Assembly (NCBI GenBank): GCA_033807695.1
Contig: CM066301.1
Span: forward strand, 4,650,001-4,714,000
DNA from: Daedaleopsis sinensis
Lineage: Eukaryota; Basidiomycota; Agaricomycetes; Polyporales; Polyporaceae
DNA: 64,000 bases
Direction: 5' to 3'
Within the stretch, counting starts at the first letter, position 1. Each line of letters starts with the position of its first letter. Both the position numbers and the translations under genes were made by a program. Below, piece after piece: positions 1 through 64,000 of the stretch. Below the pieces are notes generated by a model, which saw nothing but the letters and a program-made list of their open reading frames with translations, was not told the DNA's origin and did not search any database.

Positions 1-46
1 CAATATTCGTGTTGTGCAGTCACTCACCTATGCGTTCCCCCGCTAG

Positions 47-258
47 TTGTCCTCGCGAAGGACTTCAAGCTGACCGCCGGTCGCGTGGAGATCACCGTTC
101 CGTCCGTCGAGAGCAGCGACGACTACGAGCTCGTCTGTGAGTGTCCTACTCCTCCGCATCTGTCGCTGTGCGAATGAACTTACTGACTCTGATTGGGGCG
201 ATCCGTAGTGTTCGGCGACTCGGGCAACTTCAGTCCGAAGTTCACCATCCTCAACTAG
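47..258 (+). CDS. Kre9/Knh1-like small secreted protein, 3' part only
   Basis: This is the end of a gene whose start lies before the window. Two exons are visible: 47-136, opening after an acceptor 'cccccgctag', and 209-258, joined by an intron 137-208 (gtgagt...gtag). The joined reading frame has the family pattern 'VLAKDFKLTAGRVEITVP', then 'YELV', then 'LFGDSGNFSP', and ends at a TAG at 256-258. This is the C-terminal half of the Kre9/Knh1-like N-terminal (Ser-Thr-rich GPI-anchored) family, which in basidiomycetes makes many small secreted or wall-associated proteins. It matches the full-length paralog at 1565-2118 in both sequence and intron placement. The exact role of such short forms is unknown; wall association is inferred from the family. 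Confidence 0.75.
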
Positions 259-1459
259 TCCGGCACACGCGATCCTCACGTTTACGACGGACTGACGTCT
301 ATCACGGACTTCATGCGATTGCGATCACGCTTAGCTTCAACGACACGGACTCTTTCATGACTATCGGACTCACATCGGACATCGGACTCATGTAGCATTT
401 GTACGACAATCGCGTAATCTGTAGTAACAACCATGTAGTGTAGTCAGCCTGTAGCGCATTACGCACAGCTCCAATTCCCAGCTACGTTTGCGAACCAGTC
501 GAGGGAAAGCAACTCACCGCCCGGCACCCATCCTACGAGCAGCGAGGACGTCTGCCAGTCAACCCTACGTCTGCGACCTCTGGTCACCCATCCCTCGCCT
601 CTAGCGACTGAGTCCTAGACCTCGACGCGGGCTAACTCGGCCGTCGTTCCTTTCCCCACCAAAAGGGCCAGCTGACCGCGCACAGGGGCGTGCAGTCGTG
701 CGATTGCGACGGAGGAAGAGGAGGATAATCAGACTCGACTCACCACGAATGATCACCCCAGTAATGACGACGCGGAGGTGGCGGGGCAGGTGGGTCAGGT
801 GGACCGTGGTCGCCGGTGTGTCCGGTGTGTCCGACAGTACTTGAGGAGTTGCGCGGATGCAGCTCTTGTAAGTTGTGACTCTAGGCCTGTCGCTCGGATG
901 GCGGACGCGGGTGACTCATGTACATGAACTCGATTCGTGCTTCCGCGATCGACAGACCGGTCTCTGCTTTCCGCGTGCTTTGCAGCCATCGTTGGAATAC
1001 TTGAAGAGGCCACGGGTGTCGAGGCGGCCTGCAAGGCAGCCGATTTGTCCGTGGCTCCATACCTGTTGCTCCGTGCGTTCAGTCTTCAGTGTAAGAAACG
1101 AGACAAAGACTCAGATAGTCCCAGGATAGTCCTCAGAGTTCAAGAAGGTAGGTAAACGCAATGTGGACACAGTGTACTAGAGTGCCGGTTAGACCCGGAA
1201 GCGATCGGGAGAGGCGGAAGGTACGGCAATGCTACGTCATGTGACCGTCACGACCACGTGCGCGTGGCCCGGTGTGACGCGGGGGCGGCGGACGAGACTC
1301 ATCCGGGGTTGCATCCGCGTCGGTCGACTCGGTCAACGCGTCAGTCACCGCTCTTCCGTCGCCGTTCCTCCTAAGTACCCTCCTCATGCCTCTTACAACC
1401 TCGAATAATCGCGCTGAGGAGTTCTCTTGCGCCTCAAGCGTCACCCAGTCACCGCTGGC
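259..1459. other. intergenic, nothing recognised
   Basis: About 1.2 kb between the two Kre9-like genes. Several short frames are open, but none has splice structure or a motif I can recognise. The end of it is the promoter of the next gene. Confidence 0.5.
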
Positions 1460-1465
1460 TATATA
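1460..1465 (+). promoter_or_regulatory. TATA box of the Kre9-like gene
   Basis: TATATA lies about 105 bp before the ATG at 1565, a normal distance for a fungal TATA promoter with a short leader. A strong TATA box suggests a regulated, well-expressed gene. Confidence 0.5.
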
Positions 1466-1564
1466 CTTAGACTGCTTGCTTGACCACAAAATATCATCCC
1501 AACTCCCTCCAGCCTTTTGTTCCTCTCAACCAATCTTCACCACCTCGCACTCCCTCTGCTCAGC

Positions 1565-2118
1565 ATGATGTTCACTGCCCCGCTTGTTGTGCTCGCCGCC
1601 ATGTCTACGGTCGTCTTTGCCTCCCCATCTTTGGAGGCTCGCGCCGACGTGTATTCCCCCGTCGTTACCTACCCGCACCACGGGACGATTTGGTACAGCG
1701 GGCAGAGACACAATGTCACCTGGTGAGTCAAGCCTTCGTTCGACTCTACTTATCCCTCCGCTCACACGACATTTTTATTATAGGGATGCTTCACATCCTC
1801 CCCAGAACATCTCCCACCCCAAGGGGCGGATTTTGCTTCGCAAGGGACGTGTGACCACCGATGGTGCGACAACTGTTTCCCTCAGCATAGGATATGGCTG
1901 ACCTGTACCGCAGTCGTCCTTGCTAAAGGCTTCAATCTCACTCTGGGTCGTCTTGAGGTCACCGTGCCTTACGTCCAGACCGGCACGAACTACAAACTCG
2001 TTCGTGAGTATTCGACATTGCGTACCCTCGAAATACACATCACTCACGATTTTGAATGTCCCTTACAGTGCTCGGCGACCCGAGCAACCTCAGCCAGTCC
2101 TTCACAATCAACAACTGA
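1565..2118 (+). CDS. Kre9/Knh1-like small secreted protein
   Basis: Four exons are inferred: 1565-1722, 1784-1863, 1914-2003 and 2069-2118, giving 125 residues. All phases agree. The N-terminus is a clear signal peptide (MMFTAPLVVLAAMSTVVFA, cleavage near Ala19-Ser20). It is followed by 'PVVTYPHHGTIWYSGQRHNV' and 'PPQNISHPKGRILLRKG', the hallmark of the Kre9/Knh1-like N-terminal domain, a beta-sandwich found in fungal wall proteins. Two N-glycosylation sites (NVT, NIS) are visible. There is no C-terminal GPI signal or Ser/Thr-rich tail, so the product is probably freely secreted. The start was chosen at the double ATG that opens the signal peptide, although the frame is open back to 1517. It is a tandem relative of the partial gene at the window start. 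The second intron begins GTGCGA, a weak donor. Confidence 0.85.
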
Positions 2119-2722
2119 GATGGAGCGATGTTTCTTTCCTCCGAGCGAGAACGTCCGCGCCCGCATGATTGTAGTCCCTCCCACCATGTATGAACGGACG
2201 GAACATGTACAATGATTTATACACAAACTAACGATGTTGTAATCCTCCATTTGTATCATCTCGCTTGTATGCCACATTCACAACATAATGTTGAAAAAAG
2301 TACGCCCATAAATCTCAGTTCCGTCGCTACATTTCGAGCCGATATCTGGAGATATAATCGCGTTCAACTCCTTGAACAGTACACCGTGACTCAACGTGTC
2401 GTTGGTTGCAAAACCAACCTGATCAGGAATACCAAGAATAACGCATATGGATTTGCCTACCGCTCCGCATTTCAACTCGTTGGACCTTACTTCTAGTACC
2501 AGTTTTGATCAAGCCCGTGTGCCGTGAAGGGATGTCGCCTGGGTGGGTGTATGCTGTGACATTTGTCGGTGTCTTCGTTCGAGTGCTCGTGGACGCGCAA
2601 GTTGCTGTCCAGGTCGCCCCGTAACGTGGTTGTGATTGAACGTATCAAACCTTTGATACTTTGCTCTAAATCATAGACTATGGCTAGGTTAATCGTCTTG
2701 GTAGCGTGATGGTACAAGCTCA
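2119..2722. other. 3' flank, nothing recognised
   Basis: About 600 bp after the Kre9-like stop and before the MITE. It is more AT-rich than its surroundings. No gene is supported. Confidence 0.5.
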
Positions 2723-2730
2723 GCGCTCAG

Positions 2731-3337
2731 TAGGGTAGAGGCAATAATTCATATTTAGTGACCGCATATATGATGACCATGTTAATAACAGGTTATTAAC
2801 TGTCATTTATTCGGGGGGTCTAAGTGGGCTGTCATAAATGGTCATTACGGTCAGCGCTTATATCAAAACGAGCTACTAAAATCATGTCTCAGAGCTCAAT
2901 TGTCAAGACTACTAGCTTAGGCTATCAACTGAGTATATTATCTGTTACTTGACTTTGTTCAGAAAGCAGACGGGGGTCGGTCTAGGGCATAGACTGAGCC
3001 TGACTCTGCCAGTGCGCGGCAAAACTGATATTTAGCGCCTGCCAGCGCTAGTCGCAGTAAAGTTCGAGTATCGAAAGCTTGTCGTCGGGACTCATTCACG
3101 AGAAAATTATACCACAATAGCCTGCGCTAGAGGTCGGTACATTGCTGCAAGTTCAAGATAGGAATAGACAGGAATACGCCTTCGTAATGACGAGAATCTA
3201 GAGCCGATGTGAGAAAGTATAAGCGCCCTTAAGCGCCCGGTTATTAACTGGTAATAACAGCTGTCATTAATGGCCGTCTCGAGGACTAGTTAATAACTGT
3301 CAGGTCATAAATGAAATGATTTTCTGCCTCTACCCTA
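2731..3337. mobile_element. hAT-like MITE with 8-bp target-site duplication
   Basis: A 607-bp element begins TAGGGTAGAGGC at 2731 and ends with the exact inverse GCCTCTACCCTA at 3337. It is flanked on both sides by the identical 8-mer GCGCTCAG (2723-2730 and 3338-3345). TAGGG-type ends plus an 8-bp duplication are the signature of the hAT superfamily. The inside has no transposase frame. Near both ends it holds several copies of a palindrome-like unit around GTTATTAACTG and 'TGTCATTTAT' (about 2780-2810 and 3238-3312), as expected for subterminal transposase sites. It is therefore a non-autonomous element needing a transposase from elsewhere. The perfect duplication suggests a fairly recent insertion. 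Confidence 0.85.
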
Positions 3338-3720
3338 GCGCTCAGTACTTGCCAGCTAAGAACCGTACCGTGGCCGTGTCGTGACGGATCATCCAGTCAC
3401 GCTCCTGTGACTTGACGCGTCCGTTCAACAACGCCGCGTCTCGACTGCAAGTGGTCCTCGTCCTCCTCATCTCTCCTGCCACCTTGCCGCTTGATTCTCT
3501 AGCCTGCGCTGTGGTCTCTCTTTATCACTCTGCCAGTGGGCGATATTCTTTCAGCCGGACCTTGGATGCCGGCTCGTTTCCCATTGCTCAATTCTCCCGC
3601 GACTCGGATACTAGGTACGCGCACTCACTGGGCTCGTTATGTTGACAACCTTGGGAGATATGCTCAATACAGGTGTGCACCGGCTAGGCCCCCGCGCGTC
3701 TATTACACGTATTGCTTGCT

Positions 3721-5245
3721 ATGTTTGCTACTCCATTCCTCAACTATGATACTATTCGCGAAATCCTTTCACACCTCCCTCAGAGTCTGCGTGCGCATCG
3801 CTCATGTGCACTTGTCGATTCTTCTACCATGAGGCGGGACGATTTATTGCACAAGATGGAGTGATCCTACGCAAGCCAAGGAAGATCGCATCATTTACCC
3901 TCTTCATCTCGGGAGAGGATCGGTCGCGTTGCCTCTGCATTCGCAAGCTGCGTATAGATCACTCTTATAACGAAAACGCTCTCCGCCAGCTTTCCCTATG
4001 TCTTCATCATCTGACGTCCCTCGCCTCCCTCACGGTCTCGGGCGACGAGCAATTCAAGATCTCTCCTCCTTTTGCAACCGCAGTCGCGCAGCTCACCTCC
4101 CTCCTCCACCTCGAGATATCGGGCGTCGGACACATATCCTGCTTCATCCTCCTGACTGTTCAGTCCAAGCAGCTTCGCTCAATAAAGCTCGGCTGGCTAA
4201 CTGAACACGAAGGTCTGGATTCGCATGAGACACAGAAGATCGAATACCACCCGGTAGCACTACTCTCCCAGTGGACCTCCTCCCTTGAGTCCGTCGCATG
4301 CTCCGCCTGGTTCACGTCACTCGACCTGCCAGTATTTCCGCATGTCTACCCGAAAATGCACAAGCTTTCGATCGATTGGGATGATTTCCCCCTCGTGGCT
4401 CCCTACATCCGTGCGTACCCGAATCTCAAATGGATCGACTTCCACACAGCCGACATAGTAGATTGGGAGTATGAGGAAGACAGGATCCGTGCGCACCACG
4501 AGCTTAACGTGCGCAACCAGTCCACCGGCGCCGGCTCACGGTGGCAGGAACTCGAGGGCGTCGATGGACGTGTCATTGACTTTTACCTCCTGGGCATCGT
4601 CTCCCCTATATCCCGCGTCAGCTTCTGCGATGTAGTTCAGTCAGAGCGCGATCTGGACGTATTGCCCGAGATACTCGCTTACGCTCGGCCCAAGGAGCTG
4701 AAGATCGAGGGCGACTGCAAGCATATCCTGTACGCGGACAACGGCCTCTTAGACATGTTGCAGACGGCAGCCGGGTCGCGCCTTGAGAACCTCCTCTTGC
4801 TCATCAAACTGAGCGTGAGTGACCGAGAGGTCGATATAGCTGCCGCGCTGGTACGTGATGATACACCACCCAACGTCGAATGACACTGACCCTCGCGTCG
4901 CGTGTGGCAGGGAAGATTGGGAGCGGCGTTGAGGAGGTGTCCCCTACGCCGTCTGCGCCTGTGTGTCCGCGGCACTGGCATACTTAACCCCATACCGCAC
5001 CCGCTCTGTCTGGTGGAGGAGTTGCCCCTCACTCTCGCCGAGCGTTCCCTGCAGGCATTCGACCTCGCTGCGTACTCGCGTGAGCTCGGGAGTGCGCTCA
5101 CGTCCCGCTCACGTCCCTCACGGAGGCCGTCTTCGTGATCTCAGGTATTCGCAACGACGACTCGGAGAGGCGTCTCTCTTATATCCCCCCTCGTACCGGC
5201 GTCGACATCCCACAGCAAGAGTGGCCAATGGATTGGGAGCTATGA
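3721..5245 (+). pseudogene. F-box protein, broken by two frameshifts
   Basis: Homologous along its length to the intact gene at 5720-7289 on the other strand. The F-box part reads from ATG 3721 ('PFLNYDTIREILSHLP'). The frame then has to change near 3805-3815 to continue as 'RFFYHEAG', matching 'WFFYHEAA' in the relative. The long middle (3804-4850) is a leucine-rich region. A 60-bp intron 4851-4910 sits exactly where the relative has one. The last exon runs 'LRRLRLCVRG...LQAFDLAAYS' and meets an 11-bp direct duplication, CGCTCACGTCC twice at 5095-5116, which throws it out of frame to a stop at 5136-5138. Beyond the duplication the expected tail is still readable up to TGA 5243-5245. Either this is a recent pseudogene, or a shorter protein from ATG 3804 is made without its F-box. 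Two independent breaks favour the first. Confidence 0.75.
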
Positions 5246-5719
5246 TGGGATATGCGCTCGACGTGAGGGAGAGTGAGTGGGCATGTACGCATTTCACCGG
5301 ATCCGAGGGTCGCTGACGCAACTTCTGCCAGACAAGTTGGGTTGTATTGACGCGTATACCGGGCTGAGAGCGCTGTCCTGGTATCACTGTTCATGCTGTC
5401 AATGAAAATATGTCGCCGTGCCGCTATAATTATCATACACCCTGGATCCGGGGCCATGCTCATTTCTGTGTACAACATCATTCTCCCAGCCTCTGCACGT
5501 ATTGCATTGTAACTGACATTACATTTCTTCGGCCTCAGCATCTCCGCGCGAAGACCCAGTGGACGTCTAGCAGTCAGAAATGATCATATTAATGTTAACT
5601 TTTCCAAGACTGAGAAATTATGCGCTACTACGCGACATTTCAATGCTCGTAATCTGTCGCTCGATGCGGTCATTTTCAGGGACAGGGCAACCTATGGATA
5701 GACTAACCTCTACCGTCTA
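5246..5719. other. intergenic between convergent F-box copies, nothing recognised
   Basis: About 470 bp between the 3' ends of the broken plus-strand F-box gene and the intact minus-strand one. It will hold both 3' untranslated regions. Nothing else is visible. Confidence 0.5.
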
Positions 5720-7289
5720 TCACAGCTCCCACATCTTCCCACGATAACGCTCTAGACTGTCTTCCTCGACCATCCCAGCCGGAGTTGCGACAATATCCTC
5801 CATCTCCCGGATGCCATTGATGGCTACGGCGACGTCTTCAAGGGAGGGGATCGAAGATTCAAGGGTTCGTGCATATGCAACAGCATCGAATGACTTGAGC
5901 GAATGTTCCGCACGAGTGACCCGTTCGATATGCCGGGACAGAACACTACCCCAGACCCGAAGCCGCAGCCGACGCAGTGAGCAAACATGCGTTAGGGTCT
6001 CCGAGAATGAGATCTGTTTAGATAGAGTTGTTGCGTCAGTGCCACTCAGTCCGGTCCACAGCGCCGATCCCACGTACCAAGGCTGCAGCGATATCGGCCT
6101 CGCTGTGAATTTGGTCCAGCTCTATGTTCAGAACGAGATTCTCGAGCCGGGAGCCCGCGGGGGTCTGTAAGATGACGGCAAGATTATTCTTGGGGTGCAA
6201 AAGCAACACGCCGCTACCGCGCGTGATCCGGAGTTGCTTCGGGCGTGCAAATGGTAAAGTCTCGAGGAGCATGTCGCGAGATCTGTGATGTTGGCTCCTG
6301 AGGGTATGGCCGCTGAGCTCGAGACGGTCGATGAGGCAGGTTGGAGCGAGGATGTAGAGGTCTGTGATGCTCCCAACGAGCTGTTCGAGTTTGGTCCATG
6401 CCACTCCGTCTAGCTGGCTCTTCACGTTCAGAGCGCGATGCTCCTGAAGACGCGTCATTAGCGTGCCGGTCCTATCCACCCTCACTAGTTCCCCGTAGTT
6501 GATGTCTTCAAGACAAAGCCGGGTAAGGTTGGGAAACGCGTGGACGTAAGGAAGAATAGAAGGGTAGTTGTCGTCGTTGAACGAGAACTCGCGCATCTTT
6601 GGATAGACGGTCGGTAAGAGAGGTAGGTTGCAAGCTGTATACCAGTTTTGGCAGGTGAGAGTTTCAAGGGTGTCGCACGAGTTCGAGAGGAGCTGAACGG
6701 GGTGCATGGACTCCTGCATCCTGAGTGCCTCATGGTCTGGGCCGTCTCGATGATATGGAAGCCACATCACATCTGCAGATTGCAGCTTGGATCGTAACGA
6801 GTTAATCAGTGAGACGAACATGGGTCCGGCACCTTCAATCTTGAGATGTCGGAGGGATGTGAGCGACGCGATGGCGGCGTACAGCTCGGGGGTGGGATCG
6901 AGGGAGTCTTCTCCTGTCAAGCCGATGGTCGTTAATGATGACATGCGAGGAATATGGTCGGAGAGCCACTGGAGGTCCCACTCGGACATATCATGCTCAT
7001 GAGCACCAACATGCACTTCGCGCACATATCGAAGACGTGTTCCATTCTCGGCGCAGACGAATCGGGCGAAGCGTTCAACGTCCCATGTGTCAGAGAGATA
7101 TACAGGGTGCTGCAACGCAGCTTTGGCTGCTTCGTGATAGAAGAACCAAGAGGTGCGCATGAGAGAAGCACATGTGGGCAGACGGAGGTGAGATGAGATC
7201 TCGCGGATTATGTCGACGTTGAGGAGCGGTAAGGCAGACATGTCGGAAGTTAGGCGAACAGCCTCCGCAGGTCCTGAACTATCATTCAT
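5720..7289 (-). CDS. F-box protein with leucine-rich region
   Basis: Two exons on the minus strand, 7289-6078 and 6013-5720, with a 64-bp intron 6014-6077 (gtacgt...aacag), give 501 residues. The N-terminus contains an F-box: 'LPLLNVDIIREISSHLRLP' at about residues 20-38, continuing 'TSWFFYHEAA'. The rest is a series of leucine-rich stretches such as 'LTSLRHLKIEG' and 'HAFPNLTRLCLED'. F-box proteins link a substrate to Skp1 and cullin in SCF ubiquitin ligases; the solenoid would choose the substrate, which is unknown. Large F-box families of this kind are usual in Agaricomycetes. ATG 7289 opens the frame; a second Met about 16 residues in, just before the F-box, is also possible. Of the three close relatives in the window it is the only unbroken copy. 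Confidence 0.8.
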
Positions 7290-8049
7290 AACGGAATCAT
7301 AACAAGGGCGTCAGCAATGGGTAGAATCACTGTGGCTGTGTAAGATGAGTACTGACTAGATGATAGGGAAGGTAGAACCGCAGCCACACCAACGCAATGC
7401 TATCGCAGTCCAGAGAGCAGTATCTGGCCGAGTAGTCCCTGGCCGAGTACCACGGTTAGGGCGCAGAATGACCTGATGTTATATGCGACTGTCTGGTTCA
7501 AGTACTCACCCTGCTAAGTACAGATCAATCCAACTTATGGCAGTGGCACGGTACCACACGGTCGCGGTAATGACTAGTAGTGTTGTGCGTGGCCTGAAGG
7601 TTACTGTACTAGGCACTATGATGAGAATGTGTTGAGAAAGTTGACAATAGACTCACTGAGAGATTGAACGAAATCTCTGGAAGCAATAGCGATGAGGGAA
7701 ATCCCGCGCAGTGAAAGTGACCGTCCGCCAGAGGCTGGCCCTGGTGGCACCGTGGCAGTACTCAACAAAGTTGGCGGTTTAAGCGCCAAACGCGTCCAGT
7801 CACAGATCCGTGGCGTGTGACCCTCGTTACTGTCGGTACTCAGGCTGAATCAACCTAACGGTATAACTGCTACTACCATCCACCTCCTCATCGTCGCGGA
7901 ACAACTAAGGTTGATCAACCATGAAGAAATTCGGCATTGTTGTGGCCCAACATCTCGCCAAGTTCAGAGTTGTATGCCTTCTCCAATCGTGAATTATTTT
8001 CACTGCCGCCGGTATGTTCGGATCGCCTCTGTTGTGTGGGATAGAGCAG
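7290..8049. other. intergenic, nothing recognised
   Basis: Upstream of the intact F-box gene. No supported gene or repeat. Short frames near 7919 start with ATG but stop within about 25 codons. Confidence 0.45.
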
Positions 8050-8230
8050 TGACAATGATTTTAACATTGGTATCGATGAGAATGAATGTGAGTCTTCACA
8101 TTCGCATCACTTTAACACCCGCAACAACGCCTACGACGTCTACGTGGTCCATAGTACTACGCCGATGGAGTCTCAAGATCTCACCACTACTGCCTGCACT
8201 CTCCCCGCGGTAGAACAATGCATCTGGTGA
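8050..8230 (+). CDS. unrecognised terminal exon candidate
   Basis: After an acceptor-like 'gagcag' there is an open stretch to TGA 8228-8230 with ordinary codon use. It begins 'DNDFNIGIDENECESSHSHH' and later contains 'NNAYDVYVVHSTTP', ending '...EQCIW'. Four cysteines and many polar residues would fit the end of a small secreted protein. I do not recognise a family. No convincing 5' exon with signal peptide could be joined, so it may be a remnant. Confidence 0.25.
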
Positions 8231-8774
8231 TACGCGCAGCTTACTCGTTGTTCCTGTTTGTTTTGGCCAAGAACAGAAATGTTCTGAACACCGCTCGAAC
8301 CACGAATCGTACGCAAGATCGCGCAGGATCTTGGTAGGACAGGAGCGCGCATCCGGCCTTCAGAGGTCCGTTGACTGTTCAAACATCCGGTCCAATCACC
8401 CCGACTCTAGTGACTCTACCTGCATTCATGTACCGCTGGTCCTGTGCATCGGAGGGCCGAGCGGTGTCTACTGCCCGCTGTTTCCAAAATTATAAGCCGC
8501 GCGCTCACAAGTACCGTGTGATGCCGCCGAAGTCGACTCAGAATCGTCTCTGCTGCGTGTACCGTACGAAACTCCCTACAGATGTGCGAGTGCACGGATG
8601 ATGGCTTGATCTGAGGAATGAGGTGCGTACATGCCACTTGATCGTTCCAAATATTGAATAGCATACTGACCGTTCATTTGCACTTCCCAGCGAACAGATA
8701 GTGGACAACAGAGGAATTCCGACTCGGATCCGCAAAGTTGGCGCGTCCACTCTCTGACCCACCTCGTCACTTCT

Positions 8775-9571
8775 ACCCTTCGTCTTCATCGACGGCATGA
8801 TCATCCCCAACGGCCGCGGTTTCAGCACCGGCTACTCCTTGACACCTCTCGACCACCGCAGGCGACTGCACAACGAAACCAACAAGCATGCTCTTCTGCT
8901 CGCGGGAGCTGTCGAGCATTCGCGCAGGGAATCGAGCAGCACTGTACGCTCGGCATCCAGAAGATCCTGAATCCGCGCGGACATCGAGGTCGCCAAGTAC
9001 GGCTCCGCCGCTATGCGGTCGGGGCCATGGTTCATGGAGGGCGTCGAGGTCGTCCGCGCGCCCATCTTGGGTGAAGCGGTGGATCCCGTTGGAATCGCGA
9101 AGCGGCTGAAGGATTTTTGGAGGACGAGGCGCAGGTGAGTACGCTGTCTACGGTTTAGGGTGATCGTATGTGGGCGTTTGAAGACGAGTACGCGGATGCG
9201 GGCAGGCGTTTCTCTGGATGAATACGTACACGTACATACTCAAACGTGGAGGTCTCGCCGTCGAGAGGCTCCCTCCGCGACCACCCCGACGAGCCCTGTC
9301 TTGTGCACTGCACTGCGGGCAACGACAGGTCCAGCATGCTCGCCGCCTTGATCCCCGCGGTACGCACTTTATTTCGTCCGAGTCTGCACACACGCGGGCT
9401 CGCCGCAGGTACACATTCATACAGCTGCTCGGCGCGTGCGAGGAGGACGTCCCGGGCGACTGACGAGCGTGAGCTCGTCAGTCCCCAGCAGTCCCACACC
9501 TCATCGCGGGCTTCCAGAAAGAGGAGTATCGCGATAGCTGGCAGGGCGCGCTCGACATCGCCACCGCAAAG
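8775..9571 (+). pseudogene. Y_phosphatase3-like tyrosine phosphatase, decayed
   Basis: Pieces of a fungal tyrosine phosphatase of the Y_phosphatase3 type follow one another in the right order but in changing frames: 'FVFIDG' (~8778), 'LFCSRELSSIRAG' (~8890), 'LGIQKIL' (~8950), 'DIEVAKYGS' to 'LKDFW' (~8980-9120), an intron starting gtgagt at 9136, then 'YILKRGGLAVERL' and, in another frame, the active site 'VHCTAGNDRS'. The catalytic CX5R is present: Cys codon 9309-9311, Arg codon 9327-9329. The tail 'FQKEEYRDSWQGALDIA' ends near 9571. At least four frame changes are needed, so no enzyme can be made. The intact parent would hydrolyse phosphotyrosine or phosphoinositide in the cytosol. Confidence 0.65.
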
Positions 9572-9949
9572 TACGTTCCTTTTGCACTGCAATTCTTGTG
9601 TTCTGTTTCATTCGTCTTCCCCCGCTCCTATTGCACATTGTGCACCGCGCATCTCTTCCCCCATGTGACTCCCGGATGTGCTTGGGGCGGCACAGGCTGA
9701 GCGCAGAAGCTCGTCGCGCGGGGGCGCAGCGCGGACCGCCGGGCAGGTTGACCGCTCCAGGTTAAAGCTCGCGCTGGTCTGCCCCTCCGCATATATGTAC
9801 GTCGAACGTCGGACGCGCCCTCACGGCTACTGGCTCTCCGTCGCGCACGGACCGCGACGCCTGGGGTCAACCGTGATCCGAGAACGGCCGGGCGAGGATG
9901 TCTCGTCGATTGTAGAAGCTTTGAAGATGCAGTTCTGACTGTGCCCACA

Positions 9950-10404
9950 CAATTCGAGCACCTTCCCGATACCGGGAGCTCGCGTCAAGGTCGCCGAATC
10001 CGCCTCTGCCGTTTCTGTGCTCGGAACGTTGCAATTGCTGGGCGTCGAGATCGCTCTCCTATCTTCGAACAGGCGATGAACCTGGTAGGACTGGGGACGT
10101 TTCGCAGGATGAGTCGCAGGTGAGTACATCATACAGTCTGGGACGTGCATATGTGCATGATCGCGAACACGTTAGCCGGACCGAGTTGAGCGGTTGTCGG
10201 TCTCGTCGGTCTGAATGGGGCTTATGCGCATGCCATAACAGGACCCAGAGCCTGGTGGAGAGTTGAGCTCCGGGGGAAGAGGGGCGCGTCGCGTGCTATA
10301 GGCGTTTCTGAAGACGAACATGTACAGCCTCAAGAACGGGGTGCCCACTGCCCACCGTCGAGAAGCTCTTCAATCGTCCACCTCCCTTCCCACTGCACAA
10401 CTTC
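9950..10404 (+). pseudogene. second, older phosphatase remnant
   Basis: A more degraded echo of the phosphatase just upstream. 'VAESASAVSVLGTLQLLGVE' (~9993-10050) lines up with 'VAKYGSAAMRSG...EGVEVV' of the first copy. The phrase ending in 'cgcaggtgagtac' occurs after both (9130s and 10110s). Near 10318-10380 'MYSLKNG' and 'EKLFN' match the stretch before the active site. The active site itself is gone. This indicates an old tandem duplication followed by decay of both copies. Confidence 0.4.
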
Positions 10405-10867
10405 TCACTCGGAGCGAGCACGAGCCCATCGTCTGTGCCATGTGCGGTGCATGCTCCCGGGTTCTATCCCTCAGTTCTCGGTGTTGATGGGTGATTTCTC
10501 GTTCGCTGCGGCAGCCTCCTGTAGGGTCCACCGACTTGGACGCGCTGCTTCTTGCTCGTGGGGAGCTTGGGCCAACGAGCACCGAGTCCGCTGCGACTGG
10601 AAGGATAGATGGACGGACAGAGGGTTGCTTAAATCCTGCCGGTTTACGCATGGACGTCGCGCCTGTGTTCTATTAGGTTGTGCGGTGGGAGAGCGCGAGG
10701 ACCGTCGCGTGCAGTATGCATCGCCTTACGCACGAGGTGCGGACCTCGTGCCGTACACTCTGCCAGCGTGGACCCTGTGCCCTGCAAGATGAGTGATATA
10801 CAAGTAGACCGGTACGTAGGATGCAAGTTTCTGACGACACCACCTGCTCACCTCTCTTTGCATTCTC
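10405..10867. other. intergenic, nothing recognised
   Basis: GC-rich spacer before the next F-box-like gene. Open frames here have arginine- and cysteine-rich composition with no splice support and are taken as chance. Confidence 0.4.
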
Positions 10868-12168
10868 ATGGACAACAGCCATCTTCCCATCGATGTGTGT
10901 GAGCACATCATCGATGCGGTCTATGACCTGGAAAATATAGACATCCGGAAAGCAAAAGGGATGAAGATTGCGCCGAGTCGCTATTCAGTCTTGCGCACCG
11001 CCGCTCTCGTCTGCTCATCGTGGCGTTCCCGCGCCCAGTTCAATCTCCTCTCTTACGTTCTATTGGAGACTGCGTCCCACTTTGATCTCCTTCTACGCAC
11101 ACTTACGGAGAGGCCTTCTCTGACATCTTTGATCGTCAGAATTGGCGTGGTTAATGACTGTTCCTACACCCCGCTACATCGCCTAGCCTTCCTGGGACTC
11201 AGACCAGACGGGATTGCATTACAACTGTCAGTCAGTTGGAATTACTATCCTCCTCGGTATCTGGATACTGCTCTAGGTCATCTCCACGGTCACATCACAA
11301 GCCTCGTATTCAGACTAGGCCAGACTTCCTTACTAGCACTCCTCCGCTTCATCTGGGCACTACCAAGGCTACGACACCTCGTGCTCGGTTCTTCTCTTGA
11401 AGTTGGTGATGTCGAGTACACATATCCCACATCCTATGGCCGTGGCGGGTCGGAGTCAGATTCTACATGCTCGGTCTTAAGGACACTCAAATTGGACGTA
11501 AGTTCTTTGTATCTGTGGTAGCCTCGATGTCACTGGGATTTACACGTATTTCTAGATTGGCACTGTCCAGTCTCAATTTCCTCCTTACGCTTTCGGAACG
11601 CTCGTGAAATACCTGGACATTGCACTCAGGCACCAGAGACTCTCAGAATGTAAGCTGAAGGAGTCCAAGTTCTTTAACGTCTACTATCATTTACCAATTT
11701 CTCTCTCCTCCTTCCTCAGATTCTGCATCTTTAGACGTCATCTCCAAATTCCGAAATCTGCACGCATTGAGCATAGTGACCCATGTTTACGACTCCTCCC
11801 ATTCCGCCCAGGATCCCGCTTCTAGGTTTACGACACAAAGCCTGTGGCATATCCTCGCCTCCATAACCTCTTACGACCATCTCTATAGTCTCGACATCAC
11901 GCTAGAGCCCGTTTTTAGACCGTCGGACGGCATCATGACTTACGTGACCCGTGATACAATCTTGGACACCTTCTTTGGAAAACGGATGCAAGACATTCTT
12001 GATCGCCTCCGCGGACTACGCACGCTGTGCTGGACACTCCAAGAGAGCGACGCCGACTATGATAATGCCTGGTGGGAGGAACAAATCATCCAACGCCTCT
12101 CGAGTCATCTACACCCTACCGCCATACTTGAAGTAAAGACCGTGTTCAGTGAGTCAGGTTTGTTCTGA
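10868..12168 (+). CDS. F-box-like protein of a second family
   Basis: Three exons: 10868-11497, 11556-11649 and 11720-12168, phases consistent, 390 residues. It opens 'LPIDVCEHIIDAVYD', an F-box-like start with Pro-Leu and a hydrophobic helix, followed after an insert by 'AALVCSSWRSRAQ', typical of the second F-box helix in Agaricomycete proteins. The rest has leucine-rich stretches ('LPRLRHLVLGSS', 'FRNLHALSIV'). It is not closely related to the three genes around it. The likely role is an SCF substrate receptor, target unknown. The 3' end is uncertain: a donor gtgagt at 12150 could splice to an acceptor near 12207, which would change the last few residues. Confidence 0.6.
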
Positions 12169-12609
12169 GACTTCCCCGTCTGATATACGCTGACGGCTTG
12201 TTATCAGTTCCTTTAATGATCTTGAGAATGCATTGCCATACAATTGGTACGACGTGATGGGAGAAGAGACAACGGGAGAGACTCTACGGAAGACGGAACA
12301 TCGTGCGATGAAAGTGGCGAAAATGCGGACGATCTGACAGCTACCGTGGACACGAAGGGCGATGCATCTGTGCGCGGTCGTGCATGGGGCGATACGGAGG
12401 ACGAGGACGAAGACGCAACCCCCTCTTCTCACGCGAGGGAGGATGCGGACGGAGGCTCGGGGCGGTGTCGAGGATTTCGAACGCGGCGTGTAGACCTGGT
12501 GGAGAGTATTAGTGGGACCTTTTCGTCATAGCGGCACATTGACATACCTGCGAAAACCTCATTGCGCTCAGTTTCAGCACTCTCGTCACACCAACCCCAC
12601 CTCTCAGCA

Positions 12610-14205
12610 CTACCATCCAAGACGTGTCGCGCGGCTCTCGCAGATAACTCTGCGCACGTCGTCCGCGACGTCGAGCCTCGCAATACGTGATCCACGGCCA
12701 CGCGGGAGCTCGACGGCGAGCTCGAGAGACTGGATGGAAGGGTTCGACTCCACGAGTCGCATTGCGAATCCCTCCATATCGTAACTCTCGAGCGTGCGCT
12801 CTGCGATGGTCCAAGGGGCGGGAGGTCTTGGAGGTCTTGGAGGCGGTGGCGGAAGGACGAGGATGCTGGCGATGAGGGCTTCATAGTCCGGGTCTGAATC
12901 ATGAGCTGGGTTGAGTCCATAAGCCGAGCACGTGAGCTTGAAGTGTTGCAGCTGAAGTGCAACCATCGACGCTTCAAGGTCCTCCTGATGGAGTAGAACG
13001 GGTATATGATCAGCAACGCGCCGTCATAGATTCGTGGAGGGTGGAACGTACCATGACACTGGTAAAGTTCACCTCGCGGTCCTCCTTTCTAAGATCTAAC
13101 AGAATGCTGAGGTTGACGATGTTCGACGCCTGGTTCATGCGTAAAGCATCCGCGAGGATGCGTACGACGTCATCAAAAGCGAATTGATGAGACTCGAAGT
13201 ATAGCTCGACGGGATATGCGAAGAGGAGGACCTCCTCGAGCATATGAAAACCGTGATTTGATGCTGAATCCATGACCGTGAGACGTGGAATACGACATAC
13301 CAGACCGAGAAGGTACAGGTCTACGACGTATCCAGTGAACTCCTGTAATTGAGGCCATGGAGTGGTACCTGTCTCGTGCGCCAGGAGAGCATTTTGAGTC
13401 AAGTTGAAGTTTCGATGTTCCCGTAGCTCGGTGTAGTTGGGAAATTCATTACCACAGCCGCGGTCGTTTGTGACGCGAAGGGAAGTGAGGTTTGGGAATG
13501 CTCGAATGTAAGGAGTCGAGAGGATGGCGCGTTCGTACTGGATGTGCAACCGACGAAGCCTCAGATACTTGGGCCCACGCGAGGAGGGAGGTCCAGTACT
13601 GGTGTCAAAGAGACGGAATTCGAGCTCTTCGAGTGACTCCGTGAAGTTTCAGAGTAATATGGTAGGGTGATAGAGGGGACGTTCGTGTTCATCTAGAGTA
13701 TCCCAAAGTCCGTCACCCCAGTGTGGGGTGAATTCAATCACAACAGTCTGCAGTGGAGAAACAAGGGTTCTGAGAAAATTGCAGGCCTTTCTGTCCACTC
13801 CATCCACCTCCAGATGCTTCAACGACCTCAACCCTGCGATTGCCTCATAAATGCTCGGATCGGTGCCCCAAAAAAACAGTCCGCATAGCAAATCCTCAGA
13901 GACTCGAGGTTAACCGCATAGAGGAAAGCGAGTCGAGGAAGCAGTGTGATCTCCAAGGTGATGTTGCGAAGGTGTCGAAATCGTTGGGATTCGGACTGTC
14001 CGCCGGAGAGGAACCTCATGAAGGACAAGGCCATTTTGTCGCTAGTGATGGAGATAGGTCTCTTGAGTATGATGCGGGAACCCTCTTGGCGCAGGAAGTG
14101 GCAGGTAGATGCAAGGGCCAACGCCGTACGGAATTCCTTAGCATTTTCTATCACATAAAGAAGGACGTCGTAATTCATGCTGTGAGCCGTATTGCCTGAG
14201 TGCAA
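12610..14205 (-). pseudogene. F-box family member with nonsense and frameshift changes
   Basis: Relative of the gene at 5720-7289. From ATG 14205 it reads through a weak F-box region ('MNYDVLLYVIENAKEF', 'LASTCHFLRQEG'). Near 13870-13880 the frame must change at a T7 run (minus strand) to continue 'GTDPSIYEAIAGLRSLKHLE'. At 13649-13651 a TGA stands where the relatives have a serine, followed in frame by the normal continuation ('NFTESLEELEFRLFD'). The rest (13549 down to 13052), the family intron 12985-13051 and the last exon to 12610 remain open. It includes 'LQEFTGYVVDLYLLGLV' and a proline run 'LPPPPPRPPRPPAPW'. Two disabling changes make this a young pseudogene. A sequencing error could explain the T7 slip but is less likely to explain the stop. 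Confidence 0.7.
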
Positions 14206-14616
14206 TGCTCAACTTCTCAATGATACCAGCACTAGGACTAGTTATACTCACAGCTATGCCGTCGTTCGACCCGATTCCGAAGGAAAAGAGGGCTCTCTAG
14301 GCCGATCGATGGCAGACCGTACAGGAATGAGATAGGATAGAGTTTAAGTTACGAACATCAGGCGCGCGAGCTGACGTGAGTCTGTTCGTGAATTGCGTGA
14401 CGTAAACATTGTGCAGGAACCCTCGGCGACGAAGTAGCCTATGATGGTGACCAGCAGCTTCGTATGCACAGAAATCCGCACAGTCCCAAGAGAGGCTCAC
14501 ATTTTACACCAACTTCGCATTGCTTCGGTTTACTTGTTGTAGAAGTCAGAAGAGTCATATGCTCTCGTGATCGCTGACGCTTAATTTAGCCTGACCTCAG
14601 GACCCCCGGACCCCAG
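14206..14616. other. divergent spacer, nothing recognised
   Basis: About 410 bp between the start of the minus-strand F-box pseudogene and the TATA box of the NmrA-like gene. No repeat or gene seen. Confidence 0.5.
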
Positions 14617-14623
14617 TATATAA
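14617..14623 (+). promoter_or_regulatory. TATA box of the NmrA-like gene
   Basis: TATATAA stands 68 bp before ATG 14691, giving a leader of roughly 40 nt. This is a strong match to consensus. Confidence 0.6.
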
Positions 14624-14690
14624 GGTCCGATGTATCAAAGATACCCATGCGAAGAGCAAGTACCCCAGTCTATCCTCGACGAACATCACC

Positions 14691-15948
14691 ATGTCAGAAC
14701 AGCGAACGATCGCTGTGTGTGGCGCCACCGGGAACCAAGGCATGTCTCCTTCCTCTCACCCTCGCCTCTACCCCGTAGACAAACACTATCACAGGCGGCG
14801 CCGTGGCGAAGCATCTCCTCCAGCACCCCGCCCAGTACAAAGTCCGTGCCTTGACCCGCGACCCCAACGCGCCCGCCGCACGCGCCCTCGGGGATATCGG
14901 CGCAGAACTCGTGCGCGCAGACTTGACGGTCCCCTCCGACGTGCACACCGCCCTCCGCGGCTGCTGGGGCGTGTTCGGGGTCACCAACTTCTACGACTCT
15001 GTCAGTCTCCTGTTGATGTCTACGGTCTGCGCGAGCGACCTGCGACGCTGACCGTGTCCCCGGACTGCGCACAGAAAATCAAAGACGACCCGGACAGCGA
15101 GGAGCAGCAGGGGAAGAACCTCGTCGACGCAGCGCTCGCAAACGGCGTGCAGTGCTTCGTGTGGAGCACGCTCCCCAGCTCGAAGCGCATTTCTGGCGGA
15201 CGGTTTGTCTCTCGCATCTACGAAGGTCTGCTCCGCTCTGTGTGCAGTTCAAAGGGCTAGCGAGTCAAGCTGACGCATTGCGCACTGCACAGGGAAGTAC
15301 CACGTAGACGACTACATCCGCGAGAAAGGCCTTCCCGCCACGTTCGTCTACACCGGGAACTTCTACGAGAACATGGTCCTCCGCGGGCACATGCAGTACA
15401 ACCATGCACTCGACCGGGTCGAGTTCCACCAGGCAGTCATCAAGGAGACAACCCAACGTGAGTCCCACTCTCAACGGCATCCGTTATCTCGGTGCCCAGT
15501 GCTCACATCCCTGCGCAGTCGCCATGCTCTACGTCCAGAAGGATCTCGGCGCCATCACACAGGCCATCTTCGACCACTGGAACGCGCGCAAGGCCGAGCT
15601 GAACCACCAGTACCTGTACGCTGCGAACGCCCGCCTCACGCCTCTCGACATTCTGAGCAGTGTCAAGAAGTGTGAGTCGCCGCCTTAGCGCAGGAGCTCG
15701 CACCTTGCCACAGTAGCTGACCCGACGAGCAAGTGACGGGAAAAGACGGCATCTATAACCTGCTCCCGACTACAGGCGTCCCGGACCGCGACATCATGTT
15801 CGAGCTCTACAACGAGCTGGGAATGTATGGCACGAAGGCGCTCCCGGATGAGAACGTCGCCAGGTTGGGCGTCGAGATGCACGGGATGGACGACTTTGTA
15901 CGCGAGGCTCTTGCACCCCATCTCGGTCTGCCACTCTTGGAACTATGA
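14691..15948 (+). CDS. NmrA-like NAD(P)-binding protein
   Basis: Six exons: 14691-14739, 14795-15000, 15075-15225, 15293-15457, 15519-15671 and 15734-15948, giving 312 residues with consistent phases. The N-terminus 'RTIAVCGATGNQGGAVAKHL' is the Rossmann-fold dinucleotide loop of the NmrA family, with GATGNQG as glycine motif. Later 'GKNLVDAALANGVQCFVWST', 'KYHVDDYIREKGLPATFVYT' and 'PDENVARLGVEMHGMDDFV' follow the family order, and the length is normal. NmrA-like proteins bind NAD(P) and act as redox-sensing regulators or reductases; no catalytic Tyr-Lys pair is evident, which fits the non-enzymatic group. Its first intron starts with GC instead of GT: the coding frame only closes if 14740-14794 is removed (gcatgt...cacag). 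Intron 5 uses the acceptor at 15733; the earlier AG at 15714 leads to a stop. Confidence 0.85.
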
Positions 15949-16865
15949 AGACTCGTGTCCAACCAGCTAGCAGTGTCTTTTAGAACTGTTGCCAGACGGT
16001 CCGGTGTAGGACCACACGTACCTCCAGCCGCACCGATATCTTCTGGCCGTTTGGGAATGTGACGAGTGAACGTGTATTGACTCGGAATAGCCGCGAGCCC
16101 ATATATTCATCGTGGGTACCATCCACCCGGGGCTTCAGCAAGCACGCCCGGAAACGATGACCACGATGCATCAACTGCCAACAGCCATCGGGGCCGGTAG
16201 CACTAAGACTCTGACGAAGGGCTCACCGACGATCCTTCGTGCCCAAGGCTCCTACGCCACGCTTCGTATGCGGGTGCACTGTCACCATTTCGCAGTCAGT
16301 TCAGCAGCCATCGTCTCCGTTAGACGGTATGGGGCACTGACATTGTGACACATCGCCCAATAGTTGTTACCCTGCCGCCACGTATCACCTATCCGTCTCG
16401 TGCGACGGATGTCAGCGACTACCAATGAGCTCAGTAACCGTGAATGTTGCTGCGTGCAGTACGATCCATACGTCCATACACGAACCTTCTCTTACAGAAT
16501 TGACAATGACATACGCGAGACACCTACTAGCCGAGCCGACAGGGTGGTGGTGCGAAGAAAGAGACGACCGACCGTACAAGTAACGTGAAGCTATGAGCGA
16601 TGTAACATACTTCGAAGGGGGGAAACGAGAACGAAAAGGACTTCGCACCGCGCGTGATCCACCCGCAATGGCATCTCCGCCACGCATTACCGTTGTCGTC
16701 GTCGTCGTTCGAGTGTGCGTGCCAGATAGGAACGGATGATGAGTCAAGAGGTGCAAAGACGGGAAACGACGGGTGGATGGGACGGACTGGTAACGAATCC
16801 GCTGCTTCGTCTCGCCACAACTTGGTTCCTCCGAGTCGCACGCACGGCGTGGACGACCGCCGTGG
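15949..16865. other. intergenic with one weak minus-strand frame
   Basis: 3' flanks of the NmrA-like gene and of the zinc-finger gene. A minus-strand frame 16174-15980 contains 'SLVTFPNGQKISVRLE', which looks coding-like, but no family was recognised and no partner exon found. Nothing else seen. Confidence 0.35.
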
Positions 16866-18333
16866 CTACAGGAAGTCTTCCGCTCTTGCACGCTTCTTGC
16901 CGCGCATCTCGTCGGCAGGGACGTTGGGTACGGGACCATCCGGCGTTGGCGGGAAGTAATACCTCGGGTTTCGCGAACGACTTTCCTCCTAGATTGAGGG
17001 TTAGGATCATGGCGAGGCATATGTGGAGGAACAGCTACGCACAGGAGAGAAGTTGGGATCTGACCACTTGAGGGTTGTCCCCTTCTTGAACGGAGGGTTG
17101 ACCTGAGCCAATTGCGGGTTGGGGAGAACCAGCGGAGGAGGCGGCACGGAGGAGTTATGCTGTTGAGGTGGAGCAGCGGGCTGGGCAGCTACGGGCGCTG
17201 GTGATGGTGCACCGGGCGCAGGAGGGGCACCAGGCATGCCCGGAGGGTGCGGTGACGCACCGGGGACGGGAGGCATAGGCATGCCAGGAGGCAACACGCC
17301 CAGCGGAGGAGAGAAACCAGGGGGAGGAAGGCCAGGAGGGGGGACTCCTGGCATGAACGGAGGAGGGAAGGGAGGTCTCACACCTGGAGGGAATGGAGGC
17401 GCTCCAGGAGGCAGCATGCCTGGAGGTGGCGATCCGGCGAACGGCGGCATTGGAAATCCGGGAGGAGGCGGCATACTAGAGAGATGTCAGCAGGTAGACG
17501 AGCAACAATGAACGCATATATGCTCACCCAGGCGGTAATGGCATTCCGGGTAGAGGGAAGGGTGGTTGACCTGGATAACCTGGAGGGACTCCGGGCATGA
17601 AAGGGGGCGCACCTGGTGGCATCATAGGCGGCATGCCCGGGGGCGACATGGCGGAAGTCGGGGTAGGGGGGATAGCATACGTCTGTGAGGGGGCAGCAAA
17701 TACCGCACCTGAAGCGGCATCCGAGATTGTGTGTACCGCTGATGCCTCTGAGGCGCCCATGAGGGCTTTGTGAGCTTCGAGCTGCGCCTTGAGCTCGTCC
17801 TCAGAGAGAGGGCGATTCTCTATCTTCGGTCGCTTGGACTGCGGCTGGGTTATGGAACCGGGGTTAAGACCTAGCTCTATCTCCTTACGTCGCTTGTAGT
17901 CTGCTATGTCGGGCGCGGGGATACCCTCCATCCCGAAGATTTCGACTTCGTACCCGTCGCGTCCGGGCAGCGCATTTTCGATTCGAGGCAGGCTGGAAAA
18001 CGATGAGCGAGGAGACGAGACATGCGACAGGATATACGCACTTGTCTGGCTCGAGTTTGTGTACTTGCTGTATATGCACCGCCAAGCCTCCTGCGGTGTT
18101 CAAACGACGGGGGCAAAGGTTGCACTTGAAATGCTTCGCCTTCTGGTGCTGCATTAGCACTTTTCTTCTCGTCAGTAAATTTTCTTGCAGAAAGATAAAA
18201 CACGACACACCTTTCTCATCTTCAAACTCCCTCTCACAGTACCAGCACCACGGGCGGAGGATCTAGGAATGGCTCAATATTTGCATTGTATGCTAGCACA
18301 AGGACATACCTGCTTGTTCTTCTTCTTAGCCAT
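16866..18333 (-). CDS. BuGZ/ZNF207-like zinc-finger protein
   Basis: Six exons on the minus strand: 18333-18310, 18262-18211, 18159-18042, 17992-17528, 17475-17043 and 16988-16866, giving 404 residues with all phases consistent. It starts MAKKKNKQ, then '[20 protein letters not shown]' and '[20 protein letters not shown]', the paired zinc fingers of the ZNF207/BuGZ family, followed by '[18 protein letters not shown]', also a family signature. The middle and end are a very Pro-, Gly- and Met-rich low-complexity region (about residues 165-330). The C-terminus carries '[20 protein letters not shown]' and a basic end ([11 protein letters not shown]). In animals BuGZ binds Bub3 and microtubules through a GLEBS motif and a phase-separating region. 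I could not identify a GLEBS motif here, so a Bub3 link is only inferred. It is nuclear and very probably single-copy. Confidence 0.9.
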
Positions 18334-18712
18334 CGCAGAACACCTGCAGCTACTCGCAGGAGTATGGAAGAAGGGCGGGTTGCGGTTGGGGGAAGGTCGA
18401 GGGCGACGGGAAAGCGGTGGTCGACGTTGATGATGAAGGGGCAGTTACACGATTCAGCGCGGGAAACTTTGCCTTTCAGTCGGAGCCTGATAGCGCACGG
18501 GCCACGTAGCACAAAATGTGGCGGAGTTTAGTCGGAGTCCTCTTCTGGGGCATTATTAATATTGGCTTAGGCGCCCCCAACGACCTGGTGGGACGTTCGA
18601 CGTCGTGTTTGTGGTGGCGGTCGCTGCGCTCCACGATGACCACACCCCATCAGCAGATATAAATTCGGTTCACGCTACTCGCGCCCCGTCCTCAGGCCAA
18701 CCTTTCTGTATC
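18334..18712. promoter_or_regulatory. divergent promoter between zinc-finger gene and hydrolase
   Basis: 379 bp separate the two start codons, which point away from each other, so both genes share this control region. A TATAAA at 18658-18663 lies 50 bp before the hydrolase ATG. No TATA is obvious for the zinc-finger gene. Confidence 0.5.
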
Positions 18713-20966
18713 ATGATTGGGCGGTCACTACCAGAATATGTCTTCATACGCCTCTGCATCCTCGGCCTCCGCCTCATCGCACCCGCCAGCATCGTGTACC
18801 TCTTCTTCAGCTGGTACAACGGCCGCTTCTTGGTGGATGAACACCTAGGATACTATGCGGTCGTCGAAGCCGTATTCTACCTATGCATCTTCCTTCCGCG
18901 AAGCAGGCATCTCCAACAGGTGAGTATCCTATTCCCTATTACTTCCAGTATGTGCACGGGAGTCTGGTTGTGGGCCTGCGGAAGACTCGTCAGAAATTGT
19001 GTCCGGCTTCACGGAGAAGGGCGCTTTCATTTACCTGGCTTGATTATCGTGGTCTCGTACCTTGCGGTGGCGAGGTTCGATACTTCCTCGGATGGGTACA
19101 AAATCAGGTTATCGTTGTTCGTGCAGCGACCTCTGCGGCTCGTAGGCATATCTCCGCCGTTAGTGGGCTCGAACGCAGAGATATGTTCACGATGCTTATG
19201 ATTTTGTATAAGCGGGAGTTGGCCAGTGCCTCCGACTCTCATGCATCTCTAGAGGGTACTGTCTCGACTCTGAATGTGGCTATCCGAGCGAGGTTGCGTT
19301 GGTTCCAGCACGACGTGTAATGACCGATTTCAAGGATCCGAGAATCCTTAGGAAATCCGTTGGAACATGACACATTGCAGCTTGATTTCTCAAGAAATCT
19401 CGAAGCGGTGGAAGTTCGTCATTTTGGAACAGTTTCCCAACCCCGAACAGTGTCTTGACGGTCTTCGTATCCCGTTTGCATATTTGGCAACAGAATACGA
19501 AGACTGTTGGGCGATTGTGAAAACACTTTCCGGTCGCAGGACCGAGTTACCTTTCCAGCTCCCCGTTGACTGACCGGGAGATCGTTCAGTTCGGACCAGA
19601 GCGCGACACCGACCGACTGACTCTTCTGTCAGGCGGCTACACACCCACCTCTTCCATCGCGAGAGCACCGCGAGGAGCTCTTTGCGAAATGTTTCGCGCG
19701 CGTCCGCGATCAGCAGCTCGCGACCGGCTGGTTCTTTCATTGTCTCCCGGAGAACATCAAGCGAGAGAACATGGCCGAATGGCTCCTGTGGGCCCTCTTC
19801 GGATCTCATCCAGACGGTCTTCAAGAGGAATGGAAGGAAGAACTCGAAACATATCTATCCAGGATGGAGCAGCTCATCGGCTGCAAGTTCTCGGTAGGAC
19901 GCGAGCAGGCCGTCAAATGCATGAAGAATACGCTTGATCCGGTAGATGCGGTTCATAGACCTCTCCTCTGGTATGCGGTCAGTACTTTCCGCAGAAGCAC
20001 TCATCCACTCGCTCTTTTCTGACGATACGTAGATTGTAGCGTTGATAGACACCGTGACAGGGACACAGATGCTACTGAGTGGATTCCGACACTACGCCTC
20101 GTGGAAATGGATGTTATGTTTCCCTCCCCGAACACTCGCCGCGTTCTCCAACCCGACACCCCATCCAGAACTTGTCTACTGGCTCAGACCGCACCGTTCC
20201 ACAACCAAAGACCCGATCCTCTTCATCCATGGAATTGGCGTAGGTCTCTCCCATCCTACCAATATCTGACCCGCTAACCCATTCTTGGCAGATCGGTCTT
20301 TGGCCCTACGTGCCCTTCTTCCACGACCTGATCGCCTCCGACCCCGACGTTGGGATCATCGCGCTCGAGAACCTCTCGATCAGCATGCGCATCTCCCCGC
20401 CCCCGCCCTCGCGACCTACGATGCTCGCCGCGATCTCCGCCGTCCTCGATGCGCACTCCATCCCCCGCGTCGTCGTCGTCTCCCACTCGTACGGGACGGT
20501 CACCGCAGCACACATGCTCCGCGACCCCGTCCTCAGCGAGCGCGTGAGCGCGTGGCTCTTCATCGACCCGATCCCGTTCCTGCTGCACCTCCCCGCGGTC
20601 GCGTACAACTTCGTGTACCGGGAGCCGCGCGCGGCGAACGAGTGGCAGCTGTGGTACTTCGCGAGCCGGGACCCGGACATCGCGCGTGCGCTGGCGCGGC
20701 ACTTCTTCTGGTCAGAGAACATCCTGTGGAAGGAGGACCTGGCGGGCAGGGACGTCGCGGTCGTGCTCAGCGGGCAGGACCAGATCGTCGACGCGAAGGA
20801 GGTGTGGCAGTACCTCACGGACGAGGACACGCCGACGCCGCGGTGGAAGGACGGGCAGCTGGAGGTGCTGTACTACCCGGACCTCGACCATGCGCAAGTG
20901 TTCGACAGCAAGAAGTGTCGTCGGCCGTTGGTGGACGTGCTTCGTGACCTCTCGACACGACAATGA
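18713..20966 (+). CDS. membrane-anchored alpha/beta hydrolase
   Basis: Four exons: 18713-18919, 19633-19977, 20033-20239 and 20292-20966, all phase 0, giving 477 residues. The N-terminus has one hydrophobic segment ('LCILGLRLIAPASIVYLFF', about residues 14-32), a likely anchor. A helical region with 'EWLLWALFGSHP'-type fungal motifs follows. The hydrolase core begins 'PILFIHGIGIGLWPYVPFF' (oxyanion HG). The nucleophile elbow is 'VVVSHSYGTVTAAHML' (Ser in S-H-S-Y-G). The likely acid is Asp in 'LSGQDQIVDA' and the histidine is in 'YPDLDHAQVF'. The full triad is thus present. The substrate is unknown; lipid or ester hydrolysis at a membrane is inferred. Intron 1 is 713 bp, more than ten times its neighbours, and may hold an insertion. 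A very GC-rich last exon contrasts with the first three. Confidence 0.85.
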
Positions 20967-21521
20967 GCCTTTACAAGACTGTCGTAAATGTATCGCACCA
21001 TCTCCTTTCATACCATCTATACATTAACTGCACGTACCTTCACAATTCGAATCGGGGAATCGGGCAACGTGGATACTCTGCGGCGGTAGAAGGTCAGATG
21101 AGGCATTTTGAACTACTCAAAAGCTCCTCCCCCATGCTCGCCTTCTTTGCCTGCTCCCGAAGCCGCACACTCAGCTCGCCGTTACTCGTCTAAAGGCGGT
21201 GGTTTTCGACGGCACGACCGGACCGATGAGCGCTTCGTCAACAGTGGCACAGGGGTTCGCCATCCTGAGTCCTCCTCCCATCACCTCATACCAGGAAGGT
21301 CAGCGCAGATTATGTGTGTAAGACAGTCGTTGGAACTATGTCCAACTGACAATCAACGAAAATAATACCCACAGACGAATAGTTTGCAACACCGTCAATA
21401 TCCATCGTCATCAAGTACGTCCAAAAATTTTCTAACCTCAGTTGTTAACCAAACAATCTCGTCTCGCACGATTCAGATTGTCTAAGAGTCTCACCCGACT
21501 TCACTGGCTAGCTCAGCGCTG
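20967..21521. other. intergenic, nothing recognised
   Basis: Spacer between the hydrolase stop and the first MYND gene. Only short chance frames are seen. Confidence 0.5.
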
Positions 21522-23838
21522 ATGGAAGCGATAATCAGTCCCGCTGAGAGCGAGCAGCTTGAGACCCTCACCCTAGGTCAGCGTATCATCCAACTACACA
21601 TGAAGTTCGGTCTTCCAGGTGAGCATGCTACTGTCTACAGCGTCTTTGATTGGTGGAATAAACTCCCCCTTGCTAGCTCGAATGACCCGGAGAAGATTGA
21701 GAGAAGCTCATGCGCATGCCGATAAACTCCTGCAAAATATGGACAGGTTCTATCAACGCGAGCACAGACGCCGACACTGGAGAAACATCACTGCACTAGT
21801 GCACATTCTCGTCGAGCTTTGTCAGGATGGGATCTTATGCGACAAGCTGGCGAACGGTCAGTCGTTCGACTACGGATCCCTGCTAACTAGCTAAGACCAA
21901 CTTAACGATCGTCTACAGGCGGCTTGCTGCCAAGGATCGTGGGTTCGACCAGAACGGTGGAAGACAAGTCTACCTACTTGCAGCTTCTCTCGCTCATTGC
22001 GCGCCGGGGAAACCACGCGACCCAGGCCAAACTATGTCGAGAAACCCCTTCGCTGATCAGGCACCTTTCCTACGAGACTCTAGGCGACATGATCACCATC
22101 ATCGCGCATTGTACTGAGAGGGCTCTCTGCCCCGCACTCTCTCAGGACCTCATGTTCGCCGTCTTGTCTATGGACGCCAGCAATACAGCTCTAAAAATCA
22201 TGGAAAGGCCTGATGCTACACTCGACGTCGTTCTGCACTGCCTCGCCGTGGCGACACTCGCCCCATACTACGCCAAGGCGAGGAATCCAAAGACAATCAG
22301 CAACGTCTACGATCTCTTTGCCGCGCTCACCCGAAGCAAACATTTATTCTTACGAGTGGTAGGAATGCAAGTCTTCCGCAGTATTCTCACAGCAACCACT
22401 TCGTCTCGGGCGTTCGTTGCACCACCAGGACTCGATCGCGATAGCGACTTTGGAGCCGCGTTCGCCACCTTCCCTCCAGACTTGCAGAAACCTATACTTG
22501 ATTACGGCTACAATCGCTGTGAGCTACGCCTAATGGAGAAGACGACGTACCGCTTCCGTAAAGCCGTAGAGGACCTTCAGCGGTACCAGAACTTGTACAA
22601 CTTTGCGACCGAGATGGCGGCCGTGTACCAGAATGGTCGTGCGCTGCTCGACAAACAAGAAGTCACTCTGTCAGGACGTGCACCCGTCGATTGGTCGGAG
22701 TACATTCCGGAGTGCATGAGGCTCCTCCGTAACCGCGATGGGCCTGGGGATGTCGAGATTGCCAACATCATCCGACTGGAGTATCTGCGTACGACGCAGT
22801 CCTGCGACATCGTCTTAGCTGCTGCTCGGCAACTTATCCAACTATACCCGCAACAGCCCCATGCGTACTCCATCTACTGCGGTTTAGTAACGTCTCAAGA
22901 CGAATACTGTCCAGACATGGCGCAGCGCGGCCTCGCTTGTCCGCGCATCCCCCAGCCGATCCGATTGAAACTCCTCACGCACGCCGTGGACAGATTCTCT
23001 CACAAAGGGTGGAAGATTCTCCTCGGAGCGGACAACACTGACAAGGAGCGGCACGCGTACGGGGAGAAATGTTTGAAGCTGGCAATGGAGTACGCGCAAG
23101 AGTACTTAGAAGAGGCTCCCCCTGACGCGATTGAACGAGTGGACGTGCTCAGTCGCCATTTCCTCAACATTGTCGCGATGCATGGCCCCGAGCTCAAGGG
23201 CTCGACGCTCCTACAGGTAATTGTGCTTACTTTCGCCAAAAGCTACACGCTCATAAACCCTTATCTTTGAGGACGTGCTGGAGCAGATAGAACGCACCGA
23301 ACGGCTCTTCAAGCTCCTCGGCTGCCGCGAGTCACCACGACAGTCGCGCGATGCGCGCGAACTATTCAAATTTCACTACCTGCACCTGAGCGAAGCGCGC
23401 TGGGGTCCCGTCATCGCACGCATCGACTCTCTCATGGAGGACTTACATTCGGGTCGCCGTTACGGCGCTCGTCAGACAACCGGGAAGGAAGACGACCCTA
23501 CGTTTGCCGGCTGGTCGAGGCTCGATGCAGAAGTCATCGGAGTCACGTCCCACGGGCCACTCAAATGCAGATGTGAGGACGTGATCGAGACGAAGTATCC
23601 GGCATCCATTATGCTCTACTCCTGCTCGTTACCGTCTTGTCGACGACGTACTGCTATCGTGAGGAAGTGTGGAAGATGTCGATGTGTTGTGTACGTCGTG
23701 TGGCGCGGCGAGTTCTACTACCACGCTATCCCGATCACGCTAACCACAATGCTTCTTATTTGCAGCTACTGCAATGAAGAATGTCAACAAGCTGACAGGG
23801 AGAGGCATAAATCTGGCTGTTCAACCAGTAGCATTTAA
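21522..23838 (+). CDS. MYND-finger protein, copy 1
   Basis: Five exons: 21522-21618, 21677-21856, 21919-23216, 23272-23690 and 23766-23838, giving 688 residues with consistent phases. Most of the protein is helical and leucine-rich, probably an armadillo-like solenoid ('YLQLLSLIARRGNHATQAKL', 'VLHCLAVATLAPYYAKARN'). The C-terminus is a MYND zinc finger: Cys pair in 'SCSLPSC', then 'CGRCRCVV' and, across the last intron, 'YCNEECQQADRERHKSGC'. MYND fingers bind proline-rich partners, so the protein is probably an adaptor. Intron 1 was placed by alignment with the copy at 28937-31286; an apparent alternative leaves an intron of only 22 nt. It is one of three paralogs here, with the same five-exon plan. 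Confidence 0.85.
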
Positions 23839-24226
23839 TTCCGTACTAGTTAGTAGCGATCTGGGATCCTTGTTGGAGCGTACCTCCAATCCCAAACGGC
23901 GAAGACGCACCCAATATGCAGTGCACTATAGTACCGATGTATATAGTAACACCTCGTCCAGCCTTTTCACTCATAACTGCACCCTCCGCGGAGTTGTTGG
24001 TATGGTGGTGAAGATGTGCTTTTTGGGCAGCATGAGCGTCAAAGATGCATCTCGGCCTTGTCGCTTGCCACCACTTACAGTCGACGCCCATCTTCCTTGT
24101 CTTGCGTATTTACAGCAGCAAGGTCTGTGAACGCTGAGAGTGCTATGAAAATGCTGACTGGATAACCCGAACTAGGACAATCTGGCTTTGTGAACCGTTG
24201 GTGGCGCCACGTCGACGTCGTCCAAC
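23839..24226. other. spacer between MYND genes
   Basis: About 390 bp between the stop of MYND copy 1 and the start of copy 2. It holds 3' and 5' flanks; nothing else recognised. Confidence 0.5.
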
Positions 24227-26536
24227 ATGGCCGATCCCCAGCAAGACCATTCATCTGCAGACTTGTACTCCGAAATATATGTCAGCACACATGCACAACC
24301 TCTGAGCTCCGCCATCTACTTGGTCCGAAATCGTTTAGGAATTCCCGGTGAGTGCACGACTTACTCGCCACTGCGACATCGTAGTCCGTGGTAACAAACA
24401 CGCCACGCGGACGAACTAATACTGTATCCAGAACTCACTACGCGTAGTGGACTCGGGGACCTTCACGAGAAGATGCCAGCTATATCTATTGATTTGGAGA
24501 ATCTGTACACGGCGGCGTATGACAGTCAAGACCGGCATGTTTTGACCGTAGTCGTTACTCTATGGTTGTATATGTGTTCTGATCCTATCTTGTGCCGTAT
24601 GCTCTTAGAAAGAGGTAGGTGTATATCTGCCCGCGTTTCACAGCTAGTAGCTTATGCTAGACATTTCAGGTGCTGTCCCCAAGGTCATCCGGCTTCTTGC
24701 TCTCCCGCAGGCCGACCGCTGTACCTATTGTCGCTCTCTCCACTTGCTATCGCTGCTATCGAGAAATAGTGATCATGATGACCGAGTGAAGGCGAAGATC
24801 CTGCAGCACAACGAGCTCATATTGAGGACAATGAGACGTTTCCCTTCTGATCTCAAAATGCGAGACTTTGGGATCGCGACTATTGCGCACTCGGTTGACG
24901 TTCAGGCCCAGCACGATCTCGCCAGAGGCTGGCTTGAATTGGTTACCGGCGCTCTGGTTGCCCACTTCACCTCACACGACACACTGCGCCACGCCATCCC
25001 TATCCTCATCTACTTCGCCCATGGGCGGTCTTCCCACGAAGTGGGGAACATCCCCGAAGTTACAGCTTTCTTTGCTGCGCTCAGTCGGAGCGATGATATC
25101 ACCCTCCGGTGTCTCTCGATGTGGGCTCTCGTGGGGATGCCCTCGCTGTTCGACAACATGCCTACCTCGTTCGTGCTCACGCCCGAGCGACTCCGACCGA
25201 ACCTTCGCTGGATACTGGAGGAGCACGGGATGGACAGGTGCGAGTCTATTCTCATGGAACGCTTCATGAAGAAGCTCTCGCCGATCCTGCGAGACCTCGT
25301 CAAGTACAATGATCTGTACAAAGTTGGCACGATCATGGCCGAACACCTTGTTCTGTCTCAGTACGTCTGCCGTTACCAGTTCTTACCCAAATTTCCTGTC
25401 ACGGGGCTGCCGTACAAGACATGGAAGGACGCCTTACCAGCTGCTGCCAAGGTTCTCAGGGAGCGCGGAGACGTTGCGCACCTCGACATGGCTGACATCC
25501 TCGACTTGGAATTCATGATATCGTGCAGTCCAGATCCGGAAGAGACGCTCTCCCTCGCTCGCGCTGTCATTGCGCGCAACCCACGGCATGGATTTGCTCG
25601 CATGGTGATGTGTCTCGAGGCGCGGGATCGGGAAGAAGCTATTCGGGTAGCAGAGGAAGGCTTGGAGCTATGCCGTGATGCTTCGCCCTACATTCGCCGA
25701 CAGCTCTTGAGGCACCTAGCTCAGGACAACGCTCAAAAGGGATGGTACCTTCTCCTTGGGGCGCCCTTCTCAGACGTAGAGAGGCGAAGGGCTGGTACCT
25801 CGTGTCTGGAGGCTGAAGCGCGATACGCGGAGATGTTCGTGTCGGAAGCCCCTCCCGATGCGGAGTTCTTGGTCCACGTTCTCGACGTTTACCTTGTCAA
25901 CACGTTTGTACTGCGAGGGGCAGCGCTCAGCGAAAACCTCTCAGAGCTGCAGGTGCGGATGCCGTAGCGACTTGACATCTTGTGCGACAGTTACTGATAC
26001 CAGATTACAGCCTTACCTAGAAAGGCGTGAAACCGCCCAAAAAATCCTGTCATACACGTACAACAACGAGCGCGCAGAGCCACGGATGACACAAGCGCAT
26101 ACGATGATCCGCCGTGAATACTCAGAGGGCAGTATCAAGCGTTATGCAGACGTAATACCTCGACTCGACTCGCTCCAAGCCTCGGACGCGACGCGGCCAG
26201 CAGGCAGTCTAACCCGTCACTTCAACGCGATGCGTTGGGCAACCTGGTGGAGCTCGCCGAAACCTTCTTTGACGAGTATCGTCCGCGGTGAGGTGATATG
26301 CAAATGTCGCAGCAGTGGCTGTCGCCGGACGGATCCCGGACCTCGCTTGTATCCATGCTCAAGCTGCGACCAAGCAAGCGCGACAGTTCGGAGATGTGGC
26401 GGGTGTCATAACGCGTGGTTTGTGTCGACAGCTATTTCTGCAGTTTCTGAACTAACACGGCCTGGTCAGGTATTGCGACAGGAGGTGTCAGCGGGCGCAC
26501 TGGGAGGAGCATGAGAAAAAGTGCCGATCTTCTTGA
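24227..26536 (+). CDS. MYND-finger protein, copy 2
   Basis: Five exons: 24227-24347, 24432-24614, 24670-25952, 26011-26417 and 26470-26536, giving 686 residues. The plan matches copies 1 and 3 exactly, including the last intron inside the MYND finger. The solenoid part contains 'ALSRSDDITLRCLSMWALVG' and 'RRQLLRHLAQDNAQKGWYLL', the latter clearly matching copy 1 around 'FSHKGWKILLGADN'. The finger reads 'CSSCDQ', 'VRRCGGCHNAW', then 'YCDRRCQRAHWEEHEKKC', a textbook MYND end with Trp and His. Sequence identity to copy 1 is low, so the duplication is old. Location and partner are unknown. Confidence 0.85.
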
Positions 26537-27024
26537 CGAGGGTGTGCTAGCTTGCGTCATGCTCGGAAGAGACCCTGTGTGTATGTTCTCCTATATATCT
26601 ACATTGCTCGTAGCTATTTGGATACGTGAGCAAGGAAAACTTGCCCATTTCTAGGTCTGCCAGGGACCCAAGCCGCCACAAGCTCGTCCTTGTGATAGGC
26701 ATTCGCTGGCAAGGCGCTCTCACCAGGTGATTCGTCGTCAGAACCTCGGTGTCAATTAAGGTCTTCAGCTTTTCTTGCAACGTCTCTTCCCTGCGAGGTC
26801 GCAAAGGGGGAAGCAGGACTCAGGAGGTCCATCGCGCCTTGATCGCGCCGAATCATGAATGGGCCCAGCCAGGTGAGCCTTGATTCCGGATATTATGTAC
26901 AGCCTGCAGGCGGCAAGATGCGGCAGATCTGAGATCGAGGACTTCAGTAAACGGTCAAAAGGTTGACACTGCCACGAACTCCTCACTCTCCCCTCCTCCC
27001 CTGAGTCCCTCAACGGTGTCCAGC
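26537..27024. other. intergenic, nothing recognised
   Basis: About 490 bp between MYND copy 2 and the next F-box gene. No TATA or repeat noticed. Confidence 0.45.
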
Positions 27025-28792
27025 ATGGTCCTCCTCCCCTTCACCTCCAATAGCAGTCCCAACTACTTGGCTGAACGCCTGCTCGAATCCTTAGAGAGCA
27101 ATCAACATGAACTTGGGTGAGTGTTTTCATAGCGCTCTCGGTGTGTCCGCTGACAAAAAACATAACGTCATGACCTAGGTTGGACGCTGTGAGTAGCCGT
27201 GAAACATCGCGCTGGACTTTCGGTGACACTGTCTGCAGCTCAAGCATCTGGAAGAGACCGCGTCTACGATACTCGCGTTCGTCAGGAGCAACATCAACTT
27301 TCACGCGTCTATACACGCAGTACCGGTCGAGGTCCTCGGTATGATCTTCGAGCACGCTCTTCCCGCTCAAGGCAACGGCATGCCCTTCACCGGGTATGAA
27401 GACCCGGGGTTGATGGAAGAGCTGCGCGCACGGGTCGCTCTGACTCACGTCTGCCGTCGCTGGCGACGCGTCGCCCTCGACATGGCCTCGCTCTGGACCA
27501 TCATTGACGAATTCTCGAGCGCTTCGACGCCTGCGTTTCTCGCGCGCTCTGGAGAAATGCCAATCCAGGTCAGCATCAGAAACTTCCTTGGCCGGTCCGT
27601 AGGTGGCTCTCTCCGCCCACACGAATCGCGCATCCGGGCCCTGTACCTGCACATCACAAAAGGCCACCGCTCGGTCATCCCCTCGAGTTCTCCGGAGCTT
27701 CCGTTCGACCCGGTCCGTTTAGAGCGCTTGTCGATCGTAACGGATGCGCGGCCATTCGACGAGAGCCGTCCGAACATTGATCTGGAAGCTTCTCCTATAC
27801 TGTTCGGCGAGCCCACTCCGCACCTAACCAGGCTCATCTTGCGGAACATGTGTTGGCTCCCGGTCATCTCGTGCGAAACCCTGACACATCTGCACATATC
27901 CCAAGGGACACCGATATCCCTCGACACCCTCCTCATGTTCATCGGACGGTGCACCGCGCTGGAGAGACTCGTTCTCGTTGACATCTACATCGCGAACTCG
28001 GCCGCAGTCCCCCTCGACCACGCGGTCTCCCTCCCACACCTCCGCACGCTCGTCCTTGGCATCAACCAGTCGCATCTCTCCATGCGTCGGCTTATCCAGT
28101 ACCTCATCCTGCCTTCAACAGTCACCGTGCGTGTCACAGGCGTGTACGCCTTCCGCGCGTTGAGCGATCTGCGCCCCTTCCCGAAGCTCCCCTTCACAGA
28201 GACCTTCGACACACTCTCCGTCGACCACGCCTTCGGACGGCTGGTCGTCCGGGCCTTCGGGCCCTTCTCCGCGCTCCTCCTCGACTTCAAGGACTACCCG
28301 CTCTCGAGCGCGGACCAGGCGGTCGAGCTCATGAAGGCTATCATCCCTTTCGAGAACATAGCGGACGTGCGCTACCGCGCACATGTCCTCCACGCGCGCC
28401 GCGCTGTGCATCTCCTGGGAGACATGCCCATGCCCGCGCTGAAGAGGTTCGCGTACGTCGACACGAACGAGGGGTCGGCCATCCCCGACGCGTGGGCCGA
28501 TCGCCGAGAAGCGTACATGACGGCCATCTCGAAGGCATTTGCTCGCGCCCCTCGGCTTGCGGAGCTCGAGCTCTGGTCTGCTAACGAGGACTTCCCCTCG
28601 CGGCTGACGCTGCCCCCTAACGCGCTTATCAAGAGGCTCGTCTTTCACTATCGGGGCAAGGCGGAGGAGGTGCCGGAATTATCCGATGCGGTTAAGGGAC
28701 AGGTCGAAGATGTGGTCGTGCGCTCGTGCGCGTGCGAGCCTCCGCTGAGAATCCCCGCTGTGGATGCAGACCATCATATTTACGAGTGGTAG
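27025..28792 (+). CDS. F-box protein with a 10-nt exon
   Basis: Three exons: 27025-27116, 27179-27188 and 27239-28792, giving 551 residues. A helical start ('YLAERLLESLESNQHELG') leads into an F-box-like domain: 'HASIHAVPVEVLGMIFEHAL', then 'LTHVCRRWRRVALDMASLW'. This is the commonest Agaricomycete F-box arrangement. A long leucine-rich C-terminal half follows ('LSLPHLRTLVLG'-like units). The likely role is an SCF ubiquitin ligase receptor; the target is unknown. The second exon is only 10 nt, flanked by clean splice sites, and is required to keep the phase. The frame after ATG 27341 is open on its own, so a shorter protein lacking the F-box start is possible but less likely. It converges with MYND copy 3, the stop codons being 145 bp apart. 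Its last 26 codons have been copied to about 34275. Confidence 0.8.
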
Positions 28793-28936
28793 AGGATCCA
28801 GAAAGCTCGCGGGGTGATGGCGAGCCAGAGATTTTCGGTACGGTCGAGGTCAATTTCATGATTATAGAATACGCTACAGCTATTGTACATATCCTTCCAG
28901 AGGTTTGCAGTGAGAGAAACTTACAACGTTCGACGT

Positions 28937-31286
28937 TCAACTATGACGATGGCACTTGAGCTTATGGGCCTCCCAATCAGCCCTTTGGCAGTTCTTGTCG
29001 CAATATCTTTCAAGAGTCAAGCGTCGCGTCAGCTTTTATCATCGGAACAGTGGGGGAAGAAGCGCACTCACACGACACTATGACACCCCCCGCACTTCCT
29101 CGCGATGGCGGTCCGCCGTCGACAAGAGTGCAACGAACAGCGATAGAGCACGATAGACTCCGGATACTCCTTCCCGACTCGACTCCCGTCCTCGCAGCTG
29201 CACTTCAAGGGGCCCCGTGACGTCACCCCGAGCAGGCCCTCGTCCAGGTCGGACCAGCCAGCGTATTTGGTGCTAAGATCTCCATCTTCCTCCTTCCCCG
29301 AGGCCCGGTTAGCACTGACATTGCGTCGGCGGCCCGCGTGGAAGGTGTCCATGAGATCGTCGATGTAGCGAACAATACCGACGAAGCGCTCGTTATGTCT
29401 ATTCTCGATGTAGTGTTCCAACAACTGTCGTCCGAGGCGGGGCTGTGAGAACTGGCAGTCGGCCCGCCGGCTGGTGAACTCGAACAGTCCCCAGGCACGC
29501 TGCATATCCTCCTGCACGCTCTGTGGAACAAGCATTGGTCAGAAGTTCGGACGGTGATGTAGAATCGTTCACGGCCCACCTTGAGCAGCGTCGAATACTT
29601 GTCGATCTCGTGCCCATGGATCAATAGGGTGTTGAAATGGTAGTCTTCCAGCACATCGAGCCGGTCGCATGAGTCCGGGGGTGTCTCTTCTAGGTACATC
29701 CGCCCATAGTCCATCGCTTGCTTCGCACATGCTATCCCGTACGCGCGGCGGGCGTCGTCGGTGTTGTCGGCTCCGAGTACGAGAGCCCGCGCTTTATGAG
29801 ACAGGTTGATCGCGGCTGCTGAGAGAAGTTGCCACCGCAGTGCCGGCAGAATATCAGGACACTGAAGTCCAAGCTTCGCAATATCGGCAGTGTCTTCATA
29901 GTCGCGTGCGTCGGAGATGCAGTACAGGGCGTACGCGTTGGGATGTTGAGGGTGCTGGGCGATCACCTTGCGAATGTCAGCTAGCACCGTGTCATCAGGC
30001 TGCGTCATGCGCGAATACTCCAGCTCCAAGGCGATGGCTACTTCGGAGTCTCCAGGACTCGCGCGTTTGCGAAGAAGCTCGACACAAACCGGGAGGGCTT
30101 CAGCCCAGTCGGCAGAGGAGAGCGTCTCGTGTTCGGGAAGAGTCACAATTCGATCGTCGAGTACGGCATGTCCGTTCTGCAAAATCGGCGCTAGTATTCC
30201 CGCAAATTTGAGGAGGTCGTGGTCGCGATTGAGGTTGGCCACTGCACTACGGAGCGCATGCGTCTCCTTCTGCACCAGACTCAGCGTACATCGCTCGAGG
30301 TCATAGTCGACCAAGACCTTTCGTAAATCGGGCGGGAAGGCGGCAAGGGAGAGCTCGAGCTGGTTGGAGGAGGGATCCGGCACGGGCGAGTCATCCATGC
30401 GCTCGCTGTCTACAGTGCGGAAAAATACCAAGGCCACAACTCGTAAGCCGATATCCCGACTTCGAGTGAGAGCGGCGAAGAGAGATAGGATCCTCTCAAC
30501 CCGCATCGAGTTCTCCGACGTATAGTTGCATGCAAGGGTGAGAATGGAAAGAGCATGTAGAATTGTTTCTAGTGATGCGCCAGGCTTGTCGAATACCGTC
30601 ATAGCTGTGTTCAGGACGTCGGTGGTGAAGAGGGACCGTACGAGGGTTTTATCTGGATCGACTGGTGTGAAGGCGGTCTCAACACAATGCGCGAGTATAG
30701 TGGTTATCCATTCGGCGGCTTCGGGGAGGAATACGGATCTTTGCAGGACGTTGACGACGGAGGGAATCTCTCTGCCCAGATGGACTCGAGTCACGTCGCT
30801 CCCACGGCGAGAAATTAGGGAGAGAAGTTCCATAATGTCGAACTGAATCTGGGCCCCTGTTTCATTCGCAAGTTCTAGAACCCTTGGGAGAAGCCCAGCT
30901 AGAAGAAGTGTACCAGGTTCAGAAAATACAACACATACACATCCCGTAGAGCTCACCGTCAAAGTTCATGAATGTATCACAAAGAATAGCATCCTGGCAC
31001 AGCTCGGTCAAGACGTACACAAGCGCATGGAGGTTTTCCCAGTGTTGTTCTCTGCGCTCCACTTGATAAAACGTGTTAAGCCTCTTGGATATCTCATTTG
31101 CATGCGAATGAGCTTCTCTCAATGTCCCGCGAGCCATTTGCGTCGCTGCCACAGAGGTCACAACGTGAGGATGCGATGGATAAGAACCGAAATCTCACCA
31201 AAAAGGCCAAGCTTTATGTGTAGCTTAGCGATACGAGCGACCATTGGGACATATTCTGGCCAGTCACGCGCTTCTGTGTTGTCCAT
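28937..31286 (-). CDS. MYND-finger protein, copy 3
   Basis: Five exons on the minus strand: 31286-31199, 31145-30957, 30898-29580, 29520-29072 and 29006-28937, giving 704 residues with consistent phases. It shares the order and intron positions of copies 1 and 2. The solenoid contains 'FDIMELLSLISRRGSDVTRV', which matches copy 1 well, and 'KARALVLGADNTDDARRAYG'. The MYND finger is 'RCSLHSC', 'ARKCGGCHSVV', then 'YCDKNCQRADWEAHKLKC'. It is closer to copy 1 than copy 2 is. Inverted orientation shows that the family spread by more than simple tandem duplication. Confidence 0.85.
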
Positions 31287-32637
31287 GGAGGAGTCAGTGT
31301 CTTGGAATGTGGCGGAGCGTGGACAGGTGGGTTAACAAGAAGAGGCCCGGGAGACAACGTTGAATCACGTCTAATAGTTCGGTAGAATGTGTGTCAAACG
31401 CAGCGCACTGAGACGGGCAGACGCTGCACTCGACTTGTGGGTGCCACTGAGTGCCACTGGACGTGGTGGTTGCGTTGAAACCTTCGGAATCGACGAGCGT
31501 CCACGGAGAGGTAGAGCGCCCATCGGCCCGATATCCGATCATGATTGAGCGGAACGGTCGAATTCCTCTCCTCTTCCTCCTCCTCCTCCTCCTCCTCTTC
31601 GCAATGGACCCCCGGACCTGTGGAGCTCGAGTCTGCACGCCGGGCTTCCTCCTCGGATGAAGATATCGGACTGAACCAGTTGGAGAGAAACGAGCTCACC
31701 GTTGAAGGACCGTCCTTCCCCCACGTCAATAAGTCCTCATCGATCATCGTCTGCCTAGGGGTGACAATGGATGTCGACATCCTCACCGCGTCGAAACCCG
31801 AAACCCGAGCGCTTGACCTTCCATTGACGACGTAACACGTTGACACGACGACGACACTTGTAACAACTACTGCGCTGCATCATGCCGCAGTTTTGGCGCA
31901 ATCCGCGTCCGAATCCTGAGGCCTGAGGCACGAAGGACCGTCCAAGACTACAGTCTCTGGCAAGATGCCTCATTCTAGTGAGTTCTCTCGCAGTGTATGC
32001 TATGCATAGTGCGCAGCGCCGTGGACGCGTATGCACTATGTTGATGCGTAAGTACTGCGCGCCGTGCGCGGGCAGTTTTACCAGTTTGGTCATTACTCGC
32101 ACAGTTCATCAAGGGCTCCGCATCTGACGGTTTGGAGCCTGGAGGTAGGTGTCTCCCTGTGTCTCCCTGGTGTCTCCGCAGCTAGCCGAGATAATATCAC
32201 TCCTTTTTCTTATCCGGGTGTGCCGGTGACAAGTGTACGTAGACAAGCCTGCGCGGACTATAGCTAGTGCTGCTGTCGAAGGCCGTCGATCGGTGAGTTT
32301 CAAATCTAGCGCTCAAACCTTGTGTAGGTTCCTGATCCACATCCTCTGTCTGTCCTTTGTCTACAGTTGTCTATGCTCGTAACGAGAAACCCTTGGCAGG
32401 CTTACACCAGAGTGGTAGCAACGTCTCCTGAATAAAAAGGAGACATTACCGGCGAACTTTTGATGGAGTAAGTTGGTCTACCGTGACAGACAACAGATTT
32501 CCGAATATTTCGGGGCACTGCCCCCTGAGGCACCCCGGTCGTACGCAGAAAACGCAACGTGGCCGACACGTACCCACATCCGACGCAGTCTTCAGCATCA
32601 GGTAGTGTATTGTGCAATGTATGCGTACGCACACCGA
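31287..32637. other. intergenic with microsatellite
   Basis: About 1.35 kb between MYND copy 3 and the NAD(P)-binding gene pair. A (TCC)n microsatellite of about eight units stands at roughly 31575-31597. The other open frames are short and without splice support. Confidence 0.5.
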
Positions 32638-32744
32638 GTCACCGACTGCAAAGTGCGTAGCTCGGCTGCAGTTCCGCGCCCGTGAATTATGCCATTACAC
32701 CCGACTACCGATCGGCGGGATCGGAGTGACTGCAGCTGATGCGC

Positions 32745-32750
32745 TATAAA
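32745..32750 (+). promoter_or_regulatory. TATA box, NAD(P)-binding gene copy 1
   Basis: TATAAA about 90 bp before ATG 32836. The same box with identical surroundings precedes the second copy. Confidence 0.6.
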
Positions 32751-32835
32751 GGCACGTCGGTATCCTCCATGCAGACCGTCCTCAAGTTATCTCCTCTCCA
32801 GTATCGCAAGTCACACATCTTCTCCTTCTCCCATC

Positions 32836-33814
32836 ATGAACGTCCTCGTCCTCGGCGGTTCGAAGAACATTGGCTACTATACCGCAGTGAGGCTCCTCAG
32901 TACGTATACGTCAACACGGATAGCAATATCAGATACACTAATCTCCTATTCTGTCTGTAGAGAAGGGAGCGACCGTCACATTCCTCCTCCGCCGTACCTC
33001 TGTCTTCGACAAAGACAAGGAGATACAGTCGTTCGTCAAAGACGGCAAAGCACAACTCGTCCCCGGAGACGCTCTCATCGCAGACAACGTCAAGAGCGCA
33101 TGGGAAGCCTCCCTCGCCCTCGGCTCAGGCACAATTGATCTCGTCCTGTCCTCGATAGGTACGCATCTCATACGCCAAGCCTTGCGTCTGCAATCTGTAC
33201 ATACACTGACGTTCCAACGTGAATCTCTCCCAGGCGGCGCCCCCAGCTTCAGCTTCTCCAAAGGCCTCACGCTCGACAACCCCGACATCTGCACCCGCTC
33301 CGTCCTCAACCTCCTCTCCACCCTCCCCCCTCTCCTCCGCCTGCCCGCGTCCCAGCCGCGCTTCGTCGTCGTCACCTCAATGGGCGCGACCGCCGCCGCG
33401 CACGCGCGCCTCCCCTTCGGGCTGCAGACCTTCTACGGCACGGCGCTGCGCCTCCCGCACGTCGACAAGCTCGGCGCGGAGCGCGTGCTCGCGCACGTCG
33501 CGGGGCGCGCGTGGGCGCCCGAGGACGTCGTCCGCCCGCACATCCTCCCCGACGGCTGGGAGGCGACATCGGGGCTGCCCGGGCCCGCGGAGCTCAAGCA
33601 CGTGCTCGTCGTGCGCCCTGCGCTGCTCACGGACGGGGAGTGCCGCGCGGACAAGGCGCAAGCGGAGGGCAAGCCGGCGTACCGCGCGGCGCCGGAGGAG
33701 ATGAGCGACGGGTACAGGGTGTCGCGGCGAGACGTCGCGCACTTCATCGTCGAGGACGCGGTGCCGAACTGGAGCAAGTGGGAGGGCAGCGGCGGGGTCG
33801 TGCTCGCGTATTGA
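32836..33814 (+). CDS. NAD(P)-binding Rossmann-fold protein, copy 1
   Basis: Three exons: 32836-32899, 32961-33158 and 33234-33814, giving 280 residues. It opens 'MNVLVLGGSKNIGYYTAVRL', a GGSxNIG dinucleotide-binding loop, then 'KGATVTFLLRRTSVFD' with the arginine pair often used to bind the NADP phosphate. 'GDALIADNVKSAWEASLALG' follows. The C-terminal half has 'PRFVVVTSMGATAAAHARLP' and ends 'RDVAHFIVEDAVPNWSKWEG', a typical SDR/NmrA-like end. There is no clear YxxxK catalytic pair, so an atypical SDR or sensor function is as likely as an enzyme. The third exon is extremely GC-rich. A near-identical tandem copy lies at 34951-35948. Confidence 0.8.
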
Positions 33815-33971
33815 GCGCGCGCTGAGCTGTGCTAGGTCGCCGACCTATCTTATTCATGGACCACACGCATCTCTGTACATGTATACCACACTCAGCCCTA
33901 GGACTTCAAGTTACTATTTCCGTCTCGGCCCGAACGACGCGCGCTAGCACTGCCTTATTTGGCCAACGATT

Positions 33972-34352
33972 GTGACTGCTACTCCGGTGAGGATCGATAC
34001 CGTCAGGGTGCTGGTCGTCCGCCCTGCGATGCTCACGGACGGGTGCCGCGCGGACAGTCTGAGTCGCGCTAGAGGCGGTACGTCGTGTGCGGGCATCGGC
34101 AAGGCGCCGTACCGTGCGGCGGGCATGGAGATGAGCGACGGGTATAGGGTGTCGCGGCGGCGGGACGTGGCGCATTTCATCGTCGAGGAGCTCTTCAATG
34201 TCCGACTCGGGTCCGACTGTTACAGTTTCAAGTGGCAGGGGCCCAACGATATGCAAACGGCTGGAACAAGCCTAGTCGTGCGCTCGTGCGCGTGCGAGCC
34301 TCCGCTGAGAATCCCCGCTGTGGATGCAGACCATCATATTTACGAGTGGTAG
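33972..34352 (+). pseudogene. chimeric remnant: NAD(P)-binding C-terminus fused to F-box tail
   Basis: An open stretch joins two unrelated gene ends. The first part ('VRVLVVRPAMLTDGCRAD', 'MEMSDGYRVSRRRDVAHFIV') is a diverged copy of the last part of the NAD(P)-binding gene. From about 34274 it becomes the last 26 codons of the F-box gene at 27025-28792 ('VVRSCACEPPLRIPAV' to the stop 34350-34352). There is no ATG at its start, no promoter and no upstream exon. It is best read as debris from the duplications in this area, although the frame happens to be open across the join. Confidence 0.6.
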
Positions 34353-34580
34353 TGGATCAAGGAAACTTGCGGGGTGACGACGAGCAAGAGATGTTCGGTA
34401 CGGTTGAGGTCAATCGTGTTTTACCACCCTCCAATCTCCAGATAGTCGTAGTGAGTAGTACCTTCCATAGTACAACACCTCTACTCGCTCAATGAGTTCA
34501 CTAGCATTACATCCGTCATTATAGAATACACTACCGCTATGGTACACCGTCCTATCCTTCCAGGGTTTTGCAGTAGAGAA
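34274..34580 (+). repeat. displaced copy of the F-box gene 3' end
   Basis: The sequence from 'gtcgtgcgctcgtgcgcgtg' through the stop codon and into the 3' flank ('gagatgttcggtacgg', 'attatagaatacactac', 'ccttccag') repeats 28715-28920, with an insertion of roughly 100 bp in the non-coding part. The coding part is almost unchanged; the flank has drifted. Confidence 0.7.
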
Positions 34581-34862
34581 TTCGAGGACTAAGTACAGTT
34601 ATTCACCGCCGAGTGGGTCGACCACGATCTCCCCGATCCCCGGCGAATGTGTCACTTTAGGGGAGATAGACGCCCGAAAGGACATGAAATTGGGCGCTAC
34701 AATGGCGTTTGCCCGGCCTAATAAGGCAGGGGACGCACTCGGCGGTGTATACGCGTACAGTCACCGACTGCAAAGTGCGTAGCTCGGCCGCGGTTCCGCG
34801 CCCGGGATACATGCCATACCACACCCGACTACCGATCGTCGGGATAGGAGTGACTGATGCGC

Positions 34863-34868
34863 TATAAA
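34863..34868 (+). promoter_or_regulatory. TATA box, NAD(P)-binding gene copy 2
   Basis: TATAAA 83 bp before ATG 34951, within a promoter copied from the first gene. Confidence 0.6.
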
Positions 34869-34950
34869 GGCACGTCGCTGTCCTCCATGCGGACCGTCAT
34901 CAACTCCAGTATCGCAAGTCACTCGTCTTCTGACTCTTCTCCCTCCCATC

Positions 34951-35948
34951 ATGAACGTCCTCGTCCTCGGCGGTTCGAAGAACATTGGCTACTATACCGC
35001 AGTGAGGCTCCTCAGTATGTATACGTCAACTCGGATAGCAATATCAGATACACTAATCTCCTATTCTGTCTGTAGAGCAGGGAGCGACCGTCACATTCCT
35101 CCTCCGCCGTACCTCTGTCTTCGACAAAGACAAGGAGATACAGTCGTTCGTCAAAGACGGCAAAGCACAACTCGTCCCCGGAGACGCTCTGATCGCAGAC
35201 AACGTCAAGAGTGCATGGGAAGCCTCCCTCGCCATTGGCTCAGGCACAATTGATCTCGTCCTGTCCTCGATAGGTACGCATCTCATACGCCAAGCCTCGG
35301 GTCTGCAGCTGGCCTCGGGTCCCTTCCCCCAGTCCACATGTACATAGACTAACACCCCAACCCCCAGGCGGCGCCCCCAGCTTCAGCTTCTTTCAAGGCC
35401 TCACGCTCGACAACCCCGACATCTGCACCCGCTCCGTCCTCAACCTCCTCTCCACCCTCCCCCCTCTCCTCCGCCTGCCCGCGTCCCAGCCGCGCTTCGT
35501 CGTCGTGACCACAATGGGCGTGACCGCCGCCGCGCACGCGCGCCTCCCCTTCGGGCTGCACACCCTATACGGCACGGGCCTCCGCATCCCGATCATCGAC
35601 AAGCTCGGCGCGGAGCGCGTGCTCGCGCACGTCTCAGGGCGCGCGTGGGCGCCCGAGGACGTCGTCCGCCCGCACATCCTCCCCGACGGCTGGGAGGCGA
35701 CACCGGGGCTGCCCGGGCCCGCAGAGCTCAAGCACGTGCTCGTCGTGCGCCCTTCGGTGCTCACGGACGGGGAGTGCCGCGCGGACAAGGCGCAAGCGGA
35801 GGGCAAGCCGGCGTACCGCGCGGCGCCGGAGGAGATGAGCGACGGGTACAGGGTGTCGCGGCGGGACGTCGCGCACTTCATCGTCGAGGACGCGGTGCCG
35901 AACTGGAGCAAGTGGGAGGGCAGCGGCGTGGTCGTGCTCGCGTACTGA
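34951..35948 (+). CDS. NAD(P)-binding Rossmann-fold protein, copy 2
   Basis: Three exons: 34951-35014, 35076-35273 and 35368-35948, with exactly the same exon lengths as copy 1 (64, 198 and 581 nt), giving 280 residues. Differences are few and mostly conservative: 'KKGATV' becomes 'KQGATV', 'LALGSG' becomes 'LAIGSG', and in the middle 'LQTFYGTALRLPHVD' becomes 'LHTLYGTGLRIPIID'. The last cluster of changes lies in the region expected to line the active site. All indels are outside the exons, so both copies seem to be under selection. Function is as for copy 1. Confidence 0.8.
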
Positions 35949-36160
35949 GCTGTGCTATTTCGCCGACCTGCCCGGCCACTTATTAGATCTCTGCACCTAC
36001 ACGCATCTTTGTATCATTATAATACACACCCACACACAGCTGCGTGCCAACTTTTTGTGCGATTAGTCTCGGCCCGGTCGACGCGCGCTAGCACTGCCTT
36101 ATTTGGCTCTCGATTTGCTACGCCAGTCGGCGACTTTGAAGATCGATACCGAATATCGTC

Positions 36161-36963
36161 GATGATGACACCTACACGGCGGTCTACGCCCGGTGTGGGC
36201 CTTTACCGCAGGCTTACCAGGGAAGCTACCTTCGAGACACCGAACGATGCGTTTTGATTTCTTTCGGGATAGCCATGCACACTCCAGCCTGAGACATATT
36301 TTCGTGACCGACGGGTGCGACGACGGGGCACTGTAGCGGTGGCGGTGATAACAGACCGTGACGGAGGAGAACATGCCACTAGCGTGTCCGTCTCTCGATA
36401 AAGTGTGTACGGTTCTGAGGTAAGTATATGGATCATCACTAGGAGTCCCAGGCTACTCAATGTCGACCGGGCTGCTTCATAGCGCTGCCAATACATCTCT
36501 TTCGCGCCGCCGGGGACGCAAGTAAAGTTGTAAAGCGACATTGGCCACTCACCGATAACAGATAGGAAAACGCGTTGACGCAGTCCGCCTCCGAGATCCC
36601 GCTGTTTTGACGAACAACGCGGTGCTGTTTGGAGGCCTAGGGTCAACGTTGTCGATGTCTTACGACGGAATGCACGCACTGACTCAGAAGACGTCCGCTG
36701 GCCACAAAGGGCCAGCTCGTCACCGAGCGTGCAGAATTCCGTGCGGTCTGCGGCCCTGCGCAAGTACTATGGGCCCTGACCGCAGAACACGACCTGTGAC
36801 CCGCACCCGACGCCCATCGCCGCTTCCAAGAGACGTCCTCCCCAAGCAGACTCGGCGCAGTAGTTCCATTCCCCGATCAGGGTGGAGACTCGGAGCGGTG
36901 TGGGCGTGCCGCCATGTTGTCAACCTGGGCATAGATATATTGACGAGGGGGACTCGACGGCGA
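36161..36963. other. unique spacer before the 10.8-kb repeats, nothing recognised
   Basis: About 800 bp between the NAD(P)-binding duplication and the first large repeat. A minus-strand frame of 186 codons (36763-36203) is open but shows no recognisable domain and no splice partners. Confidence 0.4.
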
Positions 36964-37643
36964 CGGTCAATTGCTAGAATCGTGCTCCTCGTGCCGGCCA
37001 AGCAAGCAACCCGTCAGGCAGCTCAAGAGGTGCGTGGAGGCGAAGCTCACCGGTCATTCAATTGCGAGTCGGTGCACGGTGCATCGAGGGGGGCACATGC
37101 ATACGCACCGTCCGCTTGACAGCTGCGGGGCAAGAGTGCGTTTCCGATGCGTTCGAGGACGTGCCGACCGCCTTGCGTTCGGAATTGAAGAGGATCCTGC
37201 GGACAGCGGCTAGCACTGCGCTAAACCCTTCAACCCGATTCGAATTGAGCTCGAGGGCAGGAATAGGACTTACGAGAGGGCAGGCGGTCGTCGCACTGAG
37301 AAGAGTGGGGCAGGGGCGCCCCGGGTACGACGAGGCGGTACGGCGGTGCGAACCTTGAGCTTGAGGCTGTTGATTGTGGCCGACGGCGAGTACGACGGTC
37401 GTGGATTCGCGAGCACTCCTCTGTGTTGATGTGCTGAGGGTGCCCAGAGTGTAAGTGAGCACTGTGAGGACCCGGTGCATTGAAGTCGATGCGAACTGCT
37501 AGAGTTATCAGAGGCTACGTACGGCGAGAAGGAGGCAGTATAATCCCCATGACCGCGCGAAGGACAGTCAGACGACTCGTGAATTTGTAGTAGCGTTGTG
37601 GCTTGGACAAGCTAGGCGCCGAGAAGGTCGGGGTTCGGCAGAA

Positions 37644-37663
37644 GGCGTGGTGAGAACCACGCC
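37644..37663. other. perfect hairpin, 8-bp stem with GAGA loop
   Basis: GGCGTGGT - GAGA - ACCACGCC. It is also present in copy 2 at 48396-48415. In copy 3 the repeat ends inside this loop (59249), which marks it as the breakpoint. Confidence 0.7.
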
Positions 37664-38454
37664 GAGTCGGCAAGGGCCCAGAGAGGGGACCCGCCTGGAT
37701 CGCGGGTCCAGACCCTCCCCGGTCTCCTTCTGGCGACTGCCCACAACATCGCACTGTGCAATGATGAACAGATCCCGGACATCGCAGTGCGGGATGGCGG
37801 GGGGCGAGCTGGACGGCGGGCTCGTCGTCGGGCGCATGCCAGAGGGCTATCCTAGGACGTCGGGAGTAGTCGGAGATCGATAACGGCTGGCCGGTGCAAC
37901 GTGTCCTGGCCTCTCGGGGGTGCGGACGGCGGGACGGAGGAGGAGGACGGGCGAGAAATGAGAGGAATCTTGTTTGCCGGTGGGGAGATCTGGGAGGAGT
38001 TGCGCGGTGCCTGATTGTTTGACTGCGAGGGTTGCGGGGTCCAGACCGCGGTCGACGACGGTCGAGACCCTTCCCATTCCCGGCCACAACACCCATGCGA
38101 GGGCCTGGACCGCGCCGACGCTGTCCAGTGTGAGCTCGTTGGTAGCAGAGTGTACAGAGGTCCAGAGGAGCTCCGGGGGCGGTATGGGATGCTCAAACGC
38201 ACCCGGACGAGCTCAGAGGGATTCAAACCCCGAATGCGAATTTAGGGAGCGACAAAAGAAACAAGCCGGCCGGAGGAGGAAAAGTCGGCGGGGACGGAGG
38301 TGATGGGAAGCCGGATTTGGGTTGGGAGAGAGCCGGATCGGGTTCGGATCTCGGCGAGAAGGGGGAGTCGGGACGAAGACGGTGCTGCAAGGGATATCTT
38401 GAAGAGCTCGCTCTCGAGTGTTCGTCCTTCACCCCTCTTAACAGTCCAGACCAG

Positions 38455-40299
38455 ATGGATAACTCGTCCCAGTATTCGCCGCTCCAGAGGCAGCTCTTCC
38501 CCTCCTCCACCCTCCCGCCTCCTTCCCAATTACACCTGAACTCCTTTCCCCGCAACAACACCCTCCCGCCCATCTCCCATCTCCCCACCTCCTCCCGCTA
38601 CCCGCCCCCGACCTACACACACCCATCGCTCTCCTCCACCGCCTCCCCCCTCTCCGGACACACACTCTCCAACTCATCCACCCTCCCCTGGTCGAATCAG
38701 CGCTCCAGCTCGCGCGACGACCACGTACCCATCCGCCGTCTCTCCGAATCTCGACCAGACCGCGAAATGGCCCGCGACTCATCCCACGACCATCACATGT
38801 CCTCCTCCCATGTCAAGCATGAGCCCGAGGACAGCATGCCATCCACCTCAGACTTCGTCAAGAAGCTCTACAAGTGCGTATCTCATCGCATATGTATCCG
38901 TATATCGCCCTCTGACGCGCCACCCGGCCCACGGAAGGATGCTCGAAGACACCTCGTTCGCGGACGTCGTCGCATGGGGCCCAGGCGGCGACTGCTTCGT
39001 CGTCAAGGACATGAACGAGTTCACAAAGTCCATCCTCCCGCGCATGTTCAAGCACTCGAATTTCGCCTCCTTCGTCCGCCAGCTGAACAAGTACGACTTC
39101 CACAAAGTGCGTACCCCGATCGTCTGCGTATCGCAGCCCCCCCCGCTCGCGTGCTGACGCCCCGCGGCCAGGTCAAGAACACAGACGACAACCAGTTTGG
39201 CGAACACGTGAGTTAGCATTCTTGTCTTCTTTTCACGGTGCTCCTTCTCTTCGAACATGCGCCCGACTCCGCCGCGTAAACGTGCTTGACGCATCGAGGT
39301 ACGACCAGGGGGCCGTCTGCGCAGCGCACGTAGCGCGGGCGACCCCTGCTTCTTTTTCCAGCACAGACTGCGGTCTCTCGATGCTTCACGCCGACGCTCC
39401 CAGCAAGTGCGACTAGCGCACGACTGGCGTTGCGTATGATGCATTGCCAGTTGTCCGGACGGGGTTCAGGCACATCGGTGACCCCCCTCGCGGTTTACTT
39501 GCAGAGCGTCGAGTTTCCTGTGTGACGCACATCGTCGATGCTCTGCCCTGGCTCTGTCGTGTCGACATTCGCGTTGGGCCGATGACGCACAGGTGCGCGT
39601 CATGGATGGACTGCTGGAGGGTATGAGCATATAATCGGCACCCGCGCGAATTCGCCGTCGCTTCCCTTGTCGTCGCGGTTGCACGTACTCGGTGTCGCGC
39701 TCGGTATATGCGCTCCGTTTGCGGGTGTGGGTGCGCATATAGCCTGGCGCGATGTTTTCGTCGACGCGAGCTTCACAATTGTCGACTACTGCTGTTATGC
39801 GCCGTCGTACAGCAGTTGGTGTTCGTCCGACCAGACAGACAGTGTGCGGGCTTGAGAGGGGGTTCGGTATGCTTCGTATGCACTCCTCGGAGCATGAGGT
39901 TAGAGAGTGGATTACCGCACCAGAGACCGACTCGATGTACGCGTTTCGTGGGGCTCTCGCACACTCGAGAGTCTGGACTATCCGTCGAACCGTGCTCCAT
40001 TTCTCTCATAGCGCATCTCGCTCACACGTTGCCCCGCAGAGCTGGACATTCCGCCACCCCGACTTCCACGCCGACCGGCGAGACGCACTTGAGAACATCA
40101 AGCGCAAGGTCCCTGCCGCACGCAAGTCCACGGGGCGCGGGGCGAACTCGCCCAGCCCGTCCTCCGCTGCGACCGTCGAGGTGCTCCAGTCGCAGCTCGA
40201 CCGCATGGCCCGCGACCAGGAGGAGATGGCGGCGCACATCCGCTCCCTCGAGACCAACTACCAGAACGTGCTGTCAGAGATGGTCAACTTCCCACAGAG
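38455..40299 (+). CDS. HSF/Skn7-type transcription factor, N-terminal part (copy 1)
   Basis: Four exons: 38455-38873, 38938-39106, 39172-39207 and 40040-40299. They give about 294 residues before an unresolved 3' end. A Ser/Pro-rich start is followed by the HSF-type DNA-binding domain from residue ~134: '[20 protein letters not shown]', '[20 protein letters not shown]', 'KYDFHK', '[20 protein letters not shown]'. This version, with '[11 protein letters not shown]', resembles Skn7/Prr1 more than Hsf1. A coiled coil follows ('[20 protein letters not shown]'). Skn7 proteins are nuclear regulators of oxidative and wall stress that end in a response-regulator receiver domain. I could not find a receiver domain anywhere downstream in the unit, so this may be a truncated gene. 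Intron 3 is 832 bp, unusually long. A possible donor ends exon 4 (gttggt at 40300). Confidence 0.75.
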
Positions 40300-40596
40300 G
40301 TTGGTTGCCGGTGGCGCCGCGGTATGCGGGTGCGAGTGCGGGGCCGACGCACGCTGGGCGTCGCTGATGGCCGTGACGGGGCGAATTACCGAGCGCAGAA
40401 TTAATGCGGGAGATAGGGAGTGCGCAGGGGCATATAGGTGTCGAGGGCGGGGGCAGGATATGGTGTGGGGTGGGGGACTCGGACAGGGAGCAGCAGTGTG
40501 TACATGGCAGGAAATATATTTTGTGGTGACTCTGCACAGTGCGCGGGAGACGAGCTCGAGTCTGAGCTCGAGGTACGGTACTCTATCTAGTCTACT

Positions 40597-40700
40597 CGAC
40601 ACTCGCCGCACTCGCACTCGCACTCGCACTCCTCCTGCACCCGCACTGGCACTCCTCCTGCACCCGCACTCGCACTCCTCCTGCACCCGCACACTCCACC
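40597..40700. repeat. GCACTC minisatellite, copy 1
   Basis: Runs of the hexamer cgcact and a 27-30 bp higher unit (gcactcctcctgcaccc), about 100 bp long. The matching array in copy 2 (51303-51425) is longer and arranged differently, so it is hypervariable. Confidence 0.7.
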
Positions 40701-41089
40701 CGTGCAGCGATAAGGCTCCCGCTCTAGCTGCACATCGCACCCGTACGCCTCCCGGGCCCGTACTCGCTCGTCGCGACCTGTCGGCGGTGAGTAGACTCGC
40801 CAGCGCCTACATGTCCATATATGGACGGTGATCTCTGATGTTTCCCGACTCGCGCTTCTTGCTTCTGACCACCACGATCTCCGCCGCACGTCATCGCAGG
40901 ACGTGCCCGGACGAGCTTACCGCCCCGAGCCACTTGCACGCTTGCAAGCGACCTGCAAAGCACAGAATGGTGAGTCTCCGGGACCATGCAAGAGACTGAG
41001 GTACTGACCGTTTACGTTCGCATATCAGTTCAAACTTGTTCAGCCGCGAGTCCCTCGCCTCTCGCTCGCTCTCCTTGTTCCTCGACACC

Positions 41090-42018
41090 GTCTCTCGCCG
41101 TCGTCCACCTTGACTGGCCACAGACCGAGCCGACAACTCACAGCCGGCGCGTGCGAACGCCTGACTTCACGCGTCACCGGGTGTCGCTGTCTCAGCACGT
41201 CGACCGCACTTCCTGTCCACAGCGGTCAGTCTCGTCTCAGCCATGAACTGCCATGGCACGTACCCGACCAGGACGTCGCGTCGCCAACACGCCCGCCGTC
41301 ATGCTAAATCTGCTCTGTCCGCTCGCGAACTTTTCCGTTGCGCAGGTGAGCTCTCCCGGATGCGCCCCAAGTACTCACTTCGAGTCCGTCGCCGTCCTTG
41401 TCTCTCGACGCCGTCTCCCGCTTGCCAGCCACCTCATTGTCCATCTCGACGGGCCACAGATCAAGGTCGACGACTCACAACCCCCGCGCGAATGCGAACG
41501 CGCGACGCGTGACGTCACCGGCTGTCGCTCGTGCCGCATGCATGCGACATGTCCCCCGCACCTCTTCCACAGCGGTCAGTATCATCTCAGCCATAAACTG
41601 CCATGGCACGTACCCTACCAGTATGTCGCGTCGCCAACCCGCCAGCCGTCATGCTAAGTAAGCTGAGTCCGCTCGCGAACGTCTCCGTTGCGCAGGTGAG
41701 CTCTCCCGGATGCGCCCCGAGTCCTCACTGCTCCGTCGCCGTCCTCGTATCTCGACGCCGTCTCTCGCTTGCCAGCCACCTCATATCGACGGGCGACAGA
41801 TCAAGGCCGACGACTCACAGCCCCCATGCGAATGCGAACGCGCGACGCGTGACGTCGCCGGACGTCGCTCGCGCGACACGTCCCCCGCACCCTGTGCACA
41901 GCGCTCAGCATCCGAGTCGTCTCCGCCATCAACGGCCATGCCACGTACCTAGACAAGTCGTCGTGTCGCCACCCTGCTATGTCTGCTCTGTCCGCTCACG
42001 AACGTCGCTGCTGTGCAG
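41090..42018 (+). repeat. internal ~340-bp tandem repeat, copy 1
   Basis: Three units, each ending in a phrase like 'ccgttgcgcag' followed by 'gtgagctctc'. These junctions stand at 41346, 41696 and 42019, giving periods of 350 and 323 bp. Shared landmarks are 'ctcgacgggccacagatcaa', 'gaacgcgcgacgcgtgacgt' and 'aactgccatggcacgtaccc'. The first and last units are more diverged than the middle one. Confidence 0.8.
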
Positions 42019-42320
42019 GTGAGCTCTCTCGGAAGCAGACCCTGAGCAGAGCCGCAGTATTACTGCTGATGGCTCTGTCCGATGTCAAGGTACGTACATA
42101 ACTGCGCTAAGTCGCCACTCTCAGACCTCCTGCTTCTCGTACGAAGGTCCACGACGTCCAGGTATGTTCATGTGGCAAGATCATCCTCGATGACCACCGT
42201 TTTGCACGCTGGGAGCACCAGACAGCCTGCTGAGGTTCGAAGTCCCGTAAGTACGCGCTCACTCGAGTTGTTGAGCACATGACAGACCTTCATGTGAGTG
42301 CGAAGAGACCAGGACGTCAG

Positions 42321-42805
42321 CGATGACATTGACCGCGCTCTCATCGCCCGGAATGGCGAGTTGTCCGTGCACGAACATCCTGCGGACCACAGAAGGTAAG
42401 TCGCCGTGAACGCTCGAAAGAAGAACATGACAATTCATGTCCCCGCCATGTGCACCCCGAATCCTACACCGTCCGCGTTGCTCTGCCTCGTTTGGCCCGC
42501 CGGGAATGCTAGTAGATGGTCAGTCAACTGTAATGCTCATGAGGGCGGTGTACATACCTACAGAGAGCGTGACCAGCCTTCGGAAACACAACAGCCGAGC
42601 CATGCGCGATCAACACGGTGCGTACACATCTTCAAACGCTCCCCAATCTGCGTGACACGCCGTCAGCAACAGTCTCGTCCATGAACGAAAGAACGAGGTG
42701 CGTACCTTGCAAAGCACAGCTCTGCATCGCGATCTAACCTTCTTGACTGTGACACAGTACACCGAAGCTGCACAGCTGCTCGCATTGCTCGCCGGCGAGC
42801 ACTGA
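42321..42805 (+). CDS. unrecognised intron-rich coding chain, 3' part (copy 1)
   Basis: Four short exons join in one phase with clean splice sites: 42321-42395, 42564-42617, 42673-42697 and 42758-42805. The product includes 'DDIDRALIARNGELSVHEHP', 'ERDQPSETQQPSHARSTR', 'LVHERKNE' and ends 'YTEAAQLLALLAGEH' at TGA 42803-42805. The last two introns are 55 and 60 bp, the usual size here. Upstream exons could not be fixed; an 8-nt exon 42281-42288 and an exon in the frame 'SSSMTTVLHAGSTRQPAEVR' (42180-42246) fit the phase. No family is recognised. The same exons are preserved in the second large repeat. Confidence 0.35.
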
Positions 42806-45048
42806 GAGCTACCAGAACGCGATGGTCGGCGTAACGAGGCCTCGGGAATCTTCGACAGAGTACGGAGAGGTTGCCGTCCGTGCGAAGGCGGCTGTTGGTC
42901 CTGAGAGTGGAGGGCATCGAGCTGGCTTGCCAGATGAGACGTACAAACGCGTCCTCGACGCGTCGACACGTCCGGGAGGCCTGGAGAGACCGCCGGGTTA
43001 TGCTCTGCTGTCGGTGAGGACAATAGTCTGTCATCCCCACTGGGCTGAGCGCGTCAGGACTGAACGCAGGCGTGTAGGCAGAGAGTAGCACGCTCACGGA
43101 GCTGGAGGACGTGCAGTCATGACTGTTTTGTTCTGGCATGTTCGGAGAGGTGGAGAGGTGGAAATGCGACAGGTTCGAGACGCGTGGGGGTATCTGCGAG
43201 GGAATTGTTGATGTTCTGGGTGTGTGAGTGTAGCAGGGAGTAGAAAGAGAACACGAACAGCCTCCCGGGTGTCTGGGCCCACGTTCCAGTCGCCCAATGA
43301 CCGAAGACCCCGGGGGTAAAATTTACTGTTCGGATCCATGCATAATGAGACTCTCCGTGCCGCTTTACTTTCCCACCGCGGCACAACCCATCTGCTGCAT
43401 GGTCGTTCATCCTCAGCTCCAGTCTGCTGTATGTCTAAGTCACGATATATTTCATCTGCCATGCTTGCAGTCGAGCAGGAGAGGAATCTGCGCACAAGGA
43501 GAGATATCTCTTCGTGCGCAAGGGTTCCTACCCTGCTCAGTTCCGGTCCGTACACCGTCCGAAAGCTTCCATGCAGTGCTTGCAGCCGAACATGGTCGCT
43601 ATGCCGTCCACCCTCCGAGGACACCGCTGAATGATATTATGTACAGGTCTCGAGTTTCCAGGCGACACTGCACTCTCCATGGGACAGTAGTGCTCGACAC
43701 ATCCCCAGCACACAGAGTATGATATCCAGCAGCAACCAAGGTCTCTGGGCAGTGGATATGGTTGAAAGGAATGCAGGCAGGCGGCACATCCGCATCAGTC
43801 AAGAATATCTTTGACTCCACGGTGCCCGGGAACGCCGGGTCTAGAACTTTCCGCCCTCTGGGCGGAAAGCACATCCTGTTCGCGTCCATGCCTGAACAAG
43901 TTACAGGCGCGGAGTGACGTCGACACTCACATGGAGCATCCGGCTGAGGAGTGCCGCCGCACCTCATGAGGCAGCCCATCGGCAGCTTCTCCGCAGCGGC
44001 CTGCATGCAGAATTGCTCCTGCATCCAGCAGAAATTGGCTTATACACCTGTCCAGTCCCCTGCAACAGAGATATGCTGTGAATTCGGGAGTAACTCAGGA
44101 ATTAAAGCTAGTACTATACGGTACACTACTAGTACTATGTCTGTCGAAACATGGCTGTTACACATTGCCTTTTGCCTACAGGAATATGGATAAAAATCCT
44201 TCGTGTACTCCAGATGCGCACACATACTAGTAGTCTTGCAGCAGGACAGAATGTCCAGCACAGCGGCGCATGCAGGAGCGGCGGCGGACACTCGAATGGG
44301 AAGTGGCGCGGACGAGCGCCAGTCGAGCTCGGATAGCGCGGTGTGCCAAATGCGGATAGTCGTACTCAACGCCGAGCGTTTATCTCTCTCTTCCTCCGCG
44401 ATCTCTGGCAGAAACTGACACAGTCCGCTCAGCACGCTGAATCCCGGGATACAAACCTACAAATCGGACTATGCTACAGCCTGAAGAGCTGAAATGATGT
44501 AGAGTTGTACTATTCTGCACGTAAGTCTCGTATATTAGCGTTTGCATCTAAAACTGCGAGATTACTGATCACTGAGTGATTTCTACAGAACCATGCACCT
44601 GAAACTAGCCAGAGAAAGCCCTGCGTCTAGCGCCAGTGAATCTCCGGTACAATCTGATCTCTTCGGCCACTCCCGACTGCACAGAGACAGCCAGAACACT
44701 GCAAACGGCCTTATCCACGCGGGACCCTGTCCTCGAGCCTCATCCGCCCCAAAATACGACAGCATCGTGACAGGAATTGTGCCAGACACTAGCCGAGCGC
44801 CCACGCCACACTTCCATGCTCATTTGGGCTCGGAACTGCGGCACACCCGTGCACACGCGCAGGGTCTTGAGTCTTCCCCTCCTCCCCATCCCCCGTGCCG
44901 CATCCTGGTTGGTCCCGCCTCCCGCTCGCTCGAGCATGCGTGGGAAGTGCGTCTCCATCACGTTTACACGCGTGACCGTGGGGTCTGCGCACGGGCCAGG
45001 CTGGAGAGATACAAGTACCTCTGCAGCCTCCTCGAGTCCGACCAGCAC

Positions 45049-45130
45049 TCTCTCTCCCCCTCTCCCCTCTCCCCTCTCCCCTTCCCCCTCTCCCCTCAGC
45101 CCTTTCCCCTCACTTCCCCCTCACTCTCAT
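45049..45130. repeat. CCCCTCT-type pyrimidine minisatellite, copy 1
   Basis: A pure-pyrimidine tract built on ctctcccct. In copy 2 (55770-55850) it is about one unit longer. It lies in a long frame that is open in copy 1 but broken in copy 2. Confidence 0.7.
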
Positions 45131-47670
45131 ACACAATCAACATCGCCGTTGCACCTCGCTGCCGACGTCCTCTCTCGCCGTCCCCGCCGCCTGTCCCGCC
45201 CATCCCGCTCACTCATGCTCGCTTCCCCGCCATGCCGATCGTATTGGCATGGATCACCGACCGCTACATGGTACATCTGCCGCCCATATCCTGTCGATTC
45301 CGCCCTGTACTGACCGGACTTTTCGCATTTGAGCAGATGCCGGTGTGCCTGCATGAACGCATGCGAGGCACGGTCCTGCTGCAGGCTCACGCATCGTGAC
45401 ACATGCGATTCAAGACGCTACGGACGGTACGTACCGCTCCGTATCCGAGTCCATATGCACTTCATCTAACGAATTCGTCTATGTCCAGGTCCAGATCTCA
45501 GTCCGGCGCGTGCACGCGTCGCGTCCGGCGCACTCGTCGGTCTGCTAGAGCGTCGCAACGGTACGTCGCGCCCCTCGCGCCATCTCAGGAACATCTCCCC
45601 GGACGCTGACCTCCTCATTTGCAGGCTCGCGGGACCAGTCCCCCGTACAGAGACGTCGCATCCGGCGCACTCGAAGTCGCCGGCGTAGCAGAACGCTGCC
45701 GCAAGGGTGCCAGTGAGTAGCGCTAGCGCTTCGCGTTCGAGTCTCAACATCTCCCCGGACGTTGACGTTGTTCCGTCTAGGTTCTCGCGCGGTTCCGAGC
45801 GTGAGCGGGGCTCGCGCGCGGGCATTCCGTCTGCCAGGTACGTGCGGCCCCATCCCCGTCCGCAGACTCTGACCCGGAGACCGTGCTGACATGTCCCGGC
45901 AGGTCGTCTTTCTCGTCTCGAACAGCCATGCCGGCACAGACCGACTCGACGTGCACGCCATGCCGGTCCCAAGCGAGTGAGTTGGTATCGAGTTCTCCGG
46001 CCCGGCTTCTTGTCGCGAGTTCTGACTAGTGTTTGTGGGTCACTGCCAGGAGGTGTCCGGGTGCGCACTGCGCGTCCCGGACGAGTCCGCAGCCGGCTCT
46101 GAGAGTCGAGTACACTGTACGAACCTCCCGCCGTGCCAGCTCGCATCGAGCTGACATCTATCTGCGCTCGCGATCGGACCCACCACTGGCAGCGCCGCAC
46201 GCAACGTAAGTGTACCCGTCCGTGTCTTGTCAGGCCCGAATCTCACTGACCACTGCAAAACTCAGACAGGACATCCAAGTCGCGCAGGGTGGCGAACCGA
46301 TCATGTATATATTGTTTACGCGTGCTCATACATAGTGTACATACGGTATGTAGTGCCGTGCGCACTCTCCCGGGTCCTCCGCTGACCTGCTCCCCGACAG
46401 CGTTGTTCGGGGACACACTCCTACACACTCCCGTCATCCGGCCGTCCGTCGCGCCGCTCGCACAGACGGTTCCGGCCGCCAGGCACGCGTCCGGGGCGTC
46501 CCCGCGGCGCCGCTGTCGCGAGACGGAGACATCAGCGACAGCCGCAGCTCGAGGCTGCACGTGTGCACATGGGCGGGCAGGTCTCCCCCGCCGGGGAAGG
46601 CTCGTCGGGTGCTCGTGGCCGTCGAGACGAGCTGTGGCGAGGAGCCTGAAGCCGCGGAGCGTGCGCGTGCGCGTTGAGCATGCACCCCAGCCCGTGGCTG
46701 GAAGCTGCCTGTACACAGCTGGCCGGCGGGCCCGACGCCGTCGTCCGCAAGGCCAGCTGAACTGCGCACGAGTCGCCGTCCGACGTCGGGCACGGCCGCC
46801 GTGCGCCCTCGACGAGCGGCGGGCGGCGGGCGGCGGCGGGTCGGGGGCGATGCGGCGCACATGTGCTGCGGTGTCCCGTAGGCTACTTAGAGCGACGCGT
46901 TCCGTGTGCTGTACGCCGATGAGACGCGCTTTGCGCGATGAGTGCCCGCTCCTTTTCGCCGCCGGCGCGAAGAGTCCGCGGCCGCGCCCAGGAGACGGCC
47001 GTCCCGCACACCCGGAGCGTGCCTACGACGGACGCACGGGTGTCCGGGGCGCGGAGGGGCGTGCTTCGTGAGTTCGACCTCGGTGCCGCCGCCGAGCTGC
47101 CCCGCCTGCGTGTTCACGCGTTCCACGGTCCGGACAGCGTCGGCAGTGTGTGCACGACGGTCGTCGAAGGTGTCTGTGTCGTAAGTTCGGGCAGAGCGGC
47201 GGTCTTGGAATGTGCACAGGGCCGAATTTCGAACATCGTGCTTCGGGCCTGTGCACACCTCGGCGACGGCCTACAACGTCTACGGATGCGTGCTGCATGG
47301 TGTGCGCAGCGCGGCGGGTAGTGGTTCGTACGGAGGAACGGACTCACCTCGAATCCCCATGAAATCGCTATGAACGCGATTTTCGCGACCTGCTCGGATC
47401 AGCCCGAGACCGGGCGCGCTCGGTGCGAAATGGTGACCGCATTCTGAAGATATGGGTTAGCACGAGAGAGCACGAGAGACGGATGAGATATGTCGGATCT
47501 TCCGACGTACCAGCCAGGGATCAGGGCGCGGCGGCGAAGCACAACGGCGGAGAGCACCGTCGGATGCCGTCGGAGAGTCGTTCAGACTCGTATCGAGTGG
47601 TCACGTCGCGTTCCGGGCGGGCAGGAGAGAGACGGTGACGGGCGAGTCGCACGGGCGGGAAAGAGCAATG

Positions 47671-47694
47671 AAATCGGCTTGTTTGAGCCGATTT
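47671..47694. other. perfect hairpin near the unit junction, copy 1
   Basis: AAATCGGCT, a 6-nt loop, then AGCCGATTT: a 9-bp perfect stem about 36 bp before the copy 1/copy 2 junction. It is repeated identically at 58449-58472. Confidence 0.65.
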
Positions 47695-48395
47695 TGAAAG
47701 TCGTCCGGACGTCGCGCGATTGGGAGGGATTGTTCCCCATGCCGGCCAAGCAAGCAGCCCGTCGACGTCAGTCAGCTCATGATCGAGAGGTGCTTGGAGG
47801 CGAAGCTCACCGGTCATTCAATTGCGAGTCGGTGCACGGTGCATCGAGGGGGGCACATGCATATGCACCGTCCGCTTGACAGCTGCGGGGCAAGAGTGCG
47901 TTTCCGATGCGTTCGAGGACGTGCCCACCGCCTTGCTTGCGTTCGGAATTGAAGAGGATCCTGCGGACAGCGGCTAGCACGCTAAACGCTTCAACCCGAT
48001 TCGAATTGAGCTCGAGGGCAGGAATAGGACTTACGAGAGGGCAGGCGGTCGTCGCACTGAGAAGAGTGGGGCAGGGGCGCCCCGGGTACGACGAGGCGGT
48101 ACGGCGGTGCAAACCTTGAGCTTGAGGCTATTGATTGTGGCCGACGGCGAGTACGACGGTCGTGGATTCGCGAGCACTCCGTGTTGATGCTGAGGGTGCC
48201 CAGAGTGTAAGTGAGCACTGTGAGGACCCGGTGCATTCAAGTCGATGCGAACTGCTCGAGTTATCAGAGGCTACGGCGAGAAGGAGGAAGTATAATCCCC
48301 ATGACCGCGCGAAGGACAGTCAGACGACTCGTGAATTTGTAGTAGCGTTGTGGCTTGGACAAGCTAGGCGCCGAGAAGGTCGGGGTTCGGCAGAA

Positions 48396-48415
48396 GGCGT
48401 GGTGAGAACCACGCC
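48396..48415. other. GGCGTGGT/ACCACGCC hairpin, copy 2
   Basis: Identical to the hairpin at 37644-37663. It serves as the intact reference for the broken third copy. Confidence 0.7.
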
Positions 48416-49206
48416 GAGTCGGCAAGGGCCCAGAGAGGGGACCCGCCTGGATCGCAGGTCCAGACCCTCCCCGGTCTCCTTCTAGCGATTGCCCACAACA
48501 TCGCACTGTGCAATGATGAACAGATCCCGGACATCGCAGTGCGGGATGGCGGGGGGCGATCGAGCTGGACGGCGGGCTCGTCGTCGGGCGCGTGGAGGGC
48601 TATCCTAGGACGTCGGGAGTAGTCGGAGATCGATAACGGCTGGCAGGTGCAACGTGTCCTGGGCTCTCGGGGGTGCGGACGGCGGGACGGAGGAGGAGGA
48701 CGGACGAGAAATGAGAGGAATCTTGTTTGCCGGTGGGGAGATCTGGGAGGAGTTGCGCGGTGCCTGATTGTTTGACTGCGAGGGTTGCGGGGTCCAGACC
48801 GCGGTCGACGACGGTCGAGACCGTTCCCATTCCCGGCCACAACACCCATGCGAGGGCCTGGACCGCGCCGACGCTGTCCAGTGAGCTCGTTGGTAGCAGA
48901 GTGTACAGAGGTCCAGAGGAGCTCCGGGGGCGGTATGGGATGCTCAAACGCACCCGGACGAGCTCAGAGGGATTCAAACCCCGAATGCGAATTTAGGGAG
49001 CGACAAAAGAAATAAGCCGGCCGGAGGAGGGAGTAAACGGCGGGGACGGAGGTGATGGGAAGCCGGATTTGGGTTGGGAGAGAGCCGGATCGGGTTCGGA
49101 TCTCGGCGAGAAGGGGGAGTCGGGACGAACACGGTGCTGCAAGGGATATCTTGAAGAGCTCGCTCTCGAGTGTTCGTCCTTCACCCCTCTTAACAGTCCA
49201 GACCAG

Positions 49207-51002
49207 ATGGATAACTCGTCCCAGTATCCGCCGCTCCAGAGGCAGCTCTTCCCCTCCTCCACCCTCCCGCCTCCTTCTCAATTACATCTGAACTCCTTTC
49301 CCCGCAACAACACCCTCCCGCCCATCTCCCATCTCCCCACCTCCTCCCGCTACCCGCCCCCGACCTACACACACCCCTCCCTCTCCTCCACCGCCTCTCC
49401 CCTCTCTGGCCACACACTTTCCAACTCATCCACCCTCCCCTGGTCGAATCAGCGCTCCAGCTCGCGCGACGACCACGTACCCATCCGCCGTCTCTCCGAA
49501 TCTCGACCAGAACGCGAAATGGCCCGCGACTCATCCCACGACCATCACATGTCCTCCTCCCATGTCAAGCATGAGCCCGAGGACAGCATGCCATCCACCT
49601 CAGACTTCGTCAAGAAGCTCTACAAGTGCGTATCTCACCGCATATACATCCGTCTACCGCCCTCTGACGCGCCACCCGGCCCTCCGAAGGATGCTCGAAG
49701 ACACCTCGTTCGCGGACGTCGTCGCATGGGGCCCAGGCGGCGACTGCTTCGTCGTCAAGGACATGAACGAGTTCACAAAGTCCATCCTCCCGCGCATGTT
49801 CAAGCACTCGAATTTCGCCTCCTTCGTCCGCCAGCTGAACAAGTACGACTTCCACAAAGTGCGTACCCCGATCGTCTGCGTATCGCAGCCCCCCTCGCGT
49901 GCTGCGTGCTGACGCCCCGCCGCCAGGTCAAGAACACAGACGACAACCAGTTTGGCGAACACGTGAGTTAGCATTCGTATCTTCTTTTCACGGTCCTCCT
50001 TCTCTTCGAACATGCGCCCGACTCCGCCGCGTAAACGTGCTTGACGCATCGAGGTACGACCAGGGGGCCGTCTGCGCAGCGCACGTAGCGCGGGCGACCC
50101 CTGCTTCTTTTTCCAGCACAGACTGCGGTCCCTCGATGCTTCACGCCGACGCCAGTTGTCCGGACGGGGTTCAGGCACATCGGTGACCTCCCCCACGGAC
50201 TACCTGCAGAACGTCGAGTTTCGTACATCGTCGATGCTCTGCCCTGGCTCTGTCGTGTCGACATTCGCGTTGGGCCGATGACGCACAGTAGCGCGTCATG
50301 GATGGACTGCTGGAGGGTATGAGCATATAATCGGCACCCGCGCGAATTCGCCGTCGCTTCCCTTGTCGTCGTGGTCGCACGCTCGGTATATGCGCCGCTC
50401 GGTATATGCGCTCCGTTTGCGGGTGTGGGTGCGCATATAGCCTGGCGCGATGTTTTCGTCGACGCGAGCTTCACAATTGTCAACTACTGCTGTTATGCGC
50501 CGTCGTACAGCAGTTGGCGTTCGTCCGACCAGACAGACAGTGTGCGGGCTTGAGAGGGGGCTCGGTATGCTTCGTATGCACTCCTCGGAGCATGAGGTTA
50601 GAGAGTGGATTACATTACCGCACCAGAGACCGACTCGATGTACGCGTTTCGTGGGGCTCTCGCACACGCGAGAGTCTGGACTATCCGTCGAACCGTGCTC
50701 CATTTCTCTCATAGCGCATCTCGCTCACACGTTGCCCCGCAGAGCTGGACATTCCGCCACCCCGACTTCCACGCAGACCGGCGAGACGCACTTGAGAACA
50801 TCAAGCGCAAGGTCCCTGCCGCACGCAAGTCCACGGGGCGCGGGGCGAACTCGCCCAGCCCGTCCTCCGCTGCGACCGTCGAGGTGCTCCAGTCGCAGCT
50901 CGACCGCATGGCCCGCGACCAGGAGGAGATGGCGGCGCACATCCGCTCCCTCGAGACCAACTACCAGAACGTGCTGTCAGAGATGGTCAACTTCCCACAG
51001 AG
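49207..51002 (+). CDS. HSF/Skn7-type transcription factor, N-terminal part (copy 2)
   Basis: Exons 49207-49625, 49690-49858, 49927-49962 and 50743-51002 have the same lengths as copy 1 (419, 169, 36 and 260 nt). Only a few residues differ, all outside the DNA-binding core ('SQYSPLQ' to 'SQYPPLQ', 'SRPDRE' to 'SRPERE'). The introns have drifted more: intron 3 is 780 bp against 832 bp. The putative donor after exon 4 reads TT in place of GT, so if that site is used in copy 1 it is lost here. As in copy 1, no receiver domain is found downstream. Whether either copy is expressed cannot be told from sequence. Confidence 0.7.
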
Positions 51003-51302
51003 TTTGGTTGCCGGTGGCGCCGCAATACGTGGGTGCGAGTGCGGGGCCGACGCACGCTGGGCGTCGCTGATGGCCGTGACGGGGCGAATTACCGAGCGCA
51101 GAATTAATGCGGGAGATAGGGAGTGCGCAGGGGCATATAGGTGTCGAGGGCGGGGGCAGGATATGGTGTGGGGTGGGGGACTCGGACAGGGAGCAGCAGT
51201 GTGTACATGGCAGGAAATATATTTTGTGGTGACTCTGCACAGTGCGCGGGAGACGAGCTCGAGTCTGAGCTCGAGGTACGGTACTCTATCTAGTCTACTC
51301 GA

Positions 51303-51425
51303 CACTCGCCGCACCCGCACCCGCACCCTCGCACTCGCACTCGCACTCGCACTCGCACTCACACTCGTACTCCTCCTGCACTCGCGCCCGCACTCCTCCT
51401 GCACCCGCACTCGACACTCCGGACC
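51303..51425. repeat. GCACTC minisatellite, copy 2
   Basis: Expanded relative to copy 1, with a longer pure run of gcactc hexamers and several gcaccc variants. Confidence 0.7.
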
Positions 51426-51829
51426 TCGCACACTCCACTCGTGCAGCAACAAGGCTCCCGCTCTAGCTGCACATCGCACCCGTACGCCTCCCGGGCCCGT
51501 ACTCGCTCGTCGCGACCTGTCGGCGGTGAGTAGACTCGCCAGCGCCTACATGTCCATATATGGACGGTGATCTCTGATGTTTCCCGACTCGCGCGTCTTG
51601 CTTCTGACCACCACGATCTCCGCCGCACGTCATCGCAGGACGTGCCCGGACGAGCTTACCGCCCCGAGCCACTTGCACGCTTGCAAGCGACCTGCAAAGC
51701 ACAGAATGGTGAGTCTCCGGGACCATGCAAGAGACTGAGGTACCGACTTACGTTCGCATATCAGTCCAAACTTGTTCAGCCGCGAGTCCCTCGCCTCTCG
51801 CTCGCTCTCCTTGTCCCTCGACACCGTCT

Positions 51830-52738
51830 CTCGCCGTCGTCCACCTTGACTGGCCACAGACCGAGCCGACAACTCACAGCCGGCGCGTGCGAACGCCTGA
51901 CTTCACGCGTCACCGGGCGTCGCTGTCTCAGCACGTCTCCCGCACTTCCTGTCCACAGCGGTCAGTCTCGTCTCAGCCATGAACTGCCATGGCACGTACC
52001 CGACCAGGACGTCGCGTCGCCGGCCTGCCAGCCATCATGCTAAGTCCGCTCTGTCCGCTCGCGAACGTCTCCGTTGCGCAGGTGAGCTCTCCCCGAGTAC
52101 TCACTGCTCCGGCGCCGTCCTTGTCTCTCGACGCCGTCTCCCGCTTGCCAGCCACATCCCCGTCCATCTCGACGGGCCACAGATCAAGGCCGACGACTCA
52201 CAGCCCCCGCGCGAGTGCGAACGCGCGACGCGTGACGTCACCGGCTGTCGCTCGTGCCGCATGCATGCGACATGTCCCCCGCACCTCTTCCACAGCGGTC
52301 AGTATCATCTCAGCCATAAACTGCCATGGCACGTACCCGACCAGGACGTCGCGTTGCCGGCCTGCCAGCCATCATGCTAAGTCCGCTCTGTCCGCTCGCG
52401 AACGTCTCCGTTGCGCGGGTGAGCTCTCCCCGAGTCCTCACTGCTCCGGCGCCGTCCTTGTCTCTCGACGCCGTCTCCCGCTTGCCAGCCACATCCCCGT
52501 CCATCTCGACGGGCCACAGATCAAGGCCGACGACTCACAGCCCCCATGCGAATGCGAACGCGCGACGCGTGACGTCGCCGGTCGTCGCTCGTGCGACACG
52601 TCCCCCGCACCCTGTGCACAGCGCTCAGCATCCGAGTCGTCTCCGCCATCAACGGCCATGCCACGTACCTAGACAAGTCGTCGTGTCGCCACCCTGCTAT
52701 GTCTGCTCTGTCCGCTCACGGACGTCGCTGCTGTGCAG
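51830..52738 (+). repeat. internal ~340-bp tandem repeat, copy 2
   Basis: Three units with gtgagctctc junctions at 52082, 52419 and 52739 (periods 337 and 320 bp). Units 1 and 2 are more alike here than in copy 1, which suggests local homogenisation. Confidence 0.8.
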
Positions 52739-53040
52739 GTGAGCTCTCTCGGAAGCAGACCCTGAGCAGAGCCGCAGTATTACTGCTGATGGCTCTGTCC
52801 GATGTCAAGATACGTACGTAACTGCGCTAAGTCGCCACTCTCAGACCTCCTGCTTCTCGTACGAAGGTCCACGACGTCCAGGTATGTTCATGTGGCAAGA
52901 TCATCCTCGATGACCACCGTTTTGCACGCTGGGAGCACCAGACAGCCTGCTGAGGTTCGAAGTCCCGTAAGTACGCGCTCACTCGAGTTGTTGAGCACAT
53001 GACAGACCTTCATGTGAGTGCGAAGAGACCAGGACGTCAG

Positions 53041-53525
53041 CGATGACATTGACCGCGCTCTCATCGCCCGGAATGGCGAGTTGTCCGTGCACGAACATCC
53101 TGCGGACCACAGAAGGTAAGTCGCCGTGAACGCTCGAAAGAAGAACATGACAATTCATGTCCCCGCCATGTGCACCCCGAATCCTACACCGTCCGCGTTG
53201 CTCTGCCTCGTTTGGCCCGCCGGGAATGCTAGTAGATGGTCAGTCAACTGTAATGCTCATGAGGGCGGTGTACATACCTACAGAGAGCGTGACCAGCCTT
53301 CGGAAACACAACAGCCGAGCCATGCGCGATCAACACGGTGCGTACACATCTTCAAACGCTCCCCAATCTGCGTGACACGCCGTCAGCAACAGTCTCGTCC
53401 ATGAACGAAAGAACGAGGTGCGTACCTTGCAAAGCACAGCTATGCATCGCGATCTAACCTTCTTGACTGTGACACAGTACACCGAAGCTGCACAGCTGCT
53501 CGCATTGCTCGCCGGCGAGCACTGA
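53041..53525 (+). CDS. unrecognised intron-rich coding chain, 3' part (copy 2)
   Basis: The four exons 53041-53115, 53284-53337, 53393-53417 and 53478-53525 repeat those at 42321-42805 with a constant offset of 10720. No change is seen in the exons. One base differs in the last intron (about 53443). A site further upstream that would be a donor in copy 1 (gtacgt at 42090) reads atacgt here. Confidence 0.35.
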
Positions 53526-55769
53526 GAGCTACCAGAACGCGATGGTCGGCGTAACGAGGCCTCGGGAACCTTCGACAGAGTACGGAGAGGTTGCCGTCCG
53601 TGCGAAGGCGGCTGTTGGTCCTGAGAGTGGAGGGCATCGAGCTGGCTTGCCAGATGAGACGTACAAACGCGTCCTCGACGCGTCGACACGTCCGGGAGGC
53701 CTGGAGAGACCGCCGGGTTATGCTCTGCTGTCGGTGAGGACAATAGTCTGTCATCCCCACTGGGCTGAACGCGTCAGGACTGAACGCAGGCGTGTAGGCA
53801 GAGAGTAGCACGCTCACGGGGCTGGAGGACGTGCAGTCATGACTGTTTTGTTCTGGCATGTTCGGCGAGGTGGAGAGGTGGAAATGCGACAGGTTCGAGA
53901 CGCGTGGGGGTATCTGCGAGGGAATTGTTGATGTTCTGGGTGTGTGAGTGTAGCAGGGAGTAGAAAGAGAACACGAACAGCCTCCCGGGTGTCTGGGCCC
54001 ACGTTCCAGTCGCCCAATGACCGAAGACCCCGGGGGTAAAATTTACTGTTCGGATCCATGCATAATGAGACTCTCCGTGCCGCTTTACTTTCCCACCGCG
54101 GCACAACCCATCTGCTGCATGGTCGTTCATCCTCAGCTCCAGTCTGCTGTATGTCTAAGTCAGGATATATTTCATCTGCCATGCAGTCGAGCAGGAGAGG
54201 AATCTGCGCACAAGGAGAGAGATCTCTTCGTGCGCAAGGGTTCCTACCCTGCTCAGTTCCGGTCCGTACACCGTCCAAAAGCTTCCATGCAGTGCTTGCA
54301 GCCGAACATGGTCGCTATGCCGTCCACCCTCCGAGGACACCGCTGAATGATATTATGTACAGGTCTCGAGTTTCCAGGCGACACTGCACTCTCCATGGGA
54401 CAGTAGTGCTCGACACATCCCCAGCACACAGAGTATGATATCCAGCAGCAACCAAGGTCTCTGGGCAGTGGATATGGTTGAAAGGAATGCAGGCAGGCGG
54501 CACATCCGCATCAGTCAAGAATATCTTTGACTCCACGGTGCCCGGGAACGCCGGGTCTAGAACTTTCCGCGCTCTGGGCGGAAAGCACATCCTGTTCGCG
54601 TCCATGCCTGAACAAGTTACAGGCGCGGAGTGACGTCGACACTCACATGGAGCATCCGGCTGAGGAGTGCCGCCGCACCTCATGAGGCAGTCCATCGGCG
54701 GCTTCTCTGCGGCGGCCTGCATGCAGAATTGCTCCTGCATCCAGCAGAAATTGGCTCATACACCTGTCCAGTCCCCTGCAACAGAGATAATGCTGTGAAT
54801 TCGGGAGTAACTCAGGAATTAAAGCTAGTACTATACGGTACACTACTAGTACTATGTCTGTCAAAACATGGCTGTTACACATTGCCTTTTGCCTACAGGA
54901 ATATGGATAAAAATCCTTCGTGTACTCAAGATGCGCACACATACTAGTAGTCTTGCAGCAGGACAGAATGTCCAGCACAGCGGCGCATGCAGGAGCGGCG
55001 GCGGACACTCGAATGGGAAGTGGCGCGGACGAGCGCCAGTCGAGCTCGGATAGCGCGGTGTGCCAAATGCGGATAGTCGTACTCAACGCCGAGCGTTTAT
55101 CTCTCTCTTCCTTCCTCCGCGATCTCTGGCAGAAACTGACACAGTCCGCTCAGCACGCTGAATCCCGGGATACAAACCTACAAATCGGACTATACTACAG
55201 CCTGAAGAGCTGAAATGATGTAGAGTTGTACTATTCTGCACGTAAGTCTCGTATATTAGTGTTTGCATCTAAAACTGCGAGATTACTGATCACTGAGTGA
55301 TTTCTACAGAACCATGCACCTGAAACTAGCCAGAAAAAGCCCCGCGTCTAGCGCCAGTAACTCTCCGGTACGATCTGATCTCTTCGGCCACTCCCGACTG
55401 CACCGAGACGGCCAGAACGCTGCAAACGGCCTTATCCACGCGGGACCCTGTCCTCGAGCCTCATCCGCCCCAAAATACGACAGCATCGTGACAGGAATTG
55501 TGCCAGACACTAGCCGAGCGCCCACGCCACACTTCCATGCTCATTTGGGCTCGGATCCTGCGGCACACCCGTGCACACGCGCAGGGTCTTGAGTCTTCCC
55601 CTCCTCCCTATCCCCCGTGCCGCATCCTGGTTGGTCCCGCCTCCCGCTCGCTCGAGCATGCGTGGGAAGTGCGTCTCCATCACGTTTACACGCGTGACCG
55701 TGGGGTCTGCGCACGGGCCAGGCTGGAGAGATACAAGTACCTCTGCAGCCTCCTCGAGTCCGACCAGCA

Positions 55770-55850
55770 CTCTCTCTCCCCCTCTCCCCTCTCCCCTCTC
55801 CCCTCTCCCCTTCCCCCTCTCCCCTCAGCCCTTTCCCCTCACTTCCCCCT
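55770..55850. repeat. CCCCTCT-type pyrimidine minisatellite, copy 2
   Basis: About ten bases longer than in copy 1. Two frames split here what is one long frame in copy 1. Confidence 0.7.
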
Positions 55851-58448
55851 CACTCTCATACACAATCAACATCGCCGTTGCACCTCGCTGCCGACGTCCT
55901 CTCTCGCCGTCCCCGCCGCCTGTCCCGCCCATCCCGCTCACTCATGCTCGCTTCCCCGCCATGCCGATCGTATTGGCATGGATCACCGCCCGCTACATGG
56001 TACGTCTGCCGCCAATATCCTGTCGATTCCGCCCTGTACTGACCGGACTTTTCGCATTTGAGCAGATGCCGGTGTGCCTGCATGAACGCATGCGAGGCAC
56101 GGTCCTGCTGCAGGCTCACGCATCGTGACACATGCGATTCAAGACGCTACGGACAGGTACGTACCGCTCCGTATCCGAGTCCATACGCACTTCATCTAAC
56201 GAATTCGTCTATGTCCAGGTCCAGATCTCAGTCCGGCGCGTGAACGCGTCGCGTCCGGCGCACTCGTCGGTCTGCTAGAATGTCGCAACGGTACGTCGCG
56301 CCCTTAGCGCCATCTCAGGAACATCTCCCCGGATGCTGACCTCCTCATTTGCAGGCTCGCGGGACCAGTCCCCCGTACAGAGACGTCACATCCGGCGCAC
56401 TCGAAGTCGCCGGCGTAGCAGAACGCTGCCGCAAGGGTGCCAGTGAGTAGCGCTTCGCGTTCGAGTCTCAACGTCTCCCCCGGGACGTTGACGTTGTTCC
56501 GTCTAGGTTCTCGCGCGGTTCCGAGCGTGAGCGGGGCTCGCGCGCGGGCATTCCGTCTGCCAGGTACGTGCGGCCCCATCCCCGTCCGCAGACTCTGACC
56601 CGGAGACCGTGCTGACATGTCCCGGCAGGTCCGTCACCGTCGTCGTTCCCGTCTCGAACAGACATGCCGGCACAGACCGACTCGACGTGCACGCCATGCC
56701 AGTCCCAAGCGAGTGAGTTGGTATCGAGTTCTCTGGCCCGGCTTCTTGTCGCAAGTTCTGACTAGTGTTTGTGGGTCACTGCCAGGAGGTGTCCGGATGC
56801 GCACTGCGCGTCCCGGACGAGTCCGCAGCCGGCTCTGAGAGTCGAGTACACTGTACGAACCTCCCGCCGTGCCAGCTCGCATCGAGCTGACATCTATCTG
56901 CGCACGCGATCAGACCCACCACTGGCAGCGCCGCACGCAACGTAAGTGTACCCGTCCGTGTCTTGTCAGGCCCGAATCTCACTGACCACTGCAAAACTCA
57001 GACAGGACATCCAAGTCGCGCAGGGTGGCGAACTCAACATGTATATATTTAGTACGCGTGCTCATACATAGTGTACATACGGTATGTAGTGCCGTGCGCA
57101 CTCTCCCGGGTCCTCCGCTGACCTGCTCCCCGACAGCGTTGTTCGGGGACACACTCCTACACACTCCCGTCATCCGGCCGTCCGTCGCGCCGCTCGCACA
57201 GACGGTTCCGGCCGCCAGGCACGCGTCCGGGGCGTCCCCGCGGCGCCGCTGTCGCGAGACGGAGACATCAGCGACAGCCGCAGCTCGAGGCTGCACATGT
57301 GCGGGCAGGTCTCCCCCGCCGGGGAAGGCTCGTCGGGTGCTCGTGGCCGTCGAGACGAGCTGTGGCGAGGAGCCTGAAGCCGCAGAGCGTGCGCGTGCGC
57401 GTGCGCGTTGAGCATGCACCCCAGCCCGTGGCTGGAAGCTGCCTGTACACAGCTGGCCGGCGGGCCCGACGCCGCCGTTCGTCGTCCGCAAGGCCAGCTG
57501 AACTGCGCACGAGTCGCCGTCCGACGTCGGGCACGGCCGCCGTGCGCCCTCGACGAGCGGCGGGCGGCGGGCGGCGGCGGGTCGGGGGCGATGCGGCGCA
57601 CATGTGCTGCGGTGTCCCGTAGGCTACTTAGAGCGACGCGTCCGTGTGCTGTACGCCGATGAGACGCGCTTTGCGCGATGAGTGCCCGCTCCTTTTCGCC
57701 GCCGGCGCGAAGAGTCCGCGGCCGCGCCCAGGAGACGGCCGTCCCGCACACCCGGAGTGTGCCTACGACGGACGCACGGGTGTCCGGGGCGCGGAGGGGC
57801 GTGCTTCGTGAGTTCGACCTCGGTGCCGCCGCCGAGCTGCCCCGCCTGCGTGTTCACGCGTTCCACGGTCCGGACAGCGTCGGCAGTGTGTGCACGACGG
57901 TCGTCGAAGGTGCCTGTGTCGCCGTCGATCGCACCTGGGGACCGGGTCCGGCTGTGTCGTAAGTTCGAGCTGAGCGGCGGTCTTGGAATGTGCACAGGGC
58001 CGAATTTCGAACATTGTGCTTCGGGCCTGTGCACACCTCGGCGACGGCCTACAACGTCTACGGATGCGTGCTGCATGGTGTGCGCAGCGCGGCGGGTAGT
58101 GGTTCGTACGGGGGGACGGACTCACCTCGAATCCCCATGAAATCGCTATGAACGCGATTTTCGCGACCTGCTCGGATCAGCCCGAGACCGGGCGCGCTCG
58201 GTGCGAAATGGTGACCGCATTCTGAAGATATGGGTTAGCACGAGGGAGGACGAGAGACGGATGAGATATGTCGGATCTTCCGACGTACCAGCCAGGGATC
58301 AGGGCGCGGCGGCGAAGCACAACGGCGGAGAGCACCGTCGGATGCCGTCGGAGAGTCGTTCAGACTCGTATCGAGTGGTCACGTCGCGTTCCGGGCGGGC
58401 AGGAGAGAGACGGTGACGGGCGAGTCGCACGGGCGGGAAAGAGCAATG

Positions 58449-58472
58449 AAATCGGCTTGTTTGAGCCGATTT
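58449..58472. other. perfect hairpin near the unit junction, copy 2
   Basis: AAATCGGCT, loop TGTTTG, AGCCGATTT, the same as at 47671-47694. Here it lies about 85 bp before the copy 2/copy 3 junction. Confidence 0.65.
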
Positions 58473-58557
58473 TGAAAGTCGTCCGGACGTCGCGCGATTG
58501 GGAGGGATGCTAGAGACTGTTCGTGGGCTGTTTGTAGACGTAGTCTGCCGGGGGGAA

Positions 58558-59249
58558 ACGGTCAATTGCTGGAGTTGTGTTCCCCATGCCGGCCAAGCAA
58601 GCAACCCGTCGACGTCAGTCAGCTCATGATCGAGAGGTGCTTGGAGGCGAAGCTCACCGGTCATTCAATTGCAAGTCGGTGCACGGTGCATCGAGGGGGG
58701 CATACATGCATACGCACCGTCCGCTTGACAGCTGCGGGGCAAGAGTGCGTTTCCGATGCGTTCGACGACGTGCCTACCGCCTTGCTTGCGTTCGGAATTG
58801 AAGAGGATCCTGCGGACAGCGGCTAGCACGCTAAACCCTTCAACCCGATTCGAATTGAGCTCGAGGGCAGGAATAGGACTTACGAGAGGGCAGGCGGTCG
58901 TCGCACTGAGAAGAGTGGGGCAGGGGCGCCCCGGGTACGACGAGGCGGTACGGCGGTGCGAACCTTGAGCTTGATTGTGGCCGACGTCGAGTACGACGGT
59001 CGTGGATTCGCGAGCACTCCGTGTTGATGCTGAGGGTGCCCAGAGTGTAAGTGAGCACTGTGAGGACCCGGTGCATTCAAGTCGATTCGAAGTTACTGCT
59101 CGAGGTATCAGAGGCTACGGCGAGATGGAGGAAGTATAATCCCCATGACCGCGCGAAGGACAGTCAGACGACTCGTGAATTTGTAGTAGCGTTGTGGCTT
59201 GGACAAGCTAGGCGCCGGGAAGGTCGGGGTTCGGCAGAAGGCGTGGTGA
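58558..59249 (+). repeat. large tandem repeat, copy 3, truncated
   Basis: Repeats the first ~690 bp of the unit and then stops. The match to copy 2 holds through 'ggcagaaggcgtggtga' (59249), after which copy 2 continues gaaccacg but copy 3 continues cacggcgg. The break is in the loop of the GGCGTGGT hairpin, just before the Helitron-related sequence. Confidence 0.9.
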
Positions 59250-62200
59250 CACGGCGGGCACAGCCTAAAATCCAGCGTCAGGAAAGTACAGGTCCAATAA
59301 CGTGGAAGGCGACCTGCCACGTACCTTTTTGACGAATTCTTGATTGCTTTGTATGTGACCTGCGGCGAGTAATGTGTCTGCACTATCCGTTTCCGATTCC
59401 ACTAAAGAATCGGTTTTACTCTCGTTCACAATATGGCGATCACGTGCGAATCCTGGCACCCGGTCTCTTCCTACGTACACCCGGGTCTCCCCGTAAAATC
59501 TCAGCGTGTGTCCTATTAGCCGTCCTACTGTCTTCACTCTTGCCCATCCCTACGTTGACCGTTATCCCTCGATCGCCGTGCGGATCTGCTCTCACCGGTC
59601 ACCCTCCACCATAGTAAGTCGTGCGCCCCACTCTGTTCTCATTATTCTGACCGATTGCAGTCCCGTTGTGTAGATGGGTGTCGACGCGCTTCCGTCGCAT
59701 GTTCAGCATCCCCGTGGTACCTTCTCAGGTAAGATCACGTTGTACTTCTCCTCGCACGCCGCCCACCTGAATGTCCTTCAGGTCCACGATATGATCGTGA
59801 ACAATTCACAACCTTTCCTGTCGCCTGTGGCTCCGTGCCTTTATGGGGGTTCGAGGCTACGTTCAATCGATATGTGCATGAAAATGAGGCTCGTGCTTTG
59901 TGCACCTCAGGTGCGTTTCTTGTCGCTGTCCGTGCTCCGACTACCGTCGCCATTGGCGATTCATCGCTTGGCATGCGCAACTCTGCTGTTTTGCACGGAA
60001 TCACCCTGTCGCGGGCTTGTCGCAATGACTCCCATGCTGTCGAACTGTTGCTACAGTCACACGTTTGCCGTGGCTCGTGCCACGATGTAGTCGCATTGTT
60101 TACCTTTGCATTTGCGCAAAGAGGTGGCACCACGCCGCACAATATAGACCCGTCGTTCCCCCCCTCTCCCGCGGACCAAGCCTTAGTCAGTACGGTGGTT
60201 CGTGACTGGTGCGCTGCCACCTCGGTGTCAGCTATTGCCGAAGCCCCGTGTGCCGTTTGTGCACGACTGACGGTCGTCGGCGACCTCTCTCACGTTCAGT
60301 CGTCCTCTGTAGACCTTCAACTGCTTTGTCGGGACGGTGAGGGGGTGACTCGTAAAGAGAGGAGAAGTCTGTCAGAGCCTGTGGAGGAGATTCCGGGTCC
60401 CATTTTATACGATCCTGGCTTGCATAGGTCGGGAGATAGCGTGATGCTGTCCATCTGCAGCCCTTGTCTATCTGCCCTTCGTCGGCATCGGCTTCCTAGA
60501 CACGCCCTGGCGAACGGTCGGTGGGTTGGGAATACTCCGGCGTTGTTGCAGAACCTTTCCTATGTGGAGCAATTGGTGATCGCCAAGTACCGCCACAGTT
60601 TTTGTGTCGCTCAAGTTGCTTTAGGTCAACGTTACCTGTCTGCCAATGTAATTGTATTCGGACAGCCTGTGCAGAAAGTATACGATGTTTTGCCTCCGCC
60701 TCTCAGTGACATCCAGCAGGTACTCGCTATCCTGTTTGTTGGTCCTGCAATTCCTACTGAGGCAGTTATGCGCCGAACCCCTTTCCTTCTGAGGCACGAC
60801 GTACTTCTTTACTGTTTGGATTGGTTGCGCTTCAACAGCACTGACTACCCTAACATAGGTATATCTCGCGAGAACCTCGCTGAATATCCTGAACATGTCC
60901 CACCCGTTCAAGTGATCCGCATGAACAGTGTTGGGGGAGGGCCGGACAGCAATCTCGCGTCGTACGAGACCATGCATGATCGTGGCATTGAGACCGGTCA
61001 GTGCGCGTTTGTTGTACATGCTTTGACGGGTGAAGACTTAGTCGACATGTCTTACGATGCGAAGATAGCTCATGCCATTCGTCACTTTGAAACTGGAGGC
61101 AAAGCGCTCGCGGTAGGTCACGAGAGGCAACCCCAGTCAATCTACCACAACCCATCGTTATTCCCGGGCATGTTTCCTTGGCTGTATCCGTACGGTCTCG
61201 GTGGCTTTGACAATCCTCGTATGGCCGTCCGACTGGATCATGCTGCGCACGTGCGGGCAAATCTAGCGTACGCTGATAGACGATTCCAAACTGACAAGTG
61301 CTTTCCATTCATTGTGTTCAATCAACAGCAAATTCGGTCCTCCGCACACGGCGGATACTTGCTCACTGATCGGCACTACTTCGAGACCGTAGCAGACAAG
61401 ATCCTCAACGTGGACCGCGTTGCTCTCGATAGCATTATATCTCGTGCTGCCGCAGGTAAGCACGTGAAGCCCGTTACGGACGCGGAGAAGGAGTGTTTTG
61501 ATTTGATATCCATAGTGGATCGTGTCGCCGGGCATGTTCAGGGTTCTGCTACCAATAAGAAGTACCAACGCAGTGAGATACGATCTCTTATTTACGCGAA
61601 GGGGGTCCCTGTTTTCTTCGTGACCTTTGCCCCCGCAGATTTCAAGCATCCCGTCTGTCTCTATTATTGCGGTGAACATATAGACTTGTCTCAGTACTGT
61701 CCTACTATCCGCTCCTCAGACGATCGGTTGCGGGCGATTGCTTCCAACCCGGTCGGAGCTGCAAAGTTCTTTCACCTGATGGTCACTACTTTCTTGAAGA
61801 CTGTGGTCCGCGCTGGTACCGGCAGGGCTGGGCTATTTGGGGAGACCAGTGCGTATTACGGTACTGTTGAAGCGCAAGGCAGGCTGACGCTTCATCTGCA
61901 CATGCTTCTCTGGATCAAGGGTGCAATCAGTCCACAGGAGTTGCGGGACCGACTCCTGGCTGATCAGAGTTTTGAGCACAGTGTATTAGAGTGGTTAGAA
62001 TCTTGTCACGTCGGTGACTACAGTGTTTCTAAGGAGTCCGACTTGAAAGACACCCTTGAAGTCGAATATGTCGAGGATAGATGGGGGGATCCTAAGGTGC
62101 GCACGCGTCTCCGGGCGGGAGTACGCGATCCTGCTACGGTCCTTCCAAGCCCACCCTCGTCTGCAGATCGCGACATATCTGATTGGCACGCACGCATGTT

Positions 62201-64000
62201 GCATGATGCAGACCAAGTCGTCTTTGTTTCGAACCGGCACGATCCGAACCACAGCAAAGGTTGCTGGAAAGGGAACCCGCCGTCCTGTCGTGCCCGATTT
62301 CCTCGGGAACTGTACCCTTCGACCATGGTAGACCGCACCAGTGGTGCAATCCGGTTCGCAAAGCAGGAAGCGTGGATCAATACCTACAACCCTGTACTTG
62401 CTTATCTGCTTCGTTGCAATCATGACGTTACTTGTCTGCTGTCCGGCACGCAAGTGAAAGCCATTGTCGCCTACGTTACTGACTACGTCACCAAAACAAA
62501 ACTCTCAACAGAGTCTTTTTTCGAATCTGTGCGCAGTGTTCTTCTCCGACATGACAAGATCCTCGCTGATGGGGAGCACATTCCTGGTGATGTCGCTAGG
62601 TCCGTAATTGTTAAAGTAGTCAACGCGCTGTCAGCTTCAGCTGAGACAGGTGGACCAGCTGCTTGTGCATACCTGCTTGGCAACCCTGACCATTATACTG
62701 ATCACGTCTTTAAGGTGTTCTTCTGGGGAGCGTACTGCCGAGCAGTTCGACCTATTCCCTCGGATCTAAATGTCGATGCATCACAGATCGAGAATGTTCG
62801 TGATCGGGTGATGTTGGGGCATACTGCGAATGGAGTCGTACAAGTTAACAACGTTCAACATTATTCCTGTCGTCCTCGCCATTTTGACGGCATGTGCCTG
62901 TATGACTATCTCGCTTCCGTAGACGTCAAAAAAATTCCTCACAAGGACGTTGATCCAGACGACGACGACGATAACCATCAACGGTCCGATGGTTCTCATT
63001 ATGGCTCTGACTCTTCGGACAATGAAGACGGTGACGATGACGTTCCTGCTCAAAAGTCCCGTGTTAAATACCATCGCTTCCTCGAACCACATACACTACG
63101 TACGACCCATGCAGTATATGAACGCCCGCAGTCTAAGCGTTACACTTTGAACTTTGCAGGCGGTGCCCTCCCTCGACCAGACCGCGGTGACCGCGAGGAC
63201 TACTGCTTTACCATGCTTGTGCTGTTCAAGCCGGACGGGTGGCGCACTGCTAGCGATCTGCGTTCACCTGCTCAAAGCTGGGAGTCAGCGTTCGACCAAA
63301 CTGATTTTCACCGTGAGCATGTTAAAGTCATGAAGAATATGAACGTACTGTACGAATGTCTTGACTCGCGTGATGATTATTCTGCACTCCGGCGCTCTGA
63401 GGCTCTCGCTGCTCTAGGGTCCTTTCCTACCGGCCACACGGACAACGATGGCTATCAGCATGAAGAAGAGCTTCCCGATGATACATTTTGGGAACATACT
63501 GAGGGCTCCTTGCATACTCTGTTGGAAGATGGCTGCATCGGGAAGCGCACAGCTAAGAACCAGTCAGAGATGAACAATGTGCGGGATTTGATTATCGGAT
63601 CGTCTCCAGAGGCTGACCCGGCAGAAGGCATCGCTGCGCATCCTCGTGGTCAGCGTACTACATACCAGTTGCCAGCTGAGTGGAAACAGGTAATACAAGT
63701 CGCTCGGAAGGCAGTTTTGGACCGCATGAAAGGAGATGCCCCCCCGCTGTCTGCACCGTCTACTCGCTCTACCGAGCCCAATGCCTTGCTCGATCCGCCC
63801 TTGTGGTTGCCCGACACGGGTGTAGTGCACGAGGTAACTTTGGATGAGTTGGACCGGCTGCATGCCGTTGATGTCACAGCTATCCCTCGCGCTCCGCAAG
63901 ACCCGCACATATCTTTGCTACATGATGTCGTAGATCAGTACAGTTTGAACGGTGAGCAGCAACGTGCCTTTCTTATACCGGCTCGACATCTGCATCACCA
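59250..64000 (+). mobile_element. Helitron, 5' part, running off the window
   Basis: Unique sequence that contains a Helitron RepHel gene. The element's 5' end should begin with TC next to a host A. A fitting site is TCCAGCG at about 59271, preceded by AAAA, but this is a guess because the third-copy break is at 59249. The 3' end (hairpin plus CTRR) is beyond the window. The gene is unbroken as far as visible, so the element may be autonomous. Confidence 0.75.
59674..64000 (+). CDS. Helitron Rep/helicase, 3' end outside window
   Basis: Exon 1 59674-59728 and exon 2 59782 to beyond 64000, with a 53-bp intron (gtaaga...cttcag), give at least 1424 residues. A probable leader intron (gtaagt 59612, acceptor 59660) precedes the ATG. 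In order: a Cys/His-containing N-terminus; a DUF6570-like region ('HALANGRWVGNTPALLQNLS', 'VAQVALGQRYLSANVIVF'); the Helitron_like_N Rep domain with 'SLFPGMFPWLYPYGLGGF', the metal-binding 'LTLHLHMLLW' (His codons 61893-61895 and 61899-61901, residue ~723), and the two-tyrosine catalytic motif 'AYVTDYVTKTK' (Tyr codons 62472-62474 and 62484-62486); an acidic stretch near 62958-63045; and at the edge 'YSLNGEQQRAF', the start of the PIF1-type helicase. All Rep residues needed to nick and join DNA are present. Confidence 0.9.

What the first reader, a model, noticed from the sequence alone, without database searches (positions are those of the whole stretch)
36964..59249. Recent 10.8-kb head-to-tail segmental array with 2.06 units
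Two full copies and one truncated copy, about 97-99% identical by eye, form a tandem array. It is not rDNA. It could be a copy-number variable locus, collapsed or expanded in other strains.
Basis: seen in the sequence. Interest (0 to 1): 0.75.

Follow-up and report, generated by a model that had tools for sequence, protein, structure and literature searches.

The report
Repeating gene-fragment-plus-noncoding-cassette arrays in a fungus
The duplicated 10.8-kb stretch is real and is one of many similar arrays in this wood-decay fungus, each joining part of a different host gene to the same kind of long, apparently non-protein-coding cassette, with a cassette-free copy of the gene segment at the end of those checked.

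Summary
The tandem array is confirmed: two units (36964-47730, 47731-58557) plus a third start (58558-59249); 225 substitutions in 10,647 aligned bases. The reading as an isolated recent duplication is incomplete. Each unit is a composite: X (0.7 kb), the promoter region and first half of SKN7 (2.6 kb, 97% identical to an intact SKN7 137 kb away), and M, a 7.4-kb cassette without detectable coding signal. M-type units occur at 18 or more loci (at least 61 units) on nine contigs of a Polyporaceae genome near Daedaleopsis. Genes recognised at 13 loci all differ; 12 lie in M's orientation, one opposite. At 10 of 10 further loci tested, the segment before M recurs after the last M without M; at 7 it continues the interrupted gene. 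Rule: [host segment + M]n + host segment. M keeps a core and intron signals while its exons drift without codon periodicity. The truncated SKN7 frames look constrained (9 silent, 2 replacement changes; neutral P = 2.4e-4). This is the structure expected from single-crossover integration of a circle carrying host segment plus M, then unequal exchange; that origin is inferred. Transcription, effect and other species are untested.

The parts
36964..37645 (+). X, copy 1: upstream part of the repeated host segment; its left flank is not repeated at the other copies
37646..40292 (+). SKN7', copy 1: promoter region and first half of SKN7 (HSF DNA-binding domain and coiled coil), about 97% identical to the intact gene at C2:4846945 onward
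38455..40831 (+). truncated SKN7 reading frame, copy 1, exons 38455-38873, 38938-39106, 39172-39207, 40040-40831; 471 aa; tail after 40292 is M sequence; no receiver domain
   Evidence: splice sites by comparison with the parent copy, not by RNA
40293..47730 (+). M, copy 1: apparently noncoding cassette related to units at 17 or more other loci
40367..40450 (+). start motif of M (diverged window version): stop codons and an A/T-rich stretch, then a TATA-like stretch; recognisable in 9 of 12 array units compared; a 35-base pattern of it is found at 6 of 18 loci (19 places, 18 exact), not in the window
   Evidence: reading as terminator and promoter is inference
41102..42033 (+). minisatellite inside M, units of about 337 bp
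   Evidence: the TRF row is for copy 2, 51935-52594
44340..45050 (+). core of M, the block best conserved across the 15 units of 9 loci aligned, promoter-like, with an intron-like stretch at 44521-44588
   Evidence: promoter role and this intron are read by eye
45271..46400 (+). predicted spliceosomal introns downstream of the core: 45271-45336 (by eye; donor GTACAT in copy 1), 45427-45488, 45561-45624, 45842-45902, 46206-46265, 46346-46400
46943..47730 (+). 3' block of M; its counterpart has one gap column in about 900 bp between the C10 and C7 arrays; hairpin-like inverted repeats at 47361-47383 and 47670-47695 (by eye)
47731..48397 (+). X, copy 2 (first 20 bp missing)
48398..50995 (+). SKN7', copy 2
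49207..51570 (+). truncated SKN7 reading frame, copy 2, exons 49207-49625, 49690-49858, 49927-49962, 50743-51570; 483 aa
50996..58557 (+). M, copy 2; 58509-58557 is the end of M that is missing in copy 1
58558..59249 (+). X, copy 3: terminal copy without M
59249..59392 (-). 144 bp identical, inverted, to the sequence just upstream of the breakpoint in the intact SKN7 locus: probable scar of a rearrangement

Best explanation
The array belongs to a family of composite tandem arrays with the rule [host segment + M]n followed by the host segment without M. Shown from sequence: M is a cassette of about 7-8 kb (measured in the window and C10) without detectable coding signal; related units lie at 18 or more loci; a different host gene is found beside M at each of the 13 loci where one was recognised; the host segment is repeated directly on both sides of M, and the copy after the last M lacks M (10 of 10 loci tested besides the window). 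Usually M is joined inside or just behind the front part of a gene in M's own orientation; one locus (C9 0.78-0.82 Mb, a protein kinase) is the other way round. In the window the gene is SKN7, whose intact copy is now 137 kb away. Inferred origin: a circular molecule carrying host segment plus M (or a replication-based insertion that yields the same joint) integrated by homologous recombination, which leaves truncated copy - M - full copy and so spares the gene; dimers or unequal exchange gave arrays and homogenised them. Inferred expression: the truncated copies keep their promoter and stop near the start of M, and M makes its own spliced noncoding RNA towards the next gene copy. The truncated SKN7 copies would make a DNA-binding protein without receiver domain, a possible competitor of full SKN7. 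Which of these outputs, if any, is selected is not known.
For: Related units on nine contigs, mostly 8.6-11.9 kb apart (exceptions 14.2 kb in C2b and 33 kb in C10). Direct repeat with M-less terminal copy at 10 of 10 loci examined for it besides the window; probes of 120-1,532 bases of M and the start motif find nothing in the 5.5-6.5 kb fetched after each. At 7 of the 10 the terminal copy continues the interrupted gene, judged by eye (C2b, C12, C6, C10b, C9 single, C2 single, C7); in C2b and C12 only after 0.6-0.9 kb without a clear frame. Gene copies exceed M cores by one in C9 (4 vs 3) and C10 (5 vs 4, one M-gene pair lying 33 kb off). The first copy has another left flank while the host segment is shared (4 of 4: C9 single, C2 single, window, C10). 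12 of 13 recognised genes lie in M's orientation. M noncoding: C10 vs C7 exon mismatches 46/48/54 of 182 positions each, no periodicity and mostly non-triplet gaps. Splicing: introns 83% vs exons 73% identical between C10 and C7; 3 of 4 scanned introns match in C9 single vs C12, 8 of 10 within the C6 locus. Truncated SKN7 under constraint: dN/dS 0.04-0.08; 9 silent vs 2 replacement changes on the two copy branches, P = 2.4e-4; truncated vs full at four other loci dN/dS 0.20, 38 silent vs 19 replacement.
Against: The window's terminal copy is only X; the intact SKN7 is 137 kb off, so there the rule holds only if a later rearrangement parted them. The kinase at C9c lies opposite to M, so 'always a gene front in M's orientation' is false. 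For eight loci frames were first listed on M's strand only; a later Pfam check of 10 opposite-strand frames (C2b 2, C6 2, C12, C10b, C7, C9b, C2 single and C9c 1 each) found no domain, but this is not exhaustive. No gene was recognised at C11 and C8; at C9b the break lies near the gene's end. The C10 Ras-like gene looks complete in each unit (by eye). C8 vs C5 keep only 2 of 6 scanned introns, and the C10 minus strand is also rich in predicted introns (8). The C10/C7 introns were chosen after seeing the alignment; of seven, two donors are weakened and the last acceptor does not align. In C12 a 1-base gap parts truncated and full frames. M has no fixed end sequence, so how it reaches new genes is unexplained. 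No conserved RNA structure. No transcript, small-RNA, read or second-strain data. Loci C5, C6b, C8, C8 single and C10c were not tested for the terminal copy; C9c was found by the start motif only, its core was not seen.
Confidence: 0.57

Rival explanations
1. Ordinary segmental tandem duplication: a 10.8-kb piece of the chromosome was duplicated by unequal exchange, with no wider meaning.
For: The window alone fits it.
Against: Does not explain M-type units at 18 or more loci, the different gene at each recognised locus, or the M-less terminal copies.
Confidence: 0.08
2. M is a non-autonomous transposon of rolling-circle (Helitron-like) or other gene-capturing type; the repeated host segments are captured flanks and the arrays are rolling-circle concatemers.
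For: Captured gene parts, head-to-tail arrays, dispersed loci with local matches of 63-85% between loci; hairpin-like repeats near the 3' end; one locus with the gene in the other orientation.
Against: No shared end sequence seen at the joint among 7 start and 5 end junctions; an M-less copy of the host segment beside it each time tested; no transposase or replicase domain in 20 of the 67 frames of 150 or more residues of four units; the start pattern was found at arrays only, but this pattern misses diverged forms such as the window's.
Confidence: 0.22
3. The arrays are natural co-suppression or paramutation-like devices: repeated gene fronts plus M trigger small-RNA or chromatin control of the intact gene behind them.
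For: Repeat transgene arrays trigger RNAi-dependent co-suppression in the basidiomycete Cryptococcus (abstract of PMC3420925); the arrays sit directly upstream of the M-less gene copy.
Against: No small-RNA data; CpG observed/expected in M and four other units (1.08-1.14) is like the flanks (1.03-1.08), so no methylation-type decay; protein-level constraint on SKN7' is not expected from an RNA-only role.
Confidence: 0.15
4. Assembly artefact: two nuclear haplotypes of a dikaryon were joined head to tail.
For: 2% divergence resembles haplotype divergence; reads not available.
Against: Third copy, junction deletion, 9-unit array, same architecture at other loci.
Confidence: 0.04

Closest known systems
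Macrosatellites such as DXZ4 (PMC6985041, abstract read; other DXZ4 papers seen only in the listing)
   Same: Head-to-tail units of kilobases, not obviously coding, alike within the array
   Different: Here the recognised loci each have their own host gene in the unit and end in a copy without M; many loci per genome
Single-crossover (Campbell-type) integration of a circular plasmid carrying a gene fragment (recalled)
   Same: Gives truncated copy - insert - full copy, with arrays when multimers integrate
   Different: Insert is an apparently noncoding, intron-bearing cassette at many genes, not a laboratory vector; no circle has been seen
Helitrons and Pack-MULEs (recalled)
   Same: Carry pieces of host genes, can form arrays
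   Different: No shared ends or transposase domains found in what was examined; a cassette-free gene copy is kept next to the element
Transgene-array co-suppression in Cryptococcus (PMC3420925, abstract read) and quelling in Neurospora (recalled and named in that abstract)
   Same: Repeated gene copies as possible trigger for control of the intact gene
   Different: Natural arrays, with M between the copies; no silencing shown
SKN7 response regulators of Polyporales
   Same: HSF-type domain and coiled coil nearly unchanged in the truncated copies
   Different: Receiver domain missing, replaced by an M-encoded tail of about 180-190 residues

Membership tests
Macrosatellite | tandem head-to-tail units longer than 1 kb | tested here: met
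Macrosatellite | copy number varies between individuals | not testable with these tools
   one genome only; 1 to 9 units between loci
Helitron / gene-capturing transposon | fixed terminal sequence at element ends | tested here: not met
   7 start and 5 end junctions show no common sequence at the joint (by eye); a conserved motif lies 30-75 bases inside the start at most of them
Helitron / gene-capturing transposon | transposase or Rep/helicase in some member | tested here: inconclusive
   20 of 67 frames of 4 units: none; autonomous relatives elsewhere not sought
Campbell-type integrated circle | direct repeat of the host segment, one copy next to the insert truncated, the other full | tested here: met
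   direct repeat and M-less copy 10 of 10; continuing gene visible 7 of 10
Campbell-type integrated circle | free circular form exists | not testable with these tools
   no reads
Spliced long noncoding RNA gene | no coding constraint | tested here: met
   (pairs C5/C8 and C10/C7)
Spliced long noncoding RNA gene | conserved splice signals | tested here: inconclusive
   C10/C7 seven introns, two weakened donors and one unaligned acceptor; C9 single/C12 3 of 4, C6 pair 8 of 10, C8/C5 2 of 6
Spliced long noncoding RNA gene | transcript observed | not testable with these tools
   no RNA data
SKN7 response regulator | HSF-type DNA-binding domain | tested here: met
   (first exon piece over the cut-off, second piece 18.9 bits, under it)
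SKN7 response regulator | receiver domain | tested here: not met
   frames end in an M-encoded tail
rDNA or other known RNA gene | Rfam match | tested here: not met

The most novel reading that the evidence does not exclude
A new class of selfish or domesticated genetic element: an apparently noncoding, spliced cassette that spreads by homologous integration with captured host segments, sparing the host gene, amplifies itself in place, and may have been recruited to make truncated proteins (here a receiver-less SKN7) and noncoding RNA upstream of the intact gene.
Probability: 0.35. Interest if true: 0.88.

Novelty: new variant of a known kind. Interest (0 to 1): 0.75.

Why it matters
It links three usually separate things, tandem macrosatellites, candidate noncoding RNA loci and partial gene duplication, in one repeated architecture at many genes of one fungus. 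If the cassette spreads while sparing its target gene, it is an unrecognised route of gene-fragment capture; if the truncated products or the noncoding RNA act on the intact gene, it is a regulatory layer that protein-based annotation would miss. I saw no description of it in the listings of ten paper searches; three of these were aimed at the organism or at analogues, only open-licence papers are held, and apart from two abstracts no paper was opened.

Tried and rejected
rDNA, tRNA or known RNA genes: none (one search used the bacterial setting of ARAGORN). Phage records: no match. IMG/VR: one core pattern, exact matches only, 0. Coding potential of M: frames alike in all six readings, no periodicity; a 363-residue frame of the C10 3' block scored no homologue at E 0.001 among 5,413 candidates. 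Conserved RNA structure: mean z 0.03 (3' block, 50 windows, lowest -2.6) and -0.45 (core, 56 windows); two core windows at -12.4 and -3.1 have fold energies of only -0.6 and I take them as artefacts. Centromere reading: dropped, several loci on one contig. Methylation- or RIP-type decay: none. Idea that M's introns host small RNAs: dropped, short introns and no Rfam hit. Purely neutral truncated copies: rejected for SKN7', but recurrent exchange with the full gene could also purge replacements.

Gene names: from Pfam over the cut-off HSF (10), Ras/Roc (63), GH47 and RING-H2 (64), Polysacc_lyase_14 and protein kinase (97), AAA (98); under the cut-off F-box-like and PUF (98). By eye only, i.e. 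recalled: ABC transporter (C12), GH5 glucanase (C6), PC-esterase-like (C7), S9-type hydrolase (C2 single), and spg1/Tem1 for the Ras-like gene; Pfam gave nothing for the frames of the first four of these loci that were sent (97, 98).

Full report
OBSERVATION. The array exists as described. Copy 1 is 36964-47730, copy 2 47731-58557, and a third start runs 58558-59249. Substitutions number 225 in 10,647 aligned columns, with 40 listed gaps. The internal junctions are not identical: the second holds 49 bp (58509-58557) that, by eye, align with the continuation of the same sequence in other arrays, so the first has lost 49 bp of M and 20 bp of X.

ORGANISM. The window is G000:C2:4650001-4714000 of a 51.6-Mb, 24-contig genome. 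An F-box-like frame at 27341-28792 is 89% identical to Daedaleopsis nitida, and a 461-residue piece of the intact SKN7 locus is 69-73% identical to Trametes, Lentinus and Dichomitus proteins. The genome is therefore most likely a Polyporaceae wood-decay fungus near Daedaleopsis; the species is not known.

ANATOMY. Pfam finds an HSF-type DNA-binding domain split over exons in copy 1. A copy that reads on into a response-regulator receiver is at C2:4.847-4.851 Mb. Window 37646-40292 and 48398-50995 are about 97% identical to its promoter region and first half and then break off inside the coding sequence. Between SKN7' and the next X lies M. The sequence left of X, 33229-37212 in pieces, resembles C6:4.093-4.094 Mb. 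After X copy 3, 144 bp are identical but inverted to the sequence just in front of the SKN7 breakpoint; the intact SKN7 follows 137 kb downstream on the same strand.

THE FAMILY. Searches of the genome with the unit, with other units and with the core show related units: C2 0.58-0.63 Mb (C2b, 5 units), C2 2.006 (C2 single), window (2), C5 3.63-3.70 (7), C6 3.456-3.466 (C6, 2), C6 3.728-3.737 (C6b, 2), C7 4.086-4.140 (6), C8 2.52-2.605 (9), C8 3.153 (C8 single), C9 0.78-0.82 (C9c, 5), C9 0.997 (C9 single), C9 1.964-1.975 (C9b, 2), C9 2.24-2.26 (C9, 3), C10 1.11-1.13 (C10b, 3), C10 2.32-2.37 (C10, 4), C10 3.266-3.277 (C10c, 2), C11 2.67-2.69 (3), C12 0.807-0.827 (3): 18 loci on nine contigs and 61 units. 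These are lower bounds: at most 40 candidates were scored per search. C9c is counted from the start motif only. Neighbouring units are mostly 8.6-11.9 kb apart; one gap of 14.2 kb (C2b) and one of 33 kb (C10) occur. In an alignment of the core with flanks, units of one locus are 91-99% identical (6 pairs) and units of different loci 53-75% (99 pairs, median 57%).

THE RULE. Pfam finds a different gene before M in four units: HSF/SKN7 (window), Ras-like (C10), RING-H2 (C9), GH47 (C5). Nine further loci give nine more different genes, part by Pfam, part by eye: polysaccharide lyase 14 (C2b), ABC-transporter-like (C12), GH5-like (C6), Puf-like (C10b), F-box-like (C9b), PC-esterase-like (C7), AAA ATPase (C9 single), S9-like hydrolase (C2 single), protein kinase (C9c). 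Twelve of the 13 lie in M's orientation; the kinase lies opposite. I had first listed frames on M's strand only for most of these; a check of ten opposite-strand frames found no domain, the opposite strand at C9c gave the kinase, and C11 gave nothing on either strand. After the first units I predicted that behind the last M a copy without M should follow. It held at 10 of 10: C2b, C12, C6, C10b, C9 single and C2 single, C9c, C11, C7, C9b. Neither M probes (120-1,532 bases; short for C9c, C7 and C6) nor the start motif match in the fetched terminal pieces. The main matching pieces are 93.4-99.8% identical; C10b has also a 556-base piece at 86.9%. In the two single loci, where the repeat is host sequence only, it is 1.6 and 2.5 kb long; in arrays the match can include the end of the preceding M. 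At seven of the ten the terminal copy continues the interrupted gene, judged by eye, in C2b and C12 after 0.6-0.9 kb without a clear frame; at C9b, C11 and C9c this is not clear. In C9 gene copies exceed M cores 4 to 3, in C10 5 to 4 with one M-gene pair 33 kb away. The window fits if its terminal SKN7 was later parted from X by the rearrangement that left the 144-bp inverted scar.

WHAT M IS. No codon periodicity and mostly non-triplet gaps in C5/C8 and C10/C7 comparisons; no Pfam domain in the frames of M examined; no Rfam family. A core (44340-45050) is present in all 15 units of 9 loci aligned, with an intron-like stretch of about 68 bases (by eye). Plus-strand intron predictions exceed shuffled sequence in all seven units scanned (window unit 9 against 3.3, C10 9 against 3.2, C7 10 against 2.2, C9 9 against 3.3, C8 6 against 2.7, C5 7 against 3.0, C2b 5 against 1.0), though a few of these lie in host genes and in C10 the minus strand has 8 too. 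Between C10 and C7, introns are 350 of 423 (83%) and exons 398 of 546 (73%) identical, exon mismatches 46/48/54 by codon position; these introns were picked on the alignment. With the general scan 3 of 4 introns match in C9 single/C12, 8 of 10 within C6 and 2 of 6 in C8/C5. The 3' block has one gap column in about 900 bp between C10 and C7, no codon pattern and no detectable RNA structure. Near the gene joint a motif with stop codons and AATAAA, followed by a TATA-like stretch, is recognisable in 9 of 12 units compared; a 35-base pattern of it occurs 19 times, 18 exactly, at 6 loci, reversed control 0. Fourteen of the 19 lie at loci known before, five form the new C9c array. Terminator and promoter roles are inferred.

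SELECTION. SKN7' reading frames are open in both units (471 and 483 residues). Over 873 coding bases without indels: parent-copy 1 7 silent/1 replacement, parent-copy 2 10/1, copy 1-copy 2 9/2. Polarised on three sequences, the copies' branches carry 9 silent and 2 replacement changes; P = 2.4e-4 under neutrality. Silent divergence (3.0-4.2%) is like intron divergence (3.1-4.0%). Truncated versus full copies at four other loci: 38 silent, 19 replacement, dN/dS 0.20 over 9 segments, one with a 1-base gap. Either the truncated proteins are used, or repeated exchange with the intact gene purges replacements.

MECHANISM. The joint truncated copy - M - full copy, with the first copy in its own left flank and the last without M, is that of single-crossover integration of a circle carrying host segment plus M. 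Replication-based template switching could give the same joint. Junctions show no common end sequence (7 starts, 5 ends), which speaks against a classical transposase. That the clear cases are gene fronts (7 of 7) is expected if inner fragments would break the gene; the kinase of C9c shows that this is not the only arrangement. Arrays then grow and homogenise by unequal exchange; in the window, M (1.2% over 42030-47730) is more alike than the SKN7 intron (3.6%), consistent with conversion or constraint in M. Expression and regulation are inference.

LIMITS. One genome, no reads, no RNA, no relatives. Terminal copies were tested at 10 of the 17 non-window loci; C9 and C10 were judged by copy counts; C5, C6b, C8, C8 single and C10c remain. 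Literature: ten searches of open papers; two abstracts read, the rest seen as listings only.

Noticed in passing
32637-33816 and 34759-35950: Another local direct duplication, 91% identical; a frame in the first piece has a weak NAD(P)-binding match (under the cut-off). Related sequence lies at C6:4.093-4.094 Mb (L004).
   Followed up: partly
59249-59392: 144 bp identical and inverted to the region just upstream of the SKN7 breakpoint in the intact locus; with the 137 kb between them this suggests a rearrangement.
   Followed up: partly
41102-42033 and 51779-52753: Minisatellite of about 337-bp units inside M, diverging faster between copies (4.9%) than the rest of M.
   Followed up: partly
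39208-40039: The SKN7 third intron is unusually long (about 780-830 bp) and differs by a 50-bp gap between the two units.
   Followed up: no
L033 6000-8090 (C10 array): A Ras-like gene, by eye like Spg1/Tem1, was found by DNA search only at this locus (5 copies).
   Followed up: partly
L062 1061-2434 minus (C9 0.79 Mb): Protein kinase gene opposite to M: the one exception to the common orientation.
   Followed up: partly
L035 7340-7706: A 370-bp repeat, 77-81% identical at places on C6, C7, C9 and C11, sits inside the C5 unit.
   Followed up: no
L055 (C12 terminal copy) and L054 (C2b terminal copy): C12: 1-base gap against the truncated copy in the first exon. Both: 0.6-0.9 kb without a clear frame before the rest of the gene.
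   Followed up: no
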